Shown here one piece after another: positions 1 through 64,000 of a stretch of DNA of 64,000 nt. Below the pieces are notes generated by a model, which ran no database searches, was not told the DNA's origin, and saw only the letters and a list, made by a program, of their open reading frames with translations. Made by a program: the position numbers and the translations under genes. Every line of letters starts with the position of its first letter. Within the stretch, counting starts at the first letter, position 1. Origin of the DNA: Protula sp. h YS-2021 (Eukaryota > Annelida > Polychaeta > Sabellida > Serpulidae); NCBI GenBank assembly GCA_949752745.1, contig OX457026.1, forward strand, positions 28,582,116 through 28,646,115, given 5' to 3'.

Positions 1-184
1 CATTAACTAATGACTGTTACAGTGTTTTAAGCGTCTATTCAAATTTCTTTGAATATAAACTTAGATTACCAACAATAAGAGGATTAGTATAAGTATTAGA
101 CAAAGGAACGAAAAGAAATCATGGAGAGTTTTCCCCTCCCCTTGTTTTTTTTTTTTGAAAGCCTATATGCTTTGGAAGAAATCA
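1..184. other. AT-rich sequence, no gene seen
   Basis: AT-rich DNA with a T-rich run near 145-158. I see no ORF, RNA gene or repeat that I can name. Confidence 0.5.
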
Positions 185-545
185 AATTCCGTGTGGTTTA
201 ACAGATAAAGAAATAAAGCAAGTAGTAATCACTAAATTTAGAAATTACGCTGTGGTAAAACAGCTAAATATATTGAAATAAAGAAATCAAATTTAACATA
301 AATAGAATCAAAGGAGAAATCAAATTTGCTGTGGTATAACAGCTAAATAAATGAAGGAAATAACAAATAGAAAATTTAGAAATTACGCTGTGGTAAAACA
401 GCTAAATATAGTGAAAGAATGAAATCAAATCAAGCATAAATAGAATCAAAAGAAAAATGAAATTCGCTGTGGTATAACAGCTAAATAAATGAAGCAAATA
501 GCGAATAATATTCAGAAATTACGCTGTGGTATAGCAGCTAAATAT
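185..545. repeat. ~137-bp tandem repeat, about 2.5 copies
   Basis: The phrase GAAATTACGCTGTGG recurs at about 241, 379 and 515, giving a period of 136-138 bp. Each monomer has two half-units, each carrying a GCTGTGG..AACAGC core, at about 248, 329, 387, 465 and 522; a degenerate one lies at about 191. Each core is a small inverted repeat (GCTGT and ACAGC arms around six bases). The short open frame at 489-686 runs through this repeat and is not supported as a gene. Confidence 0.75.
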
Positions 546-2007
546 ATAGAAATAATGAAATTGATTTCCACACAGTATAAATCTATGAAGCACGATAAAA
601 ATAAAATAAGAAACACACAATCATTATTCCGTCACATTCATTCAGATTCGGCGGGCCCCTTGGACGACGGGATATGGAAATATTAGTTTATGTTGTTAGT
701 ACGATATTGTTGGTAACCTTGGGAATCGAATCTCATACATATATTACATAAAATGAATTGCTTCACCGAAATATAATCGTAACTTTAGATAGGATGTATA
801 ATGTTTCAGACTTTAGTTTAAGAGAGTCGAATCTGGCGAAGAGGTACTTGGAACCATTACTGTATAGTAAAAAATAATAAATTTATACGTATATATTTTT
901 TATATATGAAACAGAAATAAAAACTGATGCTAAATTTGAAATGTGGTTTTGCGTATTAATGAGAGCTACTTGGAGCTGTGTTACCTATTCCTTTATACTA
1001 TTTCCGCGCCCAAATAAAAAAATGATTTGCTTTTCGAAAATAACCGACCAAGTATACGATAAATACGCAAAAATTGCGGCAATTTCACAAAGGATTACGT
1101 GGAGCGATATATCAAAATAGAACTGCAACTCATATTCGTACTGCGACTCCCGTAGATTCCTCGTACGAAGCTCGAAGACTCAGGCTGGTGTTACGAAAAT
1201 ACGAGATTTTGTCGAAAATCGTTAAATTCTAATAACTTTCGCAAATGAACTATATAAAAGTATATATCTTTGGACGCAGAAATTAGTGCATTATTCCGTA
1301 CTTAGTGTCATTTTCTACGAAAATGAAGTATAACGAGAATACGGTTAATTTTTTACCACGTGTGTTAATCTCCCGTTATGGAACAGCTTTTCAGCTTACC
1401 TTCGTATAAAAACGGTTATTACAGTTTTACTAAAACTTTTATCCTTTATTCGAAACTTATGGTTTTTAAAGAATATATTCAGTTACAAGGCCAAAATTTA
1501 AAAAAAATTAACTATTCTTTCAATTTCGAACAATAAAAACAAATATGGCCTTCACCTTCTTTTCCGGCTATTCGCGCAGAAGGATCATGCGCATAAATGC
1601 ACGCGTAGAAATAATTATCGGGTACCCTGTCTTCAATGACAGTCAAGGTGACTTTGAATGTCCTCTTTCACTTTTTAATTATTTTTTCCCGTGAGATTCG
1701 ATACCCCCAAACACTTCTGGTACCATTTATTGTCGTTCTACAACCAGGAATGCAGAAGACAATAGGAAATATAATAGAATACAGTACTTGAATAAACTTA
1801 CATAATGCCGCGTGCAACTTCTCACTCTGGCTCTACCCCGGGGCTTTGCCGTGCTCGTCTTAACTATGCTGTTGCTGTTGCTGCTTGCGGTCAGGAGGTG
1901 AGAGAGAGAGCCCCCAGGAAGGGCACGGGGTTTTATACGGGTCAACGGGGTGAAACCAAAAAGAGGCCAAAATCGTTTTCAAGATAAAATGGTCCAACCT
2001 TTACAAC
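546..2007. other. Intergenic, no supported gene
   Basis: AT-rich sequence with no recognisable coding domain. A locally GC-richer patch at about 1800-1960 carries short overlapping frames on both strands (60 and 72 aa). None has a recognisable motif, so I do not annotate them. The left boundary of the DIRS-like element is placed at 2008 by its match to the internal complementary region. Confidence 0.5.
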
Positions 2008-2015
2008 AGTATCGC

Positions 2016-2049
2016 CATGAGAGAGAGTGTTTAGTTTTCCGTAGTCATT
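2016..2049 (+). repeat. DIRS left inverted repeat (pairs with 7053-7086)
   Basis: Thirty-four bases beginning CATGAGAGAGAGTG are the exact reverse complement of 7053-7086. The preceding bases 2008-2015 match only the ICR segment at 6822-6836, which fixes the left end near 2008. Confidence 0.85.
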
Positions 2050-2235
2050 GAGTGTTTACTTCCGGTTCAAAAAACGAGGAGAAAAGGAGATAAAACTTTA
2101 ATCGCAAAGCATCCTTGTCCAGATTTACATATGTAAAAAACTAAGGAGGACGTTTTTAAAGAATTACTTATAGTTTAATTACAAACTCTTATTATCGCTC
2201 TACGAGGGTGTCCCTTCATTGTGTTTTGACTTTTC

Positions 2236-2379
2236 GTCAGTGTCTGACTTTTTACATGCTTTCTTGGCTAGTGTCTAGCTAGTTTATTACTTTTGTGTTT
2301 TAACGAGCCAGTGTCTGGCAATTTTGACACTTACAAGCCAGTGTCTGGCTATATTGATTTTTCTAAGCCAGTGTCTGGC
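2236..2379 (+). repeat. Five regularly spaced 13-bp hairpin motifs in gag leader
   Basis: Five short inverted repeats with a constant TGT centre lie just before the gag start, beginning at about 2236, 2267, 2307, 2337 and 2367. The arms are GTCAG/CTGAC, GCTAG/CTAGC, and three times GCCAG/CTGGC. Spacing is about 30 bp except for one gap of about 40. Arm changes are compensated on the other side, so pairing or two-fold symmetry is conserved. They could be RNA hairpins in the leader (packaging or translation) or binding sites for a dimeric protein; the sequence does not say which. Confidence 0.7.
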
Positions 2380-2389
2380 GTATATTACC

Positions 2390-3684
2390 ATGGGTCGTGG
2401 AAGATCACGCGAAAGATCCCAGCACAAAAGTAAAAGAAAAAGGGATCGATCTCTTTCGAGAGATACCGGTAAAACAAAGCACAAGAAAAAGTCGAAACGT
2501 CGCTCGCGAGCGCGATCGTTGGAAAAACGACATAGTTCTGTGATTCGTGAGAGTTCACGAACTCGTGATAATTTAAGAGACAAATCTGTCGAGAGTCACA
2601 AAGAATCAAATATTTCACGAGATGATCTTGAAAGATCTTTTGTTAAAAATTCAAATGATGTTATTGTCTCGGGAAATTTGAACAGAGTACCTCGGACTCT
2701 CTCAAAATCTTTCTCAGCTACTGCTGAAGATGGGGAAATCCTGGAATCCACGGGAGCAGACCGTGATAAAAATAATAACTCTAGAGATTGCTTTTCCTTC
2801 GGAAACATATCCTACATTGCAAGGGATACTCAGTTCCAAGAGCCTGAGAAAACGAATTACAATATTCATGATTTGTCATCTTGCTCCTTTTTACCGAATG
2901 CTGATAGAAAGCAAACAGAGCAACAATCCAACTTTGACTTGGATGCGATTTTAAACGAAGGTGTACAAAAGGACATTAAAGGTCCTCCGCTTGATTTAAA
3001 ATCAAAAGAGTTAGTGGACAACTGGTTTAGCCAGGACTGTGACTCTGAATACATCAAAAAATTAAAAGAAAGATACGCCGAACCTGGTAATACAGACAAA
3101 CTGTCTGGCAAGGACATGAACGCTGAAATTTATCGTAACCTTCCAGAATACATGAAACAGAGAGATTTTTGGCTTAAAGCCGTTCAGCAAAATATTTGTG
3201 CTAGCGCAGTTGCTAATTTTAGAACACTAGATGTTCTGTTGCAAAATCAAAAAGACATTAAGCCGGAAAAGTTATCCGTTCTCTGCAAACATCTTTCTGC
3301 ATCTACAAAATTTGCTGCAAAAGCGTCATCAGATATCACTGTTATAAGAAAACAGCAAATAAAGTATAATATACATCCCAAGTACAGGCCTCTTTGCTCA
3401 AAGCGCACTTATGACAAACAGCTTTTTTTGGTGACAATTTGGCTGCAGTCTTGAAAGACACAGATGAAGCACACAAAATAGTATCATCGATCAAAAAAGA
3501 CCAGCGCTTTCAACCATTCCAAAACAACCAAAAGACAAGGTCTTTTTTGTACCAGAGGGGCAGGGGGTCGCACACAAATCGAGGCCGAGGATCCTACCGA
3601 CCCAGCTACCAAAATCCAAACCAACAACAGAACTACCAAGGGCCGAAGAAGCCCAACAAAAACAAAAACATTCCACTAAGATAG
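2390..3684 (+). pseudogene. DIRS ORF1, gag-like, SR-rich N-terminus, one frameshift
   Basis: ORF1 of the DIRS-like element, presumed nucleocapsid or structural protein. I chose the ATG at 2390 over the upstream in-frame codon at 2324 because it sits in a good context (TTACCATGG) and the upstream codons only translate the hairpin repeats. The N-terminal ~55 residues are Arg/Ser/Lys-rich (GRGRSRERSQ, KRDRSLSRD, RRSRARS), like an RS domain or nuclear-localisation tail. The middle is acidic to neutral with no recognised zinc knuckle. The reading frame hits a stop at 3454. One base is missing from the seven-T run at about 3423-3429, and the next frame resumes with LAAVLKDTDEAHKI and an RG-rich, Asn/Gln-rich tail to 3684. 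Such RNA-binding tails are common in gag-like proteins. The frameshift could be decay, a homopolymer sequencing error, or less likely programmed slippage. Confidence 0.78.
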
Positions 3685-5784
3685 ACAGGTATGAAAATTC
3701 TTTCGCAACTCTTAAAACGCTTGAGGATATATGCAAAAGAAACCAGGAAAATTTCCAAGCGGGCCAATTGAAAAATCATGCACAATTTTGGAATACATTC
3801 ACGAAAGATCCTTGGGTTTTAAACTCGGTGTTTGGTTTGAAAATAGTATTAAAGGATGAGGTTCATCAAAATTTCCTTCCAAGGGAAATAAGATTCAATA
3901 CTACGGAAGAAAAACTGATAGAATTGGAATTACAAAAATTGATCAAAAAGGGTGTTATTATCCCTATTGATGATAACTCGGAAGAAGATGAGTTTATTTC
4001 TAATATTTTCATAAGACCCAAGAAAAATGGCGGCATTCGCCTCATTCTGAATCTGAAATCGTTTAACGAATACGTAGAAACAAAACATTTCAAGTTGCAA
4101 AGTCTGCAAACGGCTATAGATCTTATGGTTCACGGTGCTTTTATGGCTTCCGTAGATTTTTCGGATGCTTATTACTCCGTACCGATACGGGAATGTGACC
4201 AGAAATTTCTTAGATTTTATTTCAAAGGCCAGAAATATCAATTCCGAGTTTTACCCAACGGTCTTTCGTCAGGGCCTCGCGATTTTACCAAAATTACCAA
4301 AACCTTATTTGGTTTTTTAAGAGAACGAGGTTTTCAGAATTCATACTATATAGATGATAGCTTCTTGAATGAAAGCACCTTTGATAAATGTTTTGAAAAC
4401 GTGCTTATGACTGTGGAAAATAGTATGAATGCTGGGTTTGTGGTAAACTATGAAAAGTCAGTTCTCTGGCCCACTCAAATACTAACATATCTTGGCTTTA
4501 TCTTAGATACTTTAAACATGACAGTCAGGCCAACAAAGGAAAAAATCATAAAAATTAAGGCACTAATAACTGAATGTTTGGGAAAAGAAAACCACACTAT
4601 TTAAAGCATAGCAGAGCTTATAGGGAAATTGGTTTCGCTTTTTCCTGGAGTACAGAATGCAAAACTCTTTTATAGACAGTTAGACATTGAAAAATCCCAT
4701 GCCTTAATGGTCAATCGGGGAAACTTTGAAGCATATATACAAATATCTCAGGTGGCCAGGGACGATTTGCAATGGTTTTTAAACAACCTTGATGACTCTT
4801 TTGTTGACGTAACGGTACAAAAATCCTGATTTTGTTTTGAAAACTGATGCGTCCAACTCTGGTTGGGGTGGTGTTCTAATGCTACCGGAGTCTAAAACTA
4901 TTGTTTCACAAACCAGGGGCCAATGGAATTCCAACGAGACTGACTCTCATATTAACCTGAAGGAATTGTGGGCTGTGTATTACTCCTTATTGAGCTTGTG
5001 CTCGGACAGGAACAAAGTGGTCTTGAAAATTTGCTCCGACAATTCAACCACTGTTTCCTATTTGAAAAATCAAGGAGGAAAAATCCTAAAATGTCATCAA
5101 ATTTCAAAAAGTATTTGGTTATGGGCAATTCAGAGAAAAATTTATCTAATTTCTTCCTTCATCCCAGGTGTGAAGAACATAGAAGCCGATAAATTGTCTC
5201 GCACACTAACTCCTAACACAGAATGGACGTTGATCGACTCCCAATTCTACAAAGTCAGGAAATTGTACCCTAATATCAATTTCGATCTTTTTGCTTCAAG
5301 ACTCAACAATAAATTGGAAAAATATGCTTCATGGTACCCCGATCCTATGGCCTCTGTTTGTGACGCGTTCAGTCTTAACTGGAATAGCATAAACGCTTAT
5401 GCATTTCCGCCTTTTTCCATTATTGGAAGAGTTTTGCAAAAGGTGCAACAGGATAGATGTGATTTGGTTTTGGTTGTTCCTTTCTGGTCCAGGGAATATT
5501 GGTTTTCTAAACTGATCAACATGCTTATAGCTTTTCCATATTCTTTCTCGAAAGGAAAGGCGGTACACAATCCAGTGGCGGCTCACACCGAGAATATCAG
5601 AGCAAGATTCCTCCTAACTAAGATATCAGGTTCAACTTACAAAACCCGTTCATTTCAAGTAAGACTCGGAAAATTATCATGCACTCTTGGAGGAAATCTA
5701 CAAGAGAACAATACAGGACATATCTCTATAGATGGGAAAGTTATTGTGAGAGACGGCATAAAGATTCCCTTAATACCAATATAG
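3468..5784 (+). pseudogene. DIRS ORF2: RT, RNase H, methyltransferase-like; two breaks
   Basis: The frame opens at 3468 inside the gag end, in another frame and without an early ATG, so it may be made by frameshifting or re-initiation. Reverse transcriptase: SVDFSDAYYSVPI with the first catalytic Asp at 4155, LPNGLSSGPRDF, and the YIDD box at 4347-4358. A TAA at 4602-4604 interrupts the frame just before SIAELIGKLVS. A second break lies at the five-A run (4819-4823), where one base is missing, and the RNase H domain continues one frame over. RNase H keeps all four acidic residues: TDAS (4846), LKELWA (4963), CSDNST (5038) and EADKLSR (5188). The following segment (DLFASRLNNKLEKYASWYPD, then an AFPPF motif at 5404) matches the Dam-like methyltransferase region of DIRS pol. 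The end overlaps the recombinase ORF by about 106 bp in another frame, a DIRS hallmark. Confidence 0.85.
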
Positions 5785-6605
5785 GGACTGTTTTAGATTT
5801 CTTGTATTTATTACATAAGCAAGGGTTTAGTTATAGTTGTCTTAACACGGCAAGAAGTGCCATCAGCACTATTTTATCGATTGATGGGGTTGCCGCAGGC
5901 AATCACCCTCTTGTTTGTAGATTCATGAAAGGCATTTTCAATTTAAAACCATGTCTGCCGAGATATACTTTTGTTTGGGACGTTAATGACGTGTTGAACA
6001 AATTGAGCAAATACCATCCTGCAGATGCTTTATCTTTAAAGCAACTTACTTTGAAAACAGTTTTATTAACCGCTATTCTGTCGGGTCAGAGGGTTCAAAG
6101 TTTACAAATGTTAAGATTAGACTTTATGTCCATCAATGAGGACTCTGTACAATTTTTGTTTACTGAGCTACTTAAAACTTCAAAACCTGGTAAACACCAG
6201 GAACCGATAATGTTTTTTGCGTTTCTAGATAAGTCAATTTGTGTTGTACATTATTTGGATGAATATATACGCAGGACTAAGTTGTTAAGGGGAAATGAAT
6301 CCAAATTATTTATTTCCTATAGAAAACCTCACAGGTCTGTTTCGAGAGCTACAATAGCTTCGTGGATTAAGACAGAGTTATGTATATGTGGTGTAGATAT
6401 TAAACGTTTCAAAGCCCATAGTACGAGAGGTGCGTCTACATCTGCAGCATCTAGATGTGTAGATATCAAAACGATCATGAAATCAGCAGGCTGGAGAAAT
6501 GCAACTACTTTTTCGAGGTTTTATAATAAGCCGGTTTTATCCGGAAACAACTTCGCAACCTGCTTGCAAACTGCGGCAAAACAAAAGGGGGGGGTGGGGT
6601 TGTAA
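5679..6605 (+). CDS. DIRS tyrosine recombinase (integrase), intact
   Basis: A 308-residue phage-type tyrosine recombinase, which replaces a DDE integrase in DIRS elements and joins a circular cDNA to the target without duplicating it. The N-terminal ~110 residues are a SAM-like core-binding domain (YRTYLYRWESYCERR, LNTARSAIS). The catalytic domain holds the first Arg in SGQRVQSLQMLRL (codon 6090), the HxxR motif in KAHSTRGAS (His 6417, Arg 6426) and the nucleophile Tyr in SRFYNKPV (6522). The ATG at 5679 lies inside the end of ORF2, in a different frame. I see no break, so this is the only intact gene of the element. It ends in a G-rich run just before the TAA. Confidence 0.9.
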   Translation: MHSWRKSTREQYRTYLYRWESYCERRHKDSLNTNIGTVLDFLYLLHKQGFSYSCLNTARSAISTILSIDGVAAGNHPLVCRFMKGIFNLKPCLPRYTFVWDVNDVLNKLSKYHPADALSLKQLTLKTVLLTAILSGQRVQSLQMLRLDFMSINEDSVQFLFTELLKTSKPGKHQEPIMFFAFLDKSICVVHYLDEYIRRTKLLRGNESKLFISYRKPHRSVSRATIASWIKTELCICGVDIKRFKAHSTRGASTSAASRCVDIKTIMKSAGWRNATTFSRFYNKPVLSGNNFATCLQTAAKQKGGVGL

Positions 6606-6861
6606 GACATAGCTAGACACCGGGTATCCAAGAAATTGATCTCTTTGGTCTGTCAGTATTAGCTGTCATACAGTCAGTATTGTGGCTATATTTTACAGTG
6701 TGAACAATATGGAGTCCTTTTTTCTTGTATACACATTGACATCACTATTGTGTTCATACCAATAAAATTGGAAATGTTTATGCATGTTTCTATGGTGTTG
6801 ATAATCTCGCATGCGTTAAAGTCTCATGGCGATACTCCCGAAATAGGAACTTCCATAATAG
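6606..6861. other. DIRS 3' untranslated region with ICR start
   Basis: Non-coding tail after the recombinase stop. AATAAA at 6761-6766 could serve as polyadenylation signal. Bases 6822-6836 are the reverse complement of the element's left end (2008-2022), which marks the start of the internal complementary region. Confidence 0.6.
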
Positions 6862-7169
6862 AATTAACGAATTAAACGAATACTTACTTAAGTATGAAGT
6901 TTGATTTGGATTCTGTTATGGAAGTTCCATGAGGGAGTGGGAGACATGCCCACCCTCTGTGAGGATGCAATCCCGTCCCTAATGGCGGATAATTATTATC
7001 ATGATCGGTATGTCTCCCACTCCCTGGGCATTTGAGCTTATCAACGTTGAAGAATGACTACGGAAAACTAAACACTCTCTCTCATGTCTCCCACTCCCTC
7101 ATGGAACTTCCATAACAGAATCCAAATCAAACTTCATACTTAAGTAAGTATTCGTTTAATTCGTTAATT
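6862..7169. repeat. 87-bp perfect inverted repeat, DIRS right end/ICR
   Basis: Arms at 6862-6948 and 7083-7169 are perfect reverse complements and are separated by about 134 bp. In DIRS terms the left arm is the ICR complement of the right terminus. The spacer repeats part of the motif (ATGTCTCCCACTCCCTGGGC at 7009-7028) and contains the right ITR partner at 7053-7086. The whole can fold into a long stem. Confidence 0.85.
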
Positions 7170-7189
7170 ATCATCATATCATGCATTGT

Positions 7190-8169
7190 CGTCATCATCA
7201 CTACATAACAAACAACCGACGTCTTTTTTGGTTGAAAAAAGGTTGTATTTTGGTCGCGACGACTTTACAACCACATTCTGACCTATTACCCTAAAACACG
7301 ACTTTATTCCGACGTCGAGGCGACGTCGGTTCTCTGACGTCATTCCGACGTTGCAAAAACGACCAAAAAGCGATGCACATTATTATCGCTCACCGGAAAT
7401 GGAAGTTATTTCGAAAAAGAGGAAGAAAAACGTAATTTTTACATGAAAATTTTTCAATTTTGATGGCGCGTCGGTATTTTTCTTCCTAGACTGTAAAAAT
7501 TTACATGGAAAATGCTTTCGTATGTATTACACAACAGTAGTTAGATAATTAATTATTTATTAATTATATAGCTCTAGTCAGTTTCAGGTCGGAATCCGAC
7601 GGCGGTTCCAATTTCATATACAACCTAAAACCGACTTAATTCCGACGTCGGATTTCGGTCGGAACCCGACGTCATTCTGACGTTGAAAACCCGACGTCGG
7701 TTCCATTTCATATACAACCAAAACCAGCACGTCCGTCCGACGTCATAAACGTCGGGTCACGACGTCGACCCGACGTCATTCTGACGTCTTAATGTTTGCT
7801 GGATACGAAGATCGCCATAACTGTGAGCATCATTTGATTTTATTATATGCGATGGATCTAGAGCTTGGCAAAAGATGCAATCTGACTGTTCGATTCAAAA
7901 CCGCATTATTACACATGGTGGTAATTTGGTTGTGGTTACAAATATTTGTAATTTAGTTGTGATTCGTCGCGACCATATATAAACGTCTGATTAACGTCTT
8001 TGACACAACGTTAAATAAAGGTTGTAAACAACTTTGTTTGGATGTTGTTATTGGTTGCAACCAAAACTACACTTCTTCTGACGTCTAATCAACGTCTTTG
8101 GTACAATGTGGAATAGACATGGGAAAATCGACCCTGTGTAGACGATGGGTTCACCGAGCTCGCAAAACC
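7190..8169. repeat. GACGTC-rich low-copy repeat, possible DNA-transposon remnant
   Basis: About 1 kb, unusually rich in the palindrome GACGTC and in phrases such as CCGACGTCATTCTGACG, which recur at about 7290-7350 and 7620-7790. ATTTCATATACAACC recurs at about 7610 and 7708. A GGTCGCGACGA stretch at about 7253 is inverted at about 7967. A ~27-bp direct repeat (CGTCTGATTAACGTCTTTG and CGTCTAATCAACGTCTTTG) occurs near 7984 and 8079, and a perfect 14-bp palindrome lies at 8051-8064. No transposase ORF is present. It interrupts the 3' part of the minus-strand zinc-finger copy at 8170, so it or its insertion is younger than that copy. Confidence 0.5.
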
Positions 8170-8404
8170 TTTCTTGACTGTTGTATAACGCACCACATTC
8201 TGTACAAGCATGTGCATTCTTTTCAGCTATGTTGACGCTTTGACTTTCCATAGAAAACTCATCTAAAGTTTCCGTGAAAGGTACTTTTACAGGGTTTTCC
8301 ATATCCGATTCTTCATCCACTTCTGACGTGTGAGTAACCTTTGAGTGTCTTTTAAGACTTTGTGGCCAATTGTAAGATTTCAAACAAATGTTGCATTTAT
8401 ACAT
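8170..8404 (-). pseudogene. Zinc-finger gene copy, 3'-truncated
   Basis: Minus-strand copy of the gene at 8758-9477. It starts at an ATG (8404) and encodes one complete C2H2 finger, KCNICLKSYNW to RHSKVTH. A shared linker follows (DMENPVK, TETLDE, MESQS, EKNAHACTECGALYNSQE). Similarity to the plus-strand copy stops abruptly at 8170, and the frame runs on into unrelated repeat DNA to a stop at 8048. The second finger loses its histidines and the acidic C-terminal half is gone. Roughly a quarter of the aligned residues differ between copies, so the duplication is not recent. Function is not known to me; C2H2 fingers usually bind nucleic acid. Confidence 0.72.
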
Positions 8405-8500
8405 CCTTTCGGTTCAACATACACTTTTCAAATGATGAAAAAGCCTTTAAACATAGCCTTATATACAACTTGTTGAACAACATGTTGAACATTATTATTA

Positions 8501-8541
8501 TGACGTCATCACGTCATCATTATGACGTCATAATAACGTCA
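8501..8541. promoter_or_regulatory. Cluster of CRE/ATF-like sites between divergent genes
   Basis: Two full TGACGTCA palindromes (8501-8508 and 8523-8530) and two CGTCA half-sites lie within 41 bp in the spacer between the divergently oriented zinc-finger copies. TGACGTCA is the known CREB/ATF target. Use as a shared promoter element is inference. GACGTC is also abundant in the neighbouring repeat, so chance sharing is possible. Confidence 0.4.
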
Positions 8542-8653
8542 TTCGAACAGGCGCGCGCTTTACCAAAAAACCGACTCAGCAGAATTTGTTTCTGTTTGAT
8601 ATGCATGAAATGCATGCCTCACTCTTCCTTTTATGTTACTTCGATGTAATCAC

Positions 8654-8750
8654 AATATGGTGTGTAACTTGCTCAAAAATGCCACTCTTGTTGCTGAGTC
8701 AGCAATTTTAACAAGTTTGGCATTTTTTGAGCAAGTAACACACCATATTT
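8654..8750. mobile_element. Foldback (inverted-repeat) element, ~97 bp
   Basis: AATATGGTGTGT..CTTGCTCAAAAATGCCA is mirrored by TTGGCATTTTTTGAGCAAG..ACACCATATT, giving ~31-bp arms with a ~32-bp loop. The loop itself holds TTGCTGAGTCAGCAA, a second palindrome. It sits immediately before the plus-strand zinc-finger frame and seems to have replaced that gene's first codons. It may be a tiny MITE or a solo foldback; no clear target duplication was identified. Confidence 0.65.
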
Positions 8751-8757
8751 ACACACC

Positions 8758-9477
8758 AACATTTGTTTGAAATCTTACAATTGGCTACAAAGTCTTAAAA
8801 GGCACTTAAAGAATGCTCACACTTCAGAAGAAGAAGAATTGGAGATAGATATGGAAAACCCTGTAAAACCACCTATCACTGAAACTTTAGATGAGTCTTT
8901 TATGGAAAGTCAAAGCATCAACATGACTGAAAAGAATGCACATGCTTGTACAGAATGTGGTGCGTTATACAACAGTCAAGAAACTTTGTACAAACATATG
9001 AAACATTGTGGTGATGATGACAGCAGCTCTGAAAGTGAGTCAGAAACAGACTCTGAAAGTGAGTCAGAAACAGACTCTGTTTGGTATGATATGGTTCAAG
9101 AAGTCTACGATGAATATGATACCAAATTTCAAGAAAAGGTTTCAGAATATGAAGAACAAGGGCTTGAAGATGCGCGTGACATAGCAAGTGATGACTTTCG
9201 ACCCATTTATAAGCGTCGACTTAAACAACTGTTTATGAGACTATTCAAATATGCCCAACGTCTAAAACAAAACGAACATTATCAAACCATTTTAGAAGAC
9301 TTTAATTACTTTGTTGATGAAAAACATTACGAGTATTCAAAGGCACTAAAGGCGGCTATAAGAAGAAACGATGCATTCTTTGAAAAGCTCCTAGATGAGG
9401 AGGAGGAAGATGAAAGCAGCGACGAAGAAAGTGATATGGATGACAGTGAACAGAGTGAAGCAGATGAAGAAAAATAG
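8758..9477 (+). CDS. Zinc-finger protein with acidic C-terminus, 5' end damaged
   Basis: An open frame of about 240 codons that I cannot name. Its start is lost: the sister copy begins with ATG and the first finger cysteine, while here similarity starts only at NICLKSYNW. The first finger is therefore incomplete, and the first in-frame ATG is at 8851. A second finger is complete: cysteines at 8947 and 8956, histidines at 8995 and 9004, and an extra Cys at 9007. Next come a Ser/Glu/Asp tract from a duplicated 24-bp unit (9031-9078), a helical middle (VWYDMVQEVYDEYDTKFQEK, RRLKQLFMRLFKYAQRLKQ) and a very acidic tail. AATAAA at 9499 and 9571, the latter followed by a GT-rich stretch, suggests a polyadenylated gene. 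It could be cargo of a large DNA transposon, but no other such gene is visible. Expression from an upstream exon is possible. Confidence 0.62.
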   Translation, partial: NICLKSYNWLQSLKRHLKNAHTSEEEELEIDMENPVKPPITETLDESFMESQSINMTEKNAHACTECGALYNSQETLYKHMKHCGDDDSSSESESETDSESESETDSVWYDMVQEVYDEYDTKFQEKVSEYEEQGLEDARDIASDDFRPIYKRRLKQLFMRLFKYAQRLKQNEHYQTILEDFNYFVDEKHYEYSKALKAAIRRNDAFFEKLLDEEEEDESSDEESDMDDSEQSEADEEK

Positions 9478-9498
9478 ATTTATTTGACTAAACTTTAT

Positions 9499-9600
9499 AA
9501 TAAAGACTTTGTAAATCAACAAATATTGTAATATTGTTATAGATTTAAGCTGTGTGTATTTAAGTGTATTAATAAAACTATTCAACAATGTCTTGTTTTG
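9499..9600 (+). terminator. Polyadenylation signals after zinc-finger gene
   Basis: AATAAA at 9499-9504 and 9571-9576. The second is followed by a T/GT-rich stretch from about 9587, the usual downstream element. Confidence 0.45.
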
Positions 9601-9615
9601 TTTTTGCTTGAACTA

Positions 9616-9776
9616 CAACATGTTGAACAACAACTTGCTAAACAGCATGTTGAACAACATGTTAAACAACATGTTGAATATTTTGAACATGTTGAACATG
9701 TTCAACTTGTTCAACAACATGTTGAACATGTTCAACTTGTTCAACAACATGCTGAACATGTTGTTGAACAATAGTT
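9616..9776. repeat. TTGAACAAC/ACATGTT palindromic array
   Basis: About 160 bp built from CAACATGTTGAACAAC and its inverse GTTGTTCAAC. A 30-bp unit is repeated twice at about 9696-9755. ACATGT palindromes recur throughout, so the stretch can form cruciforms. A shorter piece of the same motif lies at about 8467-8492 in the spacer between the zinc-finger copies. Confidence 0.7.
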
Positions 9777-9867
9777 TGACGTAATATGTTCCTAAAAAAG
9801 TAATTCAAACACATGTTTGAATGGTGGGCGCGCGCCATTCCAATAACGACCGATGCAAACTACTCTA

Positions 9868-10740
9868 AACTAAGATATCAAACTGAATTCAATGCTGAAA
9901 TTTTCATTCAAATCGGTCAACCATAACGAAAGTTATCTCACTTTTCCACTTTTTACAAAATTAAAATGGCGGCATGTCAAATTATGCATACAGCCAGCTG
10001 TGCAAATAGCCCAGCTGTGCAAATGACTACATTATAACAAAACTAGATATAAAATTGAACCAAACAGTGAAAGTTTCATGCAAATCGACCAACTATAGCG
10101 AAAGTTATCTCAATTTTTTTTTACTTTTTACAAAGTTAAAATGGCGGTATGTCAAATTATGCATACGGCCACCGGTATAAATAGCCTATAACCACTTAAT
10201 GTTAAACCTTTACATAAAACTGAATCAAATAGTGAAATTTTCATTCAAATCGGTCAACCATAACGAAAGTTATCACACTTTTCCATTTTTTACAAAGTTA
10301 AAATGGCGGCATGTCAAATTATGCACACAGCCAGCTGCGCAAATAGTAAAACTTTATACAAAAATGAATCAAACGGTGAAACTTTCATGTAAATCGGTCA
10401 ATGATAACAAAAATTATTCCACTTTTAAGTTAACATTTTAAGGTGAATTCCTGATGTATGCAGCCAGCTGCACAACTAGCCCATGACTATGTGAAAACTA
10501 AATATAAAACTGAATCAAACAGTGAAATTTTCAGACAAATCGGTCAATTATAGTGGAAGCTATCCCAATTTTTCACTTTTTACAAAGTTAAAATGGCGCC
10601 ATGTTACAAAAAAGCATACAGCCACATACGTAAATAGCCTGTGACCACTTTGTAGCAAAACTAGATATAAAACTGAATCAAACAGTGCGATTTTCATGTA
10701 AATCGGCCAAGTATAACGGAAGTTGTACACTCTTGAAGTT
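9868..10740. repeat. ~160-bp satellite, about six copies
   Basis: Monomers start near 9868, 10039, 10205, 10348, 10494 and 10657 (spacing 143-171 bp; the last is partial). Shared phrases are TAAAACTGAATCAAACAGTG, AAATCGGTCAACCATAACG, AAAGTTAAAATGGCGGCATG and ACAGCCAGCTG. The copies are clearly diverged. Short open frames inside are incidental. Confidence 0.8.
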
Positions 10741-11150
10741 AGCCATACCACGCTCCCTGTGGGGGGGGGGGGGGGGGGGGGGGGAGGTCGACCCAAAAAA
10801 ACAAAAATGTTCAGAATGGTCTGAAACGTGTAAATATACAAAAATCTGAAATTCACCCCGGAGGGGGGGAGGTCGACCAAAAAAACCCAAAAAGGTTCAG
10901 AATGGTCTGAAACGTGTAAATATACAAAAATCTGAAATTCACCCCGGGGGGGGGGGGGGGGTCAAAAAACCAAAAATGTTCAGAATGGTCTGAAACGTGT
11001 AAATATGCAAAAACCTGAAAGTCACCCCTGGAGGGGGGTGGGGCCCCTGGAGGGGGGGGGGGGGGAGGTCGACCCAAAAAAACAAAAATGTTCAGAATGG
11101 TCTGAAACGTGTAAATATACAAAAATCGGAAATTCATCCCCGGGGGTGTA
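10741..11150. repeat. Poly-G plus ~85-110-bp tandem unit, four copies
   Basis: The phrase AGAATGGTCTGAAACGTG recurs at about 10815, 10901, 10984 and 11096, each unit ending in a G homopolymer or GGAGGGGGG tract. The longest run is 24 G at 10761-10784. The minus strand therefore translates as proline runs, which explains spurious Pro-rich frames at 10560-11200. Run lengths are likely unstable and may be wrong in the assembly. Confidence 0.8.
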
Positions 11151-11155
11151 GGTCT

Positions 11156-11174
11156 ATGGGTGGGTGGGTGGGTG
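11156..11174 (+). repeat. G-quadruplex motif (GGGT)4
   Basis: Four GGG tracts separated by single T (TGGGTGGGTGGGTGGGTG). One-base loops give the most stable class of intramolecular G-quadruplex. Confidence 0.75.
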
Positions 11175-11388
11175 TTCGACCCTACCCAACATACTATCAT
11201 GATATATGTCTGTTAAGTTAATTTATGCAAAATTTTCCTCTCCGGAGGGGGGGAAGGGGTGTGATGTATGGTCACTTTCTAACACTGTAACTCCAAGCAG
11301 CCAGACACTGCTGCCTTAGAAAAACAAAAAAGCCAGACACCGCTGAAAAAAATCATCCCAACACGCGCGCGCTCTATCTGGTCCACCT
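11175..11388. other. Intergenic with GTGTCTGGCT-like motifs (reverse)
   Basis: No gene. GCCAGACACTG and GCCAGACACCG at about 11299 and 11331 are reverse complements of the CAGTGTCTGGC motif that recurs in the DIRS leader. They may be a relic of a related element on the other strand. Confidence 0.35.
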
Positions 11389-11490
11389 GTGACGTCACTT
11401 CCTGGCGTGGAACCAATGTTGGTTCTACGCCACCTCTCACGTCACTATGACCTCACTTCCTGTCGCGGAACCAACGTTGGTTCCACGCTG
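11389..11490. repeat. Tandem pair of long palindromes (GGAACCAAYGTTGGTTCC)
   Basis: Two ~42-bp units about 58 bp apart share CTTCCTG, then a palindrome. The second contains a perfect 18-bp palindrome at 11467-11484. The first is a 28-bp imperfect one, GGCGTGGAACCAA around TG then TTGGTTCTACGCC. A TGACGTCA site precedes the first. Confidence 0.7.
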
Positions 11491-12432
11491 GCGTGTAACC
11501 AATGTTTTCATACTACTATCCGTATTATTTCATGGACTGGGTATTCAACCCACCCCATCCCCCATCCCCAAAATTTTGGCATCCGCTGAGGAAAGCAACC
11601 CCTTCCCCCATAATTTTTGTCGTCTTAGGAGTAAAAAAAAATACAGAGTATCTAAAATTCATGGGAATGGTTCGTATTGGAAATACATCAAAGGCGTGAT
11701 GATTACTTTGATCTGATACGTTCCTTTGATATGGGGGGATCTGTACCTTCCAGGATAGTGGTTCAGTGGGATTTGACGACTGTACTGGACATTGTTGACC
11801 GCTGTGTTTCGTTCTTTTATGGCTAAACTGTCTTAGCATACCTTCAAGAAAAAAATTATTAGAGGCGCTGCTGTCTGTTGGTCTGACCCCTTTAATTCTT
11901 GTCGCGGTTTTTATACAACTAATATTTTGTGAAAGGCTCAAGTGGCAAAACGTGTACACAAATGCTGCTGGCCCATTAGAATGGAGCTAAAAGGAGAAGG
12001 ATTTCTTTTGCTTCAGCACAACCCTCCAAAATGTCTTTTGCTTAGGCGCAACCCTCCGAAATGTCTAGCAATTTTTATCACATAGAAACATACGTACCAC
12101 GTAATTTCGCATACATAAAACATAAATACTTAGTTAATACACGGATTCAACTGATTATGCTCATGGTTCACTGCAGACATTGCTAGAAAATGTATTTTTC
12201 CTTAGTCAAGCTTGACAAGTGGTTGCACCTCATGTTAATAATAGCCAACTTAATGTTATGATGCGTGGTAAAAATATGGAAAGACCCGCCAAATATCCAC
12301 CTATTTAACATACAATGGCATGGTAATCAGGAATTGGAGACGATATTCCAGTCGCGTATGGTGTGTAAGCTGTGATACTGATTGTGGAGGTTGTGAAGCA
12401 CACTGGTGATAGGAAGAAGGTGACTAAGCCTG

Positions 12433-12435
<3 letters not shown>
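11491..12435. other. Intergenic; 30-bp duplication at 12004-12063
   Basis: A 144-codon minus-strand frame (11959-11525) has no recognisable domain and I do not accept it as a gene. TCTTTTGCTTCAGCACAACC with its next ten bases (12004-12033) is repeated with three changes at 12034-12063. Nothing else is identifiable. Confidence 0.45.

Positions 12436-12480
<45 letters not shown>
12436..12480. repeat. (GA)n microsatellite
   Basis: Uninterrupted GA dinucleotides, about 22 repeats. Confidence 0.95.
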
Positions 12481-12482
<2 letters not shown>

Positions 12483-13206
12483 GTAGCGTCATGCCAAATT
12501 GCAAATTATATGAATTATACAGTTTTGAAAAAGTTTAATTAAATTATTTGGAATTTTAACATTTATGTTATTCATGTCTTGTGTAGTCTAGTGTCATTTC
12601 GTGTAAATCTATTTAGACTGAGAAGCAAAACAAAAATGTTCTTTCTTAATGTACAATTCATTACTGCGAGGTAAAACTTCGTGCTCATTCCTGAAACGTG
12701 GGTCTTTCTCCATGAACATCAGTCTTATTTCTCAGATCCAAATTATATTTGGCGGGGTTGGAATTAATTACATTGGTCCGTTTAATGCTTTTTCAGACCT
12801 GCTTAAGAACTAGTGTTGATATTTGTGCTTCCGGAAACTTTTCAACTCCTTACGGTAATTTAACATTCTGTTTTAAGGCAGCCTTATTTTCTGCTACATT
12901 CAGCATTATGTATGATAGCTTTATATTTATTGCTGTGAACGTTTAACTCCACCCAGGGATATATATTTGATTTGATCAAAACTTGCAAAAAAAAATAACC
13001 ATCCTTCACGTTGCTCTTAGCTCCGAGTCAGCTCTGGCTTGTATAACATCGTATAGCTTTCTGTCAGAGCCTTCCATTGTTTCACTAATAGGGATCAGCT
13101 TCATAGGTTTTGAGGTATGAATCCTGTATACCATTCCCTATGGTTCAAACATTTACAGAAAGTTCATGTCCAGTATACCCTGTACTCGTATACAAACAAA
13201 TGTCAA
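12481..13206. other. Intergenic, nothing recognised
   Basis: AT-rich sequence. The only frame of note (12749-12946, 65 aa) has no recognisable feature. Confidence 0.45.
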
Positions 13207-13552
13207 TAAGCTAATTCGCACTTTTAACTTTCTCCGAAAAGTTTCTGCGTTTCGGCTGAATTTAGGTGGGATAAGGATATAAAGAAATGATACAAAAAAA
13301 AACGGCAAAAATCAACCAAATTCCATTTTGCCAGAAACATATTCATATGTTAGTTATTAAAGGGACTGAATAACATGTAAAATAGTTTTTAAAAGTTGAT
13401 ATGATGGCTTTATAAATTTGAAAGTGTGCATGTTGAAAGTAAATTAGAATTTTGATGTTTTTCCCTTATCATTTCTTTATAATTTATCCCCAACATTGTC
13501 AGTCGAAACAACACCTCCACCGGAAAAATCCGAAAGTGCGAATTGGCTTATA
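13207..13552. mobile_element. MITE-like repeat, copy 1
   Basis: About 345 bp with ends that are near reverse complements (TAAGCTAATTCGCACTTTT at the left; GAAAGTGCGAATTGGCTTA at the right). It has no coding capacity. Its interior is repeated about 0.95 kb away (14160-14491). A short terminal inverted repeat plus small size and low coding content fit a MITE. Superfamily is not assignable from the ends alone. Confidence 0.62.
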
Positions 13553-14159
13553 AAGACTTAAGAGTTGTTGAATCTCGCACACAGTAGCCACAGGGGTACC
13601 TCAAAGCGAGCGCAGTTGACATTCTTATCGTTATAAAGCGAGGCTTTGAAGCGCAGCGTGGAAAGTTTGTAGCGTACTGCTTCTTGGAGCTAGTTGCTTA
13701 TAAGTTCATCACACTTTGGGTGTTTGGCAAAAACTTTGAACCGGATAAAAATGAAAGAAATGATAGAAGTATGCGAAGGAGAGGAGATAGAATTGGCTAT
13801 AGTACATCGTAATAAGTGACAACAAAATGTTCAATTCTAACTAAATTTAATAAGCCCAGGGTTCGCGCTGGGTTCTCAGGAAAGTGAGTCAAAAAAGGAA
13901 AGTGTGACTCAGTTGGGTCCAGAAAACTCGGTGGGTTCCGAGAAGTGAGTCATTTCGTAAAAAAAAGCCCAAAAAGTGGACAAAAACCCCGCCAACGCGA
14001 ACCCTGAAGCCGGATGCAAATTTGCTTTAAGCCGCGGAAGATGGTCTTTTCATTTTCACCAATTTGGATCTACTGTAGTCATTCGTTCTTCTCCCCTCGA
14101 AGCAAAAACAGCTCGTCCTCGGAACATAAAGGAAATTGAAACTGAAAACAATACGCAGA
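13553..14159. other. Intergenic between MITE-like copies
   Basis: No gene recognised. Short GGTTC / GTGAGTCA phrases recur at 13858-13955. A 75-codon frame at 13976-14203 runs into the second MITE-like copy and is not supported. Confidence 0.4.
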
Positions 14160-14491
14160 TTCGTACTAAGACTTTTATCGAAAAGTTTTTGCGTTTCGAC
14201 TAAATTCAGTTGGGATAACGATATAAAGAAATGATAGAAAAAACTGGTAAAAATCAACAAACTTCCATTTTGCCAGTAACATATTCACATGTTGACTATT
14301 AAATTGGCTGAATAATATGTAAAAATAGTTTTTAAAAGATCACATAATTGCTTTTGAAATGTGAAAGTGTGCATGTTGAAAGAAAATTAGATTTTTATGT
14401 TTTCCCTTGTCATTTCTTTATAATTCATGCCAAAAATTTCTATTCGAAATGACACCTCCATCGGAAAGATCCGAAAGTACGAATTGGCTTA
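14160..14491. mobile_element. MITE-like repeat, copy 2
   Basis: Aligns by eye along its length with 13215-13552 (for example GATATAAAGAAATGATA, TTCCATTTTGCCAG, GTGAAAGTGTGCATGTTG). The right end AAAGTACGAATTGGCTTAT matches the copy-1 terminus with one change. The left end is more decayed. A third end-like sequence, AAAAGTGCGATTTGGCG, is at about 14672. Confidence 0.6.
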
Positions 14492-15965
14492 TTTGTTAAA
14501 ATTTTCAAAAACTTTTCATATAGGATACAGTTTGTCAAAAAGACGATTGCCCTTTGGTGCAAGAGAAATTTGACATTCAGGTTAAATCTGTCTACCATTT
14601 CTTTAATTTTTTACCCGGTTAGTTTGTATTCGAAACGCAGAATTTTTACACAGTGTATTCGGAACGCTAAAAGTGCGATTTGGCGTATGAGTTGATTCGC
14701 AGTTTCGTCTTTGAGCTTTACGTAAAATCAAGACTCCAGTTCTTGAGGATAAGGATAGGAACAGAGAGGCTTCATTGTTATAAAACAGCTGACCTCTGAG
14801 AAGATCTATCTGTTACGTATAATCACAGCGGATTCATTTTTAAAAAAGTTCCTCTTTTTTATTAGTCCTAGATGACTCTTGCGGTCTTCTTATGACAGTA
14901 AGAGTCACAATTCTTACAATAGAACTTGTTATTGATGTCAATTTTGCTAATCTCGGCCAGTTGCGTTATTTTTAAACGAGTGCATCACATAAATTGTCCA
15001 ATTATAAATAACGGCGCACAATTTTTATAGTCAAATAAAATTTTTTTACTGAGAAAAATATATGTTTTCTTGAGATCAAGATATAGAATCCCCCATTATC
15101 ACCCCCAAAAACAATGATTCTACAATTACGAAACCGCGCTTTACTTAGGTTTGGTAGTATCGCTGTGGTCGTAAATAATGCGCCAGGATACTTCTCAGTG
15201 TGCTTTTCAAAAAAAAGCCTGCTAGTCCGAACCTCCTGGAACGTGCGCCGAAAAATCAATAGCCATAAATTTGAGATAATGGTCATTTCTCTGACAGGAA
15301 CTGTGACGTTTTCTGTCCTAGGAAGATAGAAAGGGTCCGCTGGGACTAATTGTAACCAACTGGTAGTAGGTCATGATAGCTAACAACAAAAGGTTCCATG
15401 TCGACTCTACGGTCAGAGGACATGTTGAAGGTGTGCAGCATCGTGTTTATATTTCGATTCATTAAAAATTTTCAAAGTGACAGTATTTTGAAATTGGGAA
15501 AAAATTAGCATTCATACAATTTAGTCCGCGTGATGGAATGTCGCATCTGGGCAGTATTTCCGAACTTATCGGTCTGATGGTTTTGAAAAATTCTCAGAAT
15601 AACAGTATTTTGAAATTAAGCGTTTATATAATTTGGGCCGCACAATGGAACGTCTTGTCGGGATCATATCTCCGAAACTAAAAATCGAATTATTTTGAGT
15701 TTACACATGGATAAAACACATATGGAAGGTGTGCAACGTCGTATTTTCATTCGGATTCATGTAATAATGAGAATATAAAAATTATGTGGAAATTTAAAAC
15801 TGCAAAACTGCTAGAATTGTGAAAAATGTTATGAAGGTGGCAGTAGTATGGCACTTTGCAAACCGACTTTAGCACCGATTTCATAGGTCACCCACCCCAA
15901 CACGGGAGATCGTGTCTCTCTGATGCTCTAGTTTTATTTTGTAGCTGAGTTGTCATGGTTTCACA
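14492..15965. other. Intergenic with weak internal repeats
   Basis: No gene recognised. ACAGTATTTTGAAATT recurs at about 15480 and 15602. GAAGGTGTGCARC followed by RTCGT recurs at about 15427 and 15725. These suggest an old duplication. The frames at 15002-15329 on both strands show no domain. Confidence 0.4.
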
Positions 15966-16205
15966 ATGGCGGCAGCCGATGAGGGAAGCGAACACGATGT
16001 GACATCCAGGGAAAGCGACGATTTACAAGGCCCGTACAACTGGCAGAAGCGCTTACGTCCAACAGGACTGAACCGATCACGATCGTCCGACCTTGATAAA
16101 AGTTTTGAGGATTCGCCTGACGATGCAGAGAGACATCACAGACACGACAGGTCTGGGGCTTTTGGCTTCTGCTGCAGTATGCCAAATAAAGATATAAAAT
16201 ACTGA
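15966..16205 (+). CDS. Candidate first coding exon, unknown protein
   Basis: ATG at 15966 in strong context (CACAATGGCGG), in a patch richer in G and C than its surroundings. The frame of 79 codons reads MAAADEGSEHDVTSRESDD, then GPYNWQKRLRPTGLNRSRSS, then a DDAERHHRHD stretch. It is polar and Ser/Asp/Arg-rich, with Ala-rich start typical of animal proteins. An AG-GTCTGG at about 16150 could be a splice donor, so the gene might continue in an intron-separated exon beyond or within the window. I do not recognise the family. It could also be an uninterrupted small ORF or chance. Confidence 0.33.
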   Translation: MAAADEGSEHDVTSRESDDLQGPYNWQKRLRPTGLNRSRSSDLDKSFEDSPDDAERHHRHDRSGAFGFCCSMPNKDIKY

Positions 16206-17140
16206 GGCAAATTTCAAAATCACTCGGCTGTCACTGATTTAGTCATAGACTGCTAATATCTGAATGCGCCAGACTGAATTTAGTTAAATTCTTTTTAACA
16301 GAGAATTACTCTTCTCTTAATTTTTAAGTTTATTTACCGTGTAAAGATATGGGGATGAATATTCCCGTCTCTCTGTCCAGGTATCCGTCTGTACTGTTTT
16401 CTACACTATATCTCATATCTCTGTAAATGTTCGTTGTAACTTCTTAAAATCTTATGTGTCGATAGAGAATATACTAAAATTGTACTATGTTGCATTACTT
16501 TTCAGATTCCACCAAATTTTTGAGTAGAATTGAAATGAAAATCAATCTTGAGAGTTTTATCAATGGCTGTCGGGTTAGTTTAACTGGAGCTTTAGGCCCC
16601 AGAAGGGAACTGTAGGTTTGGCAAATAAACAGTGGTTTTTATCCTACCTTGGAAAAAAACACCGAGCAATCCTGGTTGTTGTTCATCTGTCCGTCCCTAC
16701 TTCGCGGGCTTTTTGCTCCACCTCTGACGATCCGTTTCCTGCGACATTTCATCTATAGATGACCTATAGTGATGGAAGGTCTAGGATAATTGCCCCGGGA
16801 TGATTCCCCTCGCAGGGATATTCACCCCCCCCCCCCCCCGGGATTATTCCCCCGGTTTGTTTGCAAATGGTCAAATTTTTCATTAAGTCAACTTTACAAT
16901 AAAACAGTCGTAAAAAAATTACTACCCTTTTATTGTTCTCATTTTGCTATCCACTTCTACATTCACTACTCTGATAAATAATATCATACTGACTACTTAT
17001 ACCAAGTAACTTTACACTGTCGGCCACAGTGACTAAAGTGACTACTTTGACTAAAACTTCTGTATGTATTTCCTGATTAAAAGTCACTATTCACTGCATT
17101 TAAACTCCACTCTTAGTTACAATTAATATACTGAGTACAC
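16206..17140. other. Intergenic with poly-C tract
   Basis: No gene recognised. A C homopolymer lies at about 16826-16838, in a stretch where CCCCGGGATKATTCCCC recurs (16793-16854). Short ACTTTGACTAAA / AGTGACTA phrases occur at about 17025-17060. Confidence 0.45.
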
Positions 17141-17147
17141 TGTCTCA

Positions 17148-17558
17148 TCAAAACTGAATGTTGTAAGCAATCCCATGTACGTAATCCAGCAAGTGTCGGT
17201 TCCCAAAATCGCTCACAAGTGTGCCAATTCTTTGACCTACTTGTACATACTGGCGGGGATGGGGGTCGGGTATGTGGCCACCGATTATCTGATCGCAGGT
17301 GGCATTGTTGAGGCTTTGTTCCTTTCTTAGAGCATCGAAAAATCGCTACAGGTTAGGGTGCAGGGATGCCACTGCTGCTAACATCTTACGGTGGCAACCC
17401 TCGATATTGTTCCTAGTCCGGAGCAGTTCCTCTGTGGTTCGATCATGCACGTTCCAAAGATGATGGTCAAACATTGGAGTAGCTCGGCGGTTGCGGAGAA
17501 TTATCCCAATGTAACGTATCCTCAAAGTAATCTGCGATGGGTGCAGAATTATCGTCAA
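17148..17558 (-). pseudogene. MULE transposase C-terminal fragment, tandem copy 2
   Basis: Minus-strand relic matching the region 3' of the MULE transposase domain: FDHHLWNVHDRT, RTRNNIEGCHRK, HPNL. A TAG replaces the Trp codon found in the other copy (17346-17348), after which the frame continues with RFFDALRKEQSLNN and IIGGH. It is a ~599-bp-offset duplicate of 17740-18170. Proteins of this family carry TNNxxEGWHR and HPNLWRF after the catalytic domain. Confidence 0.6.
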
Positions 17559-17564
17559 GGCTGT

Positions 17565-17660
17565 CCTGCACGGGGTCTAGGACAGAACCCCCCGGGACCG
17601 AATCCCCCCGACCAAACCCCCCGGGACCGAACCCCCCGCGCGCATAACCCCCTAACATGA
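17565..17660. repeat. C-rich minisatellite (CCCCCCGGGACCGAA)n
   Basis: About six imperfect ~14-bp units. The same motif occurs in opposite orientation at 18210-18320. Confidence 0.7.
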
Positions 17661-17806
17661 GATGTAGTTCATTTGTACAACATTTTGCAAAAGCTGTTTT
17701 ACTACGATGACTACAACTGACTAATGTCAACAGTCACTGTTGGTTTAAAATTGAATATTGTAAGCTAATCCTCTGTAAAAAAACCAAGATGTTTCTGTTG
17801 CGAAAG

Positions 17807-18100
17807 TCACGAATAATGTGCGCTATCATATTTTCCTCTTTGGACACTTTGCTGTCGTCGTGGTTCTGGAACGTGACCTCCTATAATTTGGTTTATGGTG
17901 ACATTGTTTAGGCTCTGTTCTCGTCGAAGAATGTCCAGGAACCGCCATAGATTGGGGTGTTGAGCGGCAACGGCAGCTTGCATTTTGCGGTGCCACCCTT
18001 CAATAGTGTTGTTGGTCCTCGGTAGTTCCTTTTCAGTCCGATTGCTCATGTTCCACAAGCAATGGTCAAACTTTGGAGCAGTTCTCTGGTTACGTCGCAC
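17807..18100 (-). pseudogene. MULE transposase C-terminal fragment, tandem copy 1
   Basis: Minus-strand frame with FDHCLWNMSNRTEKELPRTN, NTIEGWHRKMQAAVAAQHPN, LWRFLDILRREQSLNN and IIGGHVPEPRR. This is the conserved segment that follows the DDE domain in invertebrate MULE-domain proteins. It lies downstream, in transcription order, of the MULE-domain fragment at 18472-18841, from which a G-rich insertion separates it. Confidence 0.65.
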
Positions 18101-18180
18101 CCGACCGATGTAGGTATCCTCAAAATATTCCGCAGTCGGGGTTATTTCATCGGACAGTTCCTCTTGGAGCTCCTCTTAAG

Positions 18181-18320
18181 CGGGGGGGGGGGGGGGGGGG
18201 GGGTTTGGTCCTCTCCATATGGGGGGGGGGGGGGTTTGGCATGGGGGGTTATGCGCGCGGGGGGTTTGGTGGGGGGGGGGGGTTCGGTCCCGGGGGGTTT
18301 GGTCCCGGAGGGTTCTGTCC
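18181..18320. repeat. G-rich minisatellite (GGGGGGTTTGGTCCC)n with poly-G
   Basis: G homopolymers at 18182-18204 and several more through 18280, then GGTTYGGTCCC units. It is the inverse of the C-rich block at 17565-17660, down to the shared CGCGCGC and GTCCTGCAC edges. It interrupts the transposase relic. Confidence 0.72.
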
Positions 18321-18471
18321 GGAACCCGTCCTGCACGTCTGCGAACGCTTCGACAACTTTGTCCACTGGAACAAATGCTATGGCGGCGATACTACTAATA
18401 GCTGGGGTGAATTCGGCGTCATTCTAGTAACGATCCTGCAGACCCACACTCTGCAATTTACGATAGATGTT

Positions 18472-18841
18472 TTATGAAAGATAATAAAAACTTCGATTTA
18501 TGGCAGAGTTAAGAAAAGCCTGACGAATGGCAGCAATGGCGCAGCTTCGTAGTTCATCATGACACTTGTTGGATACAAATCCGGTAACATCGAATACTCC
18601 GTTGTACGGCTCTCTTGTTTTGTTGGGTAAGAGAACGCAAATGCAGGGAATGATCCTTTGGAATGCTAAAACATGGCAGCTGTATAACTGATATCTTTTG
18701 AAAGTGCCGTCAATGAACCAGTGGTAAGCGCTCTGTAAAGTATCCAAAGAACGGTCAGTGACAAATATCAACATGCGATTGGGATCTCCTACACCACTGT
18801 CAAACTGCAAAAACTCTTCCCCATTCGCAAGGGGGTGCGGC
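18472..18841 (-). pseudogene. MULE transposase domain fragment
   Basis: Minus-strand frame of about 120 codons with the start of a MULE (Mutator-like element) DDE domain: FDSGVGDPNRMLIFVTDRSL, then YHWFIDGTFKR, where the Asp of DGTF is the first catalytic residue. It continues with QLYSCHVLAFQRIIPCICVL and LPNKTREPYNGVF. It ends at a stop (18472) before the remaining catalytic residues are seen. No N-terminal zinc-binding region or terminal inverted repeats were found, so this is a relic. Confidence 0.72.
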
Positions 18842-18989
18842 TAGTTCGCTGCCCTTCTAGTTCGGCTTCCAGTTCGGCTGAAAAATTTTTTAATTTAAAT
18901 CAGATTGCGACATCTTTGCTTTCTGGACTCAACGACTGTAGCTTCTTTCAAAGCGCTATTATTTGAAGGCAGTTGTCGTTTGGGATTTT
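18842..18989. other. Left flank of satellite array
   Basis: Non-repeat sequence with three AGTTCGG-type phrases at about 18842-18880. The first units recognisable as satellite appear at about 18990. Confidence 0.5.
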
Positions 18990-21900
18990 GCTACAGCTCA
19001 AACTGGTCTCATCAACAAATACTGGTCTCCTTACGTTATCTGTTCTACAGTTCGCATTGGCCTTCTCTAAAGCTCACATTGGGTTTCTCTACAGCTCATA
19101 TTAATCTCCCCTTCCATTGAGCTTCTGTACAGCTCACATTTGGCTTCGTTATAGCTCACATTGGTCTTCTCTACTGCTCACATTGATCTCCTCAACAGTT
19201 CACATGGGGCTTCTCTACAGCTTACATTGGTGTCTTCTTTAGCTCACATTCGGCTTCTCTACAGCTCACATTGGTCTCCTCCACAGCTGACATTGTTCTC
19301 CTCTACAGCTCATCTTGGTCTTCTCTACAGCTCACATTGGTCTTCTCTAAAGCTCACATGGTGCTTCTCTCCAGCTCACTTTGATCTCCACTACAGCTCA
19401 CATTGGCCTCCCCTGTAGCTCACATTGGTCTGTTCTACAGCTCACATTGATCACACCGACATGGAGAACCTCTGCAGATGTCGTTGATCTCCTCTACAGC
19501 TGACATTGGTGTCATCTACAGGTGACATTAGTCTCCTGTACTGTTCACATTGGTCTCCTCTTGTCCGCTACAGCTCATATTGCTGTTCTCTACAGCTCAC
19601 ATAAGGGTTCTCTACAGCTCACATTGTTCTGTTCTACATTTCACATTGATATACAATTTATTTTGGTCTCCTCTGCAAATGACATGGGGCCTGTCTACAT
19701 CTTGCATTGGTTTCCTCTGGACATGACATTGTGCTTCTCTACATCTCACATTGATCTCTGGCTCACATTGGTTTTCACTACAGTTCACATTGATCTCCTC
19801 TACAGCTCACATTGATCTCCTCTATAGCTTATTTTGGGCTCCTCCAGACCTGACATTGGTCTGCTCTATACCTTTCACTGATCTCCTCTACAGCTCACAT
19901 TGGTCTTCTGTACAAGTCACATTGGTTTTCTCTACAGTTCACATTGATCTCCTCCACAGCTCACATTGATCTTCTCTTCAGCTCATTTTAAGCTCCTCTA
20001 GACCTGACATCGGGCTTCTCTACAGCTCTCATTGGTTTCCTCTACAGCTCACATTCTGCTTTTCTACAGCTCACGTTGGTCTTCTCTACAGATCACATTG
20101 ATCTCCTCTACAGCTGACATTGTTCTCCTCTACAGCTCACGTTGATCTGCTCTACAGCTTATATTAGTCTCCTCTTCAGCTCACATTGGTCTCCTCTAAG
20201 GCTGACATGGTGTTTCTCTACAGCTCACATTGATCTCCTATACAGCTCATTTTTGTCTGACATTCGGCTACTCTACAGTTCACACTGGTTTCCTTTACAG
20301 CTCACATTGTCTTCTCTAAAGCTCTCATTGCTTTCCTCCACAGCTTATTTTGATCCCCTCTACAGATGACTTATGACCTCTCTACAGCTCACATTGGTCT
20401 CCTCTACAGCTCGTTTTTGTCTTCTCTACAGCTAGCATCGGGCTTCTGTACTTTTTACATTGGTTTCCTCTACAGCTCACATTGGTCTTCTCTAAAGCTC
20501 ACATTTGGCTTCTCTACAGCTCATATTGATCTTATCTACAGCTCATGTTGGTTTTCTGTATAGCTCACATTGCTCTTATCTACTGTTCACATTGCTCTCC
20601 TCTAGAGCTGACGTTGGTCTCCCGTACAACTGACATAGATCTCCTCTACAGCTCACAGTTGTCTCCTATACTTACAGCTCACATTGGTCTCATCTACAGC
20701 TCAAATATATTTTTTCTACAGCTCACATTGTTCTCCTGTAGATCTCACATTGGTCTCCTCTACACCTCACTTTAACCTCTACAGCTCACGTTGATCCCCT
20801 CTACATCTCACATTGGTCTCCTCTACAGCTCACATTGGGCTTTTCTGCAGCTCACATTGGGCTTCTCTACAGCTCACATTGGTCTTCTCTACACATCACA
20901 TTGATCTCCTCCACAGCTGACATTGTTCTCCTCTACTGCTCACGTTGATCTCCTGTACGGCTCACAATAATATCTACTGCAACTCACATTGGTCTCATCT
21001 ACATCTCACATTGGTCCCCGCTACAGCTCCCATTGGTTTCTTCTGTAGCTCACATTGGGCTTTTCTACAGCTCACATTGGTCTTCTCTAAAGCTCACATG
21101 GTGCTTCTCTCCAGCTCACATTGATCTCCTCTACAGCTGATCTTGGTCTTCTTTACAGCTCACATTGGTCTTCTCTAAAGCTCACATGGTTCTTCTCTCC
21201 AGCTCACATTGATCTCCTCTACAGCTCACATTGGCCTCCCCTATAGCTCGCATTGGTCTGTTCTACAGTTCACATGGATCACACCGACATGGAGAACCTC
21301 TGCAGATGTCGTTGATCTCCTCTACAGCTGACATTGGTGTCATCTACAGGTGACATTAGTCTCCTGTACTGTTCACATTGGTCTCCTCTTGTCCGCTACA
21401 GCTCACATTGCTGTTCTCTACAGCTCACATAAGGGTTCTCTACAGCTCACATTGTTCTGTTCTACAGTTCACATTGAAATACAACTTATTTTGGTCTCCT
21501 CTGCAAATGACATGGGGCCTGTCTACGTCTTACGTTGGTTTCCTCTGGACATGACATTGTGCTTCTCTACATCTCACATTGATCTCTAGCTCACATTGGT
21601 TTTCACTACAGTTCACATTGATCTCCTCTACAGCTCACATTGATCTCCTCTACAGCTTATTTTGGGCTCCTCCAGACCTGACATCGGGCTTCTCTACAGC
21701 TCACATTGGTTTCCTTTACAGCTCACATGCGGCTTCTCTACAGCTCACGTTGATCTGCTGTATATCTCACATTAGTCTCCTTTACAGCTGACATTTTTTA
21801 CCTCTACGGCTCACATTGGGCTTCTCTACAGCTCACAGTGGTCTTCTCTACAGCTCACATTGATCTAATCTACAGCTCACATTGTTCTCCTCTACAGCTC

Positions 21901-24736
21901 ACGTTGATCTGCTCTACATCTCATATTGATCTTCTCTACAGCTTATATTAGTCTCCTCTTCAGCTCACATTGGTCTCTTCTAAGGCTGACATGGTGTTTC
22001 TCTACAACTCACATTGATCTCCTATACAGCTCATTTTTGTCTGACATTCGGCTACTCTACAGTTCACACTGGTTTCCTTTACAGCTCACATTGTCTTCTC
22101 TAAAGCTCTCATTGCTTTCCTCCACAGCTTATTTTGATCCCCTCTACAGACGACTTATGACCTCTCTACAGCTCACATTGGTCTCCTCTACAGCTCGTTT
22201 TTGTCTTCTCTACAGCTAGCATCGGGCTTCTCTACTTTTCACATTGGTTTCCAATACAGCTCACATTGGTCTTCTCTAAAGCTCACATTTGGCTTCTCTA
22301 CAGCTCATATTGATCTTATCTACAGCTCATGTTGGTTTTCTGTATAGCTCACATTGCTCTTCTCTACTGTTCACATTGCTCTCCTCTAGAGCTGACATTG
22401 GTCTCCCGTACAACTGACATAGATCTCCTCTACAGCTCACAGTTGTCTCCTATACTTACAGCTCACATTGGTCTCATCTACAGCTCAAATTTATTTTTTC
22501 TACAGCTCACATTGTTCTCCTGTAGATCTCACATTGGTCTCCTCTACACCTCACTTTAACCTCTACAGCTCACGTTGATCCCCTCTACATCTCACATTGG
22601 TCTCCTCTACAGCTCACATTGGGCTTTTCTGCAGCTCACATTGGGCTTCTCTACAGCTCACATTGGTCTTCTCTACACATCACATTGATCTCCTCCACAG
22701 CTGACATTGTCTCCTCTAAGGCTGACATGGTGTTTCTCTACAGCTCACATTGATCTCCTATACAGCTCATTTTTGTCTGACATTCGGCTACTCTACAGTT
22801 CACACTGGTTTCCTTTACAGCTCACATTGTCTTCTCTAAAGCTCTCATTGCTTTCCTCCACAGCTTATTTTGATCCCCTCTACAGATGACTTATGACCTC
22901 TCTACAGCTCACATTGGTCTCCTCTACAGCTCGTTTTTGTCTTCTCTACAGCTAGCATCGGGCTTCTCTACTTTTCACAGTGGTGTCCTCTACAGCTCAC
23001 ATTGGTCTTCTCTAAAGCTCACATTTGGCTTCTCTACAGCTCATATTGATCTTATCTACAGCTCATGTTGGTTTTCTGTATAGCTCACATTGCTCTTCTC
23101 TACTGTTCACATTGCTCTCCTCTAGAGCTGACGTTGGTCTCCCGTACAACTGACATAGATCTCCTCTACAGCTCACAGTTGTCTCCTATACTTACAGCTC
23201 ACATTGGTCTCATCTACAGCTCAAATTTATTTTTTCTACAGCTCACATTGTTCTCCTGTAGATCTCACATTGGTCTCCTCTACACCTCACTTTAACCTCT
23301 ACAGCTCACGTTGATCCCCTCTACATCTCACAGTGGTCTCCTCTACAGCTCACATTGGGCTTTTCTGCAGCTCACATTGGGCTTCTCTACAGCTCACATT
23401 GGTCTTCTCTACACATCACATTGATCTCCTCCACAGCTGACATTGTTCTCCTCTACAGCTCACGTTGATCTCCTCTACGGCTCACAATAATATCTACTGC
23501 AACTCACATTGGTCTCATCTACATCTCACATTGGTCCCCGCTACAGCTCCCATTGGTTTCTTCTGTAGCTCACATTGGGCTTTTCTACAGCTCACATGGT
23601 GCTTCTCTCCAGCTCACATTGATCTCCTCTACAGCAGATCTTGGTCTTCTTTACAGCTCACATTGGTCTTCTCTAAAGCTCACATGGTTCTTCTCTCCAG
23701 CTCACATTGATCTCCTCTACAGCTCACATTGGCCTCCCCTATAGCTCGCATTGGTCTGTTCTACAGTTCACATGGATCACACCGACATGGAGAACCTCTG
23801 CAGATGTCGTTGATCTCCTCTACAGCTGACATTGGTGTCATCTACAGGTGACATTAGTCTCCTGTACTGTTCACATTGGTCTCCTCTTGTCCGCTACAGC
23901 TCACATTGCTGTTCTCTACAGCTCAGATAAGGGTTCTCTACAGCTCACATTGTTCTGTTCTACAGTTCACATTGAAATACAACTTATTTTGGTCTCCTCT
24001 GCAAATGACATGGGGCCTGTCTACGTCTTACATTGGTTTCCTCTGGACATGACATGGTGCTTCTCTACATCTCACATTGATCTCTAGCTCACATTGGTTT
24101 TCACTACAGTTCACATTGATCTCCTCTACAGCTTATTTTGGGCTCCTCTAGACCTGACATGCGGCTTCTCTACAGCTCACGTTGATCTGCTGTATATCTC
24201 ACATTAGTCTCCTTTACAGCTTATATTAGTCTCCTCTTCAGCTCACATTGGTCTCCTATACAGCTCATTTTGATCCCCTCTACAGCTGACTTATGGCCTC
24301 TCTACAGCTCACATTGGTCTCCTCTACAGCTCATTTTTGTCTTCTGTACAGCTAACATCGGGCTTCTCTACTTTTCACATTGGTTTCCTCTACAGCTCAC
24401 ATTGGTCTTCTCTAAAGCTCACATTGGCTTCTCTACAGCTCATATTGATCTTATCTACAGCTCATGTTGGTTTTCTGTATAGCTCACATTGCTCTTCTCT
24501 ACTGTTCACATTGCTCTTCTCTAGAGCTGACATTGGTCTCCTGTACAACTGACATAGATCTCCTCTACAGCTCACAGTTGTCTCCTCTACAGCTCACATT
24601 GGTTTTTTCTGCAGCTCACATTGGACTTCTCTACAGCTCACATTGGTCTTCTATATAGCTCACATTTGTCTCCTCTATAGCTCACATCAGTCTTCTATAC
24701 AGCTCACATTGGTCTCTTCTACAGCTCATTTTTGTC
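18990..24736 (+). repeat. Array zone A: no embedded SINE-like element
   Basis: Higher-order copies are marked by the off-consensus phrase ACACCGACATGGAGAACC at about 19453, 21281 and 23779 (intervals ~1.83 and ~2.50 kb). A ~0.74-kb block is additionally duplicated: 22.0-22.7 kb matches 22.7-23.46 kb and 20.2-20.9 kb. The longer second interval is explained by that internal duplication. Confidence 0.82.
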
Positions 24737-24954
24737 TGTGGGGTGTTTTGAATCTTTAAGAATACACCCACTGCATTCTATTCCGTGCATGGCGTAAGAG
24801 GCGGCTTATCGAAATTTTTTTTTGTAACTCTTCTTTTACATTCTTTTTTTCATTCTTCCCTCTTTTTTTCCCACTTGTTCCTTTAGCAAGTGCATCCTAA
24901 TATACCCATCATAGTCGCTTAACGGGACGTTAAACACCAAACCAACAACAACAA
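24737..24954 (+). mobile_element. Embedded SINE-like element, copy 1
   Basis: About 218 bp of non-satellite sequence: TGTTTTGAATCTTTAAGAAT at the 5' end, a GTAAGAGGCGGCT core, a long pyrimidine tract, then TTAACGGGACGTTAAACACC and CAA repeats. The 3' end is of a type I associate with mollusc interspersed repeats (from memory). No pol III A or B box is obvious, so it may be a LINE-tail-derived or unclassified element. Leftmost copy in the array. Confidence 0.78.
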
Positions 24955-25796
24955 CTCTACAGCTCACATTAATCTCCTGTACAAGTCACAATGGTGTCTA
25001 CTACAACTCACTTTGGTCTCATTGACAGCTCACATTGGACTTCCTTACAACTCACATTGGACTCCTCTACAGCTGACATTGGTCTTCTGTACAGCTCACA
25101 TTGGTCTCCTCTACAGCTCATTTTTGTCTGACATTCGGCTACTCTACAGTTCACACTAGTTTTCTCTACAGCTCACATTGTCTTCTCTAAAGCTCACATT
25201 TGGCTTCTCTACAGCTCATATTGATCTTGACCACAGCTCATGTTGGTTTTCTGTATAGCTCACATTACTCTTCTCTACTGTTCACATTGCTCTCCTTTAG
25301 AGCTGACATTGGTCTCCTGTACAACTCACATAGATCTCCTCTACAGCTCACAGTTGTCTCCTATACTTACAGCTCACATTGGTCTCATCTACAGCTCAAA
25401 TTTATTTTTTCTACAGCTCACATTGTTCTCCTGTAGATCTCACATTGGTCTCCTCTACACCTCACTTTAATCTCTACAGCTCACGTTCATCCCCTCTACA
25501 TCTCACATTGGTGTCCTCTATAGCTCACATTTTTTTCTGCAGCTCACATTGGTCTTCTCTACAGCTCACATTGGTCTTCTCTACAGATCACATTGATCTC
25601 CTCCACAGCTTACATTGTTCTCCTCTAGAGCTCACATTGATCTCCTCTACGGCTCACAATAATATCTACTGCAATTCACATTGCTCTCATGTACATCTCA
25701 CATTGGTCTCCTCTACAGCTCACATTGGATTCCTCTGCAGCTCACATTGGTCTTCTGTACAGCTCACATAGATCTCCTCTATAGCTCATTTTTGTC

Positions 25797-26023
25797 TGTG
25801 GGTTGTTTTGAATCTTTAAGAATACACCCACAGCATTCTATTCCGTGCATGGCGTAAGAGGCGGCTAATTGAAATTTCTTTCTTTCTATCTCTTCTTTTA
25901 CTATTTTTTCATTCTTCCCTCTTTTTCCCCCGCTTGTTCCTTTAGCAAGTGCGTCCTAATATACCCATCATAGTCGCTTAATGGGACGTTAAACACCAAA
26001 CCAACAACAACAACAACAACAAC
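25797..26023 (+). mobile_element. Embedded SINE-like element, copy 2
   Basis: Same junctions as copy 1, with a longer CAA tail. Zone B subtype (TGTGGGTTG start). Confidence 0.78.
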
Positions 26024-26582
26024 TCTACAGCTCACATTAATCTCCTCTACAAGTCACAATGGTGTCTACTACAACTCACTTTGGTCTCATCTACAGCTCA
26101 CATTGGACTTCTCTACAACTCACATTGGACTCCTCTACAGCTGACATTGGTCTTCTGTACAGCTCACATTGGTCTCCTCTACAGCTCATTTTTGTCTGAC
26201 ATTCGGCTACTCTATAGTTCATACTGGTTTTCTCTACAGCTCACATTGTCTTCTCTAAAGCTCACATTGCTTTCCTTCACAGGTCATATTGATCATCCCC
26301 TCTACAGTTGACTTATGGCCTCTCTACAGCTCACATTGGTCTCCTCTACAGCTCATTTTTGTCTTCTCTACAGCTAGCATCGGGCTTCTCTACTTTTCAC
26401 ATTGGTTTCCTCTACAGATCCCATTGTTCTTCTCTAAAGCTCACATTGTTCTCCTCTACAGCTCACATCGATCTCCTCTACAACTCACATTGGTCTTCTG
26501 TACAGCTCACATAGGTATCCTCTATAGCACACATCAGTCTTCTCTACAGCTCACATTGGTCTCTTCTACAGCTCATTTTTGC

Positions 26583-26802
26583 CTGTGGGGTGTTTTGAAT
26601 CTTTAAGAATACACCCACTGCATTCTATTCCGTGCATGGCGTAAGAGGCGGCTAATCGGAATTTCTTTCTTTCTAACTCTTCTTTTACTATTTTTTTCAT
26701 TCTTCCCTCTTTTTTTCCCACTTGTTCCTTTAGCAAGTGCGTCCCAATATACCCATCATAGTCGCTTAACGGGACGTAAACACCAAACCAACAACAACAA
26801 CA
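26583..26802 (+). mobile_element. Embedded SINE-like element, copy 3
   Basis: Zone B subtype with GACGTAAACACC, one T short of the other copies at that site. This variant recurs in copies 5, 7 and 8, which links those units by descent. Confidence 0.78.
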
Positions 26803-27878
26803 TCTCTACAGCTCACATTGATCTCCTCTACAAGTGACATTGGTGTCTACTACAACTCACTTTGGTCTCATCTACAGCTCATATTGGACTTCTCTACATC
26901 TCACATTGGACTCCTCTACAGCTGACATTGATTTTCTGTACAGCTCACATTGGTCTCCTCTACAGCTCATTTCTGTCTGACATTCGGCTACTCTACAGTT
27001 CACACTGATTTTCTCTACAGCTCACATTGTCTTCTCTAAAGCTCACATTGCTTTCCTCCACAGCTCGTTTTGATCCCCTCTACAGCTGACTTATGGCCTC
27101 TCTACCGCTCACAATGGTCTCCTCTACAGCTCATTTTTGTCTTCTGTACAACTAGCATCGGGCTTCTCTACTTTTCACATCGGTTTCCTCTACAGCTCAC
27201 ATTGGTCTTCTCTAAAGCTCACATTTGGCTTCTCTACGGCTCATATTGATCTTATCTACAGCTCATGTTGGTTTTCTGTGTAGCTCACATTGCTCTTCTC
27301 TACTGTTCACATTGCTCTCCTCTAGAGCTGACATTGGTCTCCTGTACAACTCACATAGATCTCCTCTACAGCTCACAGTTGTCTCCTATACTTACAGCTC
27401 ACATTGGTCTCATCTACAGCTCTAATTTATTTTTTCTACAGCTCACATTGTTCTCCTGTAGATCTCACATTAGTCTCCTCTACACCTCACTTTAATCTCT
27501 ACAGCTCACGTTGATCCCCTCTACATCTCACATTGGTGTCCTCTATAGCTCTCTACAGCTCACATTGGTCTTCTCTACAGATCACATTGATCTCCTCCAC
27601 AGCTTACATTGTTCCCCTCTACAGCTCACATTGATCTCCTCTACGGCTCACAATAATACCTACTGCAACTCACATTGGTCTCATCTACATCTCACATTGG
27701 TCTCCTCTACAGCTCACATTGGATTCCTCTACAGCTCACATTGGTCTTCTGTACAGCTCACATAGATCTCCTCTATAGCTCACATTGGTCTTCTGTACAG
27801 CTCACATTGGTCTCCTCTATAGCTCACATCAGTCTTTTCTACAGCTCACATTGATCTCTTCTACAGCTCATTTTTGTC

Positions 27879-28099
27879 TGTGGGTTGTTTTGAATCTTTA
27901 AGAATACACCCACTGCATTCTATTCCGTGCATGGCGTAAGAGGCGGCTAATTGGAATTTCTTTCTTTCTAACTCTTCTTTTACTATTTTTTCATTCTTCC
28001 CTCTTTTTTCCCCGCTTGTTCCTTTAGCAAGTGCGTCCTAATATACCCATCATAGTCGCTTAACGGGACGTTAAACACCAAACCAACAACAACAACAAC
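27879..28099 (+). mobile_element. Embedded SINE-like element, copy 4
   Basis: Zone B subtype close to copies 2 and 6 (CCCCGCTTGTTCC). Confidence 0.78.
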
Positions 28100-28725
28100 T
28101 CTACAGCTCACATTAATCTCCTCTACAAGTCACAATGGTGTCTACTACAACTCACTTTGGTCTCATCTACAGCTCACATTGGACTTCTCTACAACTCACA
28201 TTGGACTCCTCTACAGCTGACATTGGTCTTCTGTACAGCTCACATTGGTCTCCTCTACAGCTCATTTTTGTCTGACATTCGGCTACTCTATAGTTCATAC
28301 TGGTTTTCTCTACAGCTCATATTGTCTTCTCTAAAGCTCACATTGCTTTCCTTCACAGGTCATATTGATCAGCCCCTCTACAGTTGACTTATGGCCGCTC
28401 TACAGCTCAGATTGGTCTCCTCTACAGCTCATTTTTGTCTTCTCTACAGCTAGCATCGGGCTTCTCTACTTTTCACATTGGTTTCCTCTACAGATCCCAT
28501 TGCTCTTCTCTAAAGCTCACATTGTTCTCCTCTACAGCTCACATCGATCTCCTCTACAACTCACATTGGTCTTCTGTACAGCTCACATAGGTATCCTCTA
28601 TAGCTGACATTGGTCTTCTGTACAGCTGACATTGGTCTTCTCTATAGCTGACATTGGTCCCCTCTATAGCTCACATCAGTCTTCTCTACAGCTCACATTG
28701 GTCTCTTCTACAGCTCATTTTTGCC

Positions 28726-28954
28726 TGTGGGGTGTTTTGAATCTTTAAGAATACACCCACTGCATTCTATTCCGTGCATGGCGTAAGAGGCGGCTAATCG
28801 GAATTTCTTTCTTTCTAACTCTTTTTTTACTATTTTTTTCATTCTTCCCACTTTTTTTCCCACTTGTTCCTTTAGCAAGTGCGTCCCAATATACCCATCA
28901 TAGTCGCTTAACGGGACGTAAACACCAAACCAACAACAACAACAACAACAACAA
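28726..28954 (+). mobile_element. Embedded SINE-like element, copy 5
   Basis: Shares the GACGTAAACACC deletion with copy 3 and has an expanded CAA tail. Confidence 0.78.
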
Positions 28955-29579
28955 CTCTACAGCTCACATTGATCTCCTCTACAAGTCACAATGGTGTCTA
29001 CTACAACTCACTTTGGTCTCATTTACAGCTCACATTGGACTTCTCTACATCTCACATTGGACTCCTCTACAGCTGACATTGGTTTTCTGTACAGCTCACA
29101 TTGGTCTCCTCTACAGCTCATTTTTGTCTGACATTACGGCTACTCTACAGTTCACACTGGTTTTCTCTACAGCTCACATTGTCTTCTCTAAAGCTCACAT
29201 TGCTTTCCTCCACAGCTCATTTTGATCCCCTCTACAGCTGACTTATGGCCTCTCTACAGCTCACATTGGTCTCCTCTACAGCTCATTTTTGTCTTCTGTA
29301 CAACTAGCATCGGGCTTCTCTACTTTTCACATCGGTTTCCTCTACAGCTCACATTGGTCTTCTCTAAAGCTCACATTTGGCTTCTCTACGGCTCATATTG
29401 ATCTTATCTACAGCTCATGTTGGTTTTCTGTACAGCTCACATTGCTCTTCTCTAATGTTCACATTGCTCTCCTCTAGAGCTGACATTGCTCTCCTGTACA
29501 ACTCACATTGGTCTCCTCTATAGCTCACATCAGTCTTTTCTACAGCTCACATTGCTCTCTTCTACAGCTCATTTTTGTC

Positions 29580-29818
29580 TGTGGGTTGTTTTGAATCTTT
29601 AAGAATACACCCACTGCATTCTATTCCGTGCATGGCGTAAGAGGCGGCTAATTGGAATTTCTTTCTTTCTAACTCTTCTTTTACTATTTTTTCATTCTTC
29701 CCTCTTTTTTCCCCGCTTGTTCCTTTAGCAAGTGCGTCCTAATATACCCATCATAGTCGCTTAACGGGACGTTAAACACCAAACCAACAAGAACAACAAC
29801 AACAACAACAGCAACAAC
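29580..29818 (+). mobile_element. Embedded SINE-like element, copy 6
   Basis: Longest CAA tail of the set, with GAA and CAG interruptions. Confidence 0.78.
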
Positions 29819-30488
29819 TCTACAGCTCACATTAATCTCCTCTACAAGTCACAGTGGTGTCTGCTACAACTCACTTTGGTCTCATCTACAGCTCACATTG
29901 GACTTCTCTAAAACTCACATTGGACTCCTCTACAGCTGACATTGGTCTTCTGTACAGCTCACATTGGTCTCCTCTACAGCTCATTTTTGTCTGACATTCG
30001 GCTACTCTATAGTTCATACTGGTTTTCTCTACAGCTCACATTGTCTTCTCTAAAGCTCACATTGCTTTCCTTCACAGGTCATCTTGATCAGCCCCTCTAC
30101 AGTTGACTTATCGCCGCTCTACAGCTCACATTGGTCTCCTCTACAGCTCATTTTTGTCTTCTCTACAGCTAGCATCGGGCTTCTCTACTTTTCACATTGG
30201 TTTCCTCTACAGATCCCATTGTTCTTCTCTAAAGTTCACATTGTTCTCCTCTACAGCTCACATCGATCTCCTCTACAACTCACATTGGTCTTCTGTACAG
30301 CTCACATAGGTATCCTCTATAGCTCACATTGGTCTTCTGTACAGCTGACATTGGTCTTCTCTATAGCTGACATTGGTGTGCTCTTCAGTTCACATTGGTC
30401 TTCTGTACAGCTCACATTGGTCTCCTCTATAGCTCACATCAGTCTTCTCTACAACTCACATTGGTCTCTTCTACAGCTCATTTTTGCC

Positions 30489-30704
30489 TGTGGGGTGTTT
30501 TGAATCTTTAAGAATACACACACTGCATTCTATTCGGTGCATGGCGTAAGAGGCGGCTAATCGGAATTTCTTTCTTTCTAACTCTTCTTTTACTATTTTT
30601 TCATTCTTCCCTCTTTTTTTCCCACTTGTTCCTTTAGCAAGTGCGTCCCAATATACCCATCATAGTCGCTTAACGGGGCGTAAACACCAAACCAACAACA
30701 ACAA
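30489..30704 (+). mobile_element. Embedded SINE-like element, copy 7
   Basis: Shares GGGGCGTAAACACC and TTCGGTGC with copy 8, only ~0.43 kb away, which points to a very recent local duplication. Confidence 0.78.
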
Positions 30705-30922
30705 CTCTACAGCTCACATTGATCTCCTCTACCAGTCACAATGGTGTCTACTACAACTCACTTTGGTCTCATCTACAGCTCACATTGGACTTCTCTACAT
30801 CTCACATTGGACTCCTCTAGAGCTGACATTGCTCTCCTGTACAACTCACATTGGTCTCCTCTATAGCTCACATCAGTCTTTTCTACAGCTCACATTGCTC
30901 TCTTCTACAGCTCATTTTTGTC

Positions 30923-31139
30923 TGTGGGTTGTTTTGAATCTTTAAGAATACACCCACTGCATTCTATTCGGTGCATGGCGTAAGAGGCGGCTAATCGGAA
31001 TTTCTTTCTTTCTAACTCTTCTTTTACTATTTTTTCATTCTTCCCTCTTTTTTTCCCACTTGTTCCTTTAGCAAGTGCGTCCCAATATACCCATCATAGT
31101 CGCTTAACGGGGCGTAAACACCAAACCAACAACAACAAC
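30923..31139 (+). mobile_element. Embedded SINE-like element, copy 8
   Basis: Near twin of copy 7. Its 5' few bases follow copies 2, 4 and 6, so it looks like a recombinant of two element subtypes. Confidence 0.78.
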
Positions 31140-32243
31140 TCTACAGCTCACATTGATCTCCTCTACCAGTCACAATGGTGTCTACTACAACTCACTTTGG
31201 TCTCATCTACAGCTCACATTGGACTTCTCTACATCTCACATTGGACTCCTCTACAGCTGACATTGGTTTTCTGTACAGCTCACATTGGTCTCCTCTACAG
31301 CTCATTTTTGTCTGACATTGCGGCTACTCTACAGTTCACACTGGTTTTCTCTACAGCTCACATTGTCTTCTCTAAAGCTCACATTGCTTTCCTCCACAGC
31401 TCATTTGATTTCTCTACAGCTGACTTATGGCCTCTCTACCGCTCACAATGGTCTCCTCTACAGCTCATTTTTGTCTTCTGTACAACTAGCATCGGGCTTC
31501 TCTACTTTTCACATCGGTTTCCTCTACAGCTCACATTGGTCTTCTCTAAAGCTCACATTTGGCTTCTCTACGGCTCATATTGATCTTATCTACAGCTCAT
31601 GTTGGTTTTCTGTATAGCTCACATTGCTCTTCTCTACTGTTCACATTGCTCTCCTCTAGAGCTGACATTGGTCTCCTGTACAACTCACATAGATCTCCTC
31701 TACAGCTCACAGTTGTCTCCTATACTTACAGCTCACATTGGTCTCATCTACAGCTCTAATTTATTTTTTCTACAGCTCACATTGTTCTCCTGTAGATCTC
31801 ACATTGGTCTCCTCTACACCTCACTTTAATCTCTACAGCTCACGTTGATCCCCTCTACATCTCACATTGGTGTCCTCTATAGCTCACATTTTTTTCTGCA
31901 GCTCACATTGCGCTTCTTTGCAGCTCACAGTGGTCTTCTCTATAGATCACATTGATCTCCTCCACAGCTTACATTGTTCTCCTCTACAGCTCACATTGAT
32001 CTCCTCTACGGCTCACAATAATATCTACTGCAACTCACATTGGTCTCATCTACATCTCACATTGGTCTCCTCTACAGCTCACATTGGATTCCTCTGCAGC
32101 TCACATTGGTCTTCTGTACAGCTCACATTGGTCTCCTCTATAGCTCACATTGGTCTTCTGTACAGCTCACATTGGTCTCCTTTATAGCTCACATCAGTCT
32201 TCTCTACAGCTCACATTGGTCTTTTCTATAGCTCATTTTTGTC

Positions 32244-32461
32244 TGTGTTGTGTTTTGAATCTTTAAGAATACACCCACTGCATTCTGTTCCGCGCATGGC
32301 GTAAGAGGCGGCTAATCGGAATTTTCTTTCTTTCTAACTCTTCTTTTACTATTTTTTCATTCTTCCCTCTTTTTTTCCCACTTGTTCCTTTAGCAAGTGC
32401 GTTCTAATATACCCTTCATAGTTTCTTAACGGGACGTTAAACACCAAACCAACAACAACAA
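32244..32461 (+). mobile_element. Embedded SINE-like element, copy 9
   Basis: First of the zone C subtype: TGTTGTGTTTTG start, CTGTTCCGCGCATGG, and CCTTCATAGTTTCTTAACG. Confidence 0.8.
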
Positions 32462-34948
32462 CTCTACAGCTCACATTGATCTCCTCTACAGGTCACAATG
32501 GTGTCTACTACAACTCACTTTGGTCTGATCTACAGCTCACATTGGACTTCTCTACAACTCACATTGGACTCCTCTACAGCTGACATTGCTCTCCTCTACA
32601 GTTCACATTGATCTCCTCTACATAGCTCACAATGGTGTCTACTACAACTCACATTCGTCTCATCTACAGCTCACATTCGTCTTCTCAACAGCTGATATTG
32701 GTCTCTATATCTCACATTGGTCTCCTCTACAGCTCACAGTTGTTTTCCCTACAGCTCACATTGCTTGTCTCTACAGGTGTCATTGGTCTTCTCTACAGCT
32801 CACATTGCCCTACAGCTCACATTGCTGTTCTCTATAGCTCACCTTGGTCTCCTCTACAGCTCACATTGAACTTCTCTAAAGCTCACATTGATCTCCTCTA
32901 CAGCTCACATTGGCTTCCGCTACAGTTCGCATGGGGCTTCTATACAGCTCACATAGGTCTTCTCTATAGCTGATATTGATCTCCTCCACAGCTCACATTG
33001 GTCTTCTGTAAAAGTCATATTGGTTTTCTCTACAGTTCACCTTGATCTCCTCTACAGCTCACATTGATCTTCTCTTCAGCTCACATTGGGCTCCTCTAGA
33101 ACTGACATCGGGTTTCTCTACATCTCACATTGGTCTCCTCTACACGTAACTTAAACCTCTACAACTCACAGTGGTATCTTCTACAGCTCACATTGTTCTC
33201 CACTACGGCTCACATTAGGGTTCTGTACAGCTCACATTAGGGTTCTGTTCTACAGTTCACATTGATCTCTACAACTCGTTTTGGTCTCCTCTACAGCTGA
33301 CATGGGGTTTCTCTACATCTTAATTGGTTTCCTCTACAGCTGACATGGTGTTTCTTTGCATCTCACATTGATCTCCTCTACAGCTCACATTTGTCTTCTG
33401 TACAAGGCACATTGGTTTTCCCTACAGTTCACATTGATCTCCTCTACAGCTCACATTGATCTTCTCTTCAGCTCATTTTAAGCTCTTCTAGAACTGACAT
33501 CGGGCTTCTCTACAGCTCACATTGGTTTCCTCTACAGCTCACATGGTGCTTTTCTACAGCTCACATTTGTCTTCTCTACAGATCACATTGATCTCCACCA
33601 CGGCTGACATTGTTCTCCTCTACAGCTCACTTGATCTCCTCTACGGCTCACAATACTATCTACTGCAACTCACATTGGTCTCATCTACAGCTCACATTGG
33701 ACTCCTCTACAGCTGACATTGTTCTCCTCTACAGTTCACATTGATCTCCTCTACACAGCTCACAATGGTGTCGGCTACAACTCACATTCGTCTCATCTAC
33801 AGCTCACATTCGTCTTCTCAACAGCTGATATTGGTCTCTATATCTCACATTGGTCTCCTCTACAGCTCACAATTGTTTTCCCTACAGCTCACATTGCTTG
33901 TCTCTACAGGTGTCATTGGTCTTCTCTACAGCTCACATTGCCCTACAGCTCACATTGCTGTTCTCTATAGCTCACATTGGTCTCCTCTACAGCTCACATT
34001 GGTCTTCTGTACAAGTCATATTGGTTTTCTCTACAATTCACCTTGATCTCCTCTACAGCTCACATTGTCTTCTCTAAAGCTCACATTGCTTTCCTCCACA
34101 GCTCATTTTGATCCCCTCTACAGCTGACTTATGGTCTCTCTACCGCTCACAATGGTCTCCTCTACAGCTCATTTTTGTCTTCTGTACAACTAGCATCGGG
34201 CTTCTCTACTTTTCACATCGGTTTCCTCTACAGCTCACATTGATCTTCTCTAAAGCTCACATTTGGCTTCTCTACGGCTCATATTGATCTTATCTACAGC
34301 TCATGTTGGTTTTCTGTATAGCTCACATTGCTCTTCTCTACTGTTCACATTGCTCTCCTCTAGAGCTGACATTGGTCTCCTGTACAACTCACATAGATCT
34401 CCTCTACAGCTCACAGTTGTCTCCTATACTTACAGCTCACATTGGTCTCATCTACAGCTCTAATTTATTTTTTCTACAGCTCACATTGTTCTCCTGTAGA
34501 TCTCACATTGGTCTCCTCTACACCTCACTTTAATCTCTACAGCTCACGTTGATCCCCTCTACATCTCACATTGGTGTCCTCTATAGCTCACATTTTTTTC
34601 TGCAGCTCACATTGCGCTTCTTTACAGCTCACAGTGGTCTTCTCTATAGATCACATTGATCTCCTCCACAGCTTACATTGTTCTCCTCTACAGCTCACAT
34701 TGATCTCCTCTACGGCTCACAATAATATCTACTGCAACTCACATTGGTCTCATCTACATCTCACATTGGTCTCCTCTACAGCTCACATTGGATTCCTCTG
34801 CAGCTCACATTGGTCTTCTGTACAGCTCACATTGGTCTCCTCTATAGCTCACATTGGTCTTCTGTACAGCTCACATTGGTCTCCTTTATAGCTCACATCA
34901 GTCTTCTCTACAGCTCACATTGGTCTTTTCTATAGCTCATTTTTGTCT

Positions 34949-35165
34949 GTGTTGTGTTTTGAATCTTTAAGAATACACCCACTGCATTCTGTTCCGCGCA
35001 TGGCGTAAGAGGCGGCTAATCGGAATTTTCTTTCTTTCTAACTCTTCTTTTACTATTTTTTCATTCTTCCCTCTTTTTTTCCCACTTGTTCCTTTAGCAA
35101 GTGCGTTCTAATATACCCTTCATAGTTTCTTAACGGGACGTTAAACACCAAACCAACAACAACAA
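34949..35165 (+). mobile_element. Embedded SINE-like element, copy 10
   Basis: Zone C subtype, nearly identical to copy 9. Confidence 0.8.
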
Positions 35166-37612
35166 CTCTACAGCTCACATTGATCTCCTCTACAGGTCAC
35201 AATGGTGTCTACTACAACTCACTTTGGTCTGATCTACAGCTCACATTGGACTTCTCTACAACTCACATTGGACTCCTCTACAGCTGACATTGCTCTCCTC
35301 TACAGTTCATATTGATCTCCTCTACACAGCTCACAATGGTGTCTACTACAACTCACATTCGTCTCATCTACAGCTCACATTCGTCTTCTCAACAGCTGAT
35401 ATTGGTCTCTATATCTCACATTGGTCTCCTCTACAGCTCACAGTTGTTTTCCCTACAGCTCACATTGCTTGTCTCTACAGGTGTCATTGCTCTTCTCTAC
35501 AGCTCACATTGCCCTACAGCTCACATTGCTGTTCTCTATAGCTCACATTGGTCTCCTCTACAGCTCACATTGAACTTCTCTAAAGCTCACATTGATCTCC
35601 TCTACAGCTCACATTGGCTTCCTCTACAGTTCGCATGGGGCTTCTATACAGCTCACATAGGTCTCCTCTATAGCTGACATTGGTCTTCTCTACAGCTGAT
35701 ATTGGTCTTCTCTATAGCTGATATTGATCTCCTCCACAGCTCACATTGGTCTTCTGTACAAGTCATATTGGTTTTCTCTACAGCTCACATGGTGCTTTTC
35801 TACAGCTCACATTTGTCTTCTCTACAGATCACATTGATCTCCTCCACGGCTGACATTGTTCTCCTCTACAGCTCACTTGATCTCCTCTACGGCTCACAAT
35901 ACTATCTACTGCAACTCACATTGGTCTCACCTACAGCTCGCATTGGACTCCTCTACAGTTGACATTGTTCTCCTCTACAGTTCACATTGATCTCCTCTAC
36001 ACAGCTCACAATGGTGTCTGCTACAACTCACATTCGTCTCATCTACAGCTCACATTCGTCTTCTCAACAGGGCACATTGGTTTTCCCTACAGTTCACATT
36101 GATCTCCTCTACAGCTCACATTGATCTTCTCTTCAGCTCATTTTAAGCTCTTCTAGAACTGACATCGGGCTTCTGTACAGCTCACATTGGTTTCCTCTAC
36201 AGCTCACATGGTGCTTTTCTACAGCTCACATTTGTCTTCTCTACAGATCACATTGATCTCCTCCACGGCTGACATTGTTCTCCTCTACAGCTCACTTGAT
36301 CTCCTCTACGGCTCACAATACTATCTACTGCAACTCACATTGGTCTCATCTACAGCTCACATTGGACTCCTCTACAGCTGACATTGTTCTCCTCTACAGT
36401 TCACATTGATCTCCTCTACACAGCTCACAATGGTGTCTGCTACAACTCACATTCGTCTCATCTACAGCTCACATTCGTCTTCTCAACAGCTGATATTGGT
36501 CTCTATATCTCACATTGGTCTCCTCTACAGCTCACAGTTGTTTTCCCTACAGCTCACATTGCTTGTCTCTACAGGTGTCATTGGTCTTCTCTACAGCTCA
36601 TATTGCCCTACAGCTCACATTGCTGTTCTCTATAGCTCACATTGCTCTGCTCTACAGCTCACATTGGTCTTCTGTACAAGTCATATTGGTTTTCTCTACA
36701 GTTCACCTTGATCTCCTCTACAGCTCACATTGTCTTCTCTAAAGCTCACATTGCTTTCCTCCACAGCTCATTTTGATCCCCTCTACAGCTGACTTATGGT
36801 CTCTCTACCGCTCACAATGGTCTCCTCTACAGCTCATTTTTGTCTTCTGTACAACTAGCATCGGGCTTCTCTACTTTTCACATCGGTTTCCTCTACAGCT
36901 CACATTGATCTTCTCTAAAGCTCACATTTGGCTTCTCTACGGCTCATATTGATCTTATCTACAGCTCATGTTGGTTTTCTGTATAGCTCACATTGCTCTT
37001 CTCTACTGTTCACATTGCTCTCCTCTAGAGCTGACATTGGTCTCCTGTACAACTCACATAGATCTCCTCTACAGCTTACAGTTGTCTCCTATACTTACAG
37101 CTCACATTGGTCTCATCTACAGCTCTAATTTATTTTTTCTACAGCTCACATTGTTCTCCTGTAGATCTCACATTGGTCTCCTCTACACCTCACTTTAATC
37201 TCTACAGCTCACGTTGATCCCCTCTACATCTCACATTGGTGTCCTCTATAGCTCACATTTTTTTCTGCAGCTCACATTGCGCTTCTTTACAGCTCACATT
37301 GGTCTTCTCTATAGATCACATTGATCTCCTCCACAGCTTACATTGTTCTCCTCTACAGCTCACATTGATCTCCTCTACGGCTCACAATAATATCTACTGC
37401 AACTCACATTGGTCTCATCTACATCTCACATTGGTCTCCTCTACAGCTCACATTGGATTCCTCTGCAGCTCACATTGGTCTTCTGTACAGCTCACATTGG
37501 TGTCCTCTATAGCTCACATTGGTCTTCTGTACAGCTCACATTGGTCTCCTTTATAGCTCACATCAGTCTTCTCTACAGCTCACATTGGTCTTTTCTATAG
37601 CTCATTTTTGTC

Positions 37613-37830
37613 TGTGTTGTGTTTTGAATCTTTAAGAATACACCCACTGCATTCTGTTCCGCGCATGGCGTAAGAGGCGGCTAATCGGAATTTCTTTCTT
37701 TCTAACTCTTCTTTTACTATTTTTTCATTCTTCCCTCTTTTTTTTCCCACTTGTTCCTTTAGCAAGTGCGTTCTAATATACCCTTCATAGTTTCTTAACG
37801 GGACGTTAAACACCAAACCAACAACAACAA
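37613..37830 (+). mobile_element. Embedded SINE-like element, copy 11
   Basis: Zone C subtype. Its complement carries an 82-codon open frame (37843-37595), which I reject as a gene because the sister copies do not keep it open. Confidence 0.8.
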
Positions 37831-40338
37831 CTCTACAGCTCACATTGATCTCCTCTACAGGTCACAATGGTGTCTACTACAACTCACTTTGGTCTGATCT
37901 ACAGCTCACATTGGACTTCTGTACAACTCACATTGGACTCCTCTACAGCTGACATTGCTCTCCTCTACAGTTCACATTGATCTCCTCTACACAGCTCACA
38001 ATGGTGTCTACTACAACTCACATTCGTCTCATCTACAGCTCACATTCGTCTTCTCAACAGCTGATATTGGTCTCTATATCTCACATTGGTCTCCTCTACA
38101 GCTCACAGTTGTTTTCCCTACAGCTCACATTGCTTGTCTCTACAGGTGTCATTGGTCTTCTCTACAGCTCACATTGCCCTACAGCTCACATTGCTGTTCT
38201 CTATAGCTCACATTGGTCTCCTCTACAGCTCACATTGAACTTCTCTAAAGCTCACATTGATCTCCTCTACAGCTCACATTGGCTTCCTCTACAGTTCGCA
38301 TGGGGCTTCTATACAGCTCACATAGGTCTCCTCTATAGCTGACATTGGTCTTTTCTACAGCTGATATTGGTCTTCTCTATAGCTGATATTGATCTCCTCC
38401 ACAGCTCACATTGGTCTTCTGTACAAGTCATATTGGTTTTCTCTACAGTTCACCTTGATCTCCTCTACAGCTCACATTGATCTTCTCTTCAGCTCACATT
38501 GGGCTCCTCTAGAACTGACATCGGGTTTCTCTACATCTCACATTGGTCTCCTCTACACGTAACTTAAACCTCTACAACTCACAGTGGTATCTTCTACAGC
38601 TCACATTGTTCTCCACTACGGCTCACATTAGGGTTCTGTACAGCTCACATTAGGGTTCTGTTCTACAGTTCACATTGATCTCTACAACTCGTTTTGGTCT
38701 CCTCTACAGCTGACATGGGGTTTCTCTACATCTTTATTGGTTTCCTCTACAGCTGACATGGTGTTTCTTTGCATCTCACATTGATCTCCTCTACAGCTCA
38801 CATTTGTCTTCTGTACAAGGCACATTGGTTTTCCCTACAGTTCACATTGATCTCCTCTACAGCTCACATTGATCTTCTCTTCAGCTCATTTTTAGCTCTT
38901 CTAGAACTGACATCGGGCTTCTCTACAGCTCACATGGTGCTTTTCTACAGCTCACATTTGTCTTCTCTACAGATCACATTGATCTCCTCCACGGCTGACA
39001 TTGTTCTCCTCTACAGCTCACTTGATCTCCTCTACGGCTCACAATACTATCTACTGCAACTCACATTGGTCTCATCTACAGCTCACATTGGACTCCTCTA
39101 CAGCTGACATTGTTCTCCTCTACAGTTCACATTGATCTCCTCTACACAGCTCACAATGGTGTCTGCTACAACTCACATTCGTCTCATCTACAGCTCACAT
39201 TCGTCTTCTCAACAGCTGATATTGGTCTCTATATCTCACATTGGTCTCCTCTACAGCTCACAGTTGTTTTCCCTACAGCTCACATTGCTTGTCTCTACAG
39301 GTGTCATTGGTCTTCTCTACAGCTCACATTGCCCTACAGCTCACATTGCTGTTCTCTATAGCTCACATTGGTCTCCTCTACAGCTCACATTGGTCTTCTG
39401 TACAAGTCATATTGGTTTTCTCTACAGTTCACCTTGATCTCCTCTACAGCTCACATTGTCTTCTCTAAAGCTCACATTGCTTTCCTCCACAGCTCATTTT
39501 GATCCCCTCTACAGCTGACTTATGGTCTCTCTACCGCTCACAATGGTCTTCTCTACAGCTCATTTTTGTCTTCTGTACAACTAGCATCGGGCTTCTCTAC
39601 TTTTCACATCGGTTTCCTCTACAGCTCACATTGATCTTCTCTAAAGCTCACATTTGGCTTCTCTACGGCTCATATTGATCTTATCTACAGCTCATGTTGG
39701 TTTTCTGTATAGCTCACATTGCTCTTCTCTACTGTTCACATTGCTCTCCTCTAGAGCTGACATTGGTCTCCTGTACAACTCACATAGATCTCCTCTACAG
39801 CTCACAGTTGTCTCCTATACTTACAGCTCACATTGGTCTCATCTACAGCTCTAATTTATTTTTTCTACAGCTCACATTGTTCTCCTGTAGATCTCACATT
39901 GGTCTCCTCTACACCTCACTTTAATCTCTACAGCTCACGTTGATCCCCTCTACATCTCACATTGGTGTCCTCTATAGCTCACATTTTTTTCTGCAGCTCA
40001 CATTGCGCTTCTTTACAGCTCACATTGGTCTTCTCTATAGATCACATTGATCTCCTCCACAGCTTACATTGTTCTCCTCTACAGCTCACATTGATCTCCT
40101 CTACGGCTCACAATAATATCTACTGCAACTCACATTGGTCTCATCTACATCTCACATTGGTCTCCTCTACAGCTCGCATTGGATTCCTCTGCAGCTCACA
40201 TTGGTCTTCTGTACAGCTCACATAGGTCTCCTCTATAGCTCACATTGGTCTTCTGTACAGCTCACATTGGTCTCCTTTATAGCTCACATCAGTCTTCTCT
40301 ACAGCTCACATTGGTCTTTTCTATAGCTCATTTTTGTC

Positions 40339-40558
40339 TGTGTTGTGTTTTGAATCTTTAAGAATACACCCACTGCATTCTGTTCCGCGCATGGCGTAAG
40401 AGGCGGCTAATCGGAATTTTCTTTCTTTATAACTCTTCTTTTACTATTTTTTCATTCTTCCCTCTTTTTTTTCCCACTTGTTCCTTTAGCAAGTGCGTTC
40501 TAATATACCCTTCATAGTTTCTTAACGGGACGTTAAACACCAAACCAACAACAACAAC
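40339..40558 (+). mobile_element. Embedded SINE-like element, copy 12
   Basis: Zone C subtype with TTTCTTTATAACTC, shared only with copy 13. Confidence 0.8.
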
Positions 40559-43088
40559 TCTACAGCTCACATTGATCTCCTCTACAGGTCACAATGGTGT
40601 CTACTACAACTCACTTTGGTCTGATCTACAGCTCACATTGGACTTCTGTACAACTCACATTGGACTCCTCTACAGCTGACATTGCTCTCCTCTACAGTTC
40701 ACATTGATCTCCTCTACACAGCTCACAATGGTGTCTACTACAACTCACATTCGTCTCATCTACAGCTCACATTCGTCTTCTCAACAGCTGATATTGGTCT
40801 CTATATCTCACATTGGTCTCCTCTACAGCTCACAGTTGTTTTCCCTACAGCTCACATTGCTTGTCTCTACAGGTGTCATTGGTCTTCTCTACAGCTCACA
40901 TTGCCCTACAGCTCACATTGCTGTTCTCTATAGCTCACATTGGTCTCCTCTACAGCTCACATTGAACTTCTCTAAAGCTCACATTGATCTCCTCTACAGC
41001 TCACATTGGCTTCCTCTACAGTTCGCATGGGGCTTCTATACAGCTCACATAGGTCTCCTCTATAGCTGACATTGGTCTTCTCTACAGCTGATATTGGTCT
41101 TCTCTATAGCTGATATTGATCTCCTCCACAGCTCACATTGGTCTTCTGTACAAGTCATATTGGTTTTCTCTACAGTTCACCTTGATCTCCTCTACAGCTC
41201 ACATTGATCTTCTCTTCAGCTCACATTGGGCTCCTCTAGAACTGACATCGGGTTTCTCTTCATCTCACATTGGTCTCCTCTACACGTAACTTAAACCTCT
41301 ACAACTCACAGTGGTATCTTCTACAGCTCACATTGTTCTCCACTACGGCTCACATTAGGGTTCTGTACAGCTCACATTAGGGTTCTGTTCTACAGTTCAC
41401 ATTGATCTCTACAACTCGTTTTGGTCTCCTCCACAGCTGACATGGGGTTTCTCTACATCTTTATTGGTTTCCTCTACAGCTGACATGGTGTTTCTTTGCA
41501 TCTCACATTGATCTCCTCTACAGCTCACATTTGTCTTCTGTACAAGGCACATTGGTTTTCCCTACAGTTCACATTGATCTCCTCTACAGCTCACATTGAT
41601 CTTCTCTTCAGCTCATTTTTAGCTCTTCTAGAACTGACATCGGGCTTCTCTACAGCTCACATTGGTTTCCTCTACAGCTCACATGGTGCTTTTCTACAGC
41701 TCACATTTGTCTTCTCTACAGATCACATTGATCTCCTCCACGGCTGACATTGTTCTCCTCTACAGCTCACTTGATCTCCTCTACGGCTCACAATACTATC
41801 TACTGCAACTCACATTGGTCTCATCTACAGCTCACATTGGACTCCTCTACAGCTGACATTGTTCTCCTCTACAGTTCACATTGATCTCCTCTACACAGCT
41901 CACAATGGTGTCTGCTACAACTCACATTCGTCTCATCTACAGCTCACATTCGTCTTCTCAACAGCTGATATTGGTCTCTATATCTCACATTGGTCTCCTC
42001 TACAGCTCACAGTTGTTTTCCCTACAGCTCACATTGCTTGTCTCTACAGGTGTCATTGGTCTTCTCTACAGCTCACATTGCCCTACAGCTCACATTGCTG
42101 TTCTCTATAGCTCACATTGGTCTCCTCTACAGCTCACATTGGTCTTCTGTACAAGTCATATTGGTTTTCTCTACAGTTCACCTTGATCTCCTCTACAGCT
42201 CACATTGTCTTCTCTAAAGCTCACATTGCTTTCCTCCACAGCTCATTTTGATCCCCTCTACAGCTGACTTATGGTCTCTCTACCGCTCACAATGGTCTCC
42301 TCTACAGCTCATTTTTGTCTTCTGTACAACTAGCATCGGGCTTCTCTACTTTACACATCGGTTTCCTCTACAGCTCACATTGATCTTCTCTAAAGCTCAC
42401 ATTTGGCTTCTCTACGGCTCATATTGATCTTATCTACAGCTCATGTTGGTTTTCTGTATAGCTCACATTGCTCTTCTCTACTGTTCACATTGCTCTCCTC
42501 TAGAGCTGACATTGGTCTCCTGTACAACTCACATAGATCTCCTCTACAGCTCACAGTTGTCTCCTATACTTACAGCTCACATTGGTCTCATCTACAGCTC
42601 TAATTTATTTTTTCTACAGCTCACATTGTTCTCCTGTAGATCTCACATTGGTCTCCTCTACACCTCACTTTAATCTCTACAGCTCACGTTGATCCCCTCT
42701 ACATCTCACATTGGTGTCCTCTATAGCTCACATTTTTTTCTGCAGCTCACATTGCGCTTCTTTACAGCTCACATTGGTCTTCTCTATAGATCACATTGAT
42801 CTCCTCCACAGCTTACATTGTTCTCCTCTACAGCTCACATTGATCTCCTCTACGGCTCACAATAATATCTACTGCAACTCACATTGGTCTCATCTACATC
42901 TCACATTGGTCTCCTCTACAGCTCACATTGGATTCCTCTGCAGCTCACATTGGTCTTCTGTACAGCTCACATAGGTCTCCTCTATAGCTCACATTGGTCT
43001 TCTGTACAGCTCACATTGGTCTCCTTTATAGCTCACATCAGTCTTCTCTACAGCTCACATTGGTCTTTTCTATAGCTCATTTTTGTCT

Positions 43089-43307
43089 GTGTTGTGTTTT
43101 GAATCTTTAAGAATACACCCACTGCATTCTGTTCCGCGCATGGCGTAAGAGGCGGCTAATCGGAATTTTCTTTCTTTATAACTCTTCTTTTACTATTTTT
43201 TCATTCTTCCCTCTTTTTTTTCCCACTTGTACCTTTAGCAAGTGCGTTCTAATATACCCTTCATAGTTTCTTAACGGGACGTTAAACACCAAACCAACAA
43301 CAACAAC
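43089..43307 (+). mobile_element. Embedded SINE-like element, copy 13
   Basis: Zone C subtype sharing TTTCTTTATAACTC with copy 12, so these two units are closest relatives. Confidence 0.8.
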
Positions 43308-45037
43308 TCTACAGCACACATTGATCTCCTCTACAGGTCACAATGGTGTCTACTACAACTCACTTTGGTCTGATCTACAGCTCACATTGGACTTCTGTAC
43401 AACTCACATTGGACTCCTCTACAGCTGACATTGCTCTCCTCTACAGTTCACATTGATCTCCTCTACACAGCTCACAATGGTGTCTACTACAACTCACATT
43501 CGTCACATCTACAGCTCACATTCGTCTTCTCAACAGCTGATATTGGTCTCTATATCTCACATTGGTCTCCTCTACAGCTCACAGTTGTTTTCCCTACAGC
43601 TCACATTGCTTGTCTCTACAGGTGTCATTGGTCTTCTCTACAGCTCACATTGCCCTACAACTCACATTGCTGTTCTCTATAGCTCACATTGGTCTCCTCT
43701 ACAGCTCACATTGAACTTCTCTAAAGCTCACATTGATCTCCTCTACAGCTCACATTGGCTTCCTCTACAGTTCGCATGGGGCTTCTATACAGCTCACATA
43801 GGTCTCCTCTATAGCTGACATTGGTCTTCTCTACAGCTGATATTGGTCTTCTCTATAGCTGATATTGATCTCCTCCACAGCTCACATTGGTCTTCTGTAC
43901 AAGTCATATTGGTTTTCTCTACAGTTCACCTTGATCTCCTCTACAGCTCACATTGATCTTCTCTTCAGCTCACATTGGGCTCCTCTAGAACTGACATCGG
44001 GTTTCTCTACATCTCACATTGGTCTCCTCTACACGTAACTTAAACCTCTACAACTCACAGTGGTATCTTCTACAGCTCACATTGTTCTCCACTACGGCTC
44101 ACATTAGGGTTCTGTACAGCTCACATTGTTCTGCTCTACAGTTCACATTGATCTCTACAACTCGTTTTGGTCTCCTCTACAGCTGACACGGGGTCTCTCT
44201 ACATCTTAATTGGTTTCCTCTACAGCTGACATGGTGTTTCTTTGCATCTCACATTGATTTCCTCTACAGCTCACCTTGGTCTTCTGTACAAGGCACATTG
44301 GTTTTCCCTACAGTTCACATTGATCTCCTCTACAGCTCACATTGATCTTCTCTTCAGCTCATTTTTAGCTCTTCTAGAACTGACATCGGGCTTCTCTACA
44401 GCTCACATTGTTTTCCTCTACAGCTCACATGGTGCTTTTCTACAGCTCACATTTGTCTTCTCTACAGATCACATTGATCTCCTCCACGGCTGACATTGTT
44501 CTCCTCTACAGCTCAATTGATCTCCTCTACGCTCACAATACTATCTACTGCAACTCACATTGGTCTCATCTACAGCTCACATTGGCCCTCTCAACAGCTC
44601 ATATTGGTCTCCTTTACAGCTGACATTAGACTCCTCTTCAGCTCACATTGCTGTCCTCTCAGGCTCACATGGTGTTTCTCTACAGCCCACATTGGTTTCC
44701 CTTACAGCTGACTGGGGGCTTCTGTAGAGCTCATATTGGTCTCTTCTTTAGCTCACTTTGGTCCTCTCTACACCTCACATTGGGCTTCTCTACACCTCAC
44801 AGTTGTTTTCCCTACAGTTCACATTGCTTTTCTCTATAGCTCACATTGGTCTCCTCTACAGCTCACATTACTCTTCTCTATAGCTCGCATTGGTCTCCTC
44901 TAGAGCCCACATTGGACTGCTCTACAGCTCACATTGCTCTTCTCTATAGCTCACATTGTTCTCCTCTACAGCTCACATCGATCTCCTCTATAGCTCACAT
45001 TGGTCTTCTGTACAGCTCACATTGGTCTCCTCTATAG

Positions 45038-45378
45038 GTCATCATCAAAACTTTTGTTAGATGAGTTGAAATGTCGAACTTGTTATGGCTCTAAAGCGTT
45101 TAATAGTAAAGGACCTTCCCTATGGAATCAGCTTCCAGAAAGTATAAGAAATGCTGCAACCATTATTGATTTTAGGAAGAAGCTTAAAACTCATTTTTTC
45201 ACCAAGGCATTCAATTGTTGATTTATTTCAGTATTATTGATTTTTTTTTTTTTAAGAAAGTTTAATTCTAGTCACACTTTAGTAATGTTTTAAATCAATT
45301 TTGATTATTATGTGATTATTGTTATATATTGTGAAGCCCTTCGAACTAATATTGATGAACGGGCTATATAAATGTTTC

Positions 45379-45410
<32 letters not shown>
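45038..45410 (+). mobile_element. 5'-truncated L2/CR1-type LINE with (TAA)n tail
   Basis: Non-satellite insert in the array. From 45039 to 45221 it encodes a C-terminal fragment, KLLLDELKCRTCYGSKAFNS followed by GPSLWNQLPESIRNAATI, FRKKLKTHFF and a stop. The GPxLWNxLPxxIR ... FKxxLKTHLF pattern is the usual end of ORF2 in the CR1/L2/Rex group. A 3' UTR follows, then GGCTATATAAATG and about ten TAA repeats, the tail type of that group. The 5' truncation indicates ordinary target-primed integration. A target duplication cannot be called because the target itself is repetitive. Confidence 0.82.
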
Positions 45411-45412
<2 letters not shown>

Positions 45413-45469
45413 GCTCACATCAGTCTTCTCTACAGCTCATATTGGTCTCTTCTACAGTTCATTTTTGTC

Positions 45470-45689
45470 TGTGGGGTGTTGGGAATCTTTAAGAAAACAC
45501 CCACTGCATTCTGTTTCGTGCATGGCGTAAGAGGCGGCTAATCGAAATTCTTTCTTTCTAACTCTTCTTTTACTATTTTTTCATTCTTCCCTCTTTTTTT
45601 CCCACTTGTTCCTTTAGCAAGTGCGTCCCAATATACCCATCATAGTCGCTTAAGGGGACGTTAAACACCAAACCAACAACAACAACAAC
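45470..45689 (+). mobile_element. Embedded SINE-like element, copy 14
   Basis: Zone D subtype with CGCTTAAGGGGACG and GGTGTTGGGAATC. Confidence 0.78.
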
Positions 45690-47198
45690 TCTACAGCTCA
45701 CATTGATCTCCTCTACCAGTCAAAATGGTGTCTACTACAACTCACTTTGGTCTCATCTACAGCTCATATTGGACTTCTCTACAACTCTCATCGGACTCCT
45801 CTACAGCTAACATTGTTCTCTACAGTTCACATTGATCTCCTCTACACAGCTCACAATGGTGTCTGCTACAACTCACATTCATCTCATCTACAGCTCACAT
45901 TCGTCTTCTCAACAGCTGATATTGGTCTCTATATCTCACATTGGTCTCCTCTACAGCTCACAGTTGTTTTCCCTACAGCTCACATTGCTTGTCTCTACAG
46001 GTGTCATTGGTCTTCTCTACAGCTCACATTGCTGTTCTCTATAGCTCACATTGGTCTCCTCTACAGCTCACATTGGTCTTCTGTACAAGTCATATTGGTT
46101 TTCTCTACAGTTCACCTTGATCTCCTCTACAGCTCCCATTGATCTTCTCTTCAGCTCACATAGGATTCCACTATAGCTCACACTTATCTTCTCTACAACT
46201 CACATTGGTTTCCTCTACACTTCACATGGGGCTTCTATACTGCTCACATAGGTCTCCTCTATAGCTGACATTGGTCTTCTCTACAGCTGACATTGGTCTT
46301 CTCTATAGCTGACACTGACATTGGGCTCCTCTACAGCTCACATTGGTTTCCTCTACAGCTCATTTTGGTCTTCTCTAAAGTTCAGATTGCTTTCCTCTAC
46401 AGCTCATTTTTGTCCACTCTACAGTTGACTTGGGGCCTCTCTACAGCTCATATTGGTTTCCTCTACAGCTCATTTTTGTCTTCTCTACAGCTGACATCGG
46501 GCTTCTACTGTTCACATTGGTTTCCCTCACAGCTCACATTTATCTTCTCTAAAGCTCAGATTTGGCTTCTGTACAGCTCATATTGATCTCATCTACAGTT
46601 CATATTCGTCTTCTGTATAGCTCACATTGCTCTCTTCTAGAGCTGACATTGGTCTCCTGTAGAGCTCACATGGATCTCGCCTACAGCTCAGAGTGGTCTC
46701 CTCTACAGCTCAAATTGGTCTCCTGTACATCTCACATTGGACTCCTTTACACGTCACTTTTACCTCAACAACTCTCATTGGTCTCCTCTGCAGCTCACAT
46801 TATTCTCCACTACGGCTCACATTAGGTTTCTCTACTGCTCACATTGGTTTCCTCTAAATCTCACATTGGTCTCCCCTACACGTCACTTTTACCTCTACAA
46901 CTCACATTGGTCTCTTCTACAGCTCACATTATTCTCCATTACGGCTCACATTAGGGTTCTCTACAGCTCACATTGCTCTTCTCTATAGCTCGCATTGGTC
47001 TCCTCTAGAGCCCACATTGGACTGCTCTACAGCTCCCATTGCTCTTCTCTATAGCTCACATTGTTCTCCTCTACAGCTCACATCGATCTCCTCTATAGCT
47101 CACATTGGTCTTCTTTACAGCTCACATTGGTCTCCTCTATAGCTCACAACAGTCTTCTCTACAGCTCATATTGGTCTCTTCTACAGCTCATTTTTGTT

Positions 47199-47420
47199 TG
47201 TTGGGTGTTTTGAATCTTTAAGAATACACCCACTGCATTCTGTTCCGTGCATGGCGTAAGAGGCGGCTAATCGGAATTTCTTTCTAACTCTTCTTTTACT
47301 ATTTTTTCATTCTTCCCTCTTTTTTCCACACTTGTTCCTTTAGCAAGTGCGTCCCAATATACCCATCATAGTCGCTTAAGGGGACGTTAAACACCAAACC
47401 AACAACAACAACAACAACAA
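47199..47420 (+). mobile_element. Embedded SINE-like element, copy 15
   Basis: Zone D subtype; one TTTC unit of the pyrimidine tract is missing. Confidence 0.78.
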
Positions 47421-48910
47421 CTCTACAGCTCACTTTGATCTCCTGTACAAGTCACAATGGTGTCTACTACAACTCACTTTGGTCTCATCTACAGCTCATA
47501 TTGGACTTCTCTACAACTCACATCGGACTCCTCTACAGCTAACATTGTTCTCTACAGTTCACATTGATCTGCTCTACACAGCTCACAATGGTGTCTGCTA
47601 CAACTCACATTCATCTCATCTACAGCTCACATTCGTCTTCTCAACAGCTCATATTGGTCTCTACACCTCACATTGGTCTCCTCTACAGCTCACAATTGTT
47701 TTCCCTACAGCTCACATTGCTTGTCTCTACAGGTGTCATTGGTCTTCTCTACAGCTCACATTGCTGTTCTCTATAGCTCGCATTGGTCTCCTCTACAGCT
47801 CACATTGAACTTCTCTAAAGCTCACATTGATCTCCTCTACAACTCACATTGGTCTTCTGTACAGCTCACATAGGATTCCACTATAGCTCACACTTATCTT
47901 CTCTACAACTCACATTGGTTTCCTCTACAGTTCACATGGGGCTTCTATACTGCTCACATAGGTCTCCTCTATAGCTGACATTGGTCTTCTCTACAGCTGA
48001 CATTGGTCTTCTCTATAGCTGACACTGACATTGGGCTCCTCTACAGTTCACATTGGTTTCCTCTACAGCTCATTTTGGTCTTCTCTAAAGTTCAGATTGC
48101 TTTCCTCTACAGCTCATTTTTGTCCACTCTACAGTTGACTTGGGGCCTCTCTACAGCTCACATTGGTCTCCTCTACAGCTCATTTTTGTCTTCTCTACAG
48201 CTGACATCGGGCTTCTACTGTTCACATTGGTTTCCCTCACAGCTCACATTTATTTTCTCTAAAGCTCACATTTGGCTTCTGTACAGCTCATATTGATCTC
48301 ATCTACAGTTCATATTCGTCTTCTGTATAGCTCACATTGCTCTCTTCTAGAGCTGACATTGGTCTCCTGTAGAGCTCACATGGATCTCGCCTACAGCTCA
48401 GAGTGGTCTCCTCTACAGCTCAAATTGGTCTCCTGTACATCTCACATTGGACTCCTTTACACGTCACTTTTACCTCAAAAACTCTCATTGGTCTCCTCTG
48501 CAGCTCACATTATTCTCCACTACGGCTCACATTAGGTTTCTCTACTGCTCACATTGGTTTCCTCTACATCTCACATTGGTCTCTCCCTTACACGTCACTT
48601 TTACCTCTACAACTCACATTGGTCTCTTCTACAGCTCACATTGTTCTCCATTACGGCTCACATTAGGGTTCTCTACAGCTCACATTGCTCTTCTCTATAG
48701 CTCGCATTGGTCTCCTCTAGAGCCCACATTGGACTGCTCTACAGCTCACATTGCACTTCTCTATAGCTCACATTGTTCTCCTCTACAGCTCACATCGATC
48801 TCCTCTATAGCTCACATTGGTCTTCTTTACAGCTCACATTGGTTTCCTCTATAGCTCACATCAGTCTTCTCTACAGCTCATATTTGTTTCTTCTAGAGCT
48901 CATTTTTGTC

Positions 48911-49137
48911 TGTGGGGTGTTTTGAATCTTGAAGAATACAACCACTGCATTCTGTTCCGTGCAGGGCGTAAGAGGCGGCTAATCGGAATTTCTTTCTTTC
49001 TAACTCTTCTTTTACTATTTTTTCATTCTTCCCTCTTTTTTTCCCACTTGTTCCTTTAGCAAGTGCGTCCCAATATACCCATCGTAGTCGCTTAAGGGGA
49101 CGTTAAACACCAAACCAACAACAACAACAACAACAAC
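48911..49137 (+). mobile_element. Embedded SINE-like element, copy 16
   Basis: Zone D subtype with a longer CAA tail and GCAGGGCGTAAGAGG. Confidence 0.78.
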
Positions 49138-51782
49138 TCTACAGCTCACATTGATCTCCTCTACAAGTCACAATGGTGTCTACTACAACTCACTTTGGTC
49201 TCATCTACAGCTCACATTGGACTTCTCTACAACTCACATCGGACTCCTCTACAGCTAACATTGTTATCTACAGTTCACATTGCCCCCTCTACACAGCTCA
49301 CAATGGTGTCTGCTACAACTCACATTCGTCTCATCTACAGCTCACATTCGTCTTCTCAACAGCTCATATTGGTCTCTACACCTCACAATTGTTTTCCCTA
49401 CAGCTCACATTGCTTGTCTCTACAGGTATCATTGGTCTGCTCTACAGCTCACATTGCTGTTCTCGTTAGCTCGCATTGGTCTCCTCTACAGGTCACATTG
49501 AACTTCTCTAAAGCTCACATTGATATCCTCTACAACTCACATTGGTCTTCTGTACAGCTCACATAGGATTCCACTATAGCTCACACTTATCTTCTCTACA
49601 ACTCACATTGGTTTCCTCTACAGTTCACATGGGGCTTCTATACTGCTCACATAGGTCTCCTCTATAGCTGACATTGGTCTTCTCTACAGCTGACATTGGT
49701 CTTCTCTATAGCTGACACTGACATTGGGCTCCTCTACAGTTCACATTGGTTTCCTCTACAGCTTATTTTGGTCTTCTCTAAAGTTCAGATTGCTTTCTTC
49801 TACAGCTCATTTTTGTCCACTCTACAGTTGACTTGGGGCCTCTCTACAGCTCACATTGGTCTCCTCTACAGCTCATTTTTGTCTTCTCTACAGCTGACAT
49901 CGGGCTTCTCTACTGTTCACATTGTTTTCCCTCACAGCTCACATTTATCTTCTCTAAAGCTCACATTTGGCTTCTGTACAGCTCATATTGATCTCATCTA
50001 CAGTTCATATTCGTCTTCTGTATAGCTCACATTGCTCTCTTCTAGAGCTGACATTGGACTGCTGTAGAGCTCACATGGATCTCGCCTACAGCTCAGAGTG
50101 GTTTCCTCTACAGCTCAAATTGGTCTCCGGTGCATCTCACATTGGACTCCTTTACACGTCACTTTTACCTCTACAACTCACATTGGTCTCCTCTACAGCT
50201 CACATTATTCTCCACTACGGCTCACATTAGGTTTCTCTACTGCTCACATTGGTTTCCTCTACATCTCACATTGGTCTCCCCTACACGTCAATTTTACCTC
50301 TACAACTCACATTGGTCTCTTCTACAGCTCACATTATTCTCCATTACGGCTCACATTAGGGTTCTCTGCAGCTCACATTGATCTCTGCAACTCATTTTGG
50401 TCTCCTCTACAGCTGACATGGGGCCTGTCTACATCTTACATTGGTTTCCTCTACAGCTGACATGGTGCTTCTTTGCATCTCACATTGATCTCCTCTACAG
50501 CTCACATTGATCTTCTCTAAAGCTCATATTCGTCTTCTATATAGCTCACATTGCTCTCTTCTAGAGCTGATATTGGTTTCCTGTAGAGCTCACATAGATC
50601 TCGTCTACAGCTCACAGTGGTCTCCTCTACAGCTCAAATTGGTCTCCTCTACATCTGACATTGGTCTCCTTTACACGTCACTTTTACCTCTACAACTCAC
50701 ATTGGTCTCTTCTACAGCTCACATTGTTCTCCACTACGGCTCACATTAGGGTTCTCTACAACTCACATTGTTCTGTTCTACAGTTCACATTGATCTTTAC
50801 AACTGATTTTGGTCACCTCTATAGCTGACATGGGGTCTCTCTACATCTTACATTGCTTTCCTCTACAGCTGACATGGTGCTTCTTTGCATCTCACATTGA
50901 TCTCCTCTACAGCTCAAATTGGTCTTCTTACAAGTCACATTGGTTTTCTCTAGAGTTCACATTGATCTCGTCTACAGCTCACATTGATCTTCTCTTCAGC
51001 TCATTTTAAGCTCCTCTAGAGCTGACATCCGGCTTCTTTACAGCTCACATTGGTTTCCTCTACAGCTCACATGGTGCTTTTCTACAGCTCACATTGGTCT
51101 TCTCTACAGATCACATTGATCTCCTTCACAGCTGATATTGTTCTCCTCTACAGCTCACATTGGTCACCTCTACGGCTCACAATAATGTCTACTGCAACTC
51201 ACATTGGTCTCATCTACAGTTCACATTGGCCTTCTCAACAGCTCATATTGTTCTCCTTTACAGCTGGCATTAGACTCCTCTTCAGCTCACATTGCTCTCG
51301 TCGAAGGCTCACATGGTGTTTCTTTACAGCCCACATTGGTTTCCTTTGCAGCTCACTTGGGTCTTCTCTAGAGTTTATATTGGTCCCTTCTATAGCTCAC
51401 TTTGGTCCTCTCTACACCTCACAGTGGGCTTAACTCCAGCTCACAGTTGTTTTCCCTACAGCTCACATTGCTTTTCTCTATAGCTCACATTGGTCTCCTC
51501 TACAGCTCACATTGGACTCCTGTGCAGCTCACATAGATCTCTTCTATAGCTCACATTGGTCTTCTGTACATCTGACATTGGTCTTCTCTATAGCTGACAT
51601 TGGTGTGCTCTTCAGTTCATATTCGTCTTCTGTACAGCTCACGTTGGTCTCCTCTATAGCTGACATTGGACTCCTCTACAGCTCACATTGCTCTTCTCTA
51701 TAGCTCACATTAGTCTCCTCTATAGCTCACATCAGTCTTCTCTACAGCTCACATTGGTCTCTTCTGCAGCTCATTTTTGTCG

Positions 51783-52000
51783 ATGTGGTGTTGGGAATCT
51801 TTAAGAATACACCCACTGCATTCTGTTCCTGCATGGCGTAAGAGGCGGCTAAATGGAATTTCTTTCTCTCTAACTCTTTTGTTACTATTTTTTCATTCTT
51901 CCCTCTTTTTTTCCCACTTGTTCCTTTAGCAAGTGCGTCCCAATATACCCATCATAGTCGCTTAACGGGACGTTAAACACCAAACCAACAACAACAACAA
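51783..52000 (+). mobile_element. Embedded SINE-like element, copy 17
   Basis: Last copy. It shares GTGTTGGGAATC with copy 14 but has CGCTTAACGGGACG, so it is intermediate between the zone B and zone D subtypes. No copy is found further right. Confidence 0.78.
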
Positions 52001-55000
52001 CTCTACAGCTCACATTGATCTCCTGTACAAGTCACAATGGTGTCTACTACAACTCACTTTGGTCTCATCTACAGCTCATATTGGACTTCTCTACAACTCA
52101 CATCGGACTCCTCTACAGCTAACATTGTTATCTACAGTTCACATTGATCTGCTCTACACAGCTCACAATGGTGTCTGCTACAACTCACATTCGTCTCATC
52201 TACAGCTCACATTCGTCTTCTCAACAGCTCATATTGGTCTCTACACCTCACATTGGTCTCCTCTACAGCTCACAATTGTTTTCCCTACAGCTCACATTGC
52301 TTGTCTCTACAGGTGTCATTGGTCTTCTCTACAACTCACATTGCTCTTCTCTATTGCTCACATTAGTTTCCTCTACAGCTCACATTGAACTTCTTTAAAG
52401 CTCACATTGATCTCTTCTACAACTCACATTGGTCTTCTGTACAGCTCACATAGGATTCCACTATAGCTCAAACTTATTTTCTCTACAGCTCACATTGGCT
52501 TCCTCTACAGTTCACATGGCGCTTCTGTACAGCTCACATAGGTCTCCTCTATAGCTGACATTGGTCTTCTCTACAGCTGACATTGGTCTTCTCTATAGCT
52601 GACATTGATCTCCTCTACAGCTTCATATTGGTCTTCTGTACAAGTCACATTGGTTTTCTGTACAGTTCACATCGGGCTTCTCTACAACTCACATTGGTCT
52701 TCTCTAAAGCTCATGTGGGGCTTCTCTACAGCTCACGGTGACCTGCTCTACATCTCACATTGGTGTCCTTTACAGTTCACATTTATTTCCTCCGCAGCTC
52801 ACATCTTGCTTCTCTACAGCTCACATTGGCTTCTCTACAGCTCACATTGATCTACTCTATCGCTGACATTTTTCTCCTCTACAGCTCACATTGTACTTCT
52901 CTACAGCTCACATTGGTCTTCTCAATAGCTCACATTGGCTTCCTCTAAGGTTCACACGGTGTTTCTCTAGAGCTCACATTGATCTCCTCTACAGCTTACA
53001 TTGGTCTGCTGTACAGCTCACATTGGTCTCCTCTACAGCTCATTTTTGTCTGACATTGGGCTCCTCTACAGTTCACATTGGTCTCCTCTACAGCTCACAT
53101 TGTTCTCCACTACGGCTCACATTAGGTTTCTCTACTGCTAACATTGGTCTCCTCTACATCTCACATTGGTCTCCTCTACACGTCACTTTAACCTCTACAG
53201 CTGACATAGGTCTCTTATACAGCTCACGTTGTTCTCCACTACGGCTCACATTAGGGTTCTCTACAGCTCACATTGTTCTGTTCTACAGTTCACATTGATC
53301 TCTACAACTCATTTAGGTCTCCTCTACAGCTGACATGGGGCCTCTCTACATCTTAATTGGTTTCCTCTACAGCTGACATGGTGCTTCTCGGCATCTCACA
53401 TTGATCTCCTCTACAGCTCACATTAGTCTTCTGTACAAGTCACATTGGTTTTCTCTACAGTTCACATTGATCTCCTCTACAGCTCACATTGATCTTCTCT
53501 TCAGCTCATTTTAAGCTCCTTTAGAGCTCACATGAAGCTTTTCTACAGCTCACATTGGTCTTCTCTAAAGCCTACATAGGGCTTCTCTACAGCTCAGGTT
53601 GACCTGCTCTACAACTCATATTGGTCTCCTTTACAGTTCACATTTATTTCCTCTACAGCTCACATCGGGCTTCTCTACAGCTCACATTGGTCTTCTCTAC
53701 AGCTCACATTGATTTACTGTACAGCTGACACTTTTCTCCTCTACAGCTCACATTGGTCTCCTACAGCTCATTTTTGTCTGACGTTGGGCTCCGCTACTGT
53801 TCACACTGATTTCCTCTACAGCTCACATTGGTCTTCTCTAAAGCTCAGATTGTTTTCCTCTACAGCTCATTTTTGTCCCCTCTAGAGTTGACTTGGGGCC
53901 CCCTCTACAACTCACATTGGTCTCCTCTACAGCTCATTTTTGTCTTCTCTACAGCTGACATCGGGTTTCTCTACTGTTCATATTGGTTTCCTTCAAAGCT
54001 CACATTGATCTTCTAAAGCTCACATTTCGGTTCTGCACAGGTCATATTGTTCTCATCTACAGCTCATATTCGTCTTCTGTATAGCTCACATTGCTATCTT
54101 CTAGACATGGGCTTCTCTACAACTTTAATTGGTTTTCTGTACAGTTCACATCCTGCTTCTGTTCTCTACAGCTCCCATGAGGCTTCTCTACAGCTAACAT
54201 TGGTCTTTTCTATAACTCACATTGGTCTCCTGTACAACTAACGAGGCTTGTCTACAGCTCACATTGGTCTCCTCTACAGGTTACATTGGTGTTTCACATG
54301 ATTTTTCTCTTCAGTTCACATTGGTCTTCTCTGCAGCTCGCATTCATCTTCTCCACAGCTCACATTGGTCACCTCTATAGTTCACATTGGTCTTCTCTGA
54401 CGCTCACGTTGGTCTCCTCTACACCTCACATTGTACTTCTCTACAGCTCACATTGGTTTTCTCTATAGTTCACATTAGACTCTTCTACAGCTTACATTCT
54501 TTTATCTATAGCTCACATTGGTCTCCTGTACAACTCACATTGATAACCTCTGTAGCTCACATTGGTCTTCTCTACAGCTCGTATTTGTCTTTTCTACAAC
54601 TCGCATGTTGGTGTTCTCCAACTCACATTGGTTTCCTCTACAGGTCACATGGGGCTTCTTTGCAGCTCACATTGGTTTTCTCTACAGCTCACATTAATCT
54701 CCTCTATAGCTTACATCGATCTCCTCTGCAGCTCACATTTGTCTTCTCCACTACTCAAATTGGTCTTCTCTAAGGTTCACATGGTGTTTCTCTACAGCTT
54801 ACATCGATCTCCTCTGCAGCTCACATTTGTCTTCTCCACTACTCACATTGGTCTTCTCTACAGCTCACATTGGTTTCGTCTATAGCTCACATTTGGCTTC
54901 TCTACAGTTCACATTAGACTCCTCTACACCTCACATTGTACTTCTCTACACCTCACATTGTACTTCTCTACAGCTCACATTGGTCTTCTCAATAGCTCAC

Positions 55001-58000
55001 ATTGGCCTCCTCTAAGGTTCACATGGTGTTTCTCTACAGCTCACATTGATCTCCTCTACAGCTCACATTGGTCTTCTGTACAGCTCACATTGGTCTCCTC
55101 TACAGCTCATTTTTGTCTGACATTGGGTTCCTCTACAGTTCACATTTTTTTCCTCTACAGCTCACATTGGTCTTCTCTAAAGCTCAGATTGCTTTCCTCT
55201 ACAGCTCATTTTTTTCCTCTTTACAGTTGACTTGGGACCTCTCTACAGCTCACATTGGTCTCCTCTACATCTCATTTTTGTCTTCTCTACAGCTGACATC
55301 GGTACTTCTTACTGTTCACATTGGTTTCCTTCACAGCTCACATTGATCTTCTCTAAAGCTCACATTTGGCTTCTGTACAGCTCATATTTATCTCATCTAC
55401 AGCTCATATTCGTCTTCTGTATATCTCATATTGCTCTCTTCTAGAGCTGACATTGGTCTCCTGTAGTGCTCACATAAATCTCCTCTGCAGCTCACAGTGG
55501 TCTCTACAGCTCAAATTGGTCTCCTCTACAGCTCAAATTGGTTTCCTCTACATCTGACATTGGTCTCCTTTACACGTCACTTTTACCTCTATAACTCACA
55601 TTGGTCTCCTCTACAGCTCACATTGTTCTCCACTACGGCTGACATTAGGTTTCTCTACTGCTAACATTGGTCTCCTCTACATCTCACATTGGTCTCCAAT
55701 ACACGTCACTTTAACCTCTACAACTGACATTGGTCTCTTCTACAGCTCACGTTGTTCTCCACTACGGCTCACTTTAGGGTTCTCTACAGCTCACATTGTT
55801 CAGTTCTACAGTTCACATTGATCTCTACAACCCATTTTGGTCTCCTCTACAGCTGACATGGGTCCTCTCTGCATCTTAATTGGTTTCCTCTACAGCTGAC
55901 ATGGTGCTTCTCGGCATCTCACATTGATCTCCTCTACAGCTCACATTAGTCTTCTGTACAAGTCACATTGGTTTTCTCTACAGTTCACATTGATCTCCTC
56001 TACAGCTCACGCTGACCTGCTCTACAACTCACATTGGTCTTCTGTACAGCTCGCATTTGTCTTTTCTACAACTCGCATGTTGGTGTTCTCCAACTCACAT
56101 TGGTTTCCTCTACAGGTCACATGGGCTTCTTTGCAGCTCACATTGGTTTTCTCTACAGCTCACATTGGTCTTCTGTAGAGCTCACATTGATCTCCTCTAT
56201 AGCTTACATCGATCTCCTCTACAGCTCACATTTGTCTTCTCCACTACTCACATTGGTCTTCTCTAAGGTACACATGGTGTTTCTCTACAGCTCACATTGA
56301 TCTCCTCTACAGCTCACATTGTTCTTCTCTACAGCTCACATTGGTCTTCTCTAGAGATCACATTGATCTCCTCTATAGCTTACATTGATCACCTCTGTAG
56401 CTCACATTTGTCTTCTCCACTACTCACATTGGTCTTCTCTACAGCTCACATTGGTTTCGACTATAGCTCACATTTGGCTTCTCTACAGTTCACATTAGAC
56501 TCCTCCACACCTCACATTGTACTTCTCTACAGCTCACATTGGTCTTCTCAATAGCTCACATTGGTCTCCTCTAAGGTTCACATGGTGTTTCTCTACAGCT
56601 CACATTGATCTCCTCTACAGCTGGCATTGGTCTTCTGTACAGCTCACATTGGTCTCCTCTACAGCTCGTTTTTGTCTGACATTGGGCTCCTCTACAGTTC
56701 AAATTGGTTTCCTCTACAGCTCACATTGGTCTTCTCTAAAGCTCAGATTGCTTTCCTGTACAGCTCATTTTTGTCCCCTCTACAGTTGACTTGGGGCCTC
56801 TCTTCAGCTCACATTAGTCTCCTCTACAGCTCATTTTTGTCTTCTCTACAGCTGACATCGGTGCTTTTTTACTGGTCAGATTGGTTTCCTTCACAGCTCA
56901 CATTGATCTTCTCTAAAGCTCACATTTGGCTTCTGTACAGCTCATATTGATCTCATCTACAGCTCATATTCGTCTTCTGTATAGCTCATATTGCTCTCTT
57001 CTAGAGCTGACATTGGTCTCCTGTAGAGCTCACATAAATCTCCTCTGCAGCTCACAGTGGTCTCTACAGCTCAAATTGGTCTCCTCTACAGCTCAAATTG
57101 GTCTCCTCTACATCTGACATTGGTCTCCTTTACACGTCACTTTTACCTCTACAGCTCACATTGGTCTCTTCTACAGCTCGCGTTGTTCTCCACTACGGCT
57201 GACATTAGGTTTCTCTACTGCTAACATTGGTCTCCTCTACACGTCACTTTAACCTCTACAACTGACATTGCTCTCTTCTACAGCTCACGTTGTTCTCCAC
57301 TACGGCTCACATTAGGGTTCTCTACAGCTCACATTGTTCTGTTCTACAGTTCACATTGATCTCTACAACTCATTTTGGTCTCCTGTACAGCTGACATGGG
57401 GCCTCTCTACATCTTAATTGGTTTCCCCTACACTTGACATGGTGCTTTTCGGCATCTCACATTGAACGCCTCTACAATCACATTAGTTTTCGGTACAAGT
57501 CACATTGGTTTTCTCTACAGTTGACATTGATCTCCTCTACAGCTCACATTGATCTTCTATTCAGCTCATTTTAAGCTCCTCTAGATCTCACATGAAGCTT
57601 TTCTACAGCTCACATTGGTCTTGTCTAAAGCCTACATAGGACTTCTCTACAGCTCACGTTGACCTGCTCTACAACTCACATTGGTCTCCTTTACAGTTCA
57701 CATTTATTTCCTCTACAGCTCACATCGGGCTTCTCTACAGCTCACATTGGTCTTCTCTACAGCTCACATTGATCTACTGTACAGCTGACACTTTTCTCCT
57801 CTACAGCTCACATTGGTCTCCTCTACAGCTTATTTTTGTCTGACATTGGGCTCTCTACAGTTCACATTGGTTTCCTCTACAGCTCACATTGGTCTTCTCT
57901 AAAGCTCAGATTGTTTTCCTCTACAGCTCATTTTTGTCCCCTCTAGAGTTGACTTGGGGCCTCTCTACAACTCACATTGGTCTCCTCTACAGCTCACATT

Positions 58001-60377
58001 GGACTCCTCTACAGCTCCCATGAGGCTTCTCTACAGCTAACATTGGTCTTTTCTGTAACTCACATTGGTCTCCTGTACAACTAACGAGGCTTGTCTACAG
58101 CTCACATTGGTCTCCTCTACAGGTTACATTGGTCTTCTCTGCAGCTCGCATTCGTCTTCTCCACAGCTCACATTGGTCACCTCTATAGTTCACATTGGTC
58201 TTCTCTGACGCTCACGTTGGTCTCCTCTACACCTCACATTGTACTTCTCTACAGCTCACATTGGTTTTCTCTATAGTTCACATTAGACTCCTCTACAGCT
58301 CACATTCTTTTATCTACAGCTCACATTGGTCTCCTGTATAGCTCACATTGGTCAACTCTGTAGCTCACATTGGTCTTCAGTACAGCTCGCATTTGTCTTA
58401 TTTACAACTCGCATGTTGGTGTTCTCCAACTCACATTGGTTTCCTCTAAAGGTCACATGGGCTTCTTTGCAGCTCACATTGGTTTTCTCTACAGCTCACA
58501 TTGGTCTTCTGTAGAGCTCACATTGATCTCCTCTATAGCTTACATCGATCTCCTCTGCAGCTCACATTTGTCTTCTCCACTACTCACATTGGTCTTCTCT
58601 AAGGTTCACGTGGTGTTTCTCTACAGCTCACATTGATCTCCTCTACAGCACACGTTGGTTTCGTCTATAGCTCACATTTGGCTTCTCTACAGTTCACATT
58701 AGACTCCTCCACACCTCACATTGTACTTCTCTACAGCTCACATTGGTCTTCTCAATAGCTCACATTGGTCTCCTAAGGTTCACATGGTGTTTCTCTACAG
58801 CTCACATTGATCTCCTCTACAGCTGACATTGGTCTTCTGTACAGCTCACATTGGTCTTCTCTAGAGCTCAGATTGATCTCCTCTATAGCTTGCACTGATC
58901 TCCTCTGCAGCTCACATTTATCTTCTCCACTACTCACATTGGTCTTCTCTACAGCTCACATTGGTTTCGTCTATTGCTCACATTTGGCTTCTCTACAGTT
59001 CACATTAGACTCCTCTACACCTCACATTGTACTTCTTCACAGCTCACATTGGTCTTCTCAATAGCTCACATTGGCCTTCTCTAAGGTTCACATGGTGTTT
59101 CTCTACAGCTCACATTGGTCTTCTGTACAGCTCACATTGGTCTCCTCTACAGCTCATTTTTGTTTGACATTGGGCTCCTCTACAGTTCACCTTGGTTTCC
59201 TCTACAGCTCACATTGGTCTTCTCTAAAGCTCAGATTGCTTTCCTGTACAGCTCATTTTTGTCCCCTCTACAGTTGACTTGGGGCCTCTCTTCAGCTCAC
59301 ATTAGTCTCCTCTACAGCTCATTTTTGTCTTCTCTACAGCTGACATCGGTGCTTCTTTACTGTTCACATTGGTTTCCTTCACAGCTCACATTGATCTTCT
59401 CTAAAGCTCACATTTGGCTTCTGTACAGCTCATATTGATCTCATCTACAGCTCATATTCGTCTTCTGTATAGCTCATATTGCTCTCTTCTAGAGCTGACA
59501 TTGGTCTCCTGTAGAGCTCACATAAATCTCCTCTGCAGCTCACAGTGGTCTCTACAGCTCAAATTGGTCTCCTCTACAGCTCAAATTGGTCTCCTCTACA
59601 TCTGACATTGGTCTCCTTTACACGTCACTTGTACCTCTACAGCTCACATTGGTCTCTTCTACAGCTCACGTTGTTCTCCACTACGGCTCACATTAGGTTT
59701 CTCTACTGCTAACATTGGTCTCCTCTACATCTCACATTGGTCTCCTCTACACGTCACTTTAACCTCTACAACTGACATTGGTCTCTTCTACAGCTCACGT
59801 TTTTCTCCACTACGGCTCACATTAGGGTTCTCTACAGCTCACATTGTTCTGTTCTACAGTTCACATTGATCTCTACAACTCATTTTGGTCTCCTCTACAG
59901 CTGACATGGGGCCTCTCTACATCTTAATTGGTTTCCCCTACAGCTGACATGGTGCTTGTCGGCATCTCACATTGATCTCCTCTACTGGTCACATTAGTTT
60001 TCGGTACAAGTCACATTGGTTTTCTCTACAGTTGACATTGATCTCCTCTACAGCTCACATTGATCTTCTCTTCAGCTCATTTTAAGCTCCTCTAGATCTC
60101 ACATGAAGCTTTTCTACAGCTCACATTGGTCTTCTCTAAAGCCTACATAGGACTTCTCTACAGCTCACGTTGACCTGCTCTACAACTCACATTGGTCTGC
60201 TTTACAGTTAACATTTATTTCCTCTACAGCTCACATCGGGCTTCTCTACAGCTCACATTGATCTCCTCTACAGCTGACATTGGTCTTCTGTACAGCTCAT
60301 ATTGGACTCCTCTACAGCTCAACTTGGTTTATTCTACAGCTGACATCGGGCTTCTCTACTGTTCACATTGGTTTCCC

Positions 60378-60505
60378 CCTGTGAGGCACTCCACATGCAA
60401 GGGTTAGAAGGAGGGCTGGAATGCCCCATTTCAGTATAATGTGTCAGGGGGATCCCGACATGACCATAGCAGTTGAAAGGGATCTAAAGAACAATACAAT
60501 ACATT
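60378..60505 (+). mobile_element. tRNA-derived SINE, 5'-truncated copy
   Basis: Matches only the 3' half of the SINE at 62195-62433 (TGTGAGGCACTCCACATG to ATCTAAAGAACAATACAA). The flanks ATTGGTTTCC and ATTAGTTTCC could be a 10-bp target duplication with one change, although satellite periodicity gives similar flanks by chance. Confidence 0.78.
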
Positions 60506-61450
60506 AGTTTCCTTCACAGCTCACATTGATCTTCTCTAAAGCTCACATTTGGCTTCTGTACAGCTCATATTGATCTCATCTACAGCTCATATTCGTCTTC
60601 TGTATAGCTCAAATTGCTCTCTTCTAGACATTGGGCTTCTCTACAGCTTTAATTGGTTTTCTGTACAGTTCACATCCTGCTCCTCTTCTCTACAGCTCAC
60701 ATGGGTCTCCTCCACAGATCACATTGGTCTCCTCTACAGCTTACATTGATCTCCTCTACAGCTTACATTGATCTCCTCTGCAGCTCACATTGGTCTTCTC
60801 TACAGCTTGCATTGGTCTCCTCTACAGCTCACATTGGACTCCTCTACAGCTCACATGAGGCTTCTCTACAGCTCACATTGGTCTTTTCTATAACTCACAT
60901 TGGTCTCCTGTACAACTAACGAGGCTTGTCTACAGCTCACATTGGTCTCCTCTACAGGTTACATTGGTGTTTCACATGATTTTTCTCTTCAGCTCACATT
61001 GGTCTTTGCAGCTCGCATTCGTCTTCTGCACGGCTCACATTGGTCACCTCTATAGTTCACATTGGTCTTCTCTGCCGCTCGCGTTGGTCTCCTCTATACC
61101 TCACATTGTACTTCTCTACAGCTCACATTGGTTTTCTCTACAGTTTACATTAGACTCCTTCACAGCTCACATTCTTTTATCTACAGCTCACATTCATCTC
61201 CTGTACAGCTCACATTGATCTCCTCTGCAGCTCATGTTGGTGTTCTGCAACTCACATTGGTTTCCTCTACAGGTCACATGGGGCTTCTTTGCAGCTCACA
61301 TTGGTTTTCTCTACAGCTCACATTGGTCTTCTCTAGAGCTCACATTGATCTCCTCTATAGCTTACATTGATCACCTCTGTAGCTCACATTTGTCTTCTCC
61401 ACTACTCACATTGGTCTTCTCTACAGCTCACATTGTTTCGTCTATAGCTC

Positions 61451-61494
61451 ATAGCAGTTGAAAGGGATCTAAAGAACAATACAATACAATACAT
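61451..61494 (+). mobile_element. tRNA-derived SINE, extreme 3' remnant
   Basis: Only the last ~44 bp (ATAGCAGTTGAAAGGGATCT, AAAGAACAATACAATAC) is present inside satellite units. Confidence 0.75.
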
Positions 61495-62194
61495 TGGTCT
61501 TCTCCAAAGCTCATATTGTTGTCCTCTACAGCTCACGTTATCTTATGTACAGCTCACACTGGTCTTCTCTGCAACTCACACGGGGTTTCTCTACAGCTCA
61601 TATTGGACTCCTCTACAGCTCAACTTGGTTTATTCTACAGCTCATATTGGTTTTCTCTACAGCTCACATTGGTCTTCTCTAGAGCTCACATTGATCTCCT
61701 CTGTAGCCCACATTTGTCTTCTCCACTACTCACATTGGTCTTCTCTACAGCTCACATTGGTTTCGTCCATAGCTCATATTTGGCTTCTCTGCACCTCACA
61801 TTGGGCTTCTCTGCAGCTGACAGTGGTCTCCTCTATAGCTCATATTGATCTCACATACAGCTCAAATTGATCTCCTCCACAGTTCACATTGGACTCCTCT
61901 ACAGCTCCCTTTGGTTTGTTTTACAGGTCACTTTTATGTCCTCTACAGCCCGTGTTGGTGTCCTCTACAGCTCATATGAGGGGTCTCTACAGCTCACATT
62001 GCTATGTTCTACAGTTCACATTGATCTCTACAACTCATTTTCGTCTCCTTTACAGCTTACATTGGTTTCCTCTACAACTGACATAGTGCTTCTCACCATC
62101 TCACATTCATCTCCTCTACAGCTTACATTGCTCTTCTGTATAGCTCACATTTTTTTCTCTAATGTTCACATTGTTCTCCTCTACAGCTCAAACC

Positions 62195-62433
62195 AGCCTT
62201 TGTGGCCTAGTGGTTAGAGTGTCCGCCTCGAGACTGGAAGATCGTGGGTTCAGACCCCGGTCGGGTCATACCTAAGACTTTAAAATTGGGACTCTTCCTT
62301 GCTACCCTGTGAGGCACTCCACCTGTAAGGGTTAGAAGGAGGGCTGGAATGCCCCATTTCAGTATAATGTGGCAGGGGGATACCGACATGACCATAGCAG
62401 TTGAAAGGGATCTAAAGAACAATGCAATACAAT
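62195..62433 (+). mobile_element. tRNA-derived SINE, full-length copy
   Basis: The head is tRNA-like with an internal pol III promoter: A box TGGCCTAGTGG (62203-62213) and B box GGTTCAGACCC (62247-62257), 33 bp apart. A unique body follows, then an AACAATGCAATACAAT tail, typical for SINEs moved by a partner LINE. A 71-codon minus-strand frame across it is not a gene. The parent tRNA is not identifiable with confidence. Confidence 0.88.
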
Positions 62434-62828
62434 CTACAGCTCATTTTGGGCTGCTCTACAGCTGACATCGGGCTTCTCTACAGCTCACATTGGTTTCCTC
62501 TACAGGTCACATTGGTTTCCTCTACAGGTCACATTGGTCTCTACACCTGGCATTGGTCTCCCCTACAACTTGCATTGGTATCCTCTGCAGCTCGCAATGG
62601 CTTCCTCTAGAGCTCACATTGGCCTCATCTCTTGCTGACATTGATATCCTCTTCAGCTCGCGTTTGTGTCCTTCACAGGTCACATTGGTTTTCTGTGCAG
62701 TTCACATGGTGCTTCTGTACAGCTCACTTTGGTCTTCTCTACAGCTCATGTTTGTCTCCTATATAGCTCACATTAGTGTCCTCAAAAGCTCCAATTTCTT
62801 TCCTCTACAGCTCTGTCCTCTACAGCTC
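62434..62828 (+). repeat. Last, degenerate satellite units
   Basis: About 18 units between the two full SINEs, more diverged than those in the interior (for example CTCATGTTTGTCTCC and CTCCAATTTC), as expected at an array edge. Confidence 0.75.
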
Positions 62829-63067
62829 AGTCTCGGTGGCCTAGTGGTTAGAGTGTCCGCCTCGAGACTGGAAGATCGTTGGTTCAAACCCCGGTCGGGT
62901 CATACCTAAGACTTTAAAATTGGGACTCGTTCTTGCTGCCCTGTGAGGCACTCCACATGTAAGGGTTAGAAAGAGGGCTGGAATGCCCCATTTCAGTATA
63001 ATGTGGCAGTGGGATCCCGATATGACCATAGCAGTTGAAAGGGATCTAAAGAACAACACAACACAAT
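62829..63067 (+). mobile_element. tRNA-derived SINE at right edge of array
   Basis: Full-length copy with A box 62837-62847 and B box GGTTCAAACCC at 62881-62891, tail ending ACAACACAACACAAT. Satellite lies on its left and unrelated sequence on its right, so it marks the array boundary. Confidence 0.88.
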
Positions 63068-63308
63068 CTGTCACGATATTCGCGGGTCCTCGTGTAAGAT
63101 TTCTTGTGACTTTCGACGGAACAAGATTTCAATGTCTTAAATTTCCTGAAATTCAGTTTTATAGTATCCCAGTAAAACTGCAGTGGAAATAAACTAATCT
63201 CTCTCTTGAATATTTGTGTTTATTTTCCTTATTTATCACTTTATCCGTAATAAATCTCCGTGCACCAGCACCACAATAGAAACTCCCTGTGCACCACTAG
63301 ATCTCAGA
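63068..63308. other. Right flank of the array, no gene recognised
   Basis: From 63070 to 63192 an open frame reads TIFAGPRVRFLVTFDGTRFQ, then CLKFPEIQFYSIPVKLQWK and a stop. It has no start of its own and no family that I recognise. GTGCACCA recurs at 63261 and 63290. Confidence 0.4.
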
Positions 63309-63715
63309 CCTGACGTGTGGCCTCTATGCTTCTGAAAAATCGACTGCTGACGGCGCAAAAAGCGCGTTCCTTATATGCTTGCTGGCAGAACAAATGTAAT
63401 TAAAAATGTAACCAATCAAAGAGCTTCGCACCTAAAGAACCAATAAGAAAATACCTGTCCAAAAACATGTTACAAGTTACATCGGGATAAATAAGTGACG
63501 TTTTTGGAACGATCTGACGTGTGGCCTCTATGCTTCCGAAAAATCGGTGCAACAAGCGCTTTCCTTATATACTTGCTGGCAGAACAGCCGCCGCTAATTA
63601 AAAATGTAACCAATCGAAGATCTTCGCGCCTAAATCAAGAACCAATTAGAAAATACCTGCCCAAAATCATATATTACAAGTTACATAGGGACCAAAAACT
63701 GATGTTTTTAAAACG
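63309..63715. repeat. 207-bp tandem duplication
   Basis: CTGACGTGTGGCCTCTATGC starts two units at about 63310 and 63517. Both continue with GAAAAATCG, TTCCTTATATRCTTGCTGGC, AATTAAAAATGTAACCAATC, GAAAATACCTGYCCAAAA and ATTACAAGTTACAT. They are about 85% alike by eye. Confidence 0.8.
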
Positions 63716-64000
63716 ATCACGAACTCCTTTACAAGAGGGCATTATCGGTTTTAATTTGTGGTATTTGTAAATACTTGAAAATTACATGAAAAGTCTATGC
63801 TAACTAGCCTCCACTTAAACTCCAAAACAAAAATTTATATCGTCTTCCCCATCTCAATGAGCTCTTTCATATCCTATATAAAACTTGCAAATCCAAAGTC
63901 TGGTTCCTGAGATATCCCGTATACTTAAAACATAAGTAAATTTTTAAATGGCGCAAAATCTGACAAAACGACTTCAAGTGAACTTGAAACTAATCGCGTT
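63716..64000. other. AT-rich sequence to window end
   Basis: No gene, RNA or repeat recognised. Confidence 0.5.

What the first reader, a model, noticed from the sequence alone, without database searches (positions are those of the whole stretch)
18990..62828. A 44-kb array of tandem 3'-splice-site-like units
Seen: the 22-bp unit reads CTCAC, about 13 bases of mostly T/C, then CTACAG. Known: metazoan 3' splice sites combine a YTNAY branch point, a pyrimidine tract and YAG. CTCAC fits YTNAY, and its A lies about 18 nt before the AG, near the accepted minimum. Inference: if transcribed from the plus strand, this RNA would offer well over a thousand consecutive pseudo-acceptors and UCUU/CUCUCU sites of the kind bound by PTB and U2AF. 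It could act as a splicing-factor sponge or nuclear-body scaffold, comparable in principle to the human pyrimidine-rich transcript PNCTR. Orientation matters: only the plus strand has this property.
Basis: partly seen in the sequence, partly recalled or inferred. Interest (0 to 1): 0.8.

Follow-up and report, generated by a model that had tools for sequence, protein, structure and literature searches.

The report
Large minisatellite resembling splice sites
This is a very large stretch of a short DNA repeat in an animal genome that grew by repeated copying of its own segments; its likeness to splice sites is real but looks like a coincidence of one ancestral 22-letter word rather than a function.

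Summary
A 22-bp repeat (consensus CTCACATTGGTCTCCTCTACAG, 82% identity) fills 18991-62829: 1,775 units outside 21 inserts. It resumes past the window, about 52 kb in all. The genome's 135 exact matches to a 28-base repeat pattern are accounted for by this one locus (118 + 17).

The consensus scores like a mid-range acceptor and beats most shuffles. But 983 of 1,775 units have both branch-point and YAG motifs, the longest unbroken run is 9, and the minus strand carries equally dense donor-like sites (36.3 vs 36.1 per kb). The essential G is kept no better than non-splice G9. UCUU and CUCUCU do not exceed composition; UCUCU and YUCUYY do. The resemblance is best read as a chance property of one founding word, copied.

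What shaped the array is amplification: 2.7-kb higher-order repeats 94.0-99.7% alike, and 17 copies of one dispersed SINE-like element, best explained by a single capture. A splicing-factor sponge is not excluded, since transcription could not be tested, but has no evidence beyond sequence likeness. Verdict: an unusually large minisatellite, a new member of a known kind.

The parts
18991..62829 (+). Tandem array of the 22-bp unit CTCACATTGGTCTCCTCTACAG; 2,022 unit slots parsed, 1,775 outside inserts
   Evidence: wrap-around alignment, TRF
32236..43079 (+). Four successive ~2.7-kb higher-order repeats (2704, 2665, 2726, 2749 bp, counted from element E to element E), with a partial fifth compared to 44,500; pairwise identity 94.0-99.7%
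24729..52000 (+). Stretch holding 17 copies of one SINE-like element E (224-246 bp as cut here, (CAA)n tail), all at the same phase of the unit; start-to-start spacing 434 to 2871 bp
   Evidence: dispersed copies elsewhere
32236..32461 (+). Copy of element E used as query for the genome search
45046..45411 (+). Unrelated insert ending in (ATA)n
62191..62432 (+). tRNA-headed SINE-like insert; pieces of the same kind at 60373-60500 and 61452-61484
   Evidence: tRNA match below cut-off
62830..63069 (+). Further copy of the tRNA-headed element (94.4% to 62202-62435) at the start of a ~1.9-kb interruption, after which the array resumes outside the window
18472..18840 (-). Possible MULE-transposase-like fragment just left of the array
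   Evidence: Pfam MULE E=0.011, 16.6 bits, below its cut-off of 27.6

Best explanation
A very large, non-coding minisatellite, at one locus as far as exact matches show. Shown: a 22-bp word repeated head to tail; 2.7-kb higher-order repeats; 17 copies of a dispersed SINE-like element at one phase of the unit with matching flanks. Inferred: the element entered once, in a variant unit, and was multiplied with its neighbourhood; the copying was by unequal crossing-over or a similar recombination or replication process; and the array has no sequence-specific job. The acceptor look on one strand and the donor look on the other are by-products of the founding word (CTCAC/GTGAG and CTACAG), preserved by copying and not by selection.
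For: Array and consensus. One locus: 135 forward and 0 reverse exact matches in the genome (100 places listed) equal the 118 in the window plus 17 just downstream. Higher-order repeats 94.0-99.7% alike, random unit pairs 74.8%. Of 26 blocks of 500 bp from 31,491 on to 44,490, 22 have another copy at 98% or more. Capture of E: same unit phase, 17 of 17 followed by CTCTACAG; right 110-bp flanks 95.5% alike against 75.0% in in-phase controls; two clear substitutions fixed in the 17 and absent from 7 copies elsewhere, three of those from one array. E also sits in an unrelated ~2-kb tandem array on C2. Stop triplets 25.48/kb vs 25.63 expected. Changes follow base class: G/C to A/T 0.185, A/T to G/C 0.068.
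Against: In a base-matched test over 559 distinct units only 2 of 126 matched sets are kept as well as T2, A4, A21, G22; for A4, A21, G22 it is 2 of 18 (distinct) or 5 of 18 (all units). In the pyrimidine tract 58% of changes are transitions, against 50% for other pyrimidines. CAGGT, a possible acceptor-donor border, is above shuffle on the plus strand (37 vs 17.2). Transcription and population variation were not available; the copying mode is inferred from pattern; assembly error in near-identical repeats cannot be excluded; diverged copies elsewhere in the genome were not searched.
Confidence: 0.9

Rival explanations
1. One reading: plus-strand RNA of the array is a sponge or nuclear-body scaffold for PTB/U2AF-like factors, as PNCTR is for PTBP1.
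For: Acceptor-like density 36.07/kb vs 21.60 in dinucleotide shuffles and 5.5 on the plus strand of the flanks. 1,360 YUCUYY/YYUCUY instances, 703 non-overlapping, against PNCTR's 2,178 and 565 (PMC6224606, passages). One 221-nt piece folds less than its shuffles. Slight base-matched excess at splice positions.
Against: No transcript evidence; equal donor-like density on the minus strand; UCUU and CUCUCU not above composition; short 8-nt tracts; G22 lost in about 20% of units. The motifs are spread over 44 kb.
Confidence: 0.03
2. The array lies in an intron of a plus-strand gene and acts on local splicing as a run of decoy acceptors.
For: Acceptor-like units. In human factor VII intron 7 the splice donor lies in the first of several 37-bp repeats and only the most upstream is used (PMC6627357, passages), so repeats with splice-site units exist.
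Against: In 80 kb on each side, the frames scanned gave a TatD nuclease and RING/B-box frames about 24 kb or more from the array, and otherwise retroelements or no match; no gene was shown to span it. Only 11 of the 341 frames found were scanned, so this is weak.
Confidence: 0.04
3. The array is a degraded protein-coding repeat (the 66-nt frame of the consensus has no stop on the plus strand).
For: Consensus open on the plus strand; open frames of up to 199 aa in the array.
Against: Stop density equals a neutral column model (25.48 vs 25.63/kb, sd 0.86); 455 inserted and 1,088 deleted bases; no Pfam match at E 0.01 for the two array frames scanned.
Confidence: 0.02

Closest known systems
Large VNTR arrays with higher-order repeats, e.g. 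the human 61-bp VNTR at Xp22.33 (PMC2588610, passages seen)
   Same: Short monomer, tens of kb (18 kb there), irregular higher-order repeats of 1.6 and 2.5 kb; the same paper describes, in another array, an LTR6A inserted into a repeat and expanded with it
   Different: 22-bp monomer, about 52 kb, a SINE-like element captured, another genome
Molluscan satellites with subrepeats (PMC5874043, passages seen)
   Same: Unequal crossing-over or slippage on subrepeats is given there as the way to higher-order repeats
   Different: Other sequences and monomers; the host here is not identified
PNCTR, human pyrimidine-rich repeat RNA (PMC6224606, passages seen)
   Same: Many pyrimidine-rich PTB-type motifs on one strand
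   Different: PNCTR is a demonstrated >10-kb Pol I transcript from the rDNA spacer with measured PTBP1 binding; none of this is shown here
37-bp repeats of human factor VII intron 7 (PMC6627357, passages seen)
   Same: A tandem repeat whose unit holds a splice site
   Different: Donor and not acceptor, with one copy used as a real exon border

Membership tests
Minisatellite / higher-order-repeat array | Head-to-tail short unit in one orientation over kilobases | tested here: met
Minisatellite / higher-order-repeat array | Higher-order repeats more alike than single units | tested here: met
   94.0-99.7% vs 74.8%
Minisatellite / higher-order-repeat array | Copy-number variation between individuals | not testable with these tools
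   one assembly only
Functional 3' splice sites | Branch point, pyrimidine tract and YAG scoring within range | tested here: met
   consensus at 40th percentile of a recalled model; 983 of 1,775 units have both motifs
Functional 3' splice sites | The AG is kept under selection | tested here: not met
   G22 80.1% vs G9 81.7% over 1,480 units; 78.35% each in 559 distinct units; G10 65.0% and 64.2%. A small excess for T2/A4/A21/G22 together is noted
PNCTR-like splicing-factor sponge RNA | Transcribed, nuclear RNA | not testable with these tools
   no RNA data
PNCTR-like splicing-factor sponge RNA | High density of PTB motifs above composition | tested here: inconclusive
   UCUCU, YUCUYY and YYUCUY above mono-shuffle; UCUU and CUCUCU not
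SINE (element E) | Short, dispersed, target-site repeats, simple tail | tested here: met
   copies on five contigs; target-site repeats clear at L037, L039, L040, partial at L041 and L038
SINE (element E) | Pol III head | tested here: inconclusive
   no Rfam match at gathering score in the window; E not searched with a lax threshold

The most novel reading that the evidence does not exclude
The array is transcribed from the plus strand as a long, little-structured nuclear RNA that titrates PTB- or U2AF-type proteins: a splicing-factor sponge born from a minisatellite by chance and then kept for it. The slight base-matched excess at T2, A4, A21 and G22 would then be a trace of selection.
Probability: 0.03. 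Interest if true: 0.75.

Novelty: new member of a known kind. Interest (0 to 1): 0.22.

Why it matters
As a minisatellite it is a clear record of layered growth: a unit variant, a SINE-like insertion, then higher-order repeats, with the same element captured in a second, unrelated array. It also shows how one founding word can make over a thousand look-alike acceptors on one strand and as many look-alike donors on the other, a caution when repeats are read by motif. If transcribed, it would be a natural test of how cells ignore massed pseudo-splice sites.

Tried and rejected
Coding repeat: rejected on stop density and indels. Known RNA family: none at gathering score in the window; ARAGORN none. 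The TCL6_1 match is far below its cut-off (16.8 vs 60) and was treated as chance. Array as part of a transposon: no similarity at E 1e-3 between the left flank and the 1.2 kb of right flank in the window, or between left flank and array. Structured RNA: one 221-nt piece folds no better than 196 of 200 shuffles (z 1.85); only that piece was folded. Exact copies elsewhere: none for the unit in genome contigs or viral contigs, for E in viral contigs, for the tRNA-headed element in both; these hold prokaryotes and viruses, so this says little. None of five sequence strings is in the held papers. Paper searches on splice-site minisatellites and sponges; on such arrays and SINEs. Passages of PMC9659126 and PMC10294476 were also seen and added no closer case. 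Host not identified: the reverse transcriptase of the DIRS-like element (label recalled) has 382 relatives, 120 listed, the few named ones from Mytilus, Patella, two corals and a symbiont MAG; the best (72%) is unnamed. A protein search with the frame at 18472-18840 gave nothing.

Limits. The acceptor and donor matrices are recalled, rounded, human-like values, not fitted to this host. In one search the E copy at 45462 was cut too long to the left by my script: its left flank is wrong in that call, gap columns were skipped in the identities, and the start was corrected. In one search five of seven 'diagnostic' columns lie at the ragged 5' edge and were not counted. Column statistics use the 1,480 of 1,775 units without indels. 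The block comparison left out the continuation beyond the window.
Full report
WHAT IS THERE. A wrap-around alignment of the window to the 22-bp word CTCACATTGGTCTCCTCTACAG gives one run from 18991 to 62829, 82.1% identical over 43,384 aligned bases, with 455 inserted and 1,088 deleted bases. Tandem Repeats Finder reports the same array. A two-state segmentation marks 21 inserts totalling 4,556 bp, leaving 39,283 bp of repeat and 1,775 of 2,022 unit slots; 1,480 of these have no indel, 559 are distinct and 59 equal the consensus.

WHERE IT LIES. The window is C3:28582116-28646115 of an unnamed 863-Mb assembly in 218 contigs; C3 is 106.3 Mb long, so the locus is interior. The 28-base pattern CTACAGCTCAC-N11-CTACAG (17 fixed bases) occurs 135 times in the genome, all forward; 100 places are listed, all here. 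The window holds 118 and the next 10 kb 17, which accounts for all 135. The array resumes after a ~1.9-kb interruption that begins with a tRNA-headed element and runs from about 64,690 to 70,690 in window-continued coordinates, with small islands to about 77,170: about 52 kb in all. A search with mismatches did not complete, so diverged arrays elsewhere are untested.

HOW IT GREW. From about 31.4 to 44.5 kb the array is made of ~2.7-kb higher-order repeats. Counted from E to E they are 2704, 2665, 2726 and 2749 bp long, and pairwise identities among these four and a partial fifth are 94.0-99.7%, while random unit pairs are 74.8% alike. Of the 26 blocks of 500 bp from 31,491 on to 44,490, 22 have another copy in the array at 98% or more; the other four are 89.0, 96.2, 97.6 and 97.6%. 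Of the five blocks from 59,991 on to 62,490, three are 79.6-83.3% and two have no copy of 400 bp; the first block on the left is 83.7%. Identity to the consensus is 0.819 and 0.818 in the first and last 2-kb bins and 0.841-0.854 between 24,991 and 48,990. The pattern is not a simple gradient: blocks at 20,491 and 22,991 are 99.0% alike, blocks between 52 and 60 kb range from 81.1 to 96.4%, and the part beyond the window was not compared. A recently copied centre with older outer parts is what repeated unequal exchange is expected to leave (recalled model; inferred here).

THE CAPTURED ELEMENT. Seventeen inserts are one element (E), 95.0% alike on average (minimum 91.4%), entered at the same phase of the unit, after CTCATTTTTGTCT or a near variant of it, and all followed by CTCTACAG. 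The same word occurs many times without E, as a unit variant of the same length, so most simply the variant came first. Right flanks of 110 bp are 95.5% alike against 75.0% for in-phase controls; left flanks 86.1% against 73.5%, and over the nearest 22 bp on the left only 84.7% against 81.5% (one left flank mis-cut). In the own genome 40 of 2,883 first-look candidates were scored: 17 are this array, 20 lie on C2 and one each on C4, C5 and C7. Of the fetched copies L037, L039 and L040 show clear target-site repeats, L041 and L038 partial ones. The 17 array copies share two clear substitutions absent from 7 others, three of which come from one array. On C2, 17 of the scored copies lie between 57.198 and 57.260 Mb, mostly about 2 kb or a multiple apart, in a tandem array without the 22-bp unit; the five copies in the 9 kb fetched share one target-site repeat. 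So the element was very likely captured and co-amplified at least twice.

THE SPLICE-SITE READING. With a recalled human-like acceptor matrix the consensus scores 9.0, the 40th percentile of sequences drawn from the matrix. On the plus strand 1,417 AGs (36.07/kb) reach the 5th percentile, against 21.60/kb in dinucleotide shuffles, 12.08/kb in mono-shuffles, 5.5 and 8.5/kb on the two strands of the flanks and 0.43/kb on the minus strand. Of 20,000 shuffled consensus 22-mers, 3.9% do as well as the consensus, 8.0% of those that have an AG, 6.9% with the AG held fixed; 38.6% reach the 5th percentile. Of 1,480 indel-free units 1,101 end in AG; 1,048 of these reach the 5th percentile and 216 the median, and on average they beat 95.5% of shuffles of their own 18 upstream bases (all). 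But the units share descent: this is one word with a roughly 1-in-25 resemblance, noticed after the fact.

CONTROLS. Minus strand: the consensus holds AATGTGAGC, at the 36th percentile of a recalled donor matrix; 1,426 donor-like sites reach the 5th percentile, 36.30/kb (mono-shuffle 20.12). The same argument would make this an array of pseudo-donors in the other direction. Plus strand: GTRAGT 0 (shuffle mean 6.8), CAGGT 37 (shuffle 17.2); 119 donor-like sites, none at the model median. Conservation follows base class: T and A columns are kept at 0.903 and 0.889, C and G at 0.760 and 0.736 on average, with G/C to A/T changes at 0.185 and A/T to G/C at 0.068. G22 equals G9 (78.35% each in distinct units; 80.1% vs 81.7% in all), and G10 is lower (64.2%, 65.0%). 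Against my reading, the set T2, A4, A21, G22 is reached by only 2 of 126 base-matched sets, the three chemically needed bases alone by 2 of 18 or 5 of 18, and 58% of changes in the pyrimidine tract are transitions against 50% for other pyrimidines. I read these as weak and post hoc on 22 columns.

PROTEIN-BINDING MOTIFS. Array against mono-shuffle per kb: UCUU 11.96 vs 13.76; CUCUCU 1.32 vs 1.22; UCUCU 13.67 vs 4.11; YUCUYY 17.13 vs 10.96; YYUCUY 13.87 vs 10.90; U5 2.95 vs 5.72. In the whole 43.8 kb there are 1,360 YUCUYY/YYUCUY instances, 703 non-overlapping; PNCTR has 2,178 and 565 (PMC6224606, passages) and is a >10-kb RNA made by RNA polymerase I (passages). A transcript of this array could bind PTB-like proteins; whether one exists is unknown.

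SURROUNDINGS. Left of the array: reverse transcriptase, RNase H and tyrosine-recombinase frames between 3468 and 6605, which I call DIRS-like from recall; C2H2-bearing frames in an inverted repeat; and a possible MULE fragment (below cut-off). In 80 kb fetched on each side 341 open frames passed my filter (60 printed); 10 were scanned and one more. They gave a TatD nuclease about 29 kb to the left, RING/B-box frames about 34 kb to the left and 24 kb to the right, a LINE with endonuclease and reverse transcriptase just right of the array, other retroelements, and no match for five. No gene was shown to span the array, and most frames were not looked at.

CONCLUSION. The splice-site likeness is real; the function built on it is not supported, though not excluded. 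The best account is a large minisatellite shaped by repeated block copying with a co-amplified SINE-like element, comparable to human VNTR arrays with higher-order repeats and to arrays with an inserted element (PMC2588610, passages).

Noticed in passing
L037 (C2:57244000-57252999); C2:57.198-57.260 Mb: A second tandem array with a period of about 2 kb, without the 22-bp unit, holds the same SINE-like element E; the five copies in the fetched 9 kb share one target-site repeat.
   Followed up: partly
2016-7169: DIRS-like retroelement (frames with RT, RNase H, tyrosine recombinase) with a 34-bp perfect inverted repeat 2016-2049/7053-7086 and an 87-bp perfect inverted repeat 6862-6948/7083-7169.
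   Followed up: partly
8048-9477: Two C2H2-bearing frames on opposite strands, partly within an inverted repeat (arms 8170-8305 and 8848-8983, 93%); a word-based protein search with the second found one relative (60% over 41% of the query).
   Followed up: partly
17580-17652 and 18169-18320: C-rich and G-rich repeat blocks in inverted orientation beside the possible MULE fragment.
   Followed up: no
9863-11146: Six repeats spaced 144-172 bp (9863-10741) and four spaced 83-112 bp with long G runs (10768-11146).
   Followed up: no
L017-L018: The array continues past the window to about 70.7 kb; three more copies of the tRNA-headed element's core word lie there, while E's core word was not found.
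   Followed up: yes
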